From positions 186,001-250,000 of the forward strand of contig NZ_JACVXB010000003.1 in the NCBI RefSeq assembly GCF_014596945.1: a stretch of 64,000 nucleotides of DNA, in the 5' to 3' direction. This document shows positions 1-64,000 of this stretch, in pieces. The stretch is from Aestuariibaculum sediminum. Its GTDB lineage: Bacteria; Bacteroidota; Bacteroidia; Flavobacteriales; Flavobacteriaceae. The position numbers and the translations under genes were made by a program. Under the pieces are notes generated by a model. That model did not search any database, was not told the DNA's origin, and saw only the letters and a list, made by a program, of their open reading frames with translations. The first letter of the stretch is position 1. The number at the start of each line of letters is the position of its first letter.

Positions 1-250
1 TAATATAATTGAGTAATGCCTTTTTTCTTTCGCCTTGTGAAGAAAATTCAAGGCTATTACCTGAAACTGTTTGTACGTTACACGAGCCATGTAATCGTTC
101 TTCTTTAATGTATTTATTAATACTTATTTCTGAAAACAAAGCACCTTTTAAATGAGACCATGTACCTAACTTGGTTTCGTTTTGAATACAATCAATAAGA
201 TGTTCTTTATTAACTTTATTAGAAATGCAAATCGCTAAATGCTCATTCAA
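1..250 (-). CDS. ABC-type ATPase-like protein, partial (3' end off window)
   Basis: The reverse strand is open from a TTG at 248-250 to the left edge, giving about 83 residues. An in-frame stop lies a few codons upstream of that TTG, so the true start must be near it. The fragment reads NEHLAICISNKVNKE near its start and ends with a stretch like FSSQGERKKALL, which resembles the ABC ATPase signature (LSGGQ-type). No Walker A (GxxGxGKS) motif is seen in the first 83 residues, although in ordinary ABC ATPases it would precede the signature. The family is therefore a guess based on the signature-like segment alone; a degenerate or half-site ATPase is possible. It lies 22 nt downstream of the BadF-type kinase gene on the same strand and could be co-transcribed with it. 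Confidence 0.5.
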   Translation of the reverse strand, partial: MNEHLAICISNKVNKEHLIDCIQNETKLGTWSHLKGALFSEISINKYIKEERLHGSCNVQTVSGNSLEFSSQGERKKALLNYI

Positions 251-272
251 AAGGTGTCTGTTTTTCTAAGTA

Positions 273-1136
273 TTATTTTAAGTTTTTTACATGGAACTCA
301 ACCAACCCTTCTATAGGTCGGCGCTCAAAATTACCAACGGTGAATCCCATTTCTTCGGCAACTTCTATTATTTGATCTTTAGCAAAATAAGCAATCGAAC
401 CTGCAAAATGCACTGGTACGTTTTTAAGTTCTTCAGCATATTGGAAAATCATAGTATCTGCGAACTGACGAATACCATTTTTTATCAACTCTAAAATATA
501 ATCCGAATCTTTATTTAAAAACATAAATTCAGCAAAATGAGCCAAATAAGCATTTGGGTTCGGTTTTTTGTACAAATTATACTTAATATAATCGGTATCC
601 ATGTTATACTTACTTTCAAAAGCCACTCTTATATTTTCAGGCATTTTGTTGAAATAGTAATCACGAATAAGCTGTTTTCCGTAATAATTACCGGATGCAT
701 CATCCATAATAATATAACCTAAGGAATTTACGCGCTGATGCAACACTTTACCATCAAAATAACTACAATTTGATCCAGTACCTAAAATACAAACCACTGC
801 AGCTTCTGTATCGGTATTAACTGTTGAGAATACGGCTGCCATAGTATCTTCATGAACATGAACTTCAGCATTGACAAAAACCTCTTCTAAAACGCCTTGT
901 ACAACACCTTTTGGTTTTTCTGTTCCACAGCCTGCTCCATAGAAGAACACGTGCGATACCAATTTTCTGTTGGCCTTCAAATCCTCATGGTCTTTAATAA
1001 TGCTTTTCATTTTTTTCTCGGAAATGATTTCAGGGTTAAGTCCCTTTGTACGCATCTTTTCCAGCATTTTATTTCCATCTTTATCTACTGCAATCCAATC
1101 GGATTTTGTAGAACCACTATCAACAATTAAAATCAT
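273..1136 (-). CDS. BadF/BadG-type ATPase, probable N-acetylglucosamine kinase
   Basis: A 287-residue cytoplasmic protein of the ASKHA (sugar kinase/actin/Hsp70) fold. The phosphate-1 motif DSGSTKSDW lies at residues 6-14 and a glycine-rich ATP-binding turn, ILGTGSNCSYF, near residue 120. This is the typical form of the Bacteroidota proteins annotated as N-acetylglucosamine kinase or BadF/BadG/BcrA/BcrD ATPase. The length is full for that group. The likely role is phosphorylation of an amino sugar so it can enter glycolysis, which suits the adjacent gap and pfkA genes. Substrate specificity cannot be read from sequence. The gap terminator hairpin lies directly upstream, so the gene probably relies on read-through or its own weak promoter. 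Confidence 0.8.
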   Translation of the reverse strand: MILIVDSGSTKSDWIAVDKDGNKMLEKMRTKGLNPEIISEKKMKSIIKDHEDLKANRKLVSHVFFYGAGCGTEKPKGVVQGVLEEVFVNAEVHVHEDTMAAVFSTVNTDTEAAVVCILGTGSNCSYFDGKVLHQRVNSLGYIIMDDASGNYYGKQLIRDYYFNKMPENIRVAFESKYNMDTDYIKYNLYKKPNPNAYLAHFAEFMFLNKDSDYILELIKNGIRQFADTMIFQYAEELKNVPVHFAGSIAYFAKDQIIEVAEEMGFTVGNFERRPIEGLVEFHVKNLK

Positions 1137-1149
1137 GAGCTACTAATTA

Positions 1150-1194
1150 AAAAACTCCACAGACATTTGCTTTTATTACAATAACCTGTGGAGT
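1150..1194 (-). terminator. Rho-independent terminator after gap
   Basis: ACTCCACAG (1154-1162) pairs perfectly with CTGTGGAGT (1186-1194), giving a 9-bp stem and a 23-nt loop. On the minus strand the stem is followed by a run of T (TTTTT, 1149-1153). It lies between the gap stop codon and the start of the BadF-type kinase gene. Confidence 0.65.
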
Positions 1195-1220
1195 GTTTAT
1201 ACTTTTAAAAATCTATTAAA

Positions 1221-3226
<2,006 letters not shown>

Positions 3227-3385
3227 AAATTTTCTTATATATGAAAGTAAAATTAGTAAAGAAAAACCATATATCTATGGCATTCATTGCATTTTAATGA
3301 GGCTTTTAAAACTACAACGTTTTAGTTAATAAAAAAAACAATTAATAGCTGAAAAAATGTGATTTCCGAAATGCAAAATCAACAA

Positions 3386-6300
3386 TTATTGGTCTTTAGC
3401 GGTCTTCATCTTAATAAATTCGGGAATTGCCGAAGTTTCAATAACTTGAGTGGTATCATTAAAAACCGGATCAGGTTTTTCGGATTTCTTGAAAAGATTT
3501 CTAATTAACTCTTTAAATGTATCAAAATCGACACTGTAAGAGGCTCCAATACCTTGGGTGTAGCCTATACCTTCTCCAAAGTTTCTTATGCTATTTTCGC
3601 GATTAAAAACTGTTGCTGTGAGCGTACCTTCTTCGTTAAGTAAAAAGTCTATTTGCACATCCCCGGCGATGACTGTTTCTGAAGCACCTGCTCCACCCAC
3701 AGGTACACCAACTTTACCATTAATAAGGACACGATCGGTAATTTTAGTTTGTAGTGTTACCCCAAAGCGGTCACCCGTTTGATAATCGGGACGATTGGCT
3801 CCGGCTTCATAATTCAATCCGATATTAACTTTACCATCGCCGCCTGAAAAAATACCATTAATAATACCGTTAAGCCTGTCGGCAATTGTACCAGAAAAGT
3901 TAAGTTCGTTTAAACCTCTGGAAAATGATCCTGTAGATATTAAATACAGGGCCTGATTTTGTCTGTCGTCTGGAGATTCTAAACTGTATTGAAGTTCGGA
4001 TTTTATCGTTGAATTTACGTTTGGAAATTTAAAGCTAAATTCTGGTGTAGGCTGCGTAAGTTCTCCTTTTAAATCGATATACAGCTCTACTGGAATACTT
4101 CGGTTTATAGGATTTTCCAGTAAAGGCGACGGATTGGTTTGCTCTTTTAGCACCGCTTGCATATTCAATTCGGCGTCAAGTGGATCGCCTTCCCAATTAA
4201 TTGTTCCTCCCGGCTGAACTATAAATTGCTTTTGAATTAAACCGCCATATGCGAAATTATAAACACCTTCAAAAACCGAGAAATCACCCCACATATTAAA
4301 TTTCCCGTTAGTGTTTATTTCAACTAATAAACCGCCACGTCCTCTCCCTTTTAATGAATGTCCAGAATCCTTATCGATAATAATTTCTAGTTCGGCATCT
4401 TCGGTTACATCGAGATCAAAGTCGAGTTCCAGTCCTTCAATTTCATTAAATACAATCTCTTTTCCACTTCTTCTGGCGTCTTTTTCTTCCTTTGTTAGGA
4501 AATGTATGTAGGTATTATCTCCAAACGACTCTGTATCACTTAAGGGTATTTTGAAAACCGTTCCTGGTTTTGTTTCTCCCAAAACACTAACTACCAACTG
4601 TTCTGTTGGTCCTTTTAACGTAGCATATCCGCCCATAAAACCGGTACCATAATACAAAGCATCTTCAGTTTCAGGCGTGTCCAGTACCAGTAAATTTGGT
4701 GTTCTAATATCTAAATCGAGATTCCATTTAGAAAAATTAACATGACTAACCGCTCCATTTAACTGTCCCTTGGATTTGTACTTACTGTCTGTAAGCTGTA
4801 TTTTATTAAAGAAAAACGTTTGATCTTTTAAGGATACGGAAGAATTTTGTGCAAAATCGTAATCTACATTTAAATAAGGCACCCCTAATCCAGCATCATT
4901 CAAGACCATGTCTCCATTAATATCTGGCTTATTTAAGTTTCCTTCTACCTTGACTACACCAGTTGCCAATCCTCTTATGTTTGAAAGTACATCTTGCAAT
5001 AATGGATTTAAAGGCTGCAAATTAAACGCATTAAACTCTAAATCGACATCGATACTCGAGGCTTTACCCAATACATTTATATCTCCTATAGCCCTAAACG
5101 ATTTTTTTTCATCGTCCTTTATAGCAATATTAACATTATAATTTGTCAAATTTTCATTTCCTGTAATGGAAGCATCAAACGATCCTAAATCGAATTTATT
5201 AACTCTAAAATCATTAATTACAATGGTTGAATTTGGTAAATAACTACCATTTTGTTGCAATATATCTAACTTTCCATTAACCCGACCTTCGAGCGCCAAA
5301 CTATCAATATCAGGAATAATTTTTGCCAGACTCACATTATCAAAATTAAGCTTTATATCCTTTTGGGTTGAGTCTTTAACAAAGCCTGAAAGCCGTACTT
5401 CTTCATTTCCATGACTGACTACGAAACGATCAATATCGAAAGCTGAAATGTCTTTATCGAACGACAATTTATTATTTCTATCGTTGTTTTCGTTAATATA
5501 CCAGGTATAATCCTTTACAGTAAAATCTGATTTTTTAAACCCTACTACCGACTTATTTTCTTCGTTTATGGTATGATAAAAACTTAAATTAAAAATATCC
5601 TTATTCCGTTTACCACCTTGAAACTCCGTTCGCATGAATAAAGTATCATTTACAGTAACATTAATTAAACTGAATTTAGAAACATCGTAATACTTGGTAT
5701 TCAAACTATCGGCTTCAATGTAGGTATTAAAAAGCGGGTTACTGTTATCTACTTGCAGTTCGATATTATTCACAAAATAATCGAGAAGCTTGATTTCGGG
5801 CGATTTAAATGTTAGTCTAAACTGATTCTCATCACTCTCAACCCTTCCGCGAATAAATGTATTTTTGCCCAGTTCTATTTCAGGATAAAACACCTCTATA
5901 ATTTTGTTATAAATTTTAAAATTAAAATCGATACTTTGATCGCTCGATACTTTATGTGGTTCGTAATTGGTATAAATATGCCCTAACGAGTTCTGAAACA
6001 GTTTTTTTAAATCTCTAAACTTAAATCTTCCTTTTAATTCGCCTTCAACTATATCGGGTGAGTTTATCCCAATATATCGCGTACTATTTTCAAACCTTGA
6101 AAATATTTCAAACTTATCAAAGGTATAGGTGTCGTTTTGGTTTTTATACGAAGTATTTTCGAATACGACTCTACCGTAGGCGTCGTCATAACTACTCGCA
6201 TTCATATTCATTTTTACACGACTTCTAAAGATGGAGATACTATCTTTTTTAACGAAATTTAGAACATTTAAATTAGCATAACCTACATTGGCCTCAAAAT

Positions 6301-7783
6301 CATATTTACTTATGTTTTCTGAAAAATCCACCAAGCCTAAAAAATTCATTTTCAAGTTATCGTCGGTTGAAATAAAATTTCCATCAAAAATTTTATTTCG
6401 CACATTACCAGCAACCTTTATTCCTTTATAATTGTAATTGTTGTATAGGACCTCATAGACGTCACCTTTAACTTGCGTATTAATTGTTTCAGTGATAAAC
6501 CCTTTTCCCTGTACATCGAAATTTAAGGAAGCCTCTCCTATTTTTGGCGATTCTAAAAAGGTTCCAAAATCAAATTTTTCGAAAATCACCTTTCCCTTGT
6601 AGGACGCATTATCAATATCATTAATCGTAGTAATTTTTAAGTCTGAATTTACCAGACCTAATTCGGTATCGATAATGACATCTGCAATTACTGTAGATGT
6701 TGTAACCTGTGAATTTCCAATAATTGTAAACTTACCAAGTCTTTCGAAAGAAGACGGAATCGATTCACCCAGAATATTAGGCAATAACCCCTTTAAATCG
6801 CCATACGTAGAAGTTAAATTTGACAAATTGGCGTTCATGTAAAAGTCATCATCTTCTTTACTAAATAGATTCTTAAAATTTATGTTGCCATAGATACGTG
6901 AATTTCTACTGGTTGTTAACCGTAGATTCTTTGTTTGTAAATCATTTAAGGTTCCTGATAAATCCACACTGAATAATGCTTCTTGACCTTTTCCAAATTC
7001 ATCGTAGAAGGTATTTAATTCATCTAATAAAACCGAAGAATCATTAAAACTAGCTGTAACCGAAACCTTATCTGTAAAATACTGAAGGTCTTCTCGGAGG
7101 TAATCAAATTTTAAATCCCCCTTTAACCTCGAATTAGGTGTTTTTATATCGAGGTTAGCGAAAGTCATATTGGTTAATGTATACGAAAAATTAGTGGTTA
7201 AATTCTTAACAACTACCCCCCGACTGTCTTTAAAATTTAAAGTGTTAATACGCGCACTTACATCACTACCATTAATCAAAAAATTAGTAGCATTAATATT
7301 TAAATCTTTAAACTCTAAAACTTTAGCCGTTTCATTATTTTCATTTAATAGCCTAAAAACTCCGTTGTAAATGGATACATCGCTGGAAGACATTAAAAAA
7401 TTACTCTTTTCGGTTCTTGGATTATCATCTTCAAATCTTCTTACAAAAACATCTAAATTTGTTTCGGGTTCATCTTTATAAGTTACAATATTAAACACCA
7501 AACCTTCCAAATCGATATCACCAAACGCTAGTTTCCCATTTACAAGATTTTTAAAACTAATAATAGATGAATTCAATTCAGATACACTAATTAATGTGTC
7601 CTGCTTATAATCCTGAATATAAATATCTTTCAATTCAATATCGCCGTTAATCTGCATACTTACGCGATCAATATTGATATTCGTTTTAAACTCTTCATTT
7701 AATTTTTTTGTCGCATAATTACCAAGTTGGGTTTGCACAAATGGAATAGTAAGCACCAGTATTAATATGATGAACATCAGCAC
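3386..7783 (-). CDS. tamB: Translocation and assembly module TamB-like protein (DUF490)
   Basis: A very long protein (about 1465 residues) with one N-terminal membrane anchor and a long, beta-rich body of repeating amphipathic strands. It ends in the TamB/DUF490 domain, with recognisable segments such as GGLIQKQFIVQPGGTINWEGDP and a final portion SIRNFGEGIGYTQGIGASYS. TamB-family proteins span the periplasm and support outer-membrane protein or lipid transport. The 7783 start is a GTG that falls inside the membrane anchor. In-frame codons extend upstream and encode IKKVLKIILKLLALF, a normal charged-plus-hydrophobic N-terminus, back to an ATT at 7826-7828. An in-frame TAG follows three codons further out, with no ATG, GTG or TTG between. 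The real start is therefore probably the ATT at 7828. The gene is divergent from tsaD across about 200 bp. Confidence 0.88.
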   Translation of the reverse strand: MLMFIILILVLTIPFVQTQLGNYATKKLNEEFKTNINIDRVSMQINGDIELKDIYIQDYKQDTLISVSELNSSIISFKNLVNGKLAFGDIDLEGLVFNIVTYKDEPETNLDVFVRRFEDDNPRTEKSNFLMSSSDVSIYNGVFRLLNENNETAKVLEFKDLNINATNFLINGSDVSARINTLNFKDSRGVVVKNLTTNFSYTLTNMTFANLDIKTPNSRLKGDLKFDYLREDLQYFTDKVSVTASFNDSSVLLDELNTFYDEFGKGQEALFSVDLSGTLNDLQTKNLRLTTSRNSRIYGNINFKNLFSKEDDDFYMNANLSNLTSTYGDLKGLLPNILGESIPSSFERLGKFTIIGNSQVTTSTVIADVIIDTELGLVNSDLKITTINDIDNASYKGKVIFEKFDFGTFLESPKIGEASLNFDVQGKGFITETINTQVKGDVYEVLYNNYNYKGIKVAGNVRNKIFDGNFISTDDNLKMNFLGLVDFSENISKYDFEANVGYANLNVLNFVKKDSISIFRSRVKMNMNASSYDDAYGRVVFENTSYKNQNDTYTFDKFEIFSRFENSTRYIGINSPDIVEGELKGRFKFRDLKKLFQNSLGHIYTNYEPHKVSSDQSIDFNFKIYNKIIEVFYPEIELGKNTFIRGRVESDENQFRLTFKSPEIKLLDYFVNNIELQVDNSNPLFNTYIEADSLNTKYYDVSKFSLINVTVNDTLFMRTEFQGGKRNKDIFNLSFYHTINEENKSVVGFKKSDFTVKDYTWYINENNDRNNKLSFDKDISAFDIDRFVVSHGNEEVRLSGFVKDSTQKDIKLNFDNVSLAKIIPDIDSLALEGRVNGKLDILQQNGSYLPNSTIVINDFRVNKFDLGSFDASITGNENLTNYNVNIAIKDDEKKSFRAIGDINVLGKASSIDVDLEFNAFNLQPLNPLLQDVLSNIRGLATGVVKVEGNLNKPDINGDMVLNDAGLGVPYLNVDYDFAQNSSVSLKDQTFFFNKIQLTDSKYKSKGQLNGAVSHVNFSKWNLDLDIRTPNLLVLDTPETEDALYYGTGFMGGYATLKGPTEQLVVSVLGETKPGTVFKIPLSDTESFGDNTYIHFLTKEEKDARRSGKEIVFNEIEGLELDFDLDVTEDAELEIIIDKDSGHSLKGRGRGGLLVEINTNGKFNMWGDFSVFEGVYNFAYGGLIQKQFIVQPGGTINWEGDPLDAELNMQAVLKEQTNPSPLLENPINRSIPVELYIDLKGELTQPTPEFSFKFPNVNSTIKSELQYSLESPDDRQNQALYLISTGSFSRGLNELNFSGTIADRLNGIINGIFSGGDGKVNIGLNYEAGANRPDYQTGDRFGVTLQTKITDRVLINGKVGVPVGGAGASETVIAGDVQIDFLLNEEGTLTATVFNRENSIRNFGEGIGYTQGIGASYSVDFDTFKELIRNLFKKSEKPDPVFNDTTQVIETSAIPEFIKMKTAKDQ

Positions 7784-8011
7784 AAAAAGTGCTAAAAGCT
7801 TAAGTATTATTTTGAGGACTTTTTTAATATGCGTCTAAATTAAAAATTTGCAAACAACCACCTGTTTTATCAATTTAAAGAAAACATAATAACTTGTTTT
7901 ACATTTCTATTAATAAAATAATTAAGTAGTTTTGTAATTACGATAAAACAAATAATTTCAGATTGTTTATTTGTTTTCAAAATTAACAATTATTATGCCT
8001 AATTCTTATTA

Positions 8012-9034
8012 ATGGCTACACAAAATATTTACATTCTTGGGATTGAGTCTTCATGCGACGACACGGCTGCTGCCGTTATGCATAATGGTCGCATTTTAAG
8101 TAACGTTATTGCTAATCAAAAAATACACGAAGAATACGGTGGTGTTGTTCCCGAATTGGCTTCCAGAGCGCATCAGCAAAATATTGTTCCTGTGGTACAT
8201 CAAGCTTTAAAAAAAGCAGGTATTACTAAAGAACAATTGCATGCTATCGCTTTTACTAAAGGTCCCGGCTTAATGGGGTCACTATTGGTGGGTACTTCGT
8301 TTGCTAAATCCTTAGCTTATGGTTTAAACATCCCTTTAATAGATGTAAACCATATGCAAGGGCATATTTTAGCGCACTTTATAGATGAAGAAGGATTCGA
8401 TAAGCCGCCTTTTCCGTTTTTAGCTATGACTATTTCCGGAGGACATACGCAAATTGTTCGTTGCGACAGTTATTTTGAGATGACGGTAATTGGAGAAACC
8501 ATTGATGATGCCGTTGGTGAAGCTTTTGATAAAAGTGGAAAAATTCTAGGTTTGGGTTACCCTGCTGGCCCCGAAATAGACAAACGTGCCAAATTAGGAA
8601 ATCCTCAGGCATTTAAGTTTACAAAACCAAAAGTGGATGGCTTAAATTTTAGTTTTTCTGGATTGAAAACAGCCATTTTATACTTCATTCAAAATGAGAC
8701 TAAAAAAAATTCAAATTTTGTTGAAGAAAACTTAAATGATATTTGTGCTTCCATTCAATACACCATTATTGGCATTTTAATTGATAAACTCAAAAAAGCT
8801 TCCAAAGAAACAGGCATCAAGCACATTGCCATTGGTGGCGGTGTATCAGCCAATTCAGGAATTCGACAAGCTTTAAAAGATGGTGAAAAAAAATTCGGAT
8901 GGACTACTTATGTTCCTAAATTTGAATTCACTACCGATAATGCCGCGATGATTGCAATTGTTGGACATTTAAAATATTTAGAAAACGAATTTGCCGACCA
9001 AAGCGTAGCTGCTTCAGCAAGACTAAAAATTTAA
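8012..9034 (+). CDS. tsaD: tRNA N6-adenosine threonylcarbamoyltransferase
   Basis: A 340-residue cytosolic enzyme that transfers the threonylcarbamoyl group to A37 of ANN-decoding tRNAs. The N-terminal ASKHA motif LGIESSCDDTAAAV is intact. The metal-binding HxxxH (His114 and His118 in NHMQGHILAH) and the glycine-rich segments SGGHTQ and GGGVSAN are also present. Length is standard for bacterial TsaD. The start ATG at 8012 follows an AT-rich leader. The rsmE gene begins 3 nt after the stop, so they are co-transcribed. The tsaD-rsmE-DUF4159 order is common in Flavobacteriaceae. Confidence 0.97.
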   Translation: MATQNIYILGIESSCDDTAAAVMHNGRILSNVIANQKIHEEYGGVVPELASRAHQQNIVPVVHQALKKAGITKEQLHAIAFTKGPGLMGSLLVGTSFAKSLAYGLNIPLIDVNHMQGHILAHFIDEEGFDKPPFPFLAMTISGGHTQIVRCDSYFEMTVIGETIDDAVGEAFDKSGKILGLGYPAGPEIDKRAKLGNPQAFKFTKPKVDGLNFSFSGLKTAILYFIQNETKKNSNFVEENLNDICASIQYTIIGILIDKLKKASKETGIKHIAIGGGVSANSGIRQALKDGEKKFGWTTYVPKFEFTTDNAAMIAIVGHLKYLENEFADQSVAASARLKI

Positions 9035-9037
9035 GTC

Positions 9038-9748
9038 ATGCAATTATTTTACAACCCCAATATTTCTGAAGACAGCACCCAATTTACTTTCGATAAAGAA
9101 GAAAGTAAACACATTATAAAAGTGTTGCGCAAACGCATAGGAGACCTTTTACATATTACAAACGGTAAAGGCTGGTTATTTACCGCCAAAATTACCGTTG
9201 CCGACATTAAGAATTGTGTGGTTACGGTAACATCAAAAGAGCTACAAGCCAAACGACCTTGCCATTTACATTTAGCAGTAGCTCCTACAAAAATGAACGA
9301 TCGTTACGAGTGGTTTTTAGAAAAAGCTACCGAAATTGGCATAGAAAGTATTACCCCAGTTTTTTGCGATCATAGTGAACGGAAAGTAATAAAAGCTGAT
9401 AGATTTGAAAAAATTCTGCAATCGGCTATGAAACAATCGCTAAACTGTTACCTGCCGAAACTTCATGAGGCAACAACATTTAAAGAATTTATTAATCAAG
9501 AAATTAATGGGGATTTATTTATCGCACATTGCGAAGAAACCGATAGAAAATCTTTGAAAAAAGAATTGAAACGCAAAACAAATACCACCATATTAATTGG
9601 TCCGGAAGGCGATTTTAGTTCAAATGAAATTGAAATGGCTATGGCTAAAAACTTTATTCCTGTAACTTTGGGTGACACGCGTTTGAGAACAGAAACCGCC
9701 GCCATTGTAGCTTGCCACAGTGTTGCTTTTATAAATGAAAATGTCTAA
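9038..9748 (+). CDS. rsmE: 16S rRNA (uracil1498-N3)-methyltransferase
   Basis: A 236-residue SPOUT-class methyltransferase that methylates U1498 of 16S rRNA with S-adenosylmethionine. The N-terminal PUA-like part contains KHIIKVLRKRIGD. The knotted C-terminal SPOUT domain shows the SAM-binding motifs GPEGDFSSNEIEMA and LGDTRLRTETAA. Length matches the family. It lies 3 nt after tsaD, and its last 14 nt overlap the start region of the DUF4159 gene, which suggests translational coupling. Confidence 0.95.
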   Translation: MQLFYNPNISEDSTQFTFDKEESKHIIKVLRKRIGDLLHITNGKGWLFTAKITVADIKNCVVTVTSKELQAKRPCHLHLAVAPTKMNDRYEWFLEKATEIGIESITPVFCDHSERKVIKADRFEKILQSAMKQSLNCYLPKLHEATTFKEFINQEINGDLFIAHCEETDRKSLKKELKRKTNTTILIGPEGDFSSNEIEMAMAKNFIPVTLGDTRLRTETAAIVACHSVAFINENV

Positions 9749-10400
9749 AAAATTACGTATGAAACAGCTTGCTTCGGTTACTTTTTTACTTTTCACGTTT
9801 TTTAATTTCGCCCAAGAACTGGCATTTGTAAAATATAAAGGTGGTGGCGATTGGTATGCAAACCCCACATCATTACCTAATTTAATTTCTTTTTGCAACC
9901 AAAACATAAACACGCGTATTAATCCAAAAGTGCAAACCGTAGAAGTAGACAGCCCCGATTTATTTCAATTTCCCTTTGTACATATAACCGGCCATGGCAA
10001 TGTATTTTTTAGTGACGCCGACGCTGAAAATCTTAAAAATTATCTCATCTCTGGTGGTTTTCTACACATAGATGATAATTACGGAATGCAGCCTTATATA
10101 ACCAAAGAGCTCAAAAAAGTTTTCCCTGATAAAGCGCTCGTTGAATTACCAGCGAATCATGAGATTTATAACAGCGTTTATCCTTTTCAAGATGGCTTAC
10201 CAAAAATTCATGAACACGATGGTAAAAGACCTCAAGCTTTTGGAATGTTTCACGAAGACCGACTTATCCTATTGTTTACTTTTGAAAGTGATTTAGGTGA
10301 TGGCTGGGAAGACCCCGAAGTACATAACGACCCTGAAAATGTGCGACTAAAAGCGTTAAGGATGGGAGCGAATATTATAAAGTATGTTTTTGAGCATTAA
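9735..10400 (+). CDS. DUF4159 domain-containing exported protein
   Basis: A 221-residue protein with a signal peptide (MKQLASVTFLLFTFFNFAQ) followed by one DUF4159 domain. Characteristic segments are YKGGGDWYANPTSLPNL, HITGHGNVFFSD and GGFLHIDDNYGM. The domain resembles a glutamine-amidotransferase-like Rossmann fold, but no function is established. Three in-frame ATGs (9735, 9741, 9759) are possible starts. The one at 9759 gives the cleanest signal peptide; the first overlaps rsmE by 14 nt. Expected location is periplasm or outer membrane. It is co-transcribed with tsaD and rsmE. Confidence 0.85.
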   Translation: MKMSKKLRMKQLASVTFLLFTFFNFAQELAFVKYKGGGDWYANPTSLPNLISFCNQNINTRINPKVQTVEVDSPDLFQFPFVHITGHGNVFFSDADAENLKNYLISGGFLHIDDNYGMQPYITKELKKVFPDKALVELPANHEIYNSVYPFQDGLPKIHEHDGKRPQAFGMFHEDRLILLFTFESDLGDGWEDPEVHNDPENVRLKALRMGANIIKYVFEH

Positions 10401-10415
10401 CCTTTCAATTTTAAG

Positions 10416-10601
10416 ATGAATGGACTTATTGAAATGTTAATCGACCTGTTTTTTGACTATAAAGAAGCAAACATATGGAAAAGTGTCTTCTATTTAATTT
10501 TGAAGCTAATAGTACTGATTGTCGTTTTTTCTATAATTTATGCTGCTTTTATTGAAATGAAAACTGTAGATTTAAGTCGTTACAAACAATTATTGGATTA
10601 A
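10416..10601 (+). CDS. Small single-span membrane protein, unknown function
   Basis: A 61-residue reading frame with an ATG start 15 nt after the DUF4159 stop, on the same strand. It contains one clear hydrophobic helix (roughly residues 22-46, rich in L, I, V and F) flanked by charged ends. I do not recognise a family. Tight spacing to the upstream gene and a sensible transmembrane segment support it as real; conservation was not tested. The 199 bp that follow hold no gene I can see. Confidence 0.5.
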   Translation: MNGLIEMLIDLFFDYKEANIWKSVFYLILKLIVLIVVFSIIYAAFIEMKTVDLSRYKQLLD

Positions 10602-10800
10602 TTTAATTTTCATCAGTTTCAATGAATTTTGCGAGTGAAATTTGTTTCAAAATCAAGAAAATTCAAAGCAAATATGCACTTGTAGTAACAAAATTCTTTT
10701 TCAAATTTTAATCAAAAGTGAGGTTTAGATTCAGAAGTAATGTTCATATAATTCAAATTTCAACTATTAACCTATACCTAATAACTTTTAGCATAGAAAA

Positions 10801-11301
10801 ATGCAACTCACACATTATACTTCAAATTTTAAAACACAAAAATTTCCTATTACAGTAATTAGTGACCAGGTAACTAATGCGCCTAATATTGGAAGTCTAT
10901 TTAGAATTTGCGACGCTTTCGGAGTTCAGAAACTCATACTTTGCGGTGAAGGGATTAACTTAGGAAGAAAAACAGCTAAAACCTCAAGAGCTACCGAAAA
11001 AGTAGTCGAATATGCTATTTGTAAATCGGCGTTACATGAAGTTAAACTACTCAAGGAAGAAGGGGTTTCTATAATAGCTTTAGAAATCACCGAAAATAGT
11101 CATCCCATTCACAAATTTAATTTCCCGTTTAATCACCCCCTAGCGTTAGTTATCGGTGATGAAAACTTTGGTATCTCTGAATCTATATTAAACATTGCCG
11201 ATGCTGTTATACATATAGATATGTTCGGGCAAAACACGAGTATGAATGTCGTTCAGGCTACAAACATTGCCTTATATGAAATCACCAAACAACTCAGGTA
11301 A
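10801..11301 (+). CDS. SpoU/TrmH-family RNA 2'-O-methyltransferase
   Basis: A 166-residue single-domain SPOUT protein predicted to methylate a ribose 2'-OH in tRNA or rRNA using S-adenosylmethionine. All three SpoU motifs are visible: NAPNIGSLFRICDAFGV (residues 27-43), LVIGDENFGIS (near residue 118) and IDMFGQNTSMNVVQATNIAL (near residue 140). There is no extra N-terminal RNA-binding domain, so it resembles the minimal TrmL/TrmH type. The exact target nucleotide cannot be told. The gene stands alone, with 199 bp upstream and about 108 bp before the GH95 start. Confidence 0.88.
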   Translation: MQLTHYTSNFKTQKFPITVISDQVTNAPNIGSLFRICDAFGVQKLILCGEGINLGRKTAKTSRATEKVVEYAICKSALHEVKLLKEEGVSIIALEITENSHPIHKFNFPFNHPLALVIGDENFGISESILNIADAVIHIDMFGQNTSMNVVQATNIALYEITKQLR

Positions 11302-11409
11302 TCGATGATTTTTTAATTTAACCACTGTTAAAAAACGAATAATCCCCCCTATTTTTAGGTATTTTTGATCTTCTTTGTAAACCAATTACTTTTTAAACAA
11401 CAAACTAAA

Positions 11410-13764
11410 ATGAGTTACCGAATTCACATTAAATTTAATCCATTCTTTTTTTTACTGCTATTTTTTATATCAATCTGTCAAGGTCAGGAACATCTCCTCT
11501 GGTACAACAGTCCTGCCGAAAACTGGAATGAAGCCCTTCCGTTAGGCAATGGAAAAATAGGTGTTATGGTTTTTGGAAACCCCATTAGCGAGCGGATACA
11601 ACTAAACGATGATTCTATGTGGCCAGGAAATGATCCTAGCTGGGTAGAGCCCGAAGGCAACAAACAAGATCTTGAAAATATTAGATCTTATTTATTTGTT
11701 GGCAATAATAAGGCCGCTGACAGCCTTTTTGTTGAAAAATTTTCTCGAAAATCTATTGTGCGATCACATCAAACTCTAGGTGATCTATTTATCAATTACC
11801 AACATGAAAACATTACCGATTATCGACGCGAATTAAACATCGAAAAGGCCACTTCTAAAGTAACATTTAAAGCAAACGGACATCAATTTACACAAGATAT
11901 TTTCGTTTCGCATCCGCATAAGGCTATTGTCATAAAATTAACTACCCAAGACCCAAATGGGCTAAATGCCATCCTTAGGCTAAGTCGACCTAAAGACGCT
12001 AGTTTTGATACTGCAACCACCTTTTCTACAGATGAAGGACTGCTTATCATGCAAGGTGAAGTAACACAGCGTGAAGGCAAATTTAATTCTGAACCTTCAC
12101 CTATTTTGAACGGTGTTAAGTTTGAAACAGCTCTAAAAACAAATATCCAAGGAGGCTCGGTTGCTACAAAAAACAATCAAATTGATTTAAAAAATGTTAA
12201 ACAAGCGACCCTATATATTGTTAACAATACATCCTATTATTTTGAAGATTATAGTAATCAAAATAGAAAGGATCTAAAATCTATAGGTTCGAAAACTTAC
12301 GAAGAGCTTGAGAAGGCTCATATAAAAGACTATCAACAATTTTATAATCGTGTAACGCTTCGGTTAAATGATAATGATAAATCGAATATCCCAACCAATG
12401 AAAGACTAGAAGCTATAAAAAAAGGAGAAATAGACACGGGATTAGAAAGTTTATTATTTAATTACGGTCGCTATTTACTCATTGCTTCGTCCAGAGAAGG
12501 TACTAATCCAGCCAATTTACAAGGTTTATGGAATCAACATATAAATGCACCTTGGAATGCTGATTATCACCTAAATATAAATCTTCAAATGAATTATTGG
12601 CTTGCCGATGTCACAGGCTTAAGCGAACTTAACAACCCTTTATTTGATTATTTAGACAGACTCGTAGAAAGCGGCAAATCAACAGCTTCTATTAATTTTG
12701 GTTGTGAGGGTTCATTTATTCCTCATGCCTCCGATTTATGGGTACCTACCTGGATGCGTGCTCCAACGGCTTTTTGGGGCTGTTCCATGGGTGCTGGTGG
12801 ATGGGCCATGCAACATTATTGGCAACATTACAGATTTACAAAAGATGAAAAATTCTTAAAAAACAGGCTATTTCCCGCACTTCATGAAATCACTAAGTTT
12901 TACAGTGATTGGATTATTGTCGATCCAAGAGATGGTACGCTTATTTCAGCGCCATCTACTTCTCCCGAAAATCAATTTATCAATGCTAACGGTAATAGCG
13001 TAGCCAGTTGTTTGGGAAGTGCTATGGATCAACAAGTTATTCATGAAGTATTTGAAAACTATTTAAAAACCTGTGAAATTCTAAATATTAATAATGACTT
13101 TATTGAAAAAATTAAAACACAAAAAAACAAACTTCGACCAGGCTTTGTTTTAGGGGAAGACGGACGAATTTTAGAATGGGACAGACCTTATAAAGAACCG
13201 GAACCAGGACACAGGCATATGTCTCATTTATATGGATTTCACCCTGGAAATAGCGTCACAAAAGAAAGCCATCCCGAAATTTTTGAAGCGGTAAGAAAAA
13301 CACTAGATTATCGATTAGACCACGGCGGAGCAGGGACCGGATGGAGTCGTGCTTGGTTAATAAACTGTAGTGCCCGATTGTTAGACGAGAAAATGGCACA
13401 CGAGCACATACAATTATTATTTCAAAAATCGATATCGAAAAACTTATTCGATTTACATCCACCATTTCAAATTGACGGCAATTTTGGTTACACTGCAGGT
13501 ATTGCCGAAATGTTAATTCAATCGCATGAAGAGGATGTTGTTCGTATTTTACCCGTATTACCCGACGCTTGGAAAAATGGTTTTGTAAAAGGATTAAAAG
13601 CAAGAGGAGGCTTAACATTAAATTTGTCATGGAGCAACAACAGCCTTGATGAAGCTAAAATTACCTCTGCTTACAATTATCAATTTAAACTTATTTATAA
13701 AAACTTTAGTGAAACAATTACATTAAAAAAAGGAGAAACATATACTTTTAAGCCTAATTTTTAA
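11410..13764 (+). CDS. GH95 family alpha-L-fucosidase (or related fucosidase/galactosidase)
   Basis: A 784-residue exported enzyme. I chose the ATG at 11410 because it begins a good signal peptide (MSYRIHIKFNPFFFLLLFF... ending CQGQ); the reading frame itself extends 15 codons upstream to a TTG. The N-terminal beta-domain signature WNEALPLGNGKIGVMVFG and the (alpha/alpha)6 catalytic domain are both present. Residues matching the GH95 active site are visible: Asn389 and Asn391 (LNINLQMNYW), Glu520 (TSPENQF) and Asp689 (QIDGNFGYTAG). GH95 enzymes invert and remove alpha-1,2-linked L-fucose, with some acting on L-galactose. It sits alone among housekeeping genes with no SusCD nearby; the sulfatase at 16083 is the nearest carbohydrate-active gene. 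Confidence 0.93.
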   Translation: MSYRIHIKFNPFFFLLLFFISICQGQEHLLWYNSPAENWNEALPLGNGKIGVMVFGNPISERIQLNDDSMWPGNDPSWVEPEGNKQDLENIRSYLFVGNNKAADSLFVEKFSRKSIVRSHQTLGDLFINYQHENITDYRRELNIEKATSKVTFKANGHQFTQDIFVSHPHKAIVIKLTTQDPNGLNAILRLSRPKDASFDTATTFSTDEGLLIMQGEVTQREGKFNSEPSPILNGVKFETALKTNIQGGSVATKNNQIDLKNVKQATLYIVNNTSYYFEDYSNQNRKDLKSIGSKTYEELEKAHIKDYQQFYNRVTLRLNDNDKSNIPTNERLEAIKKGEIDTGLESLLFNYGRYLLIASSREGTNPANLQGLWNQHINAPWNADYHLNINLQMNYWLADVTGLSELNNPLFDYLDRLVESGKSTASINFGCEGSFIPHASDLWVPTWMRAPTAFWGCSMGAGGWAMQHYWQHYRFTKDEKFLKNRLFPALHEITKFYSDWIIVDPRDGTLISAPSTSPENQFINANGNSVASCLGSAMDQQVIHEVFENYLKTCEILNINNDFIEKIKTQKNKLRPGFVLGEDGRILEWDRPYKEPEPGHRHMSHLYGFHPGNSVTKESHPEIFEAVRKTLDYRLDHGGAGTGWSRAWLINCSARLLDEKMAHEHIQLLFQKSISKNLFDLHPPFQIDGNFGYTAGIAEMLIQSHEEDVVRILPVLPDAWKNGFVKGLKARGGLTLNLSWSNNSLDEAKITSAYNYQFKLIYKNFSETITLKKGETYTFKPNF

Positions 13765-13805
13765 GCATGTAAACAAATTCTTAACCGATTTACTATATTT
13801 ACTAA

Positions 13806-14894
13806 ATGAACTCAAAAATCATTGCGAACGGTATATTAAGAGCCATAGCCATTTTGGTTGGTATTGCGCTTTTGCTTTTTTTCTTTTATAAAATACAATC
13901 GGTTATTAGCTATCTGGTAATTGCTTCTGTAATATCATTAATTGGCAGACCAATTGTAATGTTTTTAACAAGTCGACTAAAGTTTTCGAGCACTTTGGCC
14001 GTTGTAGTGACTATAGTATTTTTATTAGGTGCTGTTATTGGTTTAGTTACTATGTTTATTCCTTTAATTGTAGAACAAGGCCATAAGTTATCGCTCTTAA
14101 ATATAAATCAATTACAAACTAATATCGATAATTTATACCGTGAAATTGTAAATCATTTCAGTATTAGAAATATAAATTTAGAGCAATCAATTGAAGAATG
14201 GAATTTGATGTCGAAACTGGATTTATCCTTAATACCTGCCTTTTTAAATTCGGTAGTTAGCGGTGTTGGTAGTTTCAGTGTTGCGTTGTTTTCAGTTTTG
14301 TTTATCTCTTTTTTCTTTTTAAAAGACAGTCATTTATTTGAAAATGGCATTTTAACCTTTATTCCAGACAATAAAGAATTGCAATGGAAAAATTCATCAA
14401 CCAAAATTAAAGATTTACTATCGCGGTATTTTGTTGGTTTAATTTTACAAATATCCATATTGTTCATAATATACACCACCGGACTTCTTATTATAGGGGT
14501 CGAGAATCCTATTGTCATTGCCTTTCTATGCGCACTACTTAATTTAATACCGTATGTTGGTCCGCTTATTGGTGCTGCATTAATGCTAACCTTAACCATG
14601 ACAAGCCATTTGGGAGAAAGTTTTAGCGTCGTAATTTTACCTAAAACCTTATGGGTTTTTGTTGTATTCATAATCGGGCAACTGGTCGATAACTTTTTTA
14701 GTCAGCCATTTATATTTTCAAAAAGTGTAAAATCACATCCCTTAGAAATTTTTCTGGTTATTTTAATTACTGGTATTTTATTTGGTGTTATTGGATTAAT
14801 TTTGGCAGTTCCCGTGTATACTGCGATAAAAGTAATTTTAAAAGAATTTTTATCAGAAAATAGTATTGTTAAAAAACTGACTAAAGATTTATAG
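13806..14894 (+). CDS. AI-2E family transporter (PerM/UPF0118)
   Basis: A 362-residue polytopic inner-membrane protein with several hydrophobic helices and a central loop (about residues 85-150). Family-typical segments are present: LNLIPYVGPLIGA near residue 250, and the conserved glycine-rich helix GVIGLILAVPVYTAIKVIL at the C-terminus. Members are named after the autoinducer-2 exporter TqsA, but many have other or unknown substrates, including Na+/H+ exchange. The gene lies 41 nt after the GH95 stop and 6 nt before the methyltransferase gene, so it is probably part of a run of co-oriented genes. Confidence 0.88.
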   Translation: MNSKIIANGILRAIAILVGIALLLFFFYKIQSVISYLVIASVISLIGRPIVMFLTSRLKFSSTLAVVVTIVFLLGAVIGLVTMFIPLIVEQGHKLSLLNINQLQTNIDNLYREIVNHFSIRNINLEQSIEEWNLMSKLDLSLIPAFLNSVVSGVGSFSVALFSVLFISFFFLKDSHLFENGILTFIPDNKELQWKNSSTKIKDLLSRYFVGLILQISILFIIYTTGLLIIGVENPIVIAFLCALLNLIPYVGPLIGAALMLTLTMTSHLGESFSVVILPKTLWVFVVFIIGQLVDNFFSQPFIFSKSVKSHPLEIFLVILITGILFGVIGLILAVPVYTAIKVILKEFLSENSIVKKLTKDL

Positions 14895-14900
14895 CCTCTT

Positions 14901-16079
14901 TTGAATATTGACATTCTAAATACCGAAGTTCAAGAATTTATAAATAAAAACTTAAATTCCAACATTTCTACATTGGTACTTAAAGGCACACCATTTCGCC
15001 AAATTGACTCTAAAGACATCATAGAACAAATTGAAGCCAAAAAGCGATGTGAAAAAAAATTACCGATTTGGTTCAATACAAAAAATATTTATTACCCAAA
15101 TAAGTTAAATATTGAGCAAACCTCCTCTGAAATCACTGCGGCTTATAAAGCACAACTTTTATCAGGCGAATCTATAATAGATTTAACAGGCGGTTTTGGA
15201 GTTGATTGTTTTTACTTTTCAAAAATTTTTCAAACAGTAACCCATTGCGAAATTAACGAAGCTCTATCCTCCATTGTTAAACATAACAACGAGCAACTAG
15301 CTGTTGCAAACATTGAAACACATGCCTGCAATGGTTTAGAATATCTTAAAAATCATAACAACACGTACAACTGGATTTACATAGACCCCTCACGACGTCA
15401 CGACAGTAAGGGCAAAGTATTTTTCTTAAATGACTGTTTACCTAACGTACCTGAGCATTTAAACCTTTTATTTAGCCGATCGAAAAATATACTCACTAAA
15501 ACCTCTCCTCTACTCGATTTTTCCATTGGCATCGAAGAGTTAAAACATGTTAAAACCATTCATGTCGTGGCCTTAAACAACGAAGTTAAAGAACTGTTGT
15601 GGATTTTGGAACAAGATTTTTCAGGTGCAATTTCTATAGAAACTGTAAACCTAAAAATAACAAGTAACGAAAAATTTAATTTTTCACTTGAAGAGGAAAA
15701 AAATTTAACCTCTAATTACAGTGAACCTCTAAACTATTTATACGAACCTAACAGTGCCATATTAAAAGCTGGTGGATTTCATTCCATTAGTAATCAACTT
15801 AAAATTTACAAATTACATAAGCATTCACATTTATATACAAGTGAAAATGTTCTAGATTTTCCTGGAAGACGTTTTAAAATTGAACGTATTGTGAAATATA
15901 ACAAAAAGGAACTAAAAAAGCTGGGGATTACAAAAGCCAATATCACTACGCGAAATTTCCCTGAATCGGTTGAACAACTTCGTAAAAAATTCAAAATTAA
16001 AGATGGAGGGAATACCTACTTGTTTTTCACAACCGATTATCAAGAGAACAAAATTGTAGTTTTATGTGAAAAAATATAA
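14901..16079 (+). CDS. THUMP-like, class I SAM-dependent methyltransferase
   Basis: A 392-residue cytosolic protein. The methyltransferase core shows motif I IIDLTGGFGVDCFYFSK (near residues 92-108), an acidic motif II (CEINEA), and a motif IV-like IYIDPSRRH where many RNA methyltransferases carry DPPY. The C-terminal part corresponds to the THUMP-like domain found in Bacteroidota homologues, so an RNA substrate is likely. The start is a TTG at 14901: no ATG precedes the conserved region and the TTG follows the upstream stop by 6 nt. The sulfatase gene begins 3 nt after its stop. The precise substrate is unknown. Confidence 0.8.
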   Translation: MNIDILNTEVQEFINKNLNSNISTLVLKGTPFRQIDSKDIIEQIEAKKRCEKKLPIWFNTKNIYYPNKLNIEQTSSEITAAYKAQLLSGESIIDLTGGFGVDCFYFSKIFQTVTHCEINEALSSIVKHNNEQLAVANIETHACNGLEYLKNHNNTYNWIYIDPSRRHDSKGKVFFLNDCLPNVPEHLNLLFSRSKNILTKTSPLLDFSIGIEELKHVKTIHVVALNNEVKELLWILEQDFSGAISIETVNLKITSNEKFNFSLEEEKNLTSNYSEPLNYLYEPNSAILKAGGFHSISNQLKIYKLHKHSHLYTSENVLDFPGRRFKIERIVKYNKKELKKLGITKANITTRNFPESVEQLRKKFKIKDGGNTYLFFTTDYQENKIVVLCEKI

Positions 16080-16082
16080 AAC

Positions 16083-17669
16083 ATGAAAGAAAAACGATAT
16101 CATTCTGTCATAACTTTTGTCATTGCTTTTTTAATCGGTATCCATTGGATTTCGGCTCAAAAAAAAGAAAAAAAACGCACACCAAACGTTATCTTTATTA
16201 TGGCCGACGATTTAGGTCCTGGAATGCTATCGTATTATGGTCAAAAATATATTAGCACTCCAAACATAGATAGATTGGCAAAAGAAGGTATGGTGTTTAA
16301 CAACTCTTATTCGAGTACGTTTTGTGCGCCATCCAGAGCAACATTTATAACAGGATATAATGATTGTCGCAATAATAAATACGTGCTAACCAGTGGCAAG
16401 GGTTATAAAGAAGTGGCTACTAACCCTACTAAAGAAGAATCGGTTCAAAACAGAATTAATGATGCAATTGGTGATGAACCCGACATTACTTACTTACCGC
16501 AAATATTCAAAGCTGCAGGCTATGTAACAGGTGAAATTGGGAAACTGGATTATGGTTTTCAAACGACTACAAAACAAATGAATAATCATGGCTGGGACTA
16601 TCATTATGGCTACTACGATCATATTCAGTGTCATGGTTTTTACCCTATGTTTTTACATGAAAATGGGAAACGCATTACAATTCCAGGAAACACCCATCCT
16701 GATGCGGCTAAAACAGGAGAAACAGGTTCTGATGAACATGAAAAAGCACGTTGGGATATGAACGGAAAATCTGTGTATTCACAGGATTTATTCTTAAATA
16801 AATTACTTGAATTCATTCGAAACAATAAAAAACAACCTTTCTTTTTATATCACCCAACACAGTTACCACATGGTCCTGTTGCTATCCCAACTATTCATCC
16901 GGAAGTTGCTTTTAATGATGAACTAAGTCAACTTGAAAAAGCCTATGCTTCTATGGTAAAAAGATTAGATGATGATTTGGGTGTCATTATGGCTGAATTA
17001 AATGGGCTTGGGATCGCCGAAAATACCATGATTATTTTTTCTTCAGATAATGGACATGAATTGTATTATGATTACAAAGGTAAGCCTACAAAACCCTATA
17101 AAAATATGGAGACGGGTGAAACTTTCAATAATATCACCGATAAATTTTACAGTGAAATAGGTGGAGATATTTTTGACGGAAATGGTGGTCAGGCTGGATT
17201 AAAAAGAAGTAACTGGAATGGTGGTGTTAAAGTGCCTTTATTTGTGTATTGGCCAAAGAAAATAAAAGGTGGGAAAATATCAAATCAATTAGTTGCTAAT
17301 TACGATTTTATGGCAACGATGGCCGACATGCTAAATGTAAATATTGAAGAAGAAAAAGATGGTGTATCCTATAAAAATATATTATTTAAAAAGAATAACA
17401 GCACTAAGGACGGGCATTCATCCATAGTTTTTGCCTCATTTATGGGCCCTGCCTTAGTCACTCACGATGGTTGGAAGCTGAGATACTTTGCGCCAAGTAA
17501 AATTTACCAATTATACTACCTTCCAGATGATTACAGGGAAAAAAACGATCTTTCAATAAAGTACCCAGAAAAGGTGAATACCTTAAAAAATGAACTACTT
17601 AAAAAATGTGACGGTAATTTGGAAAATGGTTGGATTAGTTATGGCAGACATTTTGTAACTGTAGATTAA
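16083..17669 (+). CDS. Sulfatase, formylglycine-dependent (S1 family)
   Basis: A 528-residue exported enzyme that hydrolyses a sulfate ester, probably on a carbohydrate. The signal peptide covers about residues 1-25. The sulfatase signature C-A-P-S-R lies in FCAPSRATFITG, with Cys81 as the residue converted to formylglycine. The metal-binding motif MADDLGPG near residue 41 and the C-terminal FSSDNGHE motif are intact. Length is full. The S1 subfamily and sulfated substrate are not obvious. It is the second isolated carbohydrate-active gene in this housekeeping region after GH95. It starts 3 nt after the methyltransferase gene and is closed by a bidirectional terminator. Confidence 0.93.
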   Translation: MKEKRYHSVITFVIAFLIGIHWISAQKKEKKRTPNVIFIMADDLGPGMLSYYGQKYISTPNIDRLAKEGMVFNNSYSSTFCAPSRATFITGYNDCRNNKYVLTSGKGYKEVATNPTKEESVQNRINDAIGDEPDITYLPQIFKAAGYVTGEIGKLDYGFQTTTKQMNNHGWDYHYGYYDHIQCHGFYPMFLHENGKRITIPGNTHPDAAKTGETGSDEHEKARWDMNGKSVYSQDLFLNKLLEFIRNNKKQPFFLYHPTQLPHGPVAIPTIHPEVAFNDELSQLEKAYASMVKRLDDDLGVIMAELNGLGIAENTMIIFSSDNGHELYYDYKGKPTKPYKNMETGETFNNITDKFYSEIGGDIFDGNGGQAGLKRSNWNGGVKVPLFVYWPKKIKGGKISNQLVANYDFMATMADMLNVNIEEEKDGVSYKNILFKKNNSTKDGHSSIVFASFMGPALVTHDGWKLRYFAPSKIYQLYYLPDDYREKNDLSIKYPEKVNTLKNELLKKCDGNLENGWISYGRHFVTVD

Positions 17670-17684
17670 AATCAATAAAATAAA

Positions 17685-17707
17685 AAATGGAGCCCTAAAC
17701 TCCATTT
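17685..17707. terminator. Bidirectional Rho-independent terminator
   Basis: AAATGGAG (17685-17692) pairs perfectly with CTCCATTT (17700-17707), giving an 8-bp stem and 7-nt loop. On the minus strand the hairpin is followed by TTTTTTATTTTATT; on the plus strand by ATATTTTATT. It lies between the convergent sulfatase gene (+) and the TrmL-like gene (-) and can serve both. Confidence 0.75.
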
Positions 17708-17730
17708 ATATTTTATTAGGTAACGCTCTA

Positions 17731-18186
17731 CTAAGAGCGTGGTTTATTTATTCCTCTGTCGTACATAACAATACTTCCTGCAACCGAAACATTCAAGCTT
17801 AATTCGGACTTAAATTTCACCAAAAAATGTGATTTTTCTATAGCTAGTTTAGATAATCCATGATCCTCTGCTCCCAACAAATACACACAACGTCTTGGAT
17901 GATGGAAGGTTTCCAGAGGTACGGCTTCATCAGTAAGCTCCACGCCTACTAATCGCGCTCCCTTTGGTAAATTATTAAAAAAATCATCAAAGTTTTCATA
18001 ATGAAAATAAGGCATTGCTTTTACTGCATTATGCGTATCGCAGGCCTGTTTAGCGTAACGGTTTCCTATGGTAAAAATAAAACTTGCCCCTAAATTTTGT
18101 GCCGATCGCCACAAAACGCCCAAATTTTCGGGTGTTTTTCCATTTTGAATGCCTATTCCGAAAAATTCATTTGTAAAATTATCCAT
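17731..18186 (-). CDS. RNA methyltransferase, SpoU/TrmL-like
   Basis: A 151-residue minimal SPOUT methyltransferase, the second in this window. The SpoU motifs are KTPENLGVLWRSAQNLGA (residues 17-34), LGAEDHGLS and the C-terminal SLNVSVAGSIVMYDR with its knot-forming SLNV. The small size without a separate RNA-binding domain resembles TrmL (tRNA wobble 2'-O-methyltransferase), but the target is inferred only. A short inverted repeat (ACGCTCT 17723-17729, AGAGCGT 17734-17740) overlaps its last codons. It has no tight partner upstream: 39 nt separate it from the aspartic protease gene on the same strand. Confidence 0.85.
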   Translation of the reverse strand: MDNFTNEFFGIGIQNGKTPENLGVLWRSAQNLGASFIFTIGNRYAKQACDTHNAVKAMPYFHYENFDDFFNNLPKGARLVGVELTDEAVPLETFHHPRRCVYLLGAEDHGLSKLAIEKSHFLVKFKSELSLNVSVAGSIVMYDRGINKPRS

Positions 18187-18225
18187 AGGGCAAAAATAAA
18201 AAACTTAAATTGAACAAACTTACGG

Positions 18226-19719
18226 CTAGATCTCAATATTTAGCATTTGCCCTCTTCTGTAAATTTGTATTGGTACTTTCTTATTTTTTTGAAATTCCTT
18301 AATTTTGTTTGAATCTAAATCCTTGAATGACACCCCATCAATACTCATAATTCTATCCCATTGTTTTAATGTCAAATCATCTGTATTTGAGGTTACCACA
18401 ACCTCTTTTAAATGGCGTTTAACTACTAAAACATTATTCACATAACCTAATAGATAATCTCCTAAAACAAAATCCAATGGCAACATACTTTCGGTATGCT
18501 TTTGCGTATAAAAATGGTAAGTATTTAAATCTATCACCCAGTTTAAACGCCTTAAAAACTGAATTCCTATGGACCCTAATACCTCATGTGCGGCATGGCG
18601 CTCAGCATCATAAGCTTCAACAGCTAAGCTAGCATCTTTAAACGTTAAACCCGCAAAACTTATACTATCAACTAATCCCATTTCAACAGGGTTTTTATGC
18701 CCTACACTTGTGTTATAAGTTGTAAACAATGGCCTCATGGACTGAGCTAATAAAGCCTCATCTTGTTGCTTTGTACCAGACCCAAACATTATAGCTTGAT
18801 AATTGGCTCCTGCATCTAAAATAAATTCCGACTCAAAAGTATTACCTTGGGATGATATAACAATTGGAATGGTAGGAACGCCCTGTGAATACCTAAATGA
18901 AGTTACCTCATAATCTTCGAAAAAATTATTCTCTCCAAATGTATACAATCGAATTTGAGATAATTCAAAATTAACTTCAGTAATATAATTTCTAAAAAAA
19001 TTAGAACCTCCAACAATACCATCAATACCTTCACGAATTCGAGGGAACATGACCATATTTTGATTCTCCAATTTAAAATCGCCTAACTCAATACTATTTT
19101 CTTTGGAATAATTTACGGTTATCTCCCCCCCTGGAACAAATACATTACGCTTAGAAGAAACCTTTACATTCATGGCTTTTTGTAAGTCTGATTTTAACGC
19201 TAACCCATCGGCTCCTGTATCAAACAACATATTTAATTCACGTTCAGACCCATTTAATTTCACCTTTAATATAATTGCTCCCTGGTTGTATTTAAAGGGA
19301 ATAGTTGCTACTTTTTTTGATGTTCCGTAGCGATCAAAATTAAATGCTTTTTTATCTAAATAATCGCTGTAAAGTAGTTTTCCTTTTTTAGAAAAAATCA
19401 CATTCGAAACCTCTTCGTGATCCGAAAACACATAATGAACTTTACAGTATCGTTTCCCTTGCTTTTCTAAAACGGCATCCCAAAACATTGTATTGGGGCG
19501 CGTTATATTTTCAATTACATCTCCAAAATACTTTGTTGCCATTGGGCTTTGATAAACCCCTACTCTAAAATCTTCAGAAATAAAGTCCTCAATATCTTGT
19601 GTCTCTCCCTTAAGAATACAAGATTTATAGGCATTTAAGGTATTAAACTCTTCGGTATTTCCCTGTGAATAGGTTTTAAATACAATTAATAGTATTAATG
19701 TAATGCTCCAGATTTTCAT
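18226..19719 (-). CDS. Exported retropepsin-like aspartic protease with C-terminal PDZ-like domain
   Basis: A 497-residue protein with an N-terminal signal peptide (ends near TYSQG). Two pepsin-like halves each carry an active-site motif: FDTGADGLAL with Asp167, and ILDAGANYQA with Asp302. The hydrophobic-Asp-Thr/Ala-Gly-Ala pattern marks the bacterial aspartyl protease group. The C-terminal ~70 residues (QWDRIMSIDGVSFKDL...) resemble a PDZ domain. The second motif is DAGA rather than DTGA, seen in some active members, so activity is likely but unproven. Expected location is periplasm or outer surface. A strong hairpin sits about 25 nt upstream of its start (19744-19774). Confidence 0.82.
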   Translation of the reverse strand: MKIWSITLILLIVFKTYSQGNTEEFNTLNAYKSCILKGETQDIEDFISEDFRVGVYQSPMATKYFGDVIENITRPNTMFWDAVLEKQGKRYCKVHYVFSDHEEVSNVIFSKKGKLLYSDYLDKKAFNFDRYGTSKKVATIPFKYNQGAIILKVKLNGSERELNMLFDTGADGLALKSDLQKAMNVKVSSKRNVFVPGGEITVNYSKENSIELGDFKLENQNMVMFPRIREGIDGIVGGSNFFRNYITEVNFELSQIRLYTFGENNFFEDYEVTSFRYSQGVPTIPIVISSQGNTFESEFILDAGANYQAIMFGSGTKQQDEALLAQSMRPLFTTYNTSVGHKNPVEMGLVDSISFAGLTFKDASLAVEAYDAERHAAHEVLGSIGIQFLRRLNWVIDLNTYHFYTQKHTESMLPLDFVLGDYLLGYVNNVLVVKRHLKEVVVTSNTDDLTLKQWDRIMSIDGVSFKDLDSNKIKEFQKNKKVPIQIYRRGQMLNIEI

Positions 19720-19743
19720 AATTATAGTTACTTTTAAACGTTA

Positions 19744-19774
19744 AAAAAGGGTTACTTTTTGGGCAACCCTTTTT
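19744..19774. terminator. Strong terminator-like hairpin in the protease 5' leader
   Basis: AAAAAGGGTT (19744-19753) pairs with AACCCTTTTT (19765-19774): 10 bp perfect stem, 11-nt loop. On the minus strand the 3' arm is TAACCCTTTTTT, a classic terminator form. No gene ends here on either strand, since the protease starts at 19719 reading left. It may therefore attenuate transcription into the protease gene, or end an unseen short transcript from the 19775-20060 region. Confidence 0.5.
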
Positions 19775-20060
19775 ATTTACCTCACTAACATGAGTGACTA
19801 ATTCAAACTTATATCATAAAGAAATAAAGTCTAGTGAGAACAAAAATTCTCCCTCCCTAAATGTTTCTCTCTCATAAAACGCATCGGAAAGGTTCCTTTT
19901 TATTAAAACTTCATAAAAAACAAATACCCTTACTACAATCTATTTTTTATGATTTTTTTAGGAAATTCATTTTTTAACGTAATAGAATGCCAATCAACTT
20001 ATTCTTCTTATTTTCGAAGTATTGCATTCATATAATTCCAACTAACAACTAATTCTAAAA
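19775..20060. other. Intergenic region without a visible gene
   Basis: This is the bulk of the 341-bp gap between the divergent protease and SGNH hydrolase genes. It is AT-rich, has no open frame of note on either strand and no tRNA-like fold that I can see. It must hold the promoters of both neighbours. It could hold a short untranslated RNA ending at the hairpin 19744-19774, but nothing in the sequence proves this. Confidence 0.4.
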
Positions 20061-20810
20061 TTGAAAACAACATCCTTATTTACTATTTTATTAATAGTTA
20101 TTAGCGCAACAAGTATTGCGCAATCCAACATAAATCATGAATTATACCCAACTAAAGAAATAACATCGAAATACCACAATGATTGGACTATTAATCACTA
20201 TAAAAAACGCATTAAAACCTTTAAAGACGATCCATTGAAATATGGTAAAATTGTTTTTTTGGGTAACAGTATAACAGAACAAGGCCGAAACTGGAATGAA
20301 AAATTTAACACCAACCACATATATAATCGTGGCATAGGTGGAGATGTTACAGATGGAGTTATTAAACGCTTAGATGAGATAACATATTACAAACCAAAAG
20401 CGGTATTTATACTAATTGGAATAAATGATTTATCCAGTTTACATTACGAAGATACCGACCAACGTTTTAAGTACATTAAGAACGTACCATCGGTAAAATA
20501 CATTGCAAAAAATATATTGAAAATCGCAAAAATAATTCATAAAAAATCGCCAAAAACGGAAGTCTATGTACGCAGCATATTGCCCACTCGCAGAGATTAT
20601 CTAAATGATGATGTTGCACGTACTAACAACTTGATAAAAACTTATGAAACCAAAGGCTATTATAAGGTTATCGATTTATATACTGAATTCGTTGACGATA
20701 AAGGCGCTCTCAAAAAGGATTTAACTTACGACGGCGTACACCTTAACCAAAAGGGCTATAACAAATGGGTTTCTTTTGAAAAACCTATTCTTATGCGATT
20801 TATAAAATAA
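20061..20810 (+). CDS. SGNH/GDSL-type hydrolase (probable carbohydrate esterase)
   Basis: A 249-residue exported protein starting at a TTG (20061), which gives the signal peptide MKTTSLFTILLIVISATSIAQ. The four SGNH blocks are in order: block I FLGNSITEQG with nucleophile Ser70, block II NRGIGGDVTDG, block III ILIGINDLSS and block V DGVHLNQKGY with Asp224 and His227. This is the minimal bacterial esterase form often found as an acetylesterase beside polysaccharide loci. It is convergent with the fasciclin/SusCD operon and separated from it by that operon's terminator. Substrate is unknown; deacetylation of the glycan imported by the neighbouring SusCD proteins is possible but speculative. Confidence 0.85.
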   Translation: MKTTSLFTILLIVISATSIAQSNINHELYPTKEITSKYHNDWTINHYKKRIKTFKDDPLKYGKIVFLGNSITEQGRNWNEKFNTNHIYNRGIGGDVTDGVIKRLDEITYYKPKAVFILIGINDLSSLHYEDTDQRFKYIKNVPSVKYIAKNILKIAKIIHKKSPKTEVYVRSILPTRRDYLNDDVARTNNLIKTYETKGYYKVIDLYTEFVDDKGALKKDLTYDGVHLNQKGYNKWVSFEKPILMRFIK

Positions 20811-20827
20811 CCAAAACAAATAAAAAA

Positions 20828-20851
20828 CTCCGAAGCCAAAACGCCCCGGAG
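20828..20851 (-). terminator. Terminator of the fasciclin/SusCD operon
   Basis: CTCCG (20828-20832) pairs with CGGAG (20847-20851), with further pairing possible inside the loop. On the minus strand the hairpin is followed by TTTTTTATTTG. It lies 35 nt downstream of the last SusD stop codon and just past the convergent SGNH hydrolase gene. Confidence 0.65.
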
Positions 20852-20885
20852 CTAAAACATAAATAAACTAAATTGAATAATAACT

Positions 20886-22670
20886 TTATTCGTCTTCTTT
20901 CCAAACAAATGGCAAATACCAATTATTTGTACTCATTAATTTACTGCGTACTTCACTGGCTTTTGGGTTGCCATCATTATAAAGTTTCTCATATACTTTA
21001 TCCGCCAAAAAAGCTGGATCGTTGCGACGTAGCGCCACGCGAACGAGATCGCCCCAGCGGTTTCCTTCGTAAGCCAGTTCTAAAGCACCTTCTTTTATTA
21101 AATTATTTTCTATAGATGTTAAACTATCACCTAAAACTTCTGCGCGCTCTACATAGGCTCGACCACGAACTCCTGTATTACGATACCAATTACCTCTAAA
21201 GAAAGGGAAATCGCCCTGTCTGGCATCGAAATCGTAAGGAAACGGTAAGTGCGTTTGTTCTATATCTGTAACATCGGTTACACCAGCGACTGTATATGCA
21301 TTTTGAATTCCAAAATTTAAAAGTGCATCGGCAATTTTATGCTGATTATCGCGATTTGCAGCCTCAGCATATCTTAAATGTAATTTAGCAGCACGATATA
21401 AAAACCAGTCTCCGCCCGTTTGAAAAATATCGAATGGCAACTGTGTATCGGTATCGATATATTTAAACAAATATTTCATTATTACTGGCTGACCATTTAT
21501 CATATTATATGAAAACTTTTCCCCTCTGGCGTCATAAGCAAATCCATTACGTTGTGTTTGATCGTCCCAAAGTTGCATGGCTCGTCCTGATGGTTTTACT
21601 AAATATTCTCCACCTTGATTTGAAAACATATCGATAAATGGATTTTTAGGAGCAAAGTTACTATCAAATGGTAAAGACCAAATCCACTCCGTATTCCATA
21701 AAGCATCCTGTTCTCTTGCAAACATAGAACGCCATCCTTGCGTATTATTGTTAACAAGCGCCTGGGCGTCTTGTTCGCGGTATCGTATATAACCTACGGC
21801 TAAATCATTATTACTTGCTATTTCAGCCCATTTAACACGGTAAACGTCATAGCGTTCTGAATCGGATCCGCTATTACTAGCTGTTTCCATTACCGTTTTG
21901 TAATGCGATGCTGCCTGAGTATAATTATTGGCCCATAATTGTAAGTCACCTAATAAACACTCTTTATTAATAAAGAATTTAGCGGTATTATAACCATCTA
22001 CATCGATTACTAAAGTACTACCTGCGCTATACGGATTGCTGTATGGTAACCCTTCGGTAAAATCGATTAACTGATTTACTAACTCTGGTAATGCTAACCT
22101 TGGATAAAGATTTTCATTTTGCACATCATCAATATTTGCGATAGGTTCTGTAACATATGGTACTTCCCCGTAATGCATACCGAGCTGTAAATACAACCAG
22201 CTTCGAAGTGTGCCAATATCTGAATAACGCTCGTTAAATTCGCCTGTATCCATTTTATTTTCAGAGTTCATTATTTGAAAATTCTTAAGCGCGTCATTAC
22301 AGTTATTTATAACCTCATAAAAATCTTTAGGATTGGCGTAAGGATTGTCTAAAGTTACCGCATGCTCATTAATTTGTTGCAAATACATATCGGCATTATC
22401 GGTTGGACTCATGAGATCGGCTCTAAGCTCATTTAAAATGATATACTTTTCTGCCAGTCCCATAAACTTACCGTAAATCCCCACTACAGCAGCGTCGGCA
22501 TCGAAAATATCTCGATAAACCTGATCGCTGTTTAATTTGTCTTTCGGTTCTATATCTAAATAATCTTGACAAGACGTAAGACTTAAAAGCGCAGCCAAGG
22601 CTCCTATAGTGACTTTATTTCTAGTTATTTTAATCATTGTCTTCATGTTTTTCTCTAAAATTAATTTCAT
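20886..22670 (-). CDS. SusD/RagB-family outer-membrane glycan-binding lipoprotein
   Basis: About 594 residues. The lipoprotein signal ends at LSLTSC followed by QDYLDIEPKDKL, the usual SusD N-terminus. The alpha-helical TPR-like SusD core follows, and the C-terminus shows ELAYEGNRWGDLVRV, the typical RagB/SusD signature. SusD proteins cap a SusC channel on the cell surface and capture glycan or peptide ligand. The first ATG overlaps the upstream SusC stop as TAATG (coupled translation). The ATG at 22646 (MKTMIKITRNK) gives a more compact signal peptide and may also be used. It is the last gene of the seven-gene operon; the ligand is unknown. Confidence 0.93.
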   Translation of the reverse strand: MKLILEKNMKTMIKITRNKVTIGALAALLSLTSCQDYLDIEPKDKLNSDQVYRDIFDADAAVVGIYGKFMGLAEKYIILNELRADLMSPTDNADMYLQQINEHAVTLDNPYANPKDFYEVINNCNDALKNFQIMNSENKMDTGEFNERYSDIGTLRSWLYLQLGMHYGEVPYVTEPIANIDDVQNENLYPRLALPELVNQLIDFTEGLPYSNPYSAGSTLVIDVDGYNTAKFFINKECLLGDLQLWANNYTQAASHYKTVMETASNSGSDSERYDVYRVKWAEIASNNDLAVGYIRYREQDAQALVNNNTQGWRSMFAREQDALWNTEWIWSLPFDSNFAPKNPFIDMFSNQGGEYLVKPSGRAMQLWDDQTQRNGFAYDARGEKFSYNMINGQPVIMKYLFKYIDTDTQLPFDIFQTGGDWFLYRAAKLHLRYAEAANRDNQHKIADALLNFGIQNAYTVAGVTDVTDIEQTHLPFPYDFDARQGDFPFFRGNWYRNTGVRGRAYVERAEVLGDSLTSIENNLIKEGALELAYEGNRWGDLVRVALRRNDPAFLADKVYEKLYNDGNPKASEVRSKLMSTNNWYLPFVWKEDE

Positions 22671-25600
22671 TACAATCCTAAGCGTAATCCTAATTGAACG
22701 GTCATAAACTGAGGTACAAGTCCTACATCGGCACCTTGACCGAAAATAGAAGAAGTAGCACTAAACTCAGGATCAAAACCTAAATAATCGGTTATGGTAA
22801 ATAAATTATTTCCACTAGCGTATAATTTTAGGTATCTCACAAAATTTGAATCCAATTCAATGTCATATGACACCATAAGGGTTTTTAATCGCAGATAAGA
22901 ACCATCTTCTATCCAACGGCTAGAAAATGCGGCATTCCCCATAGGATCTCCCCATGTTGCTTTAGGAATTGTGGTTTCTTGCCCTTCGGCCACCCAGCGA
23001 TTATTAATGGCTATGCTTTGATTATCAAAACCACTCATCGATTCTAAATTGCGACGAACTCCATTGTAGATATCGTTACCCACCGAAAAATTAAATAGTC
23101 CAGAAATTGTAAACCTTTTAAAGGTTAGGTTTGCACTAACACTTCCTGTTAAATCCGGGTTCGGATTTCCAATAATCTTGCGATCGCTTTCGTCGATAAT
23201 CTTATCTCCATTTAAATCTTCAAAAATAACATCACCACCTCCAAACGGCATTAAAGTTCCATTATCTAAACGACGGAATAAACCATCAGCACTAGCCTGT
23301 GCGGTTGTGCTATAAACACCGTTGGCTTGGTATCCATAGAATAAATTTGCTTCCAGCCCTGGGTATGTTATATATGTAGCGCCTGCAAAATTGGTGATAA
23401 TGCGATCGTTTGGCAGATTTAATATTTCATTTTCATAGGCACTTAAATTCACTCCCAAATCGAATTGTACATCAGGGGAATTAATAAGTCTGCTATTAAT
23501 ACCTAAATCAAAACCTTTGGTTTGCATGCTTCCACTATTGGTTACCATATAATCGAAACCTGAGGTTGTATTAGTGGTTTGATAAGTAATCATATCGGTG
23601 GTTTTATTAGAGTACATATCAAAACTTGCATTAAAGCGTTCTTTAAATAAAGCCACATCTAAACCTACATTTAATTTGGTAACCTTTTCATGTTTTAAAT
23701 CGGGATTACCAATATTTCCTCTTACAAGTCCTTGCATACCTAATAAGTTTTGCGACACGTAAAGTTGTTGTGCAGTATAATTACCAATATCATCATTACC
23801 ACTAATTCCTGCTGAAGCTCTAAGTTTTATAAGATCGATTGCGCTGGCATTCTTTAAAAAGTTTTCAGATGAAATTAACCATCCTGCGGATAAGGATCCC
23901 ATAGGTGCAAAATTTACACTTTCACCAAAACGACTCGATCCGTCGTATGCTGTATTTAATGTTAAGAAGTATTTATTTACATAATTATAATCTAAACTTA
24001 AATAATTATTTACCCATTTCCAGTCTCCTATTTGGCCTCCAACATATCTCAAAAGGTTGCTACCAGACCCTACAGTTGTAAAATCATCAGTAGCCGAATT
24101 GTAGCCCAAACCTAAATCGCTTTCCGATTCATTGGATTGTGTACGAGAACCAATACGTACATCAAAATTGTGTTTAAAATTAATACTTTTGGTATAGGTT
24201 AAATATGCATCAGTAAATAAAGAATAATAACGTTGTACTTCACTACCACTTCTATTACCAGCAATTGCTGTTGGTAAGGCAATGTCGGCAACACCAAAAT
24301 CTGGTATAAAGAAACGCTCTCTTTCTTTATTGTAATTTAAACCGATAATTAAATTAGCTTTTAAATTATCATTGAGCTCATAATTGAAGTTTAAGTTTCC
24401 AAAGAAACGGTAGTTCTTATTTATTCCAATACCATTCTCTAATATAGAAACTGGATTACCAATATTAAACATATCCACATCTGATAAGTTAGGTGACTCG
24501 TCTCCTTGATAATCAAACACATTTACCGCCGTAAAAGGTGATTTTGTAAGCGCTAAATGTAATGGACTGGTTTTATAGGCAGGCCCTTGATCATAAAGAT
24601 TTTCTTCATTAAAAATAAATGATAAATTGGTATCTACCGATAACTTATCGGTAAGTCTTAATGCTGCATTAAGCCTGGTACTATAGCGTTTTAAATCGGA
24701 TTTTCCAATAACCCCTTCATTATTTAAAAAGCCAATAGATAAACCATATTTAGCTATATCATCTCCACCACGTACTTTTAAAAAATAATTTTTGTTTGTA
24801 CTACTTTTAAATACTTGATCCTGCCAATCGGTATTGTTGTGATACGCATAGTAATTATCACTTTGGGAGTCATTTGTCATCCAAGGCATATTTGCTATTT
24901 GCTGTTGGCTATCGCCTCGTGTAGCTAATACCTGAGACAAATACGGTCTGAATTCCCAAGGTTTCATAACTGGCATGTGTTTCGGGTCTTCATTTATACC
25001 AGAGTACATAGTAAAGTCTATTTTTGTACTTAACTCTGTTGGTCGTGTGGTTGTAATAACAATAACGCCGTTAGCCCCTTTTACGCCATAAATTGATGAT
25101 CCATCTTTTAAAACAGTAATATCTTCAATATCTTTTACATCAATCATAGCTAATGGAGAAGAACTGTTGTATTGTAATATACCTGAACCATAGTCGTTAT
25201 CGTCGTAAACCATACCATCAACTACAATTAATGGTCTGTTAGTTGCGTAAAGAGAATTAAATCCTCGTATGGTTAAATAAGCTCCTGCACCTGGCACACC
25301 AGATTTACCAACGCTGTTTAAACCAGCAACTCGCCCTTGCAGGAAATTACCAACAGATTGATTAACAGGGTTACCCCATTGGTCTTTGTTTAAGTCGATA
25401 ACATTTGAAGCTTTGGTATTTGTGTATTGCAACTCATCGCCTCCGGGTAATGTCGCCGACCTGTAAAAATGTGAATAATCTTCTTCAAACAGATATATTT
25501 CTACACCAGAAGACCTGTTATTTAAAGGTTCAACTTTTGTTTGATATCCTTCGGCACTTACCAGTAACAATACGTTTAAATGAGGAACATTAATAGAAAA

Positions 25601-25852
25601 TTTACCATCATCGTCTGAAATGGCTGCTGAAAACTCTTTAACAGCTATATTAATACCGGTTATTCCCTCTCCTGTTTTAGCATTTTTTATAAGGCCTTTA
25701 ATTTCAATACCCTTATTCGTTTGGGTACTTTCTGCATTAGAATCTTCGTTGTTTTGCGCATTAAGATTCACTAAAGCCCCTCCAAAAAGCAGTATTAAAA
25801 ATAGACCGGTTAGTTTAAATATTTTGTGCATAATAGTTGGTTTAAAAAACAT
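22670..25852 (-). CDS. SusC/RagA-family TonB-linked outer-membrane transporter
   Basis: A protein of about 1060 residues with a signal peptide; the ATG at 25831, MHKIFKLTGLFL, is the more likely start than the ATG at 25852. A carboxypeptidase-regulatory-like domain follows (IEIKGLIKNAKTGEGITGINI, about residues 48-125), then the plug domain with VGNFLQGRVAGLNSVGKSG and PLIVVDGM, and a 22-strand barrel ending in the aromatic-poor terminus QLGLRLGL. The usual LDEVVVVGYG linker between the N-terminal domain and plug is missing and replaced by an unrelated stretch, which is unusual. It forms the importer of the distal SusCD pair and starts by TAATG overlap with the upstream fasciclin gene. Confidence 0.93.
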   Translation of the reverse strand: MFFKPTIMHKIFKLTGLFLILLFGGALVNLNAQNNEDSNAESTQTNKGIEIKGLIKNAKTGEGITGINIAVKEFSAAISDDDGKFSINVPHLNVLLLVSAEGYQTKVEPLNNRSSGVEIYLFEEDYSHFYRSATLPGGDELQYTNTKASNVIDLNKDQWGNPVNQSVGNFLQGRVAGLNSVGKSGVPGAGAYLTIRGFNSLYATNRPLIVVDGMVYDDNDYGSGILQYNSSSPLAMIDVKDIEDITVLKDGSSIYGVKGANGVIVITTTRPTELSTKIDFTMYSGINEDPKHMPVMKPWEFRPYLSQVLATRGDSQQQIANMPWMTNDSQSDNYYAYHNNTDWQDQVFKSSTNKNYFLKVRGGDDIAKYGLSIGFLNNEGVIGKSDLKRYSTRLNAALRLTDKLSVDTNLSFIFNEENLYDQGPAYKTSPLHLALTKSPFTAVNVFDYQGDESPNLSDVDMFNIGNPVSILENGIGINKNYRFFGNLNFNYELNDNLKANLIIGLNYNKERERFFIPDFGVADIALPTAIAGNRSGSEVQRYYSLFTDAYLTYTKSINFKHNFDVRIGSRTQSNESESDLGLGYNSATDDFTTVGSGSNLLRYVGGQIGDWKWVNNYLSLDYNYVNKYFLTLNTAYDGSSRFGESVNFAPMGSLSAGWLISSENFLKNASAIDLIKLRASAGISGNDDIGNYTAQQLYVSQNLLGMQGLVRGNIGNPDLKHEKVTKLNVGLDVALFKERFNASFDMYSNKTTDMITYQTTNTTSGFDYMVTNSGSMQTKGFDLGINSRLINSPDVQFDLGVNLSAYENEILNLPNDRIITNFAGATYITYPGLEANLFYGYQANGVYSTTAQASADGLFRRLDNGTLMPFGGGDVIFEDLNGDKIIDESDRKIIGNPNPDLTGSVSANLTFKRFTISGLFNFSVGNDIYNGVRRNLESMSGFDNQSIAINNRWVAEGQETTIPKATWGDPMGNAAFSSRWIEDGSYLRLKTLMVSYDIELDSNFVRYLKLYASGNNLFTITDYLGFDPEFSATSSIFGQGADVGLVPQFMTVQLGLRLGL

Positions 25853-27312
25853 TATTTAATAACTGGTACTAGTTTTATATAATCTAAGGTTAGCGTGTTC
25901 ACTCCGTTACTACCCGAATTGGCTGCAATTAATGATATGAGGTCTAAGCTACCTGCTTCATCAAGTGTAAATTCACCTATATATACTTCGTTGTAATCAT
26001 TTGGAGGCACATCGGTATAATCCAGAATTGCAATTTCATCTACTACGTCTCCCATTTCATTAATCATACCACCAAACCGTAAGCGCTGCTGAAACGTATT
26101 CGACTGAATATCGTTTATAGCTCTCCAATACACCTTGTATGTGGTACTGTATAGGTTTTGTGCGCTGTAAAAAATAGAGAACAATGGTTCTCCATGGTTT
26201 TGTACCATAATATCTTCAAATGGCATACCATCTAAATCTTCCTTCTCACGGTAATACGTATTACCTCGTTTATCGCCTTGACTAAATCCTATTGGATTTT
26301 CGCCTTCAATTTGCTGAGTTAACAAACGTGTTTCTAAAGGCACATCCAAGGCACTCATTACATATAAAACACCATTACTTAAATGCACCTCTTCAACAAT
26401 ATTCGATTTATCGATTGGAACTTTAACTCCAAATCTAGACACCAGTGTATCGGGTAGATTTTCCTGTGCTACCGATTTATGAAATGCAAAATCTCTGGTA
26501 TTAAAATAACTGGCATAGGTTGTTGTAGAATCGGCATTACTTTTTGTTAAATAAGGCTCTAATTTTTGAACCTCTGTATTATAAGCGTCATCTTCAAGTA
26601 AAAAGAATGTGTATTTATTCTTCTCATTATTTAAGTTATATACATTTTTCAAGTACGAATTACTTAACGAATCTGCATAAATTCCTGGAAAAGTTTCAGC
26701 GGTTACCTTCGCAATACTATCAGATTGATAAATATTAAATTCATCCAGAGACGCCAGATAGGTACTCATGGCATTACTACCGTTCATTCCTTTGATATAT
26801 TGCCATATATTTTCTCGCGGTATTAGGGCATCACCTACAATGTGATATAAACCATTAGAGGTGTACTGATCGGCTGTTACCACGGGTGCTCCATCCATTA
26901 CCGAACCATTTATAAATTCGAGATATTTGGTAGATAACATTTCAACAGTAACTGTATCTTGTGTTGAAACCGACCCGAATTCTGTTAATGCAATATGGTT
27001 ACTTACAAAGCGTTTTTTACTTTGCATATCGCTCAATTCACTACTTGGAACTGCAGCAATAGCGGCGTTATTAGGAGCCCACACAGTATATGATTTAGAT
27101 CCTGCCAAAATGCGGTCGTAACCCGTTTCGGTAAGCAACTTACCAAATTCCGAAGTTTCGGAAATACTGGTAAGACGTTCACCTAAATTCTGTTTTAAAT
27201 TCTCGTCTGAACTCTTTGCATGGTCATCCCAGGGATCGGAACATGAAACCACAGCCAAAAGAGATAAACTTGCTATGATAGCTTTAGAATATGTGTTTAT
27301 TGATATCTTCAT
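25852..27312 (-). CDS. Fasciclin (FAS1) domain surface lipoprotein
   Basis: A 486-residue lipoprotein (lipobox ...LAVVSC, then SDPWDDH). The N-terminal half holds one FAS1 domain: GKLLTETGYDRILAGSKSYTVWAPNNAA (start given as GKLLTETGYDRI) and the closing H-box-like NGLYHIVGDALIP, about residues 45-165. A second, divergent part and a C-terminal beta-rich segment (residues 345-486) follow. FAS1 domains mediate adhesion or protein contact. Its place directly before SusC suggests it helps in surface binding of the ligand taken up by the SusCD pair. There is no recognisable catalytic motif. The stop overlaps the SusC start. Confidence 0.85.
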   Translation of the reverse strand: MKISINTYSKAIIASLSLLAVVSCSDPWDDHAKSSDENLKQNLGERLTSISETSEFGKLLTETGYDRILAGSKSYTVWAPNNAAIAAVPSSELSDMQSKKRFVSNHIALTEFGSVSTQDTVTVEMLSTKYLEFINGSVMDGAPVVTADQYTSNGLYHIVGDALIPRENIWQYIKGMNGSNAMSTYLASLDEFNIYQSDSIAKVTAETFPGIYADSLSNSYLKNVYNLNNEKNKYTFFLLEDDAYNTEVQKLEPYLTKSNADSTTTYASYFNTRDFAFHKSVAQENLPDTLVSRFGVKVPIDKSNIVEEVHLSNGVLYVMSALDVPLETRLLTQQIEGENPIGFSQGDKRGNTYYREKEDLDGMPFEDIMVQNHGEPLFSIFYSAQNLYSTTYKVYWRAINDIQSNTFQQRLRFGGMINEMGDVVDEIAILDYTDVPPNDYNEVYIGEFTLDEAGSLDLISLIAANSGSNGVNTLTLDYIKLVPVIK

Positions 27313-27349
27313 CCTAATTGGATTAGTTTAATTATTAGTTTTCCTTTTA

Positions 27350-29029
27350 TTACTCGTAAATTAGTCCGTCACCTCCAGCTTCAAACTTTGGATATAATTG
27401 ATCCATATCCACAGGTCTAAACTCTAAAACATCGAACCAACTGTTACCTCCTGCATACGCTAAAGATTGTAGTCTGAATTTATGTCTTCCTGTCGTTTCA
27501 ACGTTTATAATTCCTAAGAGTCTACAGTTGTAACGTGATGTGAAAGGATCAATATGTCGTTTATAACCTTGCGATTCTAAAACACGTTCTGGTGTACTGC
27601 TATCGCCATATTCCTGCATATTAAAGGTTCTTGCCAATTGCGTATCATTAAAATATGCACGAACAGAATTTGGAGCACGACTATTCTGACGCCATGAAAT
27701 CCAAACTTTGTACTGCCCTTTAATAATTACAGGAGTATCAAACTCGATATTATTAATATATCCATCACGTAAGCGCAATACATCCAACACGTCTCCATGC
27801 CATCCTGGTCTGCTCGAGCTACCTAGATCGAAACAGGTATAGGTTATACTCGGGCTTCCTTCCCATGTCATGTTAGAAAGTTCAGAATCAGATAATGAAG
27901 CCCACATGCCAGGAACTCTAAACACCGAACTTAACTGACGGAATTCTGGCTGGTCTGCCATATCAAAATATACAGGGGCAGGTAAACGTTTCTTGATGAA
28001 GTAATTTTCCTTAACAAGATGTAAAACTCCATTGGTTGCGGTTTCATCACTAGGCTCTCTATCAATTTGAACACCTTTTTCAAGAATACCATTAAAGGTT
28101 TCTTCATTGATTAAAAGACTATCTGCCGATAATTTAATACTAATAACTTCTAAAGGAGCTTTTGTTAATAACGCTGGGGTAACAGCTAAATCCGCCAAGT
28201 AGTTTAAGCCTGGAGAAATTCTGTAAGCCACAAACAAGTTTAAACTGTCTTCTGGATTCATTGGATCGTTTAAATGACTGTAACGCGCTTTTAAATCGTC
28301 TAAATTGCTGTATCCTGCTTCTTCAAAAACAGCATTAGTTTGCGCAATTACACTTAAATAAGATGGCACACTATCAACATAAGTAATTGGTCTATCTAAC
28401 TCATCATACCAACCTGTAGCTTTTAAAGCTTCGGTAAATAATGATAATGACGGCTCATCTTCTATAGTTTGAGCTAAGGTTTTTGTAGCTACTATAAGAA
28501 CTTTATCTATTTCATGGATAATCCCATTACCTACTTCGAGGTTTGAAGTGGTAATTTTAGCAGATTTATTTACGGTAATACTCGATCCGTCGGCACTATT
28601 TGTAGCACCTGTAATTAAAAACTGTCCTTGCATACTTGGTGTTGCAATCTTTCCGTCGGTAAAGGAAGTGGTTTCAATTTTTTGTTCGAGAATATGTAAT
28701 TTTGCTAGTTCCTGAAGATCTTCTAAAGGAATATTTTCTAATGAACTTACTCCGTAATCGGTCATAAAAGCTTCTACTGCCTCGTTTGTAGGCAGGAACA
28801 AAGTATATGTTCCGTAGGTGTTCATAAACGATGCATAATCGGTGATATCTAAAATCTGTAGAAAAAGCGAATATTGATCGGTATTGGCTCTTAAATATTC
28901 TGTGATATTCAACGTCTCATCCGTTGACTCTTTAAACTTTTCGTCGGAGCAATTATATACAACCAACGTTGCAAAAAGGGTCAAGCACACAAATCTTAAC
29001 ATACTAGGTAATTTGAATATATTTTTCAT
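27350..29029 (-). CDS. Fasciclin (FAS1) domain surface lipoprotein with C-terminal beta domain
   Basis: 559 residues. The signal peptide ends at a lipobox (VVYNC, Cys near residue 27). One FAS1 domain spans about residues 40-180 (FLQILDITDYASFMNT..., YTLFLPTNEAVEAFM, GIIHEIDKVLIV). A second, weaker one follows at about 185-350. The C-terminal ~200 residues form a beta-sandwich-like segment rich in aromatic residues (YKVWISWRQNSRAPNSV, GRHKFRLQSLAYAGG) that looks like a ligand-binding module, though I cannot place it in a named family. It is the middle gene of the operon, 11 nt after the proximal SusD and 37 nt before the next fasciclin gene. Confidence 0.83.
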   Translation of the reverse strand: MKNIFKLPSMLRFVCLTLFATLVVYNCSDEKFKESTDETLNITEYLRANTDQYSLFLQILDITDYASFMNTYGTYTLFLPTNEAVEAFMTDYGVSSLENIPLEDLQELAKLHILEQKIETTSFTDGKIATPSMQGQFLITGATNSADGSSITVNKSAKITTSNLEVGNGIIHEIDKVLIVATKTLAQTIEDEPSLSLFTEALKATGWYDELDRPITYVDSVPSYLSVIAQTNAVFEEAGYSNLDDLKARYSHLNDPMNPEDSLNLFVAYRISPGLNYLADLAVTPALLTKAPLEVISIKLSADSLLINEETFNGILEKGVQIDREPSDETATNGVLHLVKENYFIKKRLPAPVYFDMADQPEFRQLSSVFRVPGMWASLSDSELSNMTWEGSPSITYTCFDLGSSSRPGWHGDVLDVLRLRDGYINNIEFDTPVIIKGQYKVWISWRQNSRAPNSVRAYFNDTQLARTFNMQEYGDSSTPERVLESQGYKRHIDPFTSRYNCRLLGIINVETTGRHKFRLQSLAYAGGNSWFDVLEFRPVDMDQLYPKFEAGGDGLIYE

Positions 29030-29040
29030 GACACAATTTT

Positions 29041-30531
29041 TTATTTGTAAAACGGATTTTGCTCAAGTGCTTTATTGGTATACAGCTCATACTCATAAAT
29101 TGGTAAGTAATGGCTGTTAGGATCTTTAAGTTTCGCAACAATACTTTGTTGCTGATTAGCTGGTGCGGTTGCAATGGCAATTCCTAAAATGATATCTATG
29201 TTAGCATAACTATCTTTTCTGGCATTACGTAACACGTCGAACCAACGTTTCCCTTCAAAAGCAAATTCACGGGCTCTTTCGGCTAAAATGTACATGCGTA
29301 CGCCATTTTTATCATCTCCAGTAACTTGTTCTTCTGTTAATTCAATAGCTAAACGAGATTCTCTAATTCTTTCTATAATCTCAAGAGCTTCATCGCCGCG
29401 GTCTAATTCATTCAGTGCTTCGGCTTTCATAAGTAATACATCGGCAAAACGATAAACAAACCAATGCGTATCCGATTCTGAAAAGGATTTTCTTAGGTCG
29501 GCATTTAGTCCTGTAAATTTGTATATTTCATTCGTTCCCGGAACTAATGAAGCGCGTTCGCCACGAATATCCTTATTTTCAGGGTCTTCGAAATCTAACC
29601 CGAAAACATCATCTAAAACACTGGCTTCAGCTAAGTATTCTGGACGTTGTAAAAAGATAGAGTAAAATGGTCCTCTGTTTTCTGGCGTATATTGAAATTC
29701 AAAAATGCTTTCTGTAGAATTTCCTCTTGCAAATACAGTGGTGAACCAAGACGGTCCTCCTGGAATTAACTCGTAACCAAGACTTGAATTAATAACTGCA
29801 TCGGCTGCAATTAAAGCATTGGGATAATCCTCTTGCCATAAATACACATCGGTAAGCATGGCATTAATAGCATCCTTTGTAATTCTTCCTTTGTTTGAAG
29901 GGTTATCGCCATAATCTTCAACAGCCCAACCTAAAGCAGTTGTCAAATCGGTAACCACTTGTGAAAAAATTTCGTCTTGAGTCGACGTTGGAATTTGAAA
30001 ATTATCATCGTCCGATAATGTGGCATTTAACTTTAAAGGCACATCTCTAAACGTTCTTGCTAAGGTAAAATATAAATACGCCCTTACTGCTAACGCTTCA
30101 GATAAATACTGATTTAGTTGTTCTTGCGTAAATGTAGGATCTAAAGCAAGTACGTCTGGAGCTAAATCGATTACTGTGTTACAATAGTTTATAACTGTAT
30201 AGAACGTTCCCCAATTCGAAATTGTATTCGATGGTAATATATTTGATGTTATTATATCTCTTTGGTCATCACTTGAAATTGCTCCGGCTCCTACCATACC
30301 CCCACGTAATTCGCCATACATAAAACTGTATTCTGCGATAGTAGTTCCAGATCCAGGCGTATTTAATAGTCCTGAATATATTCCTATTACGGCTGCCTGA
30401 ACATCTTCTTTTGTTTTCCAGAATTCGTCACGAGTTGTTCCGTTTTCCGGCTGCAAATCTAGATAACTATCACAAGCCTGTGCAAGGAGTGCAACAATTA
30501 AAACTAGGTTATATATTATTTTATTTCTCAT
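29041..30531 (-). CDS. SusD/RagB-family outer-membrane lipoprotein
   Basis: 496 residues. Lipoprotein signal ends LLAQAC, then DSYLDLQPENGTTRDEFWKTKEDV, a standard SusD N-terminus. RagB/SusD C-terminal signature is EFAFEGKRWFDVLRNAR. Partner of the SusC encoded 13 nt upstream. It is about 100 residues shorter than the distal SusD of the same operon and only distantly similar by eye, so the two pairs are not a simple recent duplication. Confidence 0.93.
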   Translation of the reverse strand: MRNKIIYNLVLIVALLAQACDSYLDLQPENGTTRDEFWKTKEDVQAAVIGIYSGLLNTPGSGTTIAEYSFMYGELRGGMVGAGAISSDDQRDIITSNILPSNTISNWGTFYTVINYCNTVIDLAPDVLALDPTFTQEQLNQYLSEALAVRAYLYFTLARTFRDVPLKLNATLSDDDNFQIPTSTQDEIFSQVVTDLTTALGWAVEDYGDNPSNKGRITKDAINAMLTDVYLWQEDYPNALIAADAVINSSLGYELIPGGPSWFTTVFARGNSTESIFEFQYTPENRGPFYSIFLQRPEYLAEASVLDDVFGLDFEDPENKDIRGERASLVPGTNEIYKFTGLNADLRKSFSESDTHWFVYRFADVLLMKAEALNELDRGDEALEIIERIRESRLAIELTEEQVTGDDKNGVRMYILAERAREFAFEGKRWFDVLRNARKDSYANIDIILGIAIATAPANQQQSIVAKLKDPNSHYLPIYEYELYTNKALEQNPFYK

Positions 30532-30544
30532 GTTGAATTAGTTT

Positions 30545-33500
30545 TTAAAATCTGGTTCTTAATCCTAAGGTGAAACGTCTAGTTGGCGGTGTACGCGCAT
30601 TATCTATAGCAATTCCGAAAGGATCGCCTCCACGCATATTTACCTCTGGATCCTGACCACGATACTTAGTAAATGTCATAATGTTGTCGGCAGTAAAAAA
30701 CAGGTTTAAATCGTCTAATTTTAAACTCTTTAAAAACTTGTCTCCAAACTTATAACTAAAGGTTGCCGAACGGAATCTCAAAAACGAAGCATCTTCTACA
30801 TAACGGCTAGAACCTAACCAGTTATAACCGCCTCTGTATATAGCTCTCGGCATATCGGTTTGGTCTCCAGGATTTCTCCAACGCGATAATACCGCGGTAC
30901 TTTGATTATCGAAACCATACATATTGGTTGTAATCATATCGGTTCCATTAATAATATCGTAATCTAAACGGTAAGTAAAGAACAGCTGTAATTTAAACTG
31001 TTTGTTATACGAGAACGACGGTCCAAAACCACCAGTAAATTTAGGATTGCTGTTTCCTAAGTAAACCACGTCGCGACTGTCGATGTTTCCATCCTTATTA
31101 ATATCCTCGTAGATGGCATCTCCGGGTTGGAAGGTGTAGTCTATATTCGGATAATTAAAGCGCATATACACTTCTTGTCCGTTTGGCCCAATAATTACGT
31201 TACCATTGGCATCAAGTGCTTTTGTAGATTCTAAATCGGAATATACCCCTTTGAATTTGTACCCGTAAAACGACCCAAATGGATTATCCACCTGCAAAAA
31301 GCGTTTGTACTCGCCATTACGGTCTATATTACCACTTTCGTTAGGATAAAATTCTGAAATTTCACGTATAACATTTTCATTTCTAGAAATATTGAAATTG
31401 AAATCAATAGTCCATTTATCATTTTTAAATGGTGTAGTATACAAACCTATTTCCCATCCTTGATTATCTAAAACACCTACGTTTTGATCGGATAAATTAG
31501 AATACCCCGAAACTGAAGTGATGTCTATATTTCTAAACAATAAGTCTTCGGTTCTGTTCTTATACAAATCAATATCCATCATTATGCGTTTATCGAATAA
31601 TTGAATATTAAATCCTAAGTTAGAACCTGTTAAGGTTTCCCATCGCAAATTATTTAATTGAATGTTTGCGGGATAAATTCCGTTTAAGCCCAAATACTCT
31701 GTCGCATAATTGCTATAAATATTAAAATAACGGTAGTCGTTACGTGGAGCTCTACCAGATTGTCCTAAACTGGCACGAATACTAAAATCGTCAACCCAAT
31801 CTAGACTTTCCATAAACTTCTCTGAAGACACTCTCCAACGTGTAGATACAGATGGAAATAAAGCGTAACGGTTTTCTGGTCCAAATTTTGAATTTCCATC
31901 GGCACGAAGCCCTACATTAAAAAGGTATTTATCGTTATAGCCGTACTGCGCATTAATAAGTGCACCTACATTTCTGGATTGTCCATTAAAAGTATTTAAG
32001 ACTAATTCTGAATTTTGTGTTCGCGACGGCACCGAAGGGTCAGTCAGTAAAGAAGATGCAGTATTTGATGTTAAAACTTCATGCGTTTCTACACGTACAT
32101 CATTAGATTGTAATGACAAAATAGACTGAAAACTATGTTTCTCTCCTAAATCTGGTGTATATACAATATTGGTCTTTGTAGTAATACTGGTTATATCTAC
32201 ATCTGAATCGGAAGCTCTATTAACTACAGTTTCGGTAAACGGTCTACCTGTAGCATTTTGTGGTAAAAATGATTTCGCCTTTGTGCTATTAAAGTCATAC
32301 TGAATATCGAAAGTAGAAATTAGACGGTTTGGAATTAAATCGACTTTCAAATTAAAGTGCGGTACAATACGCTCTCCAATCTGGTTATTGGTAGCAAATT
32401 CTGCCATCGCCACAGGGTTATAAGTCCTTGGGTAAGCGCCTTGAATATTGATTGCTGGCGAAAAATAATTGGGTGTTATATCTCCGACATCATCATATTC
32501 GTAAATACTCATATTTGGCATTTTCACATAGGCTACACTTCTTAGTAAGTCATAATCTCTTGATCTATCAAAAGAATTCACATAATTTCTATCGGTATCG
32601 GAGTGCGTATACGAAATATCAGCTTTAAAGCGAATGCGATCGGAAACTACATAGTCTAAATTTAAACGACCATTAATACGTTCGTAAGCAGTTCCTTTTG
32701 TTACCCCTCTTGAGTTATAATACCCTACCGAAGAATAGTAACGCGCTCGCTCGCCACCACCTTGCAGTGAAATATTGTGCTCTCCGGTAAGGCCGGTTTG
32801 CGTGATTGCCTCAACCCAATCGGTATTATTGCCATAGTTTTTATAGTAATATACTTCTTGCGGATCGTACTGGAACTCTGGTAACGATGTAGGTAATGGT
32901 GTTCCTGTACGATTCATGTAAGCTTCGGGGATTAATTGCGAATACTGATCTCCATTAAGCATCGGGATAGTATTAGGTAATTCCATGTAAGTTCCCGTAA
33001 ATGAATAGCCAATTTTAGGCGATCCTACAGCCCCACGTTTTGTATTAATAATTAACACCCCAGCTGCAGCACGGGCACCCCACATAGCAGTGGCTGCGGC
33101 ATCTTTTAAAATGGTAATGCTTTCAATATCGGAAGGTGCAATATTTAATAGTGCTGCATAGCCTTGTTGATCGGCAGTTCCAAAGTTAAAATCATCTGGA
33201 ATAGACGTTTCATAAGGCATCCCGTCTACAACAATTAACGGATCGGAAGATCCTGTAATAGACGAAGTACCTCTAATACGAATTTGCATCCCTGCCCCGG
33301 GATCTCCAGAGTTTGCTGTAATATCTACCCCAGGTACACGACCTTGAAGGGCCTCATCAATAGATGCTGCTTGAGTATTTTGAATATCACTAGCCTTAAC
33401 GGTTACCACACTAGTTGTTAAATTTCTGTCGGCTATGTTCAATAAACCATCATCGGCTCCTTTTGCAGCCGTAATAACAATTTCATCTAAGCCTTCTACC

Positions 33501-33829
33501 TTTTCAACTAAAGCCACCTTAAATTCTCGTATTACTCCTATCTCTAGTGCTTGTGTGGTGTAGCCTATAGTTGAAACTACTAGTTTGTGGTTTGTATTTT
33601 TAATTCGGATGGCAAAGTTACCATCGAAATCGGTAACTACCCCCGTTACGGTTCTGTTTTCGGCATCCTGCTCAATAACAGTTGCCCCCAAAATGGGTTC
33701 GTTGGTTTTAGCATCGACAACTTGACCTCTTACCACTTGATCTGAAGTTTGCGCAGATAGTTGGAATGATGTAAAGAAAATCAATACCAGTGAAACACTA
33801 TAAAGTAAGTTGGTTATATTATATTTCAT
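30545..33829 (-). CDS. SusC/RagA-family TonB-linked outer-membrane transporter
   Basis: 1094 residues: signal peptide to about residue 27, carboxypeptidase-regulatory-like domain (VVRGQVVDAKTNEPILGATV, residues 32-100), the linker LDEIVITAAKG, plug domain (SIDEALQGRVPGVDI, PLIVVDGMPY, ITILKDAAATAMWGARAA) and the barrel ending RRFTLGLRTRF with a terminal aromatic residue. It imports large ligands with its SusD partner, driven by TonB/ExbBD. It begins 1 nt after the upstream fasciclin gene's stop. It keeps the more canonical plug sequence of the two SusC proteins in this operon. Confidence 0.95.
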   Translation of the reverse strand: MKYNITNLLYSVSLVLIFFTSFQLSAQTSDQVVRGQVVDAKTNEPILGATVIEQDAENRTVTGVVTDFDGNFAIRIKNTNHKLVVSTIGYTTQALEIGVIREFKVALVEKVEGLDEIVITAAKGADDGLLNIADRNLTTSVVTVKASDIQNTQAASIDEALQGRVPGVDITANSGDPGAGMQIRIRGTSSITGSSDPLIVVDGMPYETSIPDDFNFGTADQQGYAALLNIAPSDIESITILKDAAATAMWGARAAAGVLIINTKRGAVGSPKIGYSFTGTYMELPNTIPMLNGDQYSQLIPEAYMNRTGTPLPTSLPEFQYDPQEVYYYKNYGNNTDWVEAITQTGLTGEHNISLQGGGERARYYSSVGYYNSRGVTKGTAYERINGRLNLDYVVSDRIRFKADISYTHSDTDRNYVNSFDRSRDYDLLRSVAYVKMPNMSIYEYDDVGDITPNYFSPAINIQGAYPRTYNPVAMAEFATNNQIGERIVPHFNLKVDLIPNRLISTFDIQYDFNSTKAKSFLPQNATGRPFTETVVNRASDSDVDITSITTKTNIVYTPDLGEKHSFQSILSLQSNDVRVETHEVLTSNTASSLLTDPSVPSRTQNSELVLNTFNGQSRNVGALINAQYGYNDKYLFNVGLRADGNSKFGPENRYALFPSVSTRWRVSSEKFMESLDWVDDFSIRASLGQSGRAPRNDYRYFNIYSNYATEYLGLNGIYPANIQLNNLRWETLTGSNLGFNIQLFDKRIMMDIDLYKNRTEDLLFRNIDITSVSGYSNLSDQNVGVLDNQGWEIGLYTTPFKNDKWTIDFNFNISRNENVIREISEFYPNESGNIDRNGEYKRFLQVDNPFGSFYGYKFKGVYSDLESTKALDANGNVIIGPNGQEVYMRFNYPNIDYTFQPGDAIYEDINKDGNIDSRDVVYLGNSNPKFTGGFGPSFSYNKQFKLQLFFTYRLDYDIINGTDMITTNMYGFDNQSTAVLSRWRNPGDQTDMPRAIYRGGYNWLGSSRYVEDASFLRFRSATFSYKFGDKFLKSLKLDDLNLFFTADNIMTFTKYRGQDPEVNMRGGDPFGIAIDNARTPPTRRFTLGLRTRF

Positions 33830-33830
33830 T

Positions 33831-36065
33831 TTATTCCGTGTATAAAAGATAGTTATCTACTAAATGAATAAGTGTACGATCGGCTAAATGATTACTTTCT
33901 AAAGGAATGTAGTTTGCAACGCGGTTGCCAGCATCAACAAAGCTTAAATCACCTGGTGCAGAAACAATGTTCACATAAGTTTTTTCTCCAAATTCGGTTT
34001 TAAGTAAGGTTTCTGTTAACCCGTTAATTAAACCATCATCCGACGCTGTACGAGTCGCTAAGAAATGGTATTTAACAAAGTTTGCTATACCTTCTCTCTC
34101 AGTATCATTAGCAGGTGTAAAATTTGGAACCCCTGTTACGGCATCCCCTGGTAAAACACCATCCATAACCGCTTGCATGATCGCATCGTTACTTGGAATA
34201 ACAAAAGTAAAAGGCGTACCTAATTCTACTCCGTCTATTGCACCCGAGGCCTCATCATAAAGTCCGCTACTTTTTAAGTATTCATAAAAATATTCATATT
34301 GCGACCCTGCTTCTGTAGCTAATTCGGCTAAGTCTACACCTTGAAATTCTTCACTGAATTCCAAAATATTATCAATATAATAAGTACGACCGTTTTGTTG
34401 ATCTTCATAACCTAAAATATTCACACGATTACCCAATACTTCGTTACCTGCGGCATAAACCTGATTGCTTTCCCATTTAATATACTCTCCCGGTAAATCG
34501 AAATCTCCTGATCGAATAATTCCTGACCCAGATAGGTCGTTCATTTCCATATTTGGTGTTGGTACAATTCCGTTGTATAACACTCTGGCAATACGTGCAC
34601 GTGCTAAGCTTCCACGTACTTCATTTCCTGTTTCAGGTGAATTATAAACCCATTCTGACCTGTTAATGTCGTAGTCGAAACCTAGCCCCATTAACACCTC
34701 ATCCGAAGGAAGAAATAATGTATAATTTCTATAAATATTACTTGCTATTTCTCGGTATCCTGAACCATCATTAAATAATCGAGTAGCCAAGGTAAAATCA
34801 GGATCTAAATACGCCGAAGTATACACGCTAAAGAATAAATTTGAAGCCTGTATTTTATTCGTTCCGTAGAAAAACCCATTACTAAGTAATTCTGCCTCAA
34901 CAACATCGTTATCCATATCTATGCGTATATCTTCCTCTAAAGCGTTACTGTAACCAGTAACTTTAGATGGCCATACGGCTGCCTGAATCATATGAGCATT
35001 GATAAAATCTTGAAATACGTAAATAGGTAGTTTATCTAATGCTGAATAATTTTTCAACAACACCTCATCAATAAATCCTTGTAAAACAGAGTTCTCCGGA
35101 ACAATTAAAGTATAGCCATCACTTTGTCCGTCATTATCGGTAACTTTTAAAAAGTTTTCATTATTAGGCGAAAATGATAAGGTTGGATCGTATACTTTTA
35201 CATAAACATCTTCTGAACTTTGTGTATAATTTTGATACGTTGTTGTGGCTTCCTGATCAAATGAATAGGTAATTAAATTGTCGTTTAATAATTTATAGAA
35301 TAAACTGTAATTTGGACTGCCTTCAATTTTCTGATCTAGGTTTAATGGTGGTAAGGTTACCCTATTAACTTCATGGATTATTCCATTTTCAGCAACAATA
35401 TCAGCTTTTACCACTTCCGAACTCATGACATTAAATCCAGTATATGTCGAATTTGGAAAGAAATAATTGTAATCGTAGCTCCCTAACGAAGCTGCACTCA
35501 TATACTCTTCGGTAAAATAAGTAACATATTTATTGTTGTTATCTCCTGAGATGTAATAATCGCCGCCCTCAACATTGTTACGGTTCGACCCAACAACAAT
35601 TGTAGGTGTACCATCAATAACTTTCTCTTGAAAGCCGTCGTAATAGGCTGTTCTTCTTCTAAAAGCTAAATCTTCTTCCCAACCAATATTAGATTGAAAA
35701 TCGGATAGCCGTTCTGTGCGAAATGCGTTATAAATTAAAGCATATTTTACAATTTTTGATGCAGTTAGAGAATCGATGCTCGATACGTCAGAAATTCCCT
35801 GGGCTTGGAAATACGCGTTAAACGCATCATCATTAGGAGCCATCATGGTCCAATACCCTGCCTTTCCAAGAATATCTTTATATCCTGCAAGGTCGATAAG
35901 CGTTAATAAGTTTGTGAAATTTCCTTGAGCTTCTAATTGCTGATAAATAGGTGGTTCAAGATTGTCAGGTCTTGCATAGTACTCATCAACTTCTTTTTTG
36001 CTACAACTAGCTAGAAAAAAGACAAGTAGAGAAAAAAGCAAATAATAGCGTATTCTTTTCTTCAT
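33831..36065 (-). CDS. Multi-domain fasciclin (FAS1) surface lipoprotein
   Basis: 744 residues, first gene of the operon. Lipoprotein signal ends FFLASC, then SKKEVDEYY. The first FAS1 domain covers about residues 47-245 (LTLIDLAGYKDILGKAG, WTMMAPNDDAFNAYF, NGIIHEVNRVTLPP). A second begins at about 247 (SPNYSLFYKLLND), a third near 395-575 and a last one at about 578-744 (YEYFYEYLKSSGLY, FTFVIPSNDAIMQAV, LIHLVDNYLL). Internal FAS1 copies are weakly conserved. It is likely a surface-exposed binding or adhesion protein working with the SusCD pair. No catalytic residues are evident. Confidence 0.85.
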   Translation of the reverse strand: MKKRIRYYLLFSLLVFFLASCSKKEVDEYYARPDNLEPPIYQQLEAQGNFTNLLTLIDLAGYKDILGKAGYWTMMAPNDDAFNAYFQAQGISDVSSIDSLTASKIVKYALIYNAFRTERLSDFQSNIGWEEDLAFRRRTAYYDGFQEKVIDGTPTIVVGSNRNNVEGGDYYISGDNNNKYVTYFTEEYMSAASLGSYDYNYFFPNSTYTGFNVMSSEVVKADIVAENGIIHEVNRVTLPPLNLDQKIEGSPNYSLFYKLLNDNLITYSFDQEATTTYQNYTQSSEDVYVKVYDPTLSFSPNNENFLKVTDNDGQSDGYTLIVPENSVLQGFIDEVLLKNYSALDKLPIYVFQDFINAHMIQAAVWPSKVTGYSNALEEDIRIDMDNDVVEAELLSNGFFYGTNKIQASNLFFSVYTSAYLDPDFTLATRLFNDGSGYREIASNIYRNYTLFLPSDEVLMGLGFDYDINRSEWVYNSPETGNEVRGSLARARIARVLYNGIVPTPNMEMNDLSGSGIIRSGDFDLPGEYIKWESNQVYAAGNEVLGNRVNILGYEDQQNGRTYYIDNILEFSEEFQGVDLAELATEAGSQYEYFYEYLKSSGLYDEASGAIDGVELGTPFTFVIPSNDAIMQAVMDGVLPGDAVTGVPNFTPANDTEREGIANFVKYHFLATRTASDDGLINGLTETLLKTEFGEKTYVNIVSAPGDLSFVDAGNRVANYIPLESNHLADRTLIHLVDNYLLYTE

Positions 36066-36154
36066 TATAGTTTGACTTATTTAGATTGTTAAAAATTAAA
36101 AAACGGTGTTGCCGAATTTTATATAAAAGGAATGTCTTTTAAGGAATAGATAGA

Positions 36155-36187
36155 TAGTTTAATTGTTAATAATTTAGTTTAGTTGTT
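36155..36187 (-). promoter_or_regulatory. 13-bp direct repeat upstream of the fasciclin/SusCD operon
   Basis: TAGTTTAATTGTT (36155-36167) and TAGTTTAGTTGTT (36175-36187), read on the plus strand, agree at 12 of 13 positions with a 20-bp period. They lie about 90-120 nt upstream of the first operon gene. A repeat on one face of the helix suggests binding of a regulator, but in such AT-rich DNA chance is possible. Confidence 0.35.
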
Positions 36188-36475
36188 GTTGTTTTAAGGT
36201 TATCGATTACATAACCCTGTAAATATTAATACAATATCTTGTAATTAACTATTCAAATTAAAAGTTAAAATTCTGTTAATCCATCCTGCACTATCCTGTT
36301 CAAATAAAGAATTTTACAGGGAAGGCTCTATTTAAGTGCCTAACCTCCCTTTTTGTATTTTTACCTGATTCCAGCATCAGGAAGACAAGCTGCTCCTAAT
36401 TCACTAGAACTTATTAATAAGCGTATACATTTATAATCGTTACTTTAGTACAACTAACATTTGTAAAATTATTTC

Positions 36476-36530
36476 TTCTGTTTTAGTATATTTTTAGAGG
36501 AAACCATAATTTTACCACACTAAAACAGAA
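36476..36530 (+). promoter_or_regulatory. Perfect 12-bp inverted repeat upstream of manA
   Basis: TTCTGTTTTAGT (36476-36487) is matched exactly by its reverse complement ACTAAAACAGAA (36519-36530), with a 31-nt spacer. It ends 25 nt before the manA ATG. It could be a two-site operator or fold into a long-looped hairpin in the leader RNA. Confidence 0.45.
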
Positions 36531-36555
36531 TTAGAATAACACTTAAACGAAAAGA

Positions 36556-37761
36556 ATGAAGCTATTTAAAATTAGGGGAGTTATACAAAATTATGATTGG
36601 GGCGGAAGTACATTTATACCAAATTTACTAGGCCTAGAACCAACAAACGATAAATGTGCCGAGTACTGGATGGGCGCTCACGATAAAGCACCTTCAATTA
36701 TTTTAGAATCAGATGAAAAACTAAACGATTATATAAACAATAAACCCGAGCAAGTTTTAGGTAAAGCCGTTTATGAAAAATTTGGAAAACTACCATTTTT
36801 GTTTAAAGTCCTAGATGTGTCTGACATGCTTTCAATTCAAGTGCATCCATCGAAAACAGAAGCAGAAAAAGGTTTTAAAAAGGAAAACGAACTAAATATT
36901 CCGCTTACCGCCAGTTATAGAAATTACAAAGACGACAACCATAAACCCGAAATTATGGTGGCCTTAAGTGAATTTTGGTTACTGCATGGTTTTAAACCAG
37001 AAAATGAATTAATTGAAACCCTTAATAACACACCAGAATTACAAAATCTAATATCGGTTTTTAAAGACGGAGGCTATCGCGAACTGTATGAATTTGTGAT
37101 GAAGGAAGAACAAAGTAAAACCAATGCCGTTTTACAACCACTTATAGATCGTATTTTACCACTTTACAAAGAAAACAAACTCGACAAAACCACTCCAGAA
37201 TTCTGGGCAGCAAAAGCTTATTTAACATTTTGTCCAGGAGGCGATTTAGATAAAGGTATTTATTCTATATATTTCTTTAATATCGTAAAAGCGCTTCCTG
37301 GTGAAGCTGTTTTTCAGGATGCAGGAATTCCGCATGCCTATATGGAAGGACAAAACATGGAGCTAATGGCTAATTCAGACAATGTGTTACGTGGTGGATT
37401 AACACCAAAACATGTTGACGTTGATGAGCTATTAAAGCATGTGGCTTTTGAAGAAACGATTCCTAACATATTAACAGGTGATTTACAAAATCAGGTTGAA
37501 CGTGTTTTTAAAAGTCCAGCCCCCGATTTTGAACTTAGCTCAATAAAAATTGATGTTAACCAAAATTACACCCACGCTTCAAATACTTTAGAAATTATTA
37601 TTGCATTGGAAGGTTCGGTTGAAATTAAAGATGACAAGAATACAATTAATTTAAGGAAAGGAGAAGTAATTGTAATAGTTGCTAACACCAATTATATAAT
37701 AACTAATAACACAAACGACATCGCTATTTTATACAAAGCTAAATGTCCAGTTGTAGATTAA
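36556..37761 (+). CDS. manA: Class I mannose-6-phosphate isomerase
   Basis: A 401-residue cytosolic zinc enzyme interconverting mannose-6-phosphate and fructose-6-phosphate. Visible class I features are the N-terminal IQNYDWGGS, the zinc-site segment SIQVHPSKTEAEKGF (Gln and His, near residues 94-98), the downstream HKPEIMVALSEFWLLHGF (Glu ligand) and the C-terminal GIPHAYMEGQNMELMANSDN with the last His ligand. Length is standard. It may funnel mannose released by GH92 and other mannosidases into glycolysis. It is monocistronic: a strong terminator follows 22 nt after the stop. Confidence 0.95.
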   Translation: MKLFKIRGVIQNYDWGGSTFIPNLLGLEPTNDKCAEYWMGAHDKAPSIILESDEKLNDYINNKPEQVLGKAVYEKFGKLPFLFKVLDVSDMLSIQVHPSKTEAEKGFKKENELNIPLTASYRNYKDDNHKPEIMVALSEFWLLHGFKPENELIETLNNTPELQNLISVFKDGGYRELYEFVMKEEQSKTNAVLQPLIDRILPLYKENKLDKTTPEFWAAKAYLTFCPGGDLDKGIYSIYFFNIVKALPGEAVFQDAGIPHAYMEGQNMELMANSDNVLRGGLTPKHVDVDELLKHVAFEETIPNILTGDLQNQVERVFKSPAPDFELSSIKIDVNQNYTHASNTLEIIIALEGSVEIKDDKNTINLRKGEVIVIVANTNYIITNNTNDIAILYKAKCPVVD

Positions 37762-37783
37762 ATCAACTTACATAAAGAACAAT

Positions 37784-37816
37784 AAAAAAGCCTGATGAAT
37801 CTCATCAGGCTTTTTT
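37784..37816 (+). terminator. Strong Rho-independent terminator of manA
   Basis: AAAAAAGCCTGATGA (37784-37798) pairs perfectly with TCATCAGGCTTTTTT (37802-37816) with a 3-nt loop: a 15-bp stem with GC-rich centre and six T. It closes manA. Confidence 0.92.
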
Positions 37817-37831
37817 GTCGGGGTGGCAGGA
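37817..37831 (-). other. 15-bp tRNA-Pro 3'-end remnant (candidate attachment scar)
   Basis: GTCGGGGTGGCAGGA, read on the minus strand as TCCTGCCACCCCGAC, equals the T-stem 3' half plus acceptor 3' strand typical of bacterial proline tRNA. The rest of a tRNA is missing: the next bases (AAAACCTGAAACTCC) only loosely echo the T-arm. It directly abuts the manA terminator and stands at the border of the 37971-64000 locus. Assignment rests on memory of tRNA sequences, not on a search. Confidence 0.45.
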
Positions 37832-37970
37832 AAACCTGAAACTCCTATTTGTGATTTTAAAATATTCTTCACATATGTTTTCATATAAATAGGGTACTGA
37901 ACGTCATTTAAATAGTATTATAAATTTATCTGAATACTATGGATTAGTTCATTTTTCACACTTTATAACA

Positions 37971-39332
37971 TCACATTTTATTGTATTTTAGTTGTAACGA
38001 GCTATCGTTAATCTCAAATTCATTATTTTTAATTAGGTGAAGAATTTCTGCTCCTGCCAAAATCACCGGCCCATAGCCGTGAGCTGCAAAAATATGAATA
38101 GGTCTATTGTAATAAAAAGCTGGATCAAAACCCATTCCAGTCCCTACACAAGTACCCTCAACTTCCCCCGTTTGAGAAACTTTTGTTGATATGGCATTCC
38201 ATGCTAAAAGCACAACTGGTGAATATGCTTTTTTATCGATTAGGCCTTTATTAATTGCCTTAGCTAGAGAATAAGTAAAAATAGCAGTAGCCGATGTTTC
38301 CAAATAACTATCATTCCTGTCTATTAGCTGATGCCAAAATCCCGTCTGATCTTGAAATTTTGATAAACCCGCCGAATGAAGTTTAAGTTGTTTCAATATC
38401 AAAGGGTACCCCGAATGACTTTCTGGAAGTACATCTAACAATTCTATAATTGCCATTATTGCCCATCCATTTGCTCTTGCCCAATGATACTGCGGATGCA
38501 TTTCCATATCCTGAACCCAACCATGCATATATAGTCCTTTCTCACTATTAAACATACGCTCAGAAAACTGTAGCACCTGTTTAACTGCATCATCATAATA
38601 TTTTTTTTCACCTGTAAGCTTTCCCATTTGGGCTAGCGCCGGAACGCTCATAAATAAATCGTCTAACCATAATGTATTAGCCTGAGGACGATTTCTTGCC
38701 AAAGTACCATCTTTCAATCGATATTGATTAAAACTTATGTAATCAATAAAATTCTTTATTAATGGATCAAGATCTTTACCTTTACCCAGTCGTTTTAATT
38801 TTATCATAGCAGCACAAATAGCTCCGGCATCATCTAAAGCCTTAGGATGCAAAACCGAATGAATTGATTTTGGTATTTCAATGTCATCGCTATCCATTGA
38901 TTTAAAATATTTCGCTAAAACCGCTATTTGATTTAATCGTTCAATTGTATATTTGGAAAACTTTTCATTTTGAGTTTCTTGACCCGCAAGAAGCATTCCT
39001 GCATACGTAACCCCCCATTCATAACTGGTTAATCTAAAAAGTCCCTCTGCAAAATCCGCATAATCATTTAATTGACTTAATTCCTCTTGTGTTCTTTTAT
39101 CAATTATTTTCGTAGGTGTAGATTTATCCAAAAACCTATATATACTATTTAATGTTTCAATAACTTTTTCTTGAGATGTTGGGCCATAGGGTGTTGGATA
39201 ATCTGGCTGTAAAAGATGTAATGGTTTAGTTACATCGTTCACTGGTTTGTTTTGAGAAGTGGAAATACCACTTACTAACACAAACATAATAACATTGAAA
39301 AATTTAAAGCCGTTAAAAAAGTATGTCTTCAT
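37971..39332 (-). CDS. GH105 family unsaturated uronyl hydrolase
   Basis: A 453-residue exported protein with a hydrophobic signal segment (about residues 1-26) and an (alpha/alpha)6-barrel. The GH105 (YteR/YesR-like) signatures are LWLDDLFMSVPALAQMGKLTG (Asp224/Asp225, including the catalytic acid), YHWARANGWAIMAIIELL and SYLETSATAIFTYSLAKAI. Such enzymes hydrate the C4-C5 double bond of an unsaturated uronic acid left by a polysaccharide lyase, releasing the non-reducing sugar. It lies 76 nt downstream of a lyase-like gene on the same strand, which fits a lyase/hydrolase pair. A weak AT-rich hairpin (37912-37940) may end the transcript. Confidence 0.87.
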   Translation of the reverse strand: MKTYFFNGFKFFNVIMFVLVSGISTSQNKPVNDVTKPLHLLQPDYPTPYGPTSQEKVIETLNSIYRFLDKSTPTKIIDKRTQEELSQLNDYADFAEGLFRLTSYEWGVTYAGMLLAGQETQNEKFSKYTIERLNQIAVLAKYFKSMDSDDIEIPKSIHSVLHPKALDDAGAICAAMIKLKRLGKGKDLDPLIKNFIDYISFNQYRLKDGTLARNRPQANTLWLDDLFMSVPALAQMGKLTGEKKYYDDAVKQVLQFSERMFNSEKGLYMHGWVQDMEMHPQYHWARANGWAIMAIIELLDVLPESHSGYPLILKQLKLHSAGLSKFQDQTGFWHQLIDRNDSYLETSATAIFTYSLAKAINKGLIDKKAYSPVVLLAWNAISTKVSQTGEVEGTCVGTGMGFDPAFYYNRPIHIFAAHGYGPVILAGAEILHLIKNNEFEINDSSLQLKYNKM

Positions 39333-39408
39333 TTTTTAGTCTATTTATAATATCTTATTCTAATAATATTAGATTAATTTAATTAAAATACATTTTACTT
39401 TAATAATA

Positions 39409-41202
39409 TTATCTTAAAGTCATTTTATGTTTAAAAGGAGTAAAACCTGTAATATAAACATGTGTCCCCTCTGTGCGTAAAGTGCCTTGGTGATAGGTGT
39501 ATTCTTCACTATCTAACTTACTAACATTTTTATGTCCAATCTTGCCAGGACCTATTTTTATTGAGTCAGTTCCCTTTGATAATAGGCCTTCTCCCAAATC
39601 TAAAAAATAATTTCCTTCTGCATCTTTAAATCCTCCTGTAAATTGGCTTCCTTGATCAAAGCACATTTCTATGGTTACCTCGACATTAGGGGGGCCATCC
39701 ACTTTAAAATCCAATTCTAAGGCTCCTTTATTTTCTGTTATTTCAATAATTGTAATTTGCTTTTTTACATTACTTGTTCTTCGAGAACTGAAATCCATTT
39801 TATTCCAAAATCTTCCATCCAAAGATGGTGATAACTCGTAATCTCCATCTGGTTTTTGATAAGCCTCTTGGAGAGGTTGATAATAATCAGCCTTTTTAGT
39901 TTCCTTTAAAACATACTTATTTCCTACTTTTTCAATGCCATCGCTACTAAAATACCCCATTCTGAAAAACGATGTAGAAAGTCGCATGTATTTTAATATG
40001 GCATCACCCTTACGATACATCAAAAAATTAGGATTTGACGATCTTCCTGAAACAATCATTACAGGTTTATCGTTGCCCCCAAAGAGAGTAATAGATGTGT
40101 TTTCCCTTTTAATTCTAACTAAGTTTGTTAAAGGAAAAAACTTCTCATAATTATTGGATCCATTCGCTGTTAGTGGGACCTGGTTTTGCAGCAATTCATC
40201 TTCCATAAAAAACACTAGGTCATTAGATAAAATAGCACTTTTAAAATCGGGAAGTGTTTCTATAAATTTAACCATAAAGGCAAAAACCGAATTTTCCTTT
40301 TTGATTGCCATATAACGATACTGCAAATAAAATTTTGTAACGGTTAAAGTCATAAACTGATCTTGTCTTCTGGATTCAACTGAAACCAAATCTCCATTGT
40401 CTTCAGTATGATAGTAATAAGTCATTAAGTTTTGGTTAACATAATTCAATAGTTCAGGCTTATCAAGATGTCTCGCCATAGTTATAAAGGCTTTATTTAT
40501 TACAGCCGAGTATACACCACTACGCTCAGAATAATGACCATCTTTAGTAAAATAAATCCCTTCTGCCAACCATTGATTAACCCTTTGAATGTATTTAGGC
40601 TCTGGATAAAGCGAATTTATATTTGCTAAGGCAGCACTAATAACCCATCTATGATTTGGGGTATGAACTCCTCCTGTAGCCATAGCCTCTCCTGCGTTTA
40701 TGATAAATGTTTTCAACTTTTCTTTTGAATCATTTAGTTGGGCAAGTTTATTTTGACCTAAAACTGACGCAGCTGCACACATATACTCCAATATAAAAGC
40801 TGTATCAGGAGGAGACTGTCTATTTCCTCCAGCATCCAAAGTACCATCTTCATACTGAACTTCGAGCATAGCATCCAAATACTGATTTAGTTTCTCTATT
40901 AAAAATTTTGAATTATAATATTTAGAATTTTCATTACATAACGCAGCAGTCATAATTGATACATCTTTTCCTAGATGCCGAAATGAACTAAGCAAATGAA
41001 TTTCAGCCAATACATTCCCCTCTAAAATACTTTTTGTTTTTAAATCGTTATTTATTACGAGCCTTTTTAATAACTCTAAATCCAAAGTTTTAAGTTCTTT
41101 TTTAAAAGCGCTACTAGCAAAAGCAAAATTGGTTGTTATTGCACCTAATAAGGTTAGCCCTCCTAGTTTGATAAATTCGCATCGAGATACTTTATTGTTC
41201 AT
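39409..41202 (-). CDS. Exported lyase-like protein, family not assigned (alpha-helical toroid plus beta domain)
   Basis: 597 residues. The N-terminus SRCEFIKLGGLTLLGAITT resembles a Tat signal but has Arg-Cys where Arg-Arg is expected. Residues of about 45-330 look alpha-helical and toroid-like, with motifs GGVHTPNHRWVISAALAN, YSERSGVYSAVINKAF and SVESRRQDQFM. The rest is beta-rich. This two-part plan and an Asn-His-Arg / Tyr-Ser-Glu-Arg pocket recall heparinase- or hyaluronate-type polysaccharide lyases. I cannot place it in a numbered PL family. Pairing with GH105, which needs a lyase product, and control by the same operator as SusCD support a role in attack on a 4-linked uronic acid. Hydrolase or structural roles are not excluded. 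Confidence 0.6.
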   Translation of the reverse strand: MNNKVSRCEFIKLGGLTLLGAITTNFAFASSAFKKELKTLDLELLKRLVINNDLKTKSILEGNVLAEIHLLSSFRHLGKDVSIMTAALCNENSKYYNSKFLIEKLNQYLDAMLEVQYEDGTLDAGGNRQSPPDTAFILEYMCAAASVLGQNKLAQLNDSKEKLKTFIINAGEAMATGGVHTPNHRWVISAALANINSLYPEPKYIQRVNQWLAEGIYFTKDGHYSERSGVYSAVINKAFITMARHLDKPELLNYVNQNLMTYYYHTEDNGDLVSVESRRQDQFMTLTVTKFYLQYRYMAIKKENSVFAFMVKFIETLPDFKSAILSNDLVFFMEDELLQNQVPLTANGSNNYEKFFPLTNLVRIKRENTSITLFGGNDKPVMIVSGRSSNPNFLMYRKGDAILKYMRLSTSFFRMGYFSSDGIEKVGNKYVLKETKKADYYQPLQEAYQKPDGDYELSPSLDGRFWNKMDFSSRRTSNVKKQITIIEITENKGALELDFKVDGPPNVEVTIEMCFDQGSQFTGGFKDAEGNYFLDLGEGLLSKGTDSIKIGPGKIGHKNVSKLDSEEYTYHQGTLRTEGTHVYITGFTPFKHKMTLR

Positions 41203-41239
41203 TTTCTGGCGTTTAAAATTGAAATAACATGTTTTTTGA

Positions 41240-41294
41240 TAAATTTATAAGTTTAATACACAATCAAAATGGACAATTTCTTCAAAAACATGGA
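41240..41294 (-). promoter_or_regulatory. 21-bp direct-repeat operator and -7 box for lyase-GH105
   Basis: Read on the minus strand: TCCATGTTTTTGA begins at 41294 and a second TCCAT begins at 41273, exactly 21 bp later. A -7-like box TAAATTTA occupies 41247-41240, starting 22 nt beyond the end of the repeat. The lyase ATG (41202) follows about 38 nt later. The same geometry occurs at two plus-strand promoters in the locus. Confidence 0.7.
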
Positions 41295-41369
41295 GTGCCA
41301 ATAATTTCATGTAAATGCATTAAGGTCCAAACTACTTACTTAATTAAATAAATTGAAAAAGGCTATTAT

Positions 41370-41425
41370 ATCCATGTTTTTGAATAAAACATCCATTACA
41401 AGATATTATTTCATTTATAAATTTG
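41370..41425 (+). promoter_or_regulatory. 21-bp direct-repeat operator and -7 box for inositol oxygenase-symporter
   Basis: ATCCAT at 41370-41375 and again at 41391-41396 (21-bp period), with the shared core TCCATGTTTTTGA at 41371-41383. A perfect Bacteroidota -7 box TAAATTTG lies at 41418-41425, starting 22 nt past the end of the repeat. The position suits an AraC-type activator bound next to RNA polymerase. Confidence 0.75.
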
Positions 41426-41586
41426 AGAAATAAGTCGTTTTAATTCATACTCATATGCTAAGCTATATTTGAATTCATCTAATGAATTGAAAAGTAAACG
41501 ATTAAGTATTAATAAAAACAAATTGCGTAGTTAACAGTGTATTTCAATTAATATCTTCAACAATTAAAAATCTTAAAAATTAAATT

Positions 41587-42465
41587 ATGGGATCTGTATC
41601 TAAAACCAATAAAGGAAACCCGATGCTCAACATTGATGATTGGGAAGAAAATTTAAAACAACGCTATCCTGAACCTGAAATGCCTGTAAAAAACAAAGAG
41701 GAATTTCGGAATTATGTAGATTCAGACCGCGCCAAAACAGTAAGAGAGTTTTACCGACTCAATCATAAACTTCAAACGTACGACTTTGTAAGTAAAAAGG
41801 AAGAAGAGTTTCTAAAATTCAATAAAAAAGAAATGTCTCTGTGGGAAGCCGTAGACTTTCTAAACACTTTAGTTGACGACAGTGACCCCGATATTGATTT
41901 AGACCAATTACAACATTTGCTACAAACATCAGAAGCTATAAGAGCCGATGGGCATCCCGATTGGTTTGTACTTACTGGTTTTTTACATGACATCGGTAAA
42001 GTTCTTTGTCTTTTTGGTGAGCCGCAATGGGCTGTAGTTGGAGACACATTTCCTGTGGGTTGCAAATTTTCGAACAAAATAGTGTATCCTGAATTTTTTA
42101 AAGAAAATCCTGATTCAAAAGACGAACGTTATAACACACATTATGGTATCTATACTCCAAAGTGCGGTCTAGATCAAGTAAAAATGAGTTGGGGCCACGA
42201 CGAATATCTATATCAAATCATGAAAAACTATTTACCTGAACCGGCACTATATATAATTCGTTACCATTCCTTTTACGCCCAACATAGAGAGAATGCCTAT
42301 ACACATTTAATGAACAAAAAGGACATTGAAATGTTTGAATGGGTAAAGAAATTTAATCCTTACGATTTATATACTAAGGCACCTAAAAAACCAAACTCAA
42401 AACAACTAAAACCTTATTATGAAGATTTGGTAAGTAAGTATTTGCCAGCCACTTTAAAATTCTAA
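41587..42465 (+). CDS. Myo-inositol oxygenase (MIOX)
   Basis: A 292-residue cytosolic di-iron oxygenase that opens myo-inositol to D-glucuronate. All six iron ligands known from mammalian MIOX can be placed: His110 (QHLLQTSEAIR), His134 and Asp135 (FLHDIGKV), His204 (WGHDEY), His227 (RYHSFY) and Asp260 (FNPYDLYTK). The flanking signatures WAVVGDTFPVGC and RNYVDSDRAKTVREFYRLNH are also strongly conserved. There is no signal peptide. It is followed 30 nt later by a sodium/solute symporter, giving an import-and-oxidise pair. Most bacteria use inositol dehydrogenase instead, so this route is notable. Expression is predicted to follow the operator at 41370. Confidence 0.93.
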   Translation: MGSVSKTNKGNPMLNIDDWEENLKQRYPEPEMPVKNKEEFRNYVDSDRAKTVREFYRLNHKLQTYDFVSKKEEEFLKFNKKEMSLWEAVDFLNTLVDDSDPDIDLDQLQHLLQTSEAIRADGHPDWFVLTGFLHDIGKVLCLFGEPQWAVVGDTFPVGCKFSNKIVYPEFFKENPDSKDERYNTHYGIYTPKCGLDQVKMSWGHDEYLYQIMKNYLPEPALYIIRYHSFYAQHRENAYTHLMNKKDIEMFEWVKKFNPYDLYTKAPKKPNSKQLKPYYEDLVSKYLPATLKF

Positions 42466-42495
42466 CAGACTACCAGTTAATTAAAAATTTTTATT

Positions 42496-44067
42496 ATGCT
42501 CTTTACCTATTTGGGGTTCTTCGGATTTACGTTATTTGTAATTTTGTACACGACTTATAAACTACGAAAAGATAAATTCACAACATCCAAAGGGTACTTT
42601 TTAGCAGGAAAAAGTCTTACAGGCCCCATTATTGCGGGCTCGATGATACTTACCAACATTTCCACAGAACACCTAATAGGAATGAACGGTAATTCTTATA
42701 AAAATGGAATCATCGTCATCGCATGGGAAGTAACATCGGCTATTGCATTGGTTATTGCTGCCATATATTTTATTCCCAAATTTATAAGGATGGGGCTAAC
42801 AACAATTCCCGAATTCCTAGAAAAACGTTTTGATGGAGCTATCAGGACCATAGTTGCTTTTTTACTAATGTCTTCTTTTGTTGTAACCTTACTGCCCATT
42901 GTATTATACTCTGGCGCTATTAATATTGAAAGTGTATTTGATTTTTCATTGATGTTTAATATCTCCAAAGAACAATCCTTAATTTACACGATTCTAACCA
43001 TTGGTATTATAGGTTCTTTATATGCTATTTTTGGCGGTTTAAAGGCTGTTGCCTATTCGGATTCCCTAAATGGCATTGGGCTTATTTTAGGAGGTTTATT
43101 AGTTCCTGTAATTGCGCTTTATCAAATTGGAGATGGACATATCTTTAACGGCCTAAGTAAAGTATATAATTTTGATCCTGAAAAGTTCAACATTATCGGA
43201 AAGCCAGACTCCACTTTACCATTTTCGGTATTATTCACTGGTTTAATGATTAATCAATTGTACTTTTGGGGTATGAACCAAGCCATAGTGCAAAGAGCAT
43301 TTGGTGCAAAAAATTTGGTAGAAGCACAAAAAGGACTTATTTACACAGGGGTTTTAAAATTATTTGTTCCCGCTATTATCGTCTTACCAGGATTAATTGG
43401 ATTTTACTACTTCCAAGACCAATATTATGATAGCCCCGATTTAATATACCCCTTATTAGTAAAAAAGGTTTTACCAACTTATCTTTATGGTTTCTTTGCA
43501 GCAGTTATATTAGGGGCTGTTTTAAGTACCTTTAATAGTGTTTTAAATTCCGCAAGTACTATTTTTTGTTTAGACATTTATAAAAAACTTATAAATAAAA
43601 ATGCCGAAGATTCAAAAGTTGTTCGATACGGTAAACTGTCTTCTGTTATTTTAGCCGTTATATCAATTTCAGTAGCACCACTGGTTGCCTTTGCACCCGA
43701 AGGTCTCTACCAACTATTACAACAATTAAATGGTATCTTTTTCATTCCTATATCGTCAATAATTATTGCCGGCATCTTTTTTAAACAAATAAACACTGTA
43801 GGAGCTAAAGCGGGTTTATTTTTCGGCTTTTCATTTTATATATTAACCACCTTTATTCTAAACTTAGATATCCACTTCGTACACCTTTGGGGTATCGAAT
43901 TTGTCTTAAATTTTTTGATCATGTTTTCTGTTTCAAAATTATTCCCAAAAAATGAAACACATCCAGAAATGCAAAAAGGACAAGAAGAAAAATCTTGGAA
44001 ACATGTTAAATTAGGTGGTTTTATATTGGTTTCCCTTACCATTTTAATTTACATACTACTTTCGTAA
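42496..44067 (+). CDS. Sodium/solute symporter (SSS/SLC5 family), probable inositol or uronate importer
   Basis: A 523-residue inner-membrane protein with about 13-14 hydrophobic helices. SSS-family signatures include GYFLAGKSLTGPIIAGSMILTN (start given as GYFLAGKSLTGP), the long helical core with LYAIFGGLKAVAYSDSLNG (residues 177-195), MNQAIVQRAFGAKN and FFAAVILGAVLSTFNSVLNS. It belongs to the SLC5 sugar/inositol branch. Substrate is inferred from the preceding inositol oxygenase gene, 30 nt upstream: myo-inositol is the simplest candidate, a free uronic acid the alternative. It has no terminator visible directly after; the next operator lies 226 nt downstream. Confidence 0.88.
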   Translation: MLFTYLGFFGFTLFVILYTTYKLRKDKFTTSKGYFLAGKSLTGPIIAGSMILTNISTEHLIGMNGNSYKNGIIVIAWEVTSAIALVIAAIYFIPKFIRMGLTTIPEFLEKRFDGAIRTIVAFLLMSSFVVTLLPIVLYSGAINIESVFDFSLMFNISKEQSLIYTILTIGIIGSLYAIFGGLKAVAYSDSLNGIGLILGGLLVPVIALYQIGDGHIFNGLSKVYNFDPEKFNIIGKPDSTLPFSVLFTGLMINQLYFWGMNQAIVQRAFGAKNLVEAQKGLIYTGVLKLFVPAIIVLPGLIGFYYFQDQYYDSPDLIYPLLVKKVLPTYLYGFFAAVILGAVLSTFNSVLNSASTIFCLDIYKKLINKNAEDSKVVRYGKLSSVILAVISISVAPLVAFAPEGLYQLLQQLNGIFFIPISSIIIAGIFFKQINTVGAKAGLFFGFSFYILTTFILNLDIHFVHLWGIEFVLNFLIMFSVSKLFPKNETHPEMQKGQEEKSWKHVKLGGFILVSLTILIYILLS

Positions 44068-44375
44068 GATTAATTTTTACTGTTTTTCTGTCTTCTTTAT
44101 TAAAATTATAATTTAAGTTTTTAATTGAAATAAAAAGAAACTAAACAGTAAAACTTTAAGCATTATACATGTAAAAGAAGAACTCTTCAATAGCTGTATT
44201 AGTCTTAACTTTTTTACCTAAAAAATCCCTTATAAAACATTTTTATAGCATTTTCATGAAGATTCTAAAATATCCTCATCTTACTGTGGTTCATCCATGT
44301 TTTTGACTTAAAAATCCATGTAAAATGTAAACTATGTGTATAGTTTTATAACAACTAATCTAAAGTTTATTAATT
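44068..44375. other. 308-bp region between symporter and SusC genes
   Basis: No gene or RNA is visible. The left part is featureless AT-rich DNA. The right part carries the operator and promoter at 44293-44348 that drive SusCD, so this pair forms its own transcription unit apart from the inositol oxygenase-symporter genes. Confidence 0.55.
44293..44348 (+). promoter_or_regulatory. 21-bp direct-repeat operator and -7 box for SusCD
   Basis: ATCCAT at 44293-44298 and 44314-44319 (21-bp period) with the same TCCATGTTTTTGA core at 44294-44306. A -7-like box TAGTTTTA (one mismatch to TAnnTTTG) lies at 44341-44348, starting 22 nt past the repeat, as at the other two sites. The SusC ATG follows 27 nt later. 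Confidence 0.75.
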
Positions 44376-47333
44376 ATGATGAAAAAACTCTTAATGATTT
44401 GTATATCGCTAGGATCTCTGTTAACAGTTTATGGACAGAATCTCGCAATCACGGGAAGCGTAACAGATCAAAATGGTGTACCATTACCGGGTACAAGTAT
44501 TGTGGAAAAAGGAACTTCAAATGGAAGCGTTACAAGTTTTGATGGTAACTTTAATATTACCGTAAGCAATTCAGATGCGACTTTAGTGGTTTCTTACATA
44601 GGATACAAAACCCTCGAAATCCCAGTAAATGGGCAAGCAAATATCCAAATTAAACTTGAAGAAGATTCTGCACAATTAGACGAGGTTGTTGTAGTTGGAT
44701 ATGGCCAAACAAAAAGCAAGGATTTAACAGGGTCTGTTAAAGTTATTGGAGCTAATGATTTCAATAAGGGGATAAACAATTCTCCTGGTCAATTATTACA
44801 AGGTAAAATTTCTGGTGTAAATGTAACATCTGGTTCAGGAGAGCCAGGAAGTGCTATTGACATTAATATTAGAGGTGTAAATACTGTTAGAGGAGATGGA
44901 AATCCCCTTTTTGTAGTTGATGGTGTTCCGCTTGACGGAGGTTCTTCAAGCAGTGAGTCTATACCGGGTTTAGGAGCAACTAGATCAAGAAGTCCACTAA
45001 ACTTTTTAAATCCGCAGGATATTGAAAGCATAACCGTTTTAAAAGATGCTTCGGCAACTGCCATATACGGAACTAGAGCTTCTAATGGTGTGGTAATTAT
45101 ACAAACAAAAAAAGGAAAACAAGGGAAACCTACTGTTACTTTAGGAACATCCCTTGGAGTTGCCACTGTAGCAAGAGAAATAGACTTACTAAATGCAAAT
45201 GAGTATCGCGAACAAACGGCCCGTCTTGCAGCTATAGTTGGGAGAGACCCTAACAGCTATATTGACGCAGCAAATGCCAATACTAACTGGCAAGATGAAA
45301 TTTACCAAACAGCACTTACTCAAAATTATAACTTTGGCTTTTCTGGAGGCTCAGAAAAAACCAATTATAATGTATCCATAGGATATCTAGACCAAGAAGG
45401 TTTAGTAAAAACAACTGGGCATGAAAAAGTAAACGGAAGAATAAACATAGGAACCTCTGCTTTGGACGACCGCTTAAAGTTACAGCTAAACCTTACTGCT
45501 GCCGACTTAACCGACGAAAGCCAAGCTACAGGTGGTTCTGCTAGTTCTGACGGAAACTTAATCACCTCTGCTCTTAGAGCAAACCCAACAGCAGCACCTA
45601 GAGATGAAAATGGTAACCTAGTAACAAGAACAGGAGCTACAGATAATCCTGTTTCATTTTTTGACCTATACCGTGACCGAGCAGAAAGCAAAAGACTTCT
45701 CGCTAACTTATCGGCTACATATACAATTCTAGAAGGATTAGATTACAAAGTAAATTTAGCTTACGAAAATGCCGATACCGACCGTTACATAAGAGTATTT
45801 AGTAATGCTGACAATGGTGGCTCAATTGATACTGACCAAGTAACCCTAGTTTCAAGAGAGGATTCCAATAAATTAATCGAAAACTATTTTACATATGCTA
45901 AAGAATACGAAAAGTTAAATTTTGATATACTTTTAGGGCATTCGTATCAAGTATTTAATAACAAGGATGTTAGAATTAGAAGAGACGACTTTAGCACAAC
46001 CGAAATAGACCCTATTTATAACTTAGGAATTGCTCAAGGTAATGCTATTATTGGATCAAGTAATACTGAAAGAAAGCTACAGTCATTCTTTGGAAGGGTT
46101 AATGCTAACATACTTGATAAGTACTTAATAACTGCATCACTAAGAGCCGATGGATCGTCTGTATTTGGTAAAAATAATAGATATGGTTATTTCCCATCTG
46201 CAGCATTTGGTTGGAAAATTATAGAAGAAGAATTTCTTAAAGATTCAAATGTATTTTCTAATTTAAAATTAAGATTAGGTTGGGGGCAAACTGGAAACCA
46301 AGCTGTCCCTGTAAGAGTTACACAACCCTCATACAACATCTCTTTCGATAATAGTTTTACTTTTAACGGAACAACTGTAGTTAATGGGCTTGGAATAACA
46401 CGTACACCTAATCCTGATCTAAAATGGGAGGTTACAGAACAATTCAACGTAGGTTTAGATTGGGCCATCCTAAACGGTAGAGTTAGTGGTACAATAGATT
46501 ATTTTGACAAAACCACGACCGATTTATTCTTAGAAGTTTCAGCGGCTGCTCCGGCATCTGTCAATACAGTTTTTGTGAATTCTGATGCAAAAATTATCAA
46601 CAATGGATTTGAATTTGGTGTTGATGCAAATATTATAAGATCTAATGATTTTACACTTGATTTTGGAGGCAATATATCTTTCTTAAACAATACAATTGAA
46701 GGCTTAGATACAGATATTTATGTAGGGGGCATTTCTGGACCAGGTGCCTCTGGTGAAACCAGTAGCATATTTACTAACGGTGAATCTGCAGGATCATTTT
46801 ACTTGTATAAATTTGATGGATTTGATGCGGACGGAAACGAAAGTTTATCAGAAACTCGACAAATTGTAGGAGATGCTTTGCCTAAAACTATATATGGTTT
46901 TAACATTAATGCAAGCTATAAAAACTTTGATCTCGCTTTGAACTTTAACGGAGTTGGCGGTGTTGATATTTTCAATAACACTGCAAGAGCTTACTCAAGT
47001 GCTGCCTCATTGGCTCAAAACGGAAACAACATTTACCGTGCTTACCTTGATGTTAATGAAAACCCTCTTGTGGCTCCTGTCTCTTCTTCTAGATATATAG
47101 AAAACGGCGCGTTTTTAAGATTGAATAATGCTACATTAGGGTGGAACATACCTGATGCATATTTTGCTAGTAACCTAAGGCTATATTTAACAGGACAGAA
47201 TCTTTTTGCAATAACAGATTATTCGGGTTATGACCCTGAAGTGAATACCGCAGGAGGTAACACTTACGGCGTGGACTTTTCCGCCTACCCCCGTCCTAGA
47301 ACAATTATTTTAGGTTTAGACCTTTCATTCTAA
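44376..47333 (+). CDS. SusC/RagA-family TonB-linked outer-membrane transporter
   Basis: 985 residues. Signal peptide MMKKLLMICISLGSLLTVYGQ (the second ATG at 44379 could also serve). A carboxypeptidase-regulatory-like domain (NLAITGSVTDQNGVPLPGTS) follows, then the canonical LDEVVVVGYGQ linker, plug domain (PGQLLQGKISGVNVTSGSG, PLFVVDGVPL, ITVLKDASATAIYGTRAS) and a barrel ending TIILGLDLSF. It forms the importer for the enzyme-rich locus with the SusD encoded 40 nt downstream. It is preceded by the local operator, so it is expected to be induced by the locus's own ligand. Confidence 0.96.
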   Translation: MMKKLLMICISLGSLLTVYGQNLAITGSVTDQNGVPLPGTSIVEKGTSNGSVTSFDGNFNITVSNSDATLVVSYIGYKTLEIPVNGQANIQIKLEEDSAQLDEVVVVGYGQTKSKDLTGSVKVIGANDFNKGINNSPGQLLQGKISGVNVTSGSGEPGSAIDINIRGVNTVRGDGNPLFVVDGVPLDGGSSSSESIPGLGATRSRSPLNFLNPQDIESITVLKDASATAIYGTRASNGVVIIQTKKGKQGKPTVTLGTSLGVATVAREIDLLNANEYREQTARLAAIVGRDPNSYIDAANANTNWQDEIYQTALTQNYNFGFSGGSEKTNYNVSIGYLDQEGLVKTTGHEKVNGRINIGTSALDDRLKLQLNLTAADLTDESQATGGSASSDGNLITSALRANPTAAPRDENGNLVTRTGATDNPVSFFDLYRDRAESKRLLANLSATYTILEGLDYKVNLAYENADTDRYIRVFSNADNGGSIDTDQVTLVSREDSNKLIENYFTYAKEYEKLNFDILLGHSYQVFNNKDVRIRRDDFSTTEIDPIYNLGIAQGNAIIGSSNTERKLQSFFGRVNANILDKYLITASLRADGSSVFGKNNRYGYFPSAAFGWKIIEEEFLKDSNVFSNLKLRLGWGQTGNQAVPVRVTQPSYNISFDNSFTFNGTTVVNGLGITRTPNPDLKWEVTEQFNVGLDWAILNGRVSGTIDYFDKTTTDLFLEVSAAAPASVNTVFVNSDAKIINNGFEFGVDANIIRSNDFTLDFGGNISFLNNTIEGLDTDIYVGGISGPGASGETSSIFTNGESAGSFYLYKFDGFDADGNESLSETRQIVGDALPKTIYGFNINASYKNFDLALNFNGVGGVDIFNNTARAYSSAASLAQNGNNIYRAYLDVNENPLVAPVSSSRYIENGAFLRLNNATLGWNIPDAYFASNLRLYLTGQNLFAITDYSGYDPEVNTAGGNTYGVDFSAYPRPRTIILGLDLSF

Positions 47334-47372
47334 ACTTAAAGCATACTTAATTTTAAAAAAACAAATAGAAAT

Positions 47373-49004
47373 ATGAAAAAACGTTTAATTATTCTAATTA
47401 TCATGATGGTTTCTGTTTTCGGATATCAATCATGTAACATTGATGAAAATATAATCGATGAGGCCCGAGGCGAAGACTTATTGAAAGACGCAGACCCTTT
47501 AAGTCTTCTAGCTCCAGCTTACAATTCTATGCGTAGAGTATATGGACACAGATGGTTTTTTGCGTTACAAACCTTTTCTGCCGATGAAGGCATGGTCCCA
47601 ACAAGACAAAGTGATTGGTTTGATGGAGGTACGTTTCAAGAATTACATAGACATGATTGGAAACCAGAACATCGTTACACCAGAGAAACTTGGGAACATA
47701 TCACTACAGGACTGGCTAATGCCACATTAGCTATTGATTTCTTAGAAGCTGGTACACAAGAACAAGCCGAGGCAATAGCGCTTTTATCTCATTACATGTG
47801 GGTAGCTTTAGATGCCTATGGTCAAGTTCCTTATCGAGGAATTGAAAATATTGATTTCAATGCTGATTCTCAAATATTAACTGGTGCCGAAGCCGTTAGT
47901 ACAATTATTACAAATTTAGAATTAGCCTTGCCCAACTTACCTACAGGTAAGAACACAGTACGATTTACGCAAGACGCTGCAAAATCATTATTAGCTAGAG
48001 TTTATTTAAACAGAGCTGTTTATGAAGATCGATATGCGTCTAGTTTCAGCTTTGCTAATGAAGATATGCAACAAGTTATAAACCTAACCACCGAGATTAT
48101 TAATAGTACCAATCATGCTTTAGAAACAGACGACTACTTTAGTATTTTTGATCCAGATAACGAAAACCACAAAGAAATTATTTGGGCAGTAAAAAACGAA
48201 AAAACGTCAGTGCGTATTGGAGGTAGAAGCGTTACAAGAAATACTACAAATGGACTTTCTCGTGGTTATATCTATATTTCTCCAGATGGTGATTTTTTAA
48301 CAGGATCGGATGCAGGATGTACTTTACCCGATTTCTTAGACACCTGGGATTCGGATAATGACCCAAGGTTTTTTAAAGCTAACTATCCTAATGAAGAAGG
48401 CACAATTCCTTTATCTGATTACAAAGTACACCGAGGGTTTCTCGAAGGTCAATTATATGGAATTAAAAATGATAACGGCACCCCTATCATTAATTCTGAC
48501 CAAACTATAGATATAGTTCCTGTGCAACTTTGGACACGTGATCAATCTTTAGCAAATCACACTAGAGAAGTTAGTTTAATTGCAGAAAACCAATCTGTAG
48601 GTGTAAGAGTTTCTAAGTGGGGTATAGATGATATAGGTTCAAATCGCGATGACACTGGGGTCGACATTGTTGTATTTAGGCTAGCTGAGATGTACTTAAT
48701 GCGAGCAGAAGCCATACTCAGGTCAGGATTAGCAGGAAATGCCTTAGATGATGTTAATGCAGTTAGAGTTGCTCGAGGTGGAGTTAGTTTCGCTAAAACA
48801 AATGTAACCTTAGAAGATGTTTATAATGAACGTGGTTACGAATTCTATTGGGAGTACCATAGAAGAACAGATCAAATTAGGTTTGGAAAATGGGAAGATT
48901 CATGGACTGATAAGACCGACACAGATCCTAATCATAGAATATTTGCAATTCCTCCAGGTCCTTTGGCTACAACACCAGGATTAGTACAAAACCCAGGATA
49001 CTAA
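47373..49004 (+). CDS. SusD/RagB-family outer-membrane lipoprotein
   Basis: 543 residues. Lipoprotein signal ends VFGYQSC, then NIDENIIDE. SusD-like helices follow; EMYLMRAEAILRSG and YEFYWEYHRRTDQIRFGKW near the C-terminus match the RagB/SusD C-terminal signature. Cell-surface glycan-binding partner of the preceding SusC. A clean terminator follows the stop codon by 35 nt. Confidence 0.94.
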   Translation: MKKRLIILIIMMVSVFGYQSCNIDENIIDEARGEDLLKDADPLSLLAPAYNSMRRVYGHRWFFALQTFSADEGMVPTRQSDWFDGGTFQELHRHDWKPEHRYTRETWEHITTGLANATLAIDFLEAGTQEQAEAIALLSHYMWVALDAYGQVPYRGIENIDFNADSQILTGAEAVSTIITNLELALPNLPTGKNTVRFTQDAAKSLLARVYLNRAVYEDRYASSFSFANEDMQQVINLTTEIINSTNHALETDDYFSIFDPDNENHKEIIWAVKNEKTSVRIGGRSVTRNTTNGLSRGYIYISPDGDFLTGSDAGCTLPDFLDTWDSDNDPRFFKANYPNEEGTIPLSDYKVHRGFLEGQLYGIKNDNGTPIINSDQTIDIVPVQLWTRDQSLANHTREVSLIAENQSVGVRVSKWGIDDIGSNRDDTGVDIVVFRLAEMYLMRAEAILRSGLAGNALDDVNAVRVARGGVSFAKTNVTLEDVYNERGYEFYWEYHRRTDQIRFGKWEDSWTDKTDTDPNHRIFAIPPGPLATTPGLVQNPGY

Positions 49005-49038
49005 TCTTCATATATTGTTTTGTGTTAGTTGAGTTATT

Positions 49039-49068
49039 AGCCCTTATAACAAAATTGTTATAAGGGCT
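49039..49068 (+). terminator. Rho-independent terminator after SusCD
   Basis: AGCCCTTATAAC (49039-49050) pairs perfectly with GTTATAAGGGCT (49057-49068) with a 6-nt loop: 12-bp stem followed by TTTACT. It separates SusCD from the convergent GH43 gene. Confidence 0.85.
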
Positions 49069-49173
49069 TTTACTAATAGTAAATTAATGCGTATAATATT
49101 AAATGAATTATTAATATTAAATTGACATTATCCCATAATGTGTAAAACTTAGTGAGATACTACCATTAACTTT

Positions 49174-50154
49174 TTACCGAAAAGTTATTCGAACACCTCT
49201 ATTAGGCTTCACCGTCTCAATTAAACCATTTACATCGAAATTTAAACTATCGATAGCTAACTCTCGATAAAGCTCATCTGTATTATCAGTGATTCTATGA
49301 TATAAGATATAAAACTGACCGTTTTCATTAAATACCGTATGGTGTCCTGGCCCCTTTGTTGTTTTGTCGTTTGAAGTAGTTAAAATAGGACTATTATTAG
49401 GCTCAACCCAAGGACCATATGGACTTTCGCTTATGGCATATCTAACGTTATATGTTTCGTTTGTGCATTTACCATTAGAGTACATTAAATAATACTTTCC
49501 GTTCCTTTTTACCATTAATGGTGCTTCAAAATAATTTGGGGGCGTAACATCTTTAATTTCATGTTGGTTAAAACTTATCATATCATCCTGCAACTGCACA
49601 ACAAAACAATGCCCGTTTACCCAATTCAAACCAGATCCCCAGTATAAGTACACTTCTCCATTGTCATCTATAAATACATCTGCATCAATCATGTGATATT
49701 CTGGAAACATATTCCCTTTTATTAAGGGTGTATTATCCTTTTTTGCATTTTTCCATGGCCCCAAAGGATTATTACTAACACCTGCCCAAACTTCACTTCC
49801 TACAGAAACATACATATAAAATTTACCATCTTTACCCTGAATAACCGAAGGAGCCCATACCCTGCTAGTATTCGATGTCGGACTCGTACATAATGATTTT
49901 GTAGGCCATTTTATCTGCTTTTGCTTCCAATGCTTAAGGTCTGAAGATTCCAATACTGCCAAATCTTCACCTCCCCATGGATCTTTTGTAGCATATATAT
50001 AAAACTTACCTTCATACTTTACAATCGATGGGTCGGCAAAGTGCCCATCTACTATGGGGTTTTCAATATTTACATGCCTTGCATTGTTACAACTTAATAC
50101 TGAAAACATAATTAAAAACGCTATCAAAAAATTCCAAGTTTTCATTTTAAACAT
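49174..50154 (-). CDS. GH43 family glycosidase lipoprotein
   Basis: 326 residues. The lipoprotein signal has its Cys at residue 22 (SVLSC). One five-bladed beta-propeller GH43 catalytic domain follows, with no extra module. The three acidic residues are in place: Asp41 (FADPSIVK, general base), Asp157 (MIDADVF, pKa modulator) and Glu210 (YFEAPLMV, general acid). GH43 enzymes remove alpha-L-arabinofuranosyl, beta-xylosyl or beta-galactosyl units; the residues seen do not settle which. Last gene of the minus-strand operon, 59 nt after the hybrid regulator. Confidence 0.92.
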   Translation of the reverse strand: MFKMKTWNFLIAFLIMFSVLSCNNARHVNIENPIVDGHFADPSIVKYEGKFYIYATKDPWGGEDLAVLESSDLKHWKQKQIKWPTKSLCTSPTSNTSRVWAPSVIQGKDGKFYMYVSVGSEVWAGVSNNPLGPWKNAKKDNTPLIKGNMFPEYHMIDADVFIDDNGEVYLYWGSGLNWVNGHCFVVQLQDDMISFNQHEIKDVTPPNYFEAPLMVKRNGKYYLMYSNGKCTNETYNVRYAISESPYGPWVEPNNSPILTTSNDKTTKGPGHHTVFNENGQFYILYHRITDNTDELYRELAIDSLNFDVNGLIETVKPNRGVRITFR

Positions 50155-50213
50155 AATTCTACATTTTTAATATTTACATTAATTTTAATCTATTTCATTA
50201 TAAAAAAAAGGAG

Positions 50214-53200
50214 TTACTTCAACAGAGTACTTGGTGAATACCCAAATTGCTTTTTAAAACATCTACTAAAATAAAGTGGGTCGTTAAAACCAACCATACC
50301 TGCTACTTCTGAAACATTGTAATTTTTTGTTTTTAATAATTGTGCCGATTTTTTTAGTCTAACTGTCCTAATAAATTCGTTGGGTGATAAATCAGTGAGT
50401 TGAGTAATTTTTCTATATAATTTGGAAGAACTCATTGCCAATTCTTTACTTAAAAATCCGGGTGTTAATTTAGGTTCATTAATATTCTCATCTATAACAC
50501 TTTTTATTTTAGATACTAATTGAATATCTCTTTCTGAGTGCGCTAAATCTATAACATCGCTTTCTACTTCTCCTGAAAATTTTCGCTTTAAATCAGAATG
50601 TATTTTTATAACATTATCGATTCTTGTTTTTAATAAATCTGGATCAAAGGGTTTTACCAAATAGCCATCTACTCCTATGGTATATCCTTTTATTCTATTC
50701 TCGTTTTCTGCTAAGGCTGTCAGTAAAACAACTGCAATGTGGCTTAAATTTTCATCTGCTTTTAACTCTTCAACGAATTCAAATCCATCCATTACTGGCA
50801 TCATTACATCGGCTACGCATAATACTGGTTTAACCTTTCTACAAATTTCAAGTCCTTCTTTTCCATTTTCAGCTTGATACACCATATAATCCTCAGAAAG
50901 GTAATCAGCTACATATTTTCTTAGTTCTGCATTATCGTCCAACACCAAAATATTAGGTTTTATATCGGTATTTGATTTTGGACGTTTTACTTCCAAATTA
51001 TTTATTATGGCTTCATTAAGCTTATAAGGCATCTGTTCGTGAGTGGTTGCCGTACCAGTAAATTCCACCAATTCTGCATTGCTATAGGTTTCCTTTTCTA
51101 TGGGTAACTCCACGGTGAAAACACTTCCCTTATTGGGTTGACTCTCAACATAAATATTTCCCTTATGTATTTCAACTAATGCCTTAACTAAAGATAACCC
51201 AATTCCAGTCCCTGTTGTACTAGATTTACTGTTTTGTGCCTGATAAAACCTAGAAAATATTTTTTCCTGACTTTGTTCTGGTATTCCTATACCATCGTCA
51301 CTAACTTCTACTTTTAATATATTTTGCTCCCTTTCTTTTAGACCTAAAAACAAATCTACATTGCCATAATTATCGGTAAACTTCATGGCGTTAGATAATA
51401 AATTAAATAAAATCTTATTGTACTTATCGATATCTAAAAAACAAATCAAAGGTTCCTCTTCGATGTTTAAATTGAAATTTATGTTTTTAGTTTGAGCTAA
51501 TTCTACAAACGAATTAAATATATTTTTTGTTGGTACTACAATGTCTATCTCTGAAATGGTTAACCCTAATGTTCCTGTTTCGGCTCTTCTAAAATCTAAT
51601 ATTTGGTTTACGAGCCTCAATAGTCGGTTTGCATTTTGATAAATTAAATTTAACCTACTTTGTTCATAGCTATTCGGCTGTTTTTGATGTAACAACTGTT
51701 TAGCCGGCCCTAAAATAAGAGTAAGTGGTGTTCTTAATTCATGAGAAATATTAGTAAAGAAACGGAGTTTTTCGCTATTTAGTTTTTCATCTCTTTCCCT
51801 TTTCACTTTCTCTAATAACAATTCTTGTTTCAGCTTTAATCTTGATTTTATTTGGTTTCTAGAAAAATAAATGAGTATTGACAAAACGAATACTATTATT
51901 GAAATGCCTTTATAAGTTAACCAAAATGTTGGCTTAACCTTTATGTGATATTGACTTACTTCGCTCCAAACCCCGTCGCTGTTACAGGATTTTATTTTAA
52001 AAATATAGTTTTTGGAGTAAAGGTTTGTGTACATAACGGTTCTTGCATCACTAGAAGTTTCATTCCAGTCTTTATCAAAACCTTCCAGCATGTATTGGAA
52101 TTTATTTTGTCTAACATTTGAAAATGCAGGTGAGGCGAATTGTATTGAGAAACTCCTATTTTTATAATCTAACACCACATTTTTGCTAAAATTAACATCT
52201 CTTTTAAAAGGTACTTGATCGTTAATTTTTGTTCCTGGCAGGATTTGCTTATTATCAATTTTAAATTCTGTAATAACAGGTTTAGGGGAATAATTATTTT
52301 TTTTAATACTATTTATTGAAAAGTAAACAACACCTTCTTTTCCTGCTATATAAATTTTAGAATCTTTAAAATTGTAAAAACCACTGGAGCTAAAAACATC
52401 TAATCTATTACCGCTATCAACCTGATAATAATTAAAAATTTTATGTTTTATGTCGTATTTCCCAATTTTGTTATTATTAATGTTAAGCCATAAAATCTCA
52501 TCACCATCAATAGTTAAATCCGTAACCCATTTTCCTTTTAATTCGCTGAGCTCTGTAACAATATTAAAATCATCTAATTCGGGGTTATACCGCGCTACGC
52601 TTGTACGAGTTGACACCCATATGTTTTTATATGGATCGATTAAAACATCACTCACATTATTATTAGGCAAACCACTAGAGGTATTTGCTTTATGCTCATA
52701 AATTTTAACCTCTTTATTTGATAAATTATACTTAACAACGCCCGTTTCTGTAGCCATCCATACATTCTCTCCATTTTGTCTTATATTATGAATTTGGTAA
52801 TTAGGAATTATAGTGCCATAAGACGGATTGGGCTTTTGTTTCTCCAAATCTAAAACAATAGCTCCTTCACCAAATGACCCAACCATTAACTCATCTGTAC
52901 CTAATTTTAAAAAAGAAAAAACTGGAGTATTTGTAAAACCTATTTCTACGATTTTTGCAGCATTTTTAAGGTAATCATATATTAATATCCGACCATCCCA
53001 CAAACCGCAAAAAAAAGTTTTTCCGTCTGTTGAATATATACATGCAATATTTGTATTATTATTAAACAAGGGCATAATAGACTGATCTTTTTTTATTAAG
53101 AATAATCCATTATGCCAAGTTGCCACTATAACGTTATCATTGTAAGTTTTGGCAAATCCTCTAATTCTGGGAGCCTGATTTCCAATATGATTCGATATAC

Positions 53201-54266
53201 CTCTATTTAAAATAAACTGGTTTTTATAGGGATCATATTTATCTAGTCCTTCTTCGGTTCCTATCCACAAAACACCTGATGGATCAAAATAAAGGGCGGA
53301 AATAAGATTATCAACTAAGGAGGCATCGTCCGACAATACAGAATAATACCAATTATAACTGCCTTTTTGAATATCCTCTAAATTATCACACACCAAAAGA
53401 CCTCCTAGAGTACCTACCCAGTATTTACCATCGGGGGCTTGAGCTACTGATAAAAAATACGGTCCTAATTTCTCCCTTATTACCTTATCATTTATATACA
53501 AATTAGTAAAAACGTTAGAAGATTTGTTTAATTTGTAAAGTCCTTCCCTTGTTCCTATAAAAATATCTGATTTTGAGTCTTCAAAAATAAAGTTTATGTA
53601 AGGGTTGATCTTTTTTGAGTCTGGTATAGAAAGTGTATAATTTTTAATTTCAGTAAAATTGCCAACATTATCCATCACTATTTTCGCCACTCCAGCCGAA
53701 TCAAAACTACCCACCCAAACATTGCCATTTTTATCTTCAACAATTTCTTTCACATATTTAAATCCTGGTAAATTTATCTTTTCAAATCGCTCTTCATCAA
53801 TATGAAAAAGATATGCACCTGCATACTTAGTACCCACCCAAACCCGTTTAAATTTGTCAACATATATGGAACGTATTTCTTCGTCTGGCAAAGTCCCAAC
53901 TTTACTAGTGTCAGGCAAGAAAGTTTTAAATTTTTGCGTATCTATATTGAAGCGAGTTAACCCTTTTCTTGTTCCTACCCACAAACAATTTGAGTTTTTA
54001 TCAAATGTTAATTCCGTTATATCATCATGATATATACCTTGTTCTTCCAGCGAAACACTTGTGTAGGATTTAAATTGATAACCATCAAATCTATTAAGCC
54101 CAGAAAACGTGCCTAACCATAAAAAGCCTTGACTATCTTGTGTGATATGTCTAACAGAATTATGTGAGAGTCCGTCTTTATCGTTATAATGTTCAAAATT
54201 TAATTGTTGAGCATTTAAAGACAAAAAACCTATTATCAAAATGATTATAGCAAAATATCTTTTCAT
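50214..54266 (-). CDS. Hybrid two-component system regulator (HTCS)
   Basis: 1350 residues combining sensor kinase and DNA-binding regulator. Order: signal peptide; periplasmic two-component-regulator propeller repeats (many LWVGT.. and IWV-type blades, about residues 25-690); a Y_Y_Y domain (about 700-770); one transmembrane helix (784-803); a HisKA domain with phosphoacceptor His842 (NISHELRTPL); HATPase with N box NLLSNAMKFTDN and G boxes DDGIGIPE and GTGIGLSLV; a receiver with Asp1153 (ADVMMPVMDG) and Lys in YLVKPFD; and an AraC-type helix-turn-helix at the C-terminus. It senses a periplasmic glycan fragment and activates PUL promoters. It is the obvious candidate to bind the 21-bp-period operators. 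Lying within the enzyme operon, it may control its own level. Confidence 0.96.
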   Translation of the reverse strand: MKRYFAIIILIIGFLSLNAQQLNFEHYNDKDGLSHNSVRHITQDSQGFLWLGTFSGLNRFDGYQFKSYTSVSLEEQGIYHDDITELTFDKNSNCLWVGTRKGLTRFNIDTQKFKTFLPDTSKVGTLPDEEIRSIYVDKFKRVWVGTKYAGAYLFHIDEERFEKINLPGFKYVKEIVEDKNGNVWVGSFDSAGVAKIVMDNVGNFTEIKNYTLSIPDSKKINPYINFIFEDSKSDIFIGTREGLYKLNKSSNVFTNLYINDKVIREKLGPYFLSVAQAPDGKYWVGTLGGLLVCDNLEDIQKGSYNWYYSVLSDDASLVDNLISALYFDPSGVLWIGTEEGLDKYDPYKNQFILNRGISNHIGNQAPRIRGFAKTYNDNVIVATWHNGLFLIKKDQSIMPLFNNNTNIACIYSTDGKTFFCGLWDGRILIYDYLKNAAKIVEIGFTNTPVFSFLKLGTDELMVGSFGEGAIVLDLEKQKPNPSYGTIIPNYQIHNIRQNGENVWMATETGVVKYNLSNKEVKIYEHKANTSSGLPNNNVSDVLIDPYKNIWVSTRTSVARYNPELDDFNIVTELSELKGKWVTDLTIDGDEILWLNINNNKIGKYDIKHKIFNYYQVDSGNRLDVFSSSGFYNFKDSKIYIAGKEGVVYFSINSIKKNNYSPKPVITEFKIDNKQILPGTKINDQVPFKRDVNFSKNVVLDYKNRSFSIQFASPAFSNVRQNKFQYMLEGFDKDWNETSSDARTVMYTNLYSKNYIFKIKSCNSDGVWSEVSQYHIKVKPTFWLTYKGISIIVFVLSILIYFSRNQIKSRLKLKQELLLEKVKRERDEKLNSEKLRFFTNISHELRTPLTLILGPAKQLLHQKQPNSYEQSRLNLIYQNANRLLRLVNQILDFRRAETGTLGLTISEIDIVVPTKNIFNSFVELAQTKNINFNLNIEEEPLICFLDIDKYNKILFNLLSNAMKFTDNYGNVDLFLGLKEREQNILKVEVSDDGIGIPEQSQEKIFSRFYQAQNSKSSTTGTGIGLSLVKALVEIHKGNIYVESQPNKGSVFTVELPIEKETYSNAELVEFTGTATTHEQMPYKLNEAIINNLEVKRPKSNTDIKPNILVLDDNAELRKYVADYLSEDYMVYQAENGKEGLEICRKVKPVLCVADVMMPVMDGFEFVEELKADENLSHIAVVLLTALAENENRIKGYTIGVDGYLVKPFDPDLLKTRIDNVIKIHSDLKRKFSGEVESDVIDLAHSERDIQLVSKIKSVIDENINEPKLTPGFLSKELAMSSSKLYRKITQLTDLSPNEFIRTVRLKKSAQLLKTKNYNVSEVAGMVGFNDPLYFSRCFKKQFGYSPSTLLK

Positions 54267-54305
54267 AGAAAAATATCAAAATATTATAATTAAAACTGAG
54301 ATAAA

Positions 54306-56153
54306 CTAACGTAAATCATTTATTGTCGTTAACCTATTTGAAGTCATGTCTATTTGAAAATGATCAGCTGGTTTCCCACTGGAAAATTTAATAAAAATAG
54401 TTCCAAATAACCTTAATTCTTCTAAGGATGTACTTTGTAAAAGTTTCGAAAGTGCTAAATATTGTTTCATTCGATGTTTTCCAATGTCCTTTATTCCTAA
54501 TATATCTGCATTTTTAATTTTATAAAAATCATAAACCATGTCTAATCCATTCCATGTTTCAAAATCTTGTATTTGGAGATTCTGGTCTAATAGATCTTTA
54601 TAAAACCCTTTTGTATCACCATGCTCTTTTGTTGAAATTTCTATGAGTTTCTTTCCTGTAGCATTTAATAATAAGCGCTTTAATTCTTCTGGCCAATCTT
54701 GCTTCAAAAAACGCAACCTTACTACTTCTTTTAAATGCCATTCCGTAAATTCTTTGTAGGAAGAAGTATTTAAAATATTAAGGTTCCAAATGTTTTCTTT
54801 ATTGTTATCTAACAAATATTTATACTCCTGTCTATACAATGGAAATAGAGATGAGAAATCAGAAACGGAATTTAGTACTACAGTTTCTACCTCAAATACA
54901 TTATGACTCTGTATTTTAAGTAACTTATAAGCTGGTATATAGGCAGCTAAAGAGGGAATTTGAACATTAATTATACTTTCTCCATTTTTTAATTTACCAA
55001 CTCCTGTATCATTGATATGCATATGTCCACCAAAATGTACTTTTACTCCTGCATTAATAAATGCTTTTGTAACATCGTTACTAGGCGCACGATGCATTTG
55101 CATTTTATCTTTACCAAATAGCAATTTTATTTCATTGGTTGCGCCATCGTTAAAATCCACAACAGGGTAGTGACTAAAAACAATTAGGGTTTTCCCTAAT
55201 GTCTTGGCTCTTTTAGTAATTGATTTTATCCATTCCAATAAATACTTCTTGTGAGTTAAAACATTATTATAACCTACGTTAGCACTTCGGTAAGAATTAG
55301 GGTTGACTGTAATTTCTTTACCTCGTGGTATATAAACATTTGCATCAATTGCTAGAAACCACAAGTTATTTTCTGGTTCAATCAAATAACTCAAATCTGG
55401 AATTTCAGCTTCCGATGGTTGAATTTTATAAGTTCTCTTTTCAAGACTTGTATAATCTAAAGCTTCTTTATAACGGTATGTCTCATAGGTATATTTGGTA
55501 AAAGGTGTTTCCCAATACACTGTTTTATCATTCGGCTGAAAACCAAAAGTTTTTAACTCAGTTAAAATTCCTTCGTATCCCAACTTTGCCATATCTTTTG
55601 TTATAATACATGATAAATCATTTGAATCATTTTTAGCACAAAGTTCTTTATTGCTAAAAATGGCTTGTGTCTGGCCTCCGGGACCTAAAAAATCTACTTT
55701 ACCTCCCTCTTGGAGAAATGGCCTAACAGGATCATGGTTTCCTGTTGTTAAAATAAATTTTAATCCATATTTTAGGGTATATTCATTTAAAATAGTTTTT
55801 AAACCTCTAATATTAAGTCTTTGCCCATCATCGCTAAAATCTCCCGGTAAAACAACATACTTAACTTCTCTTTCAACCAAATCATTTAAAGCAGCTTTAA
55901 AAGCAAAATAATTTTCATTAAACAATCTTGTTGATTCTAACTGGGATTGCATCGTTCTGGCAAGGGTATACTTACCTGTTTTTGAATTTAACAAACCTTT
56001 ATATGGGTTATCGGTTAGTGTTCCATAGATATCATGTAAATGTACATCTGATAAAAATGCTATTTTCAGTGGTTTTGCTTCTTTTATTTTTAAATCCTTA
56101 TTACATGAAATCAGAAAAAATAACATGAATACAACTGATACTATCTTATCCAT
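54306..56153 (-). CDS. Calcineurin-like metallophosphoesterase lipoprotein
   Basis: 615 residues with a lipoprotein signal (MLFFLISC, Cys near residue 17). The dimetal phosphoesterase motifs are complete and ordered: SDVHLHD, PGDFSDDG, TGNHDPVRP, FSHYPVV and FGGHMHIND. The long C-terminal part after residue 400 is helical and unassigned. It hydrolyses a phosphomono- or diester outside the inner membrane. Its place between GH115 (8 nt) and the regulator (39 nt) makes removal of phosphate from a released glycosyl inositol phosphate a reasonable inference. Nucleotide or sphingomyelinase-like substrates remain possible. Confidence 0.87.
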   Translation of the reverse strand: MDKIVSVVFMLFFLISCNKDLKIKEAKPLKIAFLSDVHLHDIYGTLTDNPYKGLLNSKTGKYTLARTMQSQLESTRLFNENYFAFKAALNDLVEREVKYVVLPGDFSDDGQRLNIRGLKTILNEYTLKYGLKFILTTGNHDPVRPFLQEGGKVDFLGPGGQTQAIFSNKELCAKNDSNDLSCIITKDMAKLGYEGILTELKTFGFQPNDKTVYWETPFTKYTYETYRYKEALDYTSLEKRTYKIQPSEAEIPDLSYLIEPENNLWFLAIDANVYIPRGKEITVNPNSYRSANVGYNNVLTHKKYLLEWIKSITKRAKTLGKTLIVFSHYPVVDFNDGATNEIKLLFGKDKMQMHRAPSNDVTKAFINAGVKVHFGGHMHINDTGVGKLKNGESIINVQIPSLAAYIPAYKLLKIQSHNVFEVETVVLNSVSDFSSLFPLYRQEYKYLLDNNKENIWNLNILNTSSYKEFTEWHLKEVVRLRFLKQDWPEELKRLLLNATGKKLIEISTKEHGDTKGFYKDLLDQNLQIQDFETWNGLDMVYDFYKIKNADILGIKDIGKHRMKQYLALSKLLQSTSLEELRLFGTIFIKFSSGKPADHFQIDMTSNRLTTINDLR

Positions 56154-56161
56154 TAATTCAT

Positions 56162-59113
56162 TTATATTTTAGTTTCTTCAGGAAATGCATAAGACGATTT
56201 CCAACCACCTAAATCTATCAATATTTGATCTATCAATACCCCTGGATCTACCATCCAAACCTTTAATGTATGTTTACCTGGTCTATCTAAGATTTGTTTG
56301 GCAGTTTGTACGGCGGCATTTTTTAAAACATTATCTTTCCAATCTGCGCTTCTCCCTATCGTTTCAAAATCAATAATTTCAGGAGGAGCATCATCTACAG
56401 AAACCGCACATCTTACTCCTCTACCTTCAAACTGAGCATGCGTAGGAACGGCTTGAATATTAATGCTAACTTCTCCAAAATTAAATATATAAAAATCATA
56501 CATTAGAACTGGACTTTTACTTAGAATGTCGGTCTTTAAAACCTGTGGGCTTACTCTCCTTGGTAGTGCCACAACTGAAGCCCCTGTATAACCTAACCCT
56601 TCAATAATTTCGTAAGTAGCATCTAAACCATTTTGTTTTTTTGTGTAATTTTCGGCATTTATTACCACATAACCCTTATCTTCAACAAATCCTTTATAAT
56701 CTTTTAATTCAGAAAACTTAGGATTAAAAACAGAGACTCCTACAGAATAATTTTCATCATTGGTAATGAATTCTATAGCTGAATTCACTTTAAAACTTGG
56801 CGGAATTAATTGAAAATCATGGCCCAAAGGTGCTTCCTTTTTATCTTCTCCTTTTGGTACTTTTTCCCAATCTATACTAACCAATAATCGTTCTTCAGGT
56901 TTGTCAGAATTTAATACACCTGAAGTTTTTGATAAGCTAATCCAATCTGCCTTTGGTTTGGCTTCCCACTTTAATGTTCCCTCTTTTTTTAAAAATACAT
57001 CAATAAAGTACGAATTTTTAGTGTAAGCATTAAAAATTGGCAATACATCTGCAAAAGAGTTTATAGTATTATTATTGAGCTCCATTTCATAACCTTCCAA
57101 AGCTATGCCTAATGAAAGTTTATCATTTCGGTTAGGAAATTTCATTGAGGGAAGGGAAAACACAGGCAAGTTTCTAGGCGCACTATTCATTATATTTTTC
57201 CACTTACCTTGTTTTAAATCTTGATTAAAATATTTAGTTTCTAAAATTATACGATTATAAGCTTCCTTAGACTTTTCAGCATAATACTTAGCACTAAATC
57301 TACCTTGTGAAGCCGAAAATTCATTCCTGTAGGCATAGAGCCATTTATGGTTTAAACTGGCGGCTCCAATAACTGGGTAATAAATTAATTGATAAAATGC
57401 ATCTTGTTTATTTACTGCAATATCATTTTTTAACACCTCAACTGAATCTATTAATTGCTGATAGGCTGCGATACGCTTTGTCACCTCATCTCCATAAAAT
57501 ATATGTGTTAATTCTGTAGGTTTTGCCTTGGTAACGGGCTCTACCTGGCTCCAAGCCATAAATTCTGGACGTCTTTTAAATGCTAAATTGTCGTATTCAA
57601 TCATTAGATTAGTTATCTGTTGAGCATGTTTTAATCCAAACTCCCTAGTAGCCCAATTAAACCTATGTTTTTTTACATCTTGACTATTCTTAAAATTAGT
57701 TATATCCCAAGCCATGTCTAAAAACAGTTCTATATTGTATTCATGAGGTTTTATGTCTCCACAATTTAAAATCCAAATTTCCCGTGAGTTAAAATCATAA
57801 GCCTTGAACATTTCTTCCCACATCAAAACAGGATTTGTAGAATTAAGCCATAAATAATCATGTGGTCTCCCCCAATACGAGGTATGGTAATACACTCCAG
57901 CTCCACCTCCCCTTTTTTGTTCGCTTGGGTTACTTAGTTGACGAATATATCCATAATTATCATCAGTCCAGACCAAGGTAATATCATCAGGTAATTTTAA
58001 TCCTTTTTTATAATACTTCAAAACTTCTTTATAAGGGACAAATGCTTGTGGTTTAACCGTTTTTTGTTCTGAATTACTTCTTAATATTTCTCGTTGATCA
58101 AAAATAACTTGCTCTAGTAATTTAACTTGAGATTGCGTATCATCTTCTCCTACAATCATTGGAGAGTCATGTTCACCTCTCATACCTACGGTATAAATAC
58201 TTTCATAATCAGCTGTTTGCCTGGCTCTTTCACGAAAAAGGTTTTTAACATTTTCAGAATTTGTGTCGTATCTATATTCACCCATTGTTTTATGATTCCA
58301 CTCGGCATTTATATTGCAAAGCATAGGTTCTGCATGCGAAGAGCCAACAACCATTGCATAGTTGTCGGCTGTTTCTTTATTTTTCGGATATGAATAAAAT
58401 GCTTGAGTACATTTATGCATTGCTGGCCAAAAGGTGTTTGCGCGCAACCTCAACAATAACTCAAAAATTTTAGCATAGGTTTTAGGTCCAATGTCTCCAA
58501 TTTCTGGTTCATAATTTAATGCTGCCCAACGTTGCAACCCCCAATCTTCGTCATTTAAAAAAATGCCTCTATATTTTACCGAAGGTTCGCCATAAATGAT
58601 TGGCTCTTGTTTAAGAATAATTTCAGCTTGCTTGTCGGGTTTTACATCTGCCCACCATTCCCAGGGAGAAACTCCTACCTTTCTTGATAATTCTAATAAA
58701 CCATAAGCCGTGGCTCGTCTGTCTGACCCCAAAACCACTAAAGCCTTTTGAATATCTTTTGAAGGGTTATTTAAAACTTGAATACTAAAAGTTTCCCATT
58801 TATTTTCTACAGGAGACGAATCTAACTTACCTTCTTTTATCCATTTATTCAGAAGTTTATGACTCCCTATAGTACCAGCTACGATTACGTATGGACTATT
58901 CCTTGCGGATAGTTGAAGTTTTACACCAGAAACCTGATATACATCATTAATCAATATTTTTGCCGCTATATCAACGACCTTAGCATCCTTTTTATCTATA
59001 ATTATTGTAGCATTGTGCTCTAGCTTAACAACAGGAAACTCGTTTTTTGATTGTGAATATCCTAAAGTTATTGTTGATAATAAAACACAACATGCTTTAA
59101 AAATTCTATTCAT
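56162..59113 (-). CDS. GH115 family alpha-glucuronidase
   Basis: 983 residues, exported (signal MNRIFKACCVLLSTITLGYSQ is cleaved near residue 20). GH115 features run in order: an N-terminal alpha/beta domain with GSDRRATAYGLLELSRKVGVS, the TIM-barrel catalytic region (KYRGIFLNDEDWGLQRWA, LLRLRANTFWPAMHKC, MRGEHDSPM, WTDDNYGYIRQLS, YYHTSYWGRPHDYLWL, EIWILNCGDIKPHEYN) and C-terminal beta domains. GH115 enzymes remove alpha-1,2-linked glucuronic or 4-O-methyl-glucuronic acid, usually from xylan or arabinogalactan. The same linkage joins GlcA to inositol in glycosyl inositol phosphorylceramides. It overlaps the PI-PLC-like gene by 8 nt, so the two are translated together. Confidence 0.94.
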   Translation of the reverse strand: MNRIFKACCVLLSTITLGYSQSKNEFPVVKLEHNATIIIDKKDAKVVDIAAKILINDVYQVSGVKLQLSARNSPYVIVAGTIGSHKLLNKWIKEGKLDSSPVENKWETFSIQVLNNPSKDIQKALVVLGSDRRATAYGLLELSRKVGVSPWEWWADVKPDKQAEIILKQEPIIYGEPSVKYRGIFLNDEDWGLQRWAALNYEPEIGDIGPKTYAKIFELLLRLRANTFWPAMHKCTQAFYSYPKNKETADNYAMVVGSSHAEPMLCNINAEWNHKTMGEYRYDTNSENVKNLFRERARQTADYESIYTVGMRGEHDSPMIVGEDDTQSQVKLLEQVIFDQREILRSNSEQKTVKPQAFVPYKEVLKYYKKGLKLPDDITLVWTDDNYGYIRQLSNPSEQKRGGGAGVYYHTSYWGRPHDYLWLNSTNPVLMWEEMFKAYDFNSREIWILNCGDIKPHEYNIELFLDMAWDITNFKNSQDVKKHRFNWATREFGLKHAQQITNLMIEYDNLAFKRRPEFMAWSQVEPVTKAKPTELTHIFYGDEVTKRIAAYQQLIDSVEVLKNDIAVNKQDAFYQLIYYPVIGAASLNHKWLYAYRNEFSASQGRFSAKYYAEKSKEAYNRIILETKYFNQDLKQGKWKNIMNSAPRNLPVFSLPSMKFPNRNDKLSLGIALEGYEMELNNNTINSFADVLPIFNAYTKNSYFIDVFLKKEGTLKWEAKPKADWISLSKTSGVLNSDKPEERLLVSIDWEKVPKGEDKKEAPLGHDFQLIPPSFKVNSAIEFITNDENYSVGVSVFNPKFSELKDYKGFVEDKGYVVINAENYTKKQNGLDATYEIIEGLGYTGASVVALPRRVSPQVLKTDILSKSPVLMYDFYIFNFGEVSINIQAVPTHAQFEGRGVRCAVSVDDAPPEIIDFETIGRSADWKDNVLKNAAVQTAKQILDRPGKHTLKVWMVDPGVLIDQILIDLGGWKSSYAFPEETKI

Positions 59114-60173
59114 AAGCCTTTATTTTTTCATACTTACCATTCTCAAAAATTACCTTAAACTGGGATTCAAACAAATTTGATGGAATATAGTAATCGGTAG
59201 AAATGACCTGTGCACCAGATGCCATAGCTTGTTCAAACCTTGAGTAATCATTCAATCTCGCTTCAATAGTACCCGCATCTGCTCGTGTTCGTACCATATA
59301 TCCCTTTTCTACCAATTGCTTTATATAATCAAAATCCTGTATTGGATTATTGATTACTCGAAATGCTGCCTCGGGACTCCCTTCTTTACTATTTGTAAAT
59401 AATACACGCCCTTTTAATGATGGATGCCCCATTACATATTCTTTTATTCTGGTTTCATTTTCATCAAGAACAAATAAAAAACGCCCCTTAACCGAATCTA
59501 AAGTTGGCCACCCCCTATTAAGTATTGCTTGTTCCAAAGTTTCAAAATGGCCTCTAACCAAATCTGGAGTAATTATTTTGTCCTCTGGAAAAATATTTCT
59601 TATTTCAGAATCTAGACTATCAAGCGCCGACTTACCAAATTTTAAAGGTTGTTTGAGATTATCTATCTCTTTATCTTTAGTATTGATTAACACAAAAACA
59701 GGGGTATGTTTTGGGTTAGCATCAGACCATTGTTTTAAAACGTATAAACCCTCTTTAAACATTAAATGATGGCTTCGAAAATCAATGTCCTGAATATGAA
59801 ACATTTTTAAACCCGGCATTACCAACTTAGCCTCAACATCAAAAAGTAAAGAAACTTTCCCCTTTTGACTTATCATTGCCAAACCTTTCGGATTAGCATA
59901 GTAACCTCCTTTTGGATCAAAAAACACATCTAACTCTAGGTTCCTTAATCCTAAATTTAATTGATGCTCCAGGGGTATATGTCCGTATTGTAAAGATTTG
60001 GCCTTTGAGGAGTCCTTTTCATAAAGTATACTCCATAAAGGTTTTTCAATTTCAATTTTATAAGAATTATGACTACCTATTACTTGTAAATCGTTTAATC
60101 TAATAATGCAGTTTCTCTCTTTGCAAGTCCCCAAAAAAAATAACGTTATTACGCATAATTTTCTAAAATACAT
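59106..60173 (-). CDS. Ca2+-dependent phosphoinositide phospholipase C-like lipoprotein
   Basis: 355 residues with a lipoprotein-like signal (LFFLGTC). The fold is a TIM barrel of the PI-PLC superfamily. Segments typical of the Ca2+-dependent PI-PLC-C1 family are QVIGSHNSYK (catalytic His), LNLGLRNLELDVFFDPKGG (Ca2+-binding Glu/Asp), HIQDIDFRSHH (second His region) and late RTRADAGTIEARLND. Such enzymes cleave the phosphodiester between inositol phosphate and a lipid. It is directly translationally linked to GH115 (8-nt overlap). This is one of the strongest clues that the locus deals with an inositol phospholipid. Confidence 0.85.
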   Translation of the reverse strand: MYFRKLCVITLFFLGTCKERNCIIRLNDLQVIGSHNSYKIEIEKPLWSILYEKDSSKAKSLQYGHIPLEHQLNLGLRNLELDVFFDPKGGYYANPKGLAMISQKGKVSLLFDVEAKLVMPGLKMFHIQDIDFRSHHLMFKEGLYVLKQWSDANPKHTPVFVLINTKDKEIDNLKQPLKFGKSALDSLDSEIRNIFPEDKIITPDLVRGHFETLEQAILNRGWPTLDSVKGRFLFVLDENETRIKEYVMGHPSLKGRVLFTNSKEGSPEAAFRVINNPIQDFDYIKQLVEKGYMVRTRADAGTIEARLNDYSRFEQAMASGAQVISTDYYIPSNLFESQFKVIFENGKYEKIKAYE

Positions 60174-60279
60174 ATTCTTTTTATTATCGCATTTTCATTT
60201 TTACTATAGTTATATTCATAATTTTATTATCGTTTTATTAAAATACTCATTATAATACTATGCCTGTTAATAAATCTAC

Positions 60280-62586
60280 TTAGTTTCCCTCCATGGTTAG
60301 GCGTAAAGTTCCTCCTTTTGTAATTTGCTCATGTGAAAGTTTAAATTCGCTTAATTTACGATCGTTAAAAAACAAATGCTTAACAAATACGTGGTCGGCA
60401 TCGTTATTTTCAGCTTCAATTATAAATGGTTTGGATTGATAATATTTTGGATTGAGCTGAATGGTAACTCTATCAAAAATAGGACTACCAATTTGATATT
60501 CAGGGTTTTCTTCCGTACCTCCATTTAACTGAAATAATCCTATTTTCATTAAAACATTCAAACTCCCCATCAATCCTTGATCTTCATCTCCATTATACCC
60601 TGTATTTGGCGATAAGCCACTAAAAGCCTTTTCAATAACTTTACGACTCCAATACTGTGTAAGGTCTGGCCGACCTAATTTGTTAAAAACAAAAGCCGTT
60701 TGTATTGAAGGTTGATTTCCATAATTTATTGGTATTCTGCTGTATTCGGGATGTAATTCAGAATCGTGAGAAGTCCCTGAAGTAAATTTTAGTTCTTCTG
60801 CTGTCTGAAATTGTTTAACCAATTTTTGAACAGCTTTTTCTTTCCCTCCCATTAACTCTGCTAAACCTAGCAAGTCATGAGGTACAAACCAAGTGAATTG
60901 AGCTGCATTAGATTCGATAAAACCATGTTCATATTGAAATGGATCAAAATCTTCATACCAATGGCCTTTCAGGTTCTTTGCTCTCATCCACCCCACTACT
61001 GAATCAAACACATTCTTATAATTGTTTGATCGTTCTGTGAAATACACAAAATCATCTTGTTTTTCTATTTTTTTAGCTAGCTGTGCCAAAGTCCAATCCT
61101 GATAAGCGTATTCCAAAGTTTGACTCGCTCCATCCTGATGGCCTCCAAATTTACCTTCCGGTATAGGATATGGTACAAATCCATTTTTAATATAATAGTT
61201 TAACCCTCCTCCAATACTTGTTTTGTGCTCATATCCAGCCTTTCCCATAATTCCTCCAAGCATATGGTTTTTTTTAAGCGCATTGTAAATAGTATCTAAA
61301 AATTCGGTTACGATTTCCTTTTGGATGGCACTAACTATAAAAGGAGTAGATGAAGCTCCTGTCATCACAAAAGTGTAATTACCTCCAGATGGTCCACGAG
61401 CTACCAATCCTCCATCTTTGTAATATTGCATAAGAGATTGTGTAAAATCATGCATGATTTCTGGATACACGAGCCCCCAGAGCGTATTGATTGTCCATTG
61501 CGCACCCCAAAAAGCATCAGAATTATAATGATTAAATTTAGGAATACCATGTTCATCAAGAGGTAATTGCCCTATTTTAAATTCTTCTTTGGTGTTATCT
61601 GGATACGCACCGTTAACGTCACTTATTATGCGACGACCTTGCAAAGCATGCCATAAATCAGTATAAAACCTAGATTGTGATTGTTCACTCCCACCTTCTA
61701 TAAGAATTCGGCTTAACAAATCATTCCACTCCTGCTGTGATGCCTTTACAGTTTTTTCAAAATCCCAATCAGTTAATTCCGAACTCATATTTTTAGTGGC
61801 ATTTTCGTAAGATGTATAGGATATAGCCAATTTCATTAACACCGGATCTTTAAGAGTTTCCAGTCTTACCAGATAATTTCCTGTTGCTTTATCTTTCTCA
61901 ACATTATCAATATCCCTATTTAATTCTACTTTAAAGTAAACTGTTAAAGGTTTTGGTCTACGATGCGTAGAAGCCATTACGATTTGCCCCTTTAAAACAT
62001 TTTTATCGAGCTGTTGTAATTGCCCCATAATATTTTCACAAGGTCCTAAAATTGTGTTTAAATTAAATAATATTGCAGGTTGCTGATCTTCTTTAAATGT
62101 ATACTTATGAAACCCCACACGCTTAGTACTGGTTAACTCTACCGAAATCCCATATCGATCCAGACTTAATTGATGGTATCCTGGTTTTACAACTTCTTTA
62201 TCATGACTAAATTTCGAGTAATAATCTACAAATAAATTACTAGGAGAGCTTTTAGGAACACCTATTGGCATTACCGACACACCAGACATCTGCCATGCAT
62301 GAATATGACTAAACCCCTTTATAGTATCTGTTGTATATCTATAACCACTTCCCCATGCACCCCCTATTTGCGTATCTGGACTCAAATTTACCATTCCAAA
62401 TGGTCTACTGGCCGAAGAGAAAAAAAACCACCTTGAATTTTCAGTGTCTAATAAAGGATAAACTTTGTCAATTAATGATTTACTTAGTACTTTTTGCTTC
62501 TGTTCTTTTTTACAAGCCATGGCCAGAGATAGCAGCGCCACTGTAAATAGCAGGATTTTATTTCGTAATAAATTAGAAATTGACAT
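60280..62586 (-). CDS. GH92 family alpha-mannosidase (lipoprotein)
   Basis: 768 residues with a lipoprotein signal (LLSLAMAC, Cys near 25). The N-terminal beta-sandwich and (alpha/alpha)6 catalytic domain are complete. Residues matching the Bacteroides GH92 active site have the correct spacing: Glu558 (FIESNAAQFTWF, general acid), Asp667 and Asp669 (GDEDQG, base), 109 and 111 residues later. GH92 are Ca2+-dependent exo-alpha-mannosidases. The usual GNEPSHH motif reads GNQPSIQ here (Gln625), and QMSAWYV reads LMGSLNV, so the leaving-group subsite probably differs from alpha-1,2-mannosidases. GH28 lies 40 nt upstream and the PI-PLC gene 106 nt downstream. Confidence 0.92.
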   Translation of the reverse strand: MSISNLLRNKILLFTVALLSLAMACKKEQKQKVLSKSLIDKVYPLLDTENSRWFFFSSASRPFGMVNLSPDTQIGGAWGSGYRYTTDTIKGFSHIHAWQMSGVSVMPIGVPKSSPSNLFVDYYSKFSHDKEVVKPGYHQLSLDRYGISVELTSTKRVGFHKYTFKEDQQPAILFNLNTILGPCENIMGQLQQLDKNVLKGQIVMASTHRRPKPLTVYFKVELNRDIDNVEKDKATGNYLVRLETLKDPVLMKLAISYTSYENATKNMSSELTDWDFEKTVKASQQEWNDLLSRILIEGGSEQSQSRFYTDLWHALQGRRIISDVNGAYPDNTKEEFKIGQLPLDEHGIPKFNHYNSDAFWGAQWTINTLWGLVYPEIMHDFTQSLMQYYKDGGLVARGPSGGNYTFVMTGASSTPFIVSAIQKEIVTEFLDTIYNALKKNHMLGGIMGKAGYEHKTSIGGGLNYYIKNGFVPYPIPEGKFGGHQDGASQTLEYAYQDWTLAQLAKKIEKQDDFVYFTERSNNYKNVFDSVVGWMRAKNLKGHWYEDFDPFQYEHGFIESNAAQFTWFVPHDLLGLAELMGGKEKAVQKLVKQFQTAEELKFTSGTSHDSELHPEYSRIPINYGNQPSIQTAFVFNKLGRPDLTQYWSRKVIEKAFSGLSPNTGYNGDEDQGLMGSLNVLMKIGLFQLNGGTEENPEYQIGSPIFDRVTIQLNPKYYQSKPFIIEAENNDADHVFVKHLFFNDRKLSEFKLSHEQITKGGTLRLTMEGN

Positions 62587-62626
62587 TTTGTATTGCTTAT
62601 TTAATTTTGAATAACAACTTTTATAA

Positions 62627-64000
62627 TTACATTGATCTTACCAAGTCCTTTAATTCTGGGCTTATATCAACATTTTCAGTTGTTTTCAAAAGGATTTGCT
62701 TATGTTTTATTTTAGGAATAGTTATTTGCTCCATTTTAATTCCATACACCTCATCAAAAACAAATGCTGGTCTAAAATCTTTATCTTTTAGTTCTAAAAT
62801 CACATTTTTAAAGAGTACACCTCTGACATGACGTATATAAAACCCCCAGGCTGGTAGTTCGCCAAACATTGTAAATTCAGGATAATCTTTAATTTTTTCA
62901 GGCACTTGTTCTAAACGGCTTAAAGGGACATAGGCCATTCCTTTTGACGCTCTACCAGGGTAAGAAATTTTAATATTTTCTAATATTACATTCTCTATAT
63001 GGCATTCAGGAATACCAACAATTGAAGAAGGAATCGGGTTATGAAAAAAGTTTACAGCGGGGCCTCTCAGGTCATAATCTGTATCTGGTCTACCAAATGG
63101 AATTTGAACTTCTATATCATGTATAATTATATTTTTAATTATACCAGGTGTCTCTCCATCTCGGTGCCCTAATCTAATAAATATGGCATTACCCGTGTTC
63201 ACCGCATTTATACGAGAGACATTAATATTTTCAATAATACCCCCATCAACACTTTCTATAGCTATTGCTGATCGAAATGTATCAAATACCTCAATATTTT
63301 CAATGGTTACATTTTTAAATCCACCATAAGAAGCTGTACCAAACTTAATAGCGCTTGCACTTGACCTTATCTTACAATTAGCAATGTAAATACTATCATT
63401 TAAATGGCTAGGATAATAAGACTTTAAGCATATTCCATCATCAGCAGAATTTACGTCACAATTGGTAATTTGTACATTTTTACAATCAGTGACATCTATA
63501 CCATCATTATTCCAGTAAGCTCGATTTACGATTTTTAAATTATTTAATCTAAGCTTTTCACATAACTCAAAGGACGCCCCCCAACAAGCACTACTATGCA
63601 AGTTCAAATCAGTAATTGATACATTTTTACAACTAGAAAATCGCAATAATTTTGGTCGAGCTGTTTCATTTGGTCGCATCCTACGATAATTATACAGAGG
63701 ATCTATTTTAACCCCGGCGTGATGAAGGCTATCTACATTTAAGGCTAATTTTCGCCCTTGACCGTCAATTTTACCTTCGCCATAAATTTTAAAATTATGC
63801 GCTTTAAACGCTACTAAAAACGCCATTTGAGAATTATCATCTTGTTTAGGAGTATTTGGTCTTCCAGACATTTCCAAACTAACGTAATCGTATGGATTCG
63901 TACTTCCAAGAAGCGTAGCTCCATTTTTTAAGTACAAATTTACATTGGACTTCATTTCCAAGCTTCCTGACAAATAAACTCCCCTTGGAAAAACTAAAGT
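62627..64000 (-). CDS. GH28 family polygalacturonase-like enzyme, partial (5' end off window)
   Basis: At least 457 residues; the open frame runs through the right edge (…TLVFPRGVYLSGSLEMKSN) so the start and signal peptide are outside. A right-handed parallel beta-helix with GH28 motifs is present: WNNDGIDVTDCKNV, SADDGICLKS (catalytic Asp pair), SSASAIKFGTASYGGFKNV (in place of GHG) and the IFIRLGHRDGE region (in place of RIK). This variant pattern is seen in Bacteroidota exo-acting GH28 members rather than fungal endo-polygalacturonases. It probably releases terminal galacturonic acid, but specificity is open. First visible gene of the minus-strand operon. Confidence 0.9.
   Translation of the reverse strand, partial: TLVFPRGVYLSGSLEMKSNVNLYLKNGATLLGSTNPYDYVSLEMSGRPNTPKQDDNSQMAFLVAFKAHNFKIYGEGKIDGQGRKLALNVDSLHHAGVKIDPLYNYRRMRPNETARPKLLRFSSCKNVSITDLNLHSSACWGASFELCEKLRLNNLKIVNRAYWNNDGIDVTDCKNVQITNCDVNSADDGICLKSYYPSHLNDSIYIANCKIRSSASAIKFGTASYGGFKNVTIENIEVFDTFRSAIAIESVDGGIIENINVSRINAVNTGNAIFIRLGHRDGETPGIIKNIIIHDIEVQIPFGRPDTDYDLRGPAVNFFHNPIPSSIVGIPECHIENVILENIKISYPGRASKGMAYVPLSRLEQVPEKIKDYPEFTMFGELPAWGFYIRHVRGVLFKNVILELKDKDFRPAFVFDEVYGIKMEQITIPKIKHKQILLKTTENVDISPELKDLVRSM

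Follow-up and report, generated by a model that had tools for sequence, protein, structure and literature searches.

Which substrate is served by a locus in which a PI-PLC-C1 family protein and a myo-inositol oxygenase (MIOX) are encoded among glycosidases, a SusC/SusD pair and a hybrid two-component regulator (HTCS)? The locus lies at the right-hand end of a stretch of 64,000 nucleotides, referred to here as the window (Table 1). An earlier note had described a PI-PLC, a metallophosphoesterase (MPE), GH115, GH92, GH43, GH105, MIOX, a symporter, SusCD and an HTCS in one locus, and Pfam confirms each of them; the GH28 gene at the right edge of the window was absent from that list. The locus is organised as a PUL, in that SusC (TIGR04056) adjoins SusD (PF07980, PF14322) and is linked to CAZymes (GH88, GH43, GH115, GH92 and GH28) and to a full HTCS of its own. 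A mannose-6-phosphate isomerase is encoded beside the locus and may be linked to mannose use; no homologue of it was labelled among the ORFs of the mapped relatives. An Rfam search gave 0 matches over gathering scores and ARAGORN found 0 tRNA. It is probable that the locus serves the utilisation of a head group like that of the glycosyl inositol phosphorylceramides (GIPCs), the lipid part going beyond what the genes show. The substrate would be a glycosylated inositol phospholipid whose inositol bears GlcA, most likely the GIPCs of plants or algae.

Table 1. Features of the locus, with window coordinates and supporting matches.
Feature	Position	Strand	Evidence
Mannose-6-phosphate isomerase, locus neighbour	36556-37761	+	TIGR00218, 264.7 bits (cut-off 116.2)
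GH88/GH105 family unsaturated uronyl hydrolase	37971-39332	-	Pfam PF07470, 293.6 bits, E 2.5e-87
597-aa lyase-like protein, predicted to combine a helical toroid with a beta domain	39409-41202	-	AlphaFold model + Foldseek
Myo-inositol oxygenase (MIOX), inositol to D-glucuronate	41587-42465	+	PF05153, 369 bits, E 1.2e-110
Sodium:solute symporter (SSF)	42496-44067	+	PF00474, E 3.6e-58; NCBIfam NF007790, 679 bits (cut-off 401)
SusC-type outer-membrane transporter	44376-47333	+	TIGR04056, 774 bits
SusD-type surface glycan-binding protein	47373-49004	+	PF07980, PF14322
GH43 glycosidase	49174-50154	-	PF04616, 186.8 bits, E 7e-55
HTCS hybrid two-component regulator	50214-54266	-	Reg_prop, Y_Y_Y, HisKA, HATPase_c, Response_reg, HTH_18
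Metallophosphoesterase (MPE)	54306-56153	-	PF00149, 46.7 bits, E 6.7e-12
GH115 alpha-glucuronidase	56162-59113	-	PF15979, 434 bits, E 5.4e-130; PF17829
PI-PLC-C1 family protein, Ca2+-dependent type	59106-60173	-	PF16670, 414 bits, E 5.2e-124
GH92 alpha-mannosidase	60280-62586	-	PF07971/PF17678, E 1.1e-127; TIGR01180, 387 bits (cut-off 250)
GH28 glycosidase	62627-64000, on to window-equivalent 64204	-	PF00295; full ORF L002:627-2204

The locus was compared with two sets of PLC loci: a family sample of 299 same-family genomes, with 21 full-length PLC loci, and a named set of 80 loci, the best 80 of 530 relatives, read over stretches of at most 10 kb on each side of the PLC, bounded by contig ends, and counted with identity thresholds that we set ourselves. 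The two sets overlap in five loci (L096=G260, L101=G203, L104=G229, L107=G044 and L120=G152). Type A denotes a locus with an HTCS plus GH92/GH115 in the named set and a CAZyme-rich PLC locus in the family sample. In the family sample, a core of HTCS, MPE, PI-PLC, GH92-type gene, MIOX and SSF recurred in 10 of the 21 full-length PLC loci; MIOX, which exceeds the Pfam cut-off in only 47 of the 299 genomes, lay within 21 kb of the PLC in all 10 CAZyme-rich loci, and GH115 or a distant GH115 was found in all 10 as well. Type A loci made up 46 of the named 80, a share biased upward because these are the best 80 of 530 relatives and were found with a type A alignment. Among these 46 (best 80 of 530), 45 contain MPE and 44 contain a GlcA-acting gene (a GH115, a distant GH115 or one of the 597-aa lyase-like type), as do 10/10 sample loci. 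A full-length PLC was encoded by 10 of 12 genomes with a locus-clade GH115 and by 11 of 287 others (Fisher p = 1.6e-11, only a guide because the genomes are related and because 15 of 69 GH115 matches, including four of the distant 685-aa type in G212, G236, G011 and G001, were assigned by default to the group outside that clade). A chance neighbourhood was rejected, given the linkage of PLC to MIOX and the gene set recurring in both the family sample and the named loci. The earlier note had proposed PI-PLC/GH115/MIOX synteny as a check; a PLC-MPE-HTCS-GH92-(GH115)-MIOX-SSF set does recur across genera, which supports the GIPC-like reading.

Seven of the 17 mapped glycan loci of the same type are without PLC (G115, from the same genus, G153, G164, G211, G127, G100 and G117), an observation that counts against a GIPC. 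Four of these seven genomes encode a full-length PLC elsewhere, and the genomes of G115, G164 and G211 gave no match to PF16670 or to PI-PLC-X. A search of eight genomes for PI-PLC-X (PF00388) as a substitute PLC gave two matches, of which that in G127 was the PLC already known and that in G117 fell below the cut-off. Also counting against a GIPC, MPE is absent from five loci (G260/L096, G164, G211, G100 and G117; those of G100 and G117 lack MIOX too). A PAP2-family protein encoded within the G164 stretch might replace the phosphatase.

The window contains a gene whose product, a member of PF16670, could cut the bond between inositol phosphate and lipid. This PI-PLC-C1 protein would cleave the lipid from the inositol phosphate; it is a probable lipoprotein (lipobox LGTC), and its His35 and His126 are invariant over 13 aligned rows. 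The solved PI-PLCs 5fyo and 3h4w are the same kind of molecule by name, but they match the window protein weakly, at only about 24-26 bits, and it differs from them in being PUL-encoded and a predicted lipoprotein. The MPE has all of the metal motifs DxH, GDxxD, GNHD and GHxH together with a lipobox (LISC), and is probably a lipoprotein and an inositol-phosphate phosphatase; no sequence relatives of it were found in the PDB up to E 0.1. For inositol catabolism, the window encodes MIOX and an SSF symporter that is probably a myo-inositol importer, and UxaC and UxuA are encoded on other contigs of the source genome, UxuA lying near MIOX in relatives. SSF adjoins MIOX in all 10 PLC-bearing type A loci of the family sample and in 9 of the 22 MIOX-bearing loci of the named set (best 80 of 530); of the 13 others, 11 end at MIOX, and L090 and L099 have GH2. 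In the PLC-less loci of G211 and G127, SSF does not adjoin MIOX.

Two candidate routes for removing alpha-1,2-linked GlcA from inositol are encoded in the window: the GH115 protein and the lyase-like/GH88 pair. The locus GH115s (n = 26) form a single clade (SH-aLRT 100), apart from the two solved xylan enzymes in the tree, BoAgu115A and SdeAgu115A, and group weakly (85) with BtGH115A. Of the 37 named loci whose GH115 is of the locus type (36 of type A, plus L089; best 80 of 530), 14 contributed a GH115 to the tree. The window GH115 is 57-68% identical to the clade of 26 and at most 48% identical to the 37 others. It shares the family domains with BoAgu115A, SdeAgu115A and BtGH115A, and it has the Asp/Arg/Asp set of BoAgu115A: Asp188, Arg312 and Asp316, kept in all 26 locus GH115s examined, align with Asp206, Arg328 and Asp332 of BoAgu115A. 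Unlike BoAgu115A and SdeAgu115A, however, it belongs to the separate locus clade, and its assignment as a xylan enzyme was rejected on that basis.

The 597-aa protein, which the earlier note had called lyase-like, has no Pfam match and gave nothing significant against PDB sequences (a single chance match, E 0.93), but its AlphaFold model from a 17-row alignment (pLDDT 84.1) resembles uronate lyases. The top Foldseek matches of this model were GAGase VII, BtPL33HA, alginate lyases and a chondroitinase at a TM of about 0.5, and the predicted toroid plus beta fold is that of the toroid-type uronate lyases (PL8, PL17, PL33 and GAGase VII; Foldseek E down to 1e-10), from which the protein differs in having only about 8-12% sequence identity to them. 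An earlier model from 4 close rows (pLDDT 49.7), whose fold search named lyases too, was not relied on. Residues N127, H180, N183, H184 and R279 are invariant in the family (17 rows). On the strength of the model, the protein is a candidate lyase for 4-O-substituted GlcA, and the GH88/105 protein (nearest solved chain 3k11, 480 bits, with GH105 chains next) may remove the unsaturated GlcA that it would leave. Homologues of the 597-aa protein occur in 14 of 395 phylum genomes; the stretch read contains PLC or MIOX for nine of them and neither for the other five. In three genomes from a distant family the lyase-like gene stands directly next to PLC, in another family it lies near MIOX, and in G448 a GH88 that is 64% identical to that of the window adjoins a lyase-like homologue. 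Together, the lyase-like fold and the recurrence near PLC or MIOX in 9/14 genomes support the GIPC-like reading.

The lysosomal pathway of heparan-type GlcNAc release uses HGSNAT plus GH89. The same kind of enzyme pair supplies the outer-sugar genes of several sister loci, in some cases accompanied by GH2 or a NagB-type protein, a set that would suit Gal-GlcN(Ac)-GlcA-Ins; in contrast to the heparan pathway, the pair there adjoins GH115, PLC or MIOX, and no sulfatase over the cut-off or heparin lyase was found among 40 relative-locus proteins given to Pfam. Pfam detected no such pair among the window's own locus genes. Within the 46 named type A loci (best 80 of 530), the outer-sugar genes vary, with GH89+HGSNAT in 7 (all Flavobacterium), GH29 in 20 and GH125 in 9. 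The nearest solved chains to the window's GH92 are named alpha-1,2-mannosidases, and genes for the earlier note's second sugar, Man or GlcN(Ac), are present as GH92 in the window and as GH89+HGSNAT in relatives only. GH43 is a candidate arabinosidase for the head-group glycan, with homologues of 67-73% identity in the loci of G061, G115, G100 and G117. GH28 has homologues in G044, G152 and G260 (72-74%) and in G228 (66%), and its nearest curated models, rhamnogalacturonidase/polygalacturonase, all fall below their cut-offs. As points against a GIPC, GH28 is without a substrate in published plant GIPC, one study detecting neither GalA nor Rha in its GIPC fractions (PMC8099651, in the passages cited), and the GH29/GH3 and GH125 variants point to head groups for which we found no description as such.

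The constancy of the GlcA-acting genes against the variability of the outer-sugar genes is the best discriminator between candidate lipids. In the cited passages on published GIPCs, GlcA is always first on inositol, followed by Man or GlcN(Ac) and then Gal/Ara (PMC8099651, PMC12201980), the best-described GIPC being GlcNAc(a1-4)GlcA(a1-2)inositol-P-ceramide (PMC8099651); constant GlcA with variable next sugars thus matches the published pattern. A different sugar-bearing inositol lipid (for instance actinobacterial PIM/lipomannan, fungal mannosyl-IPC or a hypothetical algal glucuronosyl-PI) is an unlikely substrate, although the first of the alternatives that we weigh. PI-PLC-C1 does not distinguish ceramide from diacylglycerol, and GH92 and GH125 suit mannosides, but to our knowledge PIM/LAM and mannosyl-IPC contain no GlcA, whereas the GlcA-acting gene is near-constant; an algal GlcA-PI is a possible substrate. 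The GH29 of 20/46 named type A loci (best 80 of 530) also speaks for another lipid, none that matches exactly having been found, though the cited passages of PMC12201980 and PMC8158104 include Fuc among the sugars of plant GIPCs.

Somewhat less likely is a plant cell-wall locus (AGP, glucuronoxylan or pectin) carrying PLC and MIOX as an unrelated insertion. Loci of that kind do have GH115, GH43, GH105/88 and GH28; a Maribacter locus comprising GH115, GH105, GH43, GH78 and GH29 has been linked to arabinogalactan (cited passages of PMC11036162), and BtGH115A, the nearest solved GH115, is described as active on arabinogalactan and inactive on xylan (cited passages of PMC9063842). Against this, PLC, MPE, MIOX and SSF recur alongside the same GH115 clade across genera, the xylan enzymes fall into a different clade, and none of the 40 relative-locus proteins given to Pfam was assigned to a xylanase, galactanase or pectate lyase family. 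GPI anchors of eukaryotic cell-surface proteins, e.g., of AGPs, are less likely again. Here PI-PLC would free the glycan, mannosidases and GH89+HGSNAT would strip Man3-GlcN, and MPE and MIOX would use the inositol, and the presence in some relatives of GH92, GH125 and GH38 (Man) and of GH89+HGSNAT (GlcN), with PI-PLC, suits a GPI glycan. As far as we know, however, GlcN is invariant in GPI anchors and GlcA does not occur. Within 10 kb of the PLC, 44/46 loci have a GlcA-acting gene and 7/46 have GH89+HGSNAT (best 80 of 530), so that no GlcN-acting enzyme is constant and the expectation is reversed; the lyase-like/GH88 pair of the window also argues against a GPI anchor. GPI anchors are therefore put second to GIPCs, which the near-constant GlcA-acting and variable GlcN-acting genes fit.

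PLC-only loci (SusC, SusD, PLC and often MPE) are widespread, and in one of them an alkaline phosphatase-GDPD protein adjoins the PLC. In the family sample, the window SusC is 41-43% identical to the SusCs of PLC-only loci and 29-32% identical to those of type A loci, a nearness that counts against a GIPC; in the named set, it is 70-71% identical to the SusCs of type A loci L092 and L102, and SusD is 73-78% identical in L072, L088, L092 and L102. Least likely is that the locus scavenges phosphate or inositol from plain phosphatidylinositol (PI) or inositol phosphorylceramide (IPC) while its glycosidases act on other substrates: the PLC-only loci, the SusC nearest to theirs and the plain inositol sphingolipids that some Bacteroidetes themselves make (cited passages of PMC9246714, on inositol lipid synthesis in gut Bacteroidetes) would suit it, but plain PI or IPC carries no sugar, HTCS, GH92-type and GH115/lyase genes adjoin PLC and MPE or lie between the two in the 46 named loci (best 80 of 530), and named type A loci share the SusCD type of the window. 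The HTCS sensors were compared in 27 proteins, 16 from sample genomes and 11 from the 46 named type A loci (best 80 of 530): identity to the window was 52-69% in 20, 38-43% in 6 and 23% in 1, tiers that do not track the outer cassettes cleanly (L080, L091). A single shared ligand cannot be claimed from these tiers, and the two main ones count against a GIPC.

In agreement with the earlier note, we infer use of a GIPC-like lipid from the recurring gene set, the GH89+HGSNAT of relatives, the near-constant GlcA genes and the lyase-like fold. In the proposed pathway, the order of which is our reconstruction from gene families and one predicted fold, PI-PLC would free the head group from the lipid as a glycosyl-inositol phosphate, which would be imported via SusCD. 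Outer Man and Ara would be trimmed by GH92 and GH43, perhaps also GH28, and GlcA would be removed by GH115 or, if still 4-O-substituted, by the lyase-like protein and then GH88. The metallophosphoesterase would free the inositol, SSF would import it and MIOX would convert it to glucuronate, which would join the GlcA pool, and the HTCS would respond to some part of the head group by switching the locus on.

As in other Bacteroidetes PULs under an HTCS, the locus has a SusC/SusD pair, secreted glycosidases and divergent operons; it differs from them in its extra recurring PI-PLC, MPE, MIOX and inositol-type symporter, and in having a phospholipid head group as its putative substrate. The earlier note knew of no PUL for GIPC-type lipids, and our literature search, with preprints and most subscription journals outside its scope, likewise found no bacterial locus for GIPC consumption. 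Outer-sugar cassettes comprise GH89+HGSNAT with Gal/Ara enzymes in Flavobacterium and a fucosidase or alpha-1,6-mannosidase in other strains; we take the former to be non-marine and the latter marine. On balance, we favour the view that these loci form a widespread, undescribed Bacteroidota class for the use of eukaryotic GIPCs, with a recurring core of PLC, HTCS, phosphatase, an enzyme that removes GlcA, and genes to import and oxidise inositol, with swappable outer-sugar cassettes that would track the host lipid, and with the 597-aa protein representing a new family of lyases for Hex-1,4-GlcA-inositol. GIPCs make up 30-40 mol% of the plasma membrane lipids of tobacco cells (PMC8158104), and PMC8099651 describes the structures of their glycans as largely unknown, in the passages cited. 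If this view is correct, the locus would offer ready enzymes for dissecting GIPC glycans, and the head groups of uncharted algal GIPCs would be predictable from bacterial gene content. The PUL idea would then cover the head groups of membrane lipids as well as polysaccharides, and the recycling of carbon, phosphate and inositol from plant and algal debris would be joined in one locus.

The window (G000:C15:186001-250000, in a genome of 4.04 Mb) carries a minus-strand operon whose genes, read in transcriptional order, are GH28, GH92, PI-PLC-C1 protein (PF16670; PLC), GH115, metallophosphoesterase (MPE), hybrid two-component regulator (HTCS) and GH43, a plus-strand series of myo-inositol oxygenase (MIOX), sodium:solute symporter (SSF), SusC and SusD, and a leftmost minus-strand pair in which a 597-aa lyase-like protein is followed by GH88. 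The gene set reported in the earlier note was borne out, every family match relied on exceeding its Pfam cut-off. Both PLC and MPE have lipobox-like signal peptides, and the MPE retains its metal motifs. The GH43 also exceeds the Pfam cut-off for GINT1_N (32.5 bits vs 27), the N-terminal domain of the plant glucosamine transferase for glycosyl inositol phosphorylceramide (GIPC), perhaps simply through a common propeller fold. Left of the gene set just described is another SusC-bearing locus, which also encodes a fasciclin-domain protein.

Coordinates of features in the window and in related loci
Feature	Position	Strand	Family or locus
597-aa lyase-like protein	window 39409-41202	-	
GH43 with GINT1_N match	window 49174-50154	-	GH43
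Second SusC-bearing locus	window 20886-36065	-	
Second GH115 of the window's genome	G000:C14:100500-105500		L186, L206
DUF4861 gene	L069:173-1021		PF16153
DUF4861 gene	L075:2190-3038		PF16153
DUF4861 gene	L090:9033-9890		PF16153
DUF4861 gene	L165:5871-6719		PF16153
G006 PLC locus	18448-26400		L032+L033 joined
Phosphatase/GDPD_2 protein, Algoriphagus	L131:7907-9724	-	

PF16670 matches were found in 24 of 299 same-family genomes (E 0.001), and the flanks of 21 full-length PLCs were mapped, about 19 kb per side as far as contigs reached. Ten of these loci (the window's own, G044, G228, G207, G229, G152, G002, G260, G203 and G061) are CAZyme-rich, here type A. They share a GH92-type gene, MIOX, SSF and an HTCS that is 53–71% identical to the window's along almost the whole protein, MIOX and SSF of G228 being found in a separately read stretch rather than the first flank map; MPE is present in nine. 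A search for conserved PI-PLC/GH115/MIOX synteny, proposed in the earlier note, recovered it in this sample: all ten have MIOX within 21 kb of PLC, and GH115 or a distant 685-aa GH115. Nine others, type B, comprise SusC, SusD, PLC and often MPE, and no homologue of the window's glycosidases was found among their PLC-adjoining genes. Two (G006 and G135) belong to neither type; G006 has PLC and SSF, the latter in a fragment, its MIOX is broken by two in-frame TGA stops, and it is possibly a decayed type A copy.

From a scan of GTDB species genomes, the best 80 of 530 relatives were taken as named PLC loci, and 46 of these 80 were assigned to type A by our own threshold, HTCS plus GH92 or GH115. 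Of these 46, 45 carry MPE, 36 a locus-type GH115 and 21 the distant GH115; 44 have at least one GlcA-acting gene, counting both kinds of GH115 and the 597-aa type, and none was found in L114, whose contig stops ~5 kb upstream of PLC, or L118. GH89 with an HGSNAT-kind membrane acetyltransferase occurs in seven, all Flavobacterium (undicola, glycines, sufflavum, a MAG, daejeonense, pokkalii and palustre), GH29 in 20, mostly from genera taken by their names to be marine, and GH125 in nine; ten lack all three. In an Algoriphagus locus (L131), the gene next to PLC encodes a protein that combines alkaline phosphatase and GDPD_2 segments, which suggests phosphate scavenging from inositol lipids.

According to PMC12201980, plant GIPCs characterised to date carry GlcA first on inositol-phosphoceramide, then a variable sugar (Man, Glc, GlcNAc or GlcN) and, further out, Ara, Gal, Man and Fuc, the barley form being Hex-HexN(Ac)-HexA-IPC. 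The loci as a set mirror this architecture, with PLC, MPE, GlcA and inositol functions near-constant and outer-sugar functions variable. GPI and PIM each contain inositol phosphate and mannose, and GlcN is invariant in GPI, but GlcA is not known from either; the named type A loci show the opposite, 44 of 46 with GlcA-acting genes vs seven with GH89 and HGSNAT. Gene content and conservation make a GIPC-like lipid, as the earlier note proposed, the best of the explanations considered and a probable one; PLC genes do not distinguish ceramide from diacylglycerol lipids.

The 26 locus GH115s, those of PLC-less loci included, form one clade (SH-aLRT 100) in a tree built quickly without bootstrap, in which three solved chains were represented by part of their sequence. 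The clade excludes 37 other GH115s as well as BoAgu115A and the Saccharophagus enzyme. Residues aligned to BoAgu115A Asp206, Arg328 and Asp332 are conserved in all 26 examined. Among solved enzymes BtGH115A comes closest to the clade, on a long branch and weakly supported (85). PMC9063842 reports no xylan activity for BtGH115A and terms its arabinogalactan activity unusual because GlcA there is β-linked, from which we infer room for other substrates in this branch. The second GH115 of the window's genome, 44% identical, lies in a separate locus with SusCD and weak GH88-, GH2- and SASA-like neighbours.

For the 597-aa protein, no match was found in Pfam and no significant one in a PDB sequence search. 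Its AlphaFold model, from 17 alignment rows (pLDDT 84.1, pTM 0.82), has GAGase VII, alginate lyases, BtPL33HA and chondroitin/hyaluronate lyases as top Foldseek matches (E 1e-10 to 1e-6, TM about 0.5). The gene order in the window, with GH88 after the lyase-like gene, suits an alternative to GH115 in which β-elimination at 4-O-substituted GlcA would leave an unsaturated residue for GH88 to remove. Of 395 phylum genomes, 14 encode a homologue, and for nine of these (window counted) PLC or MIOX lies within the stretch read. In G461 (L236), G621 (L196) and G411 (L197), of a distant Bacteroidota family, the gene directly adjoins PLC in mini-loci with SusD, in the order SusC-SusD-lyase-PLC in G461 and on short stretches in the others; GH115 and MIOX homologues were not found in the stretches read. 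G329 has the order MIOX-SusC-SusD-lyase-SSF; the window and four Flavobacterium-type loci, one of them (G490) with PLC, make up the nine. Neither PLC nor MIOX was seen in the stretches read for the other five, one of which (G448) has two GH88 genes beside the lyase-like gene. Beside or near the lyase-like gene of Flavobacterium-type loci, in the place of GH88, stands a DUF4861 protein (282–285 aa) that may be its functional substitute.

GH89, an α-N-acetylglucosaminidase, is accompanied by the HGSNAT-kind protein (HGSNAT_cat, 33 bits vs a cut-off of 22; NCBIfam NagX, 165 bits, under its cut-off) in G228, G061, G115, G100 and G117 as well as the seven Flavobacterium loci. The loci of G228, G115 and G117 also contain GH2, and that of G061 encodes a NagB-type glucosamine-6-phosphate deaminase-like protein. 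G628 and G490 combine NagB-type, GH2 and, by BLAST only, distant GH89 (35%) and HGSNAT (28–29%) homologues with MIOX, HTCS and MPE. HGSNAT acetylates α-GlcN, enabling GH89 to cut, which would suit GlcN-GlcA-Ins. A further locus variant is MIOX-GH89-HGSNAT with SusCD and GH43 or GH2 (L157 of G297, L162 of G144), in which GH115, PLC and a close HTCS were not found in the stretches read. UxuA (mannonate dehydratase) adjoins MIOX or lies within ~9 kb in G115, G164, G260, G628 and L103, which supports inositol being fed into the glucuronate pool; UxaC and UxuA of the window's genome are on other contigs.

Several observations count against the GIPC-like reading. PLC is present in 10 of 17 mapped glycan loci and absent from those of G115 (the window's genus), G153, G164, G211, G127, G100 and G117. 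Four of these genomes (G153, G127, G100 and G117) have a full-length PLC elsewhere; profile searches of G115, G164 and G211 gave no PF16670 or PI-PLC-X match. MPE is absent from the loci of G260, G164, G211, G100 and G117, and MIOX from those of G100 and G117. GH28, conserved in part of the loci, is not accounted for by a GIPC-like substrate. The window SusC is most like type B SusCs within the family sample; among the best 80 of 530 relatives, two named type A loci share its type at 70–71%, and four share the SusD at 73–78%. HTCS sensor identity falls into tiers, so the inducer may differ between loci. PLC-less strains may use head groups freed by others, or an unrecognised phospholipase. PULs themselves are known; as far as our literature searches show, a recurring PUL that would join PLC, GlcA-acting and inositol-oxidation functions for glycosyl inositol phospholipids is new.
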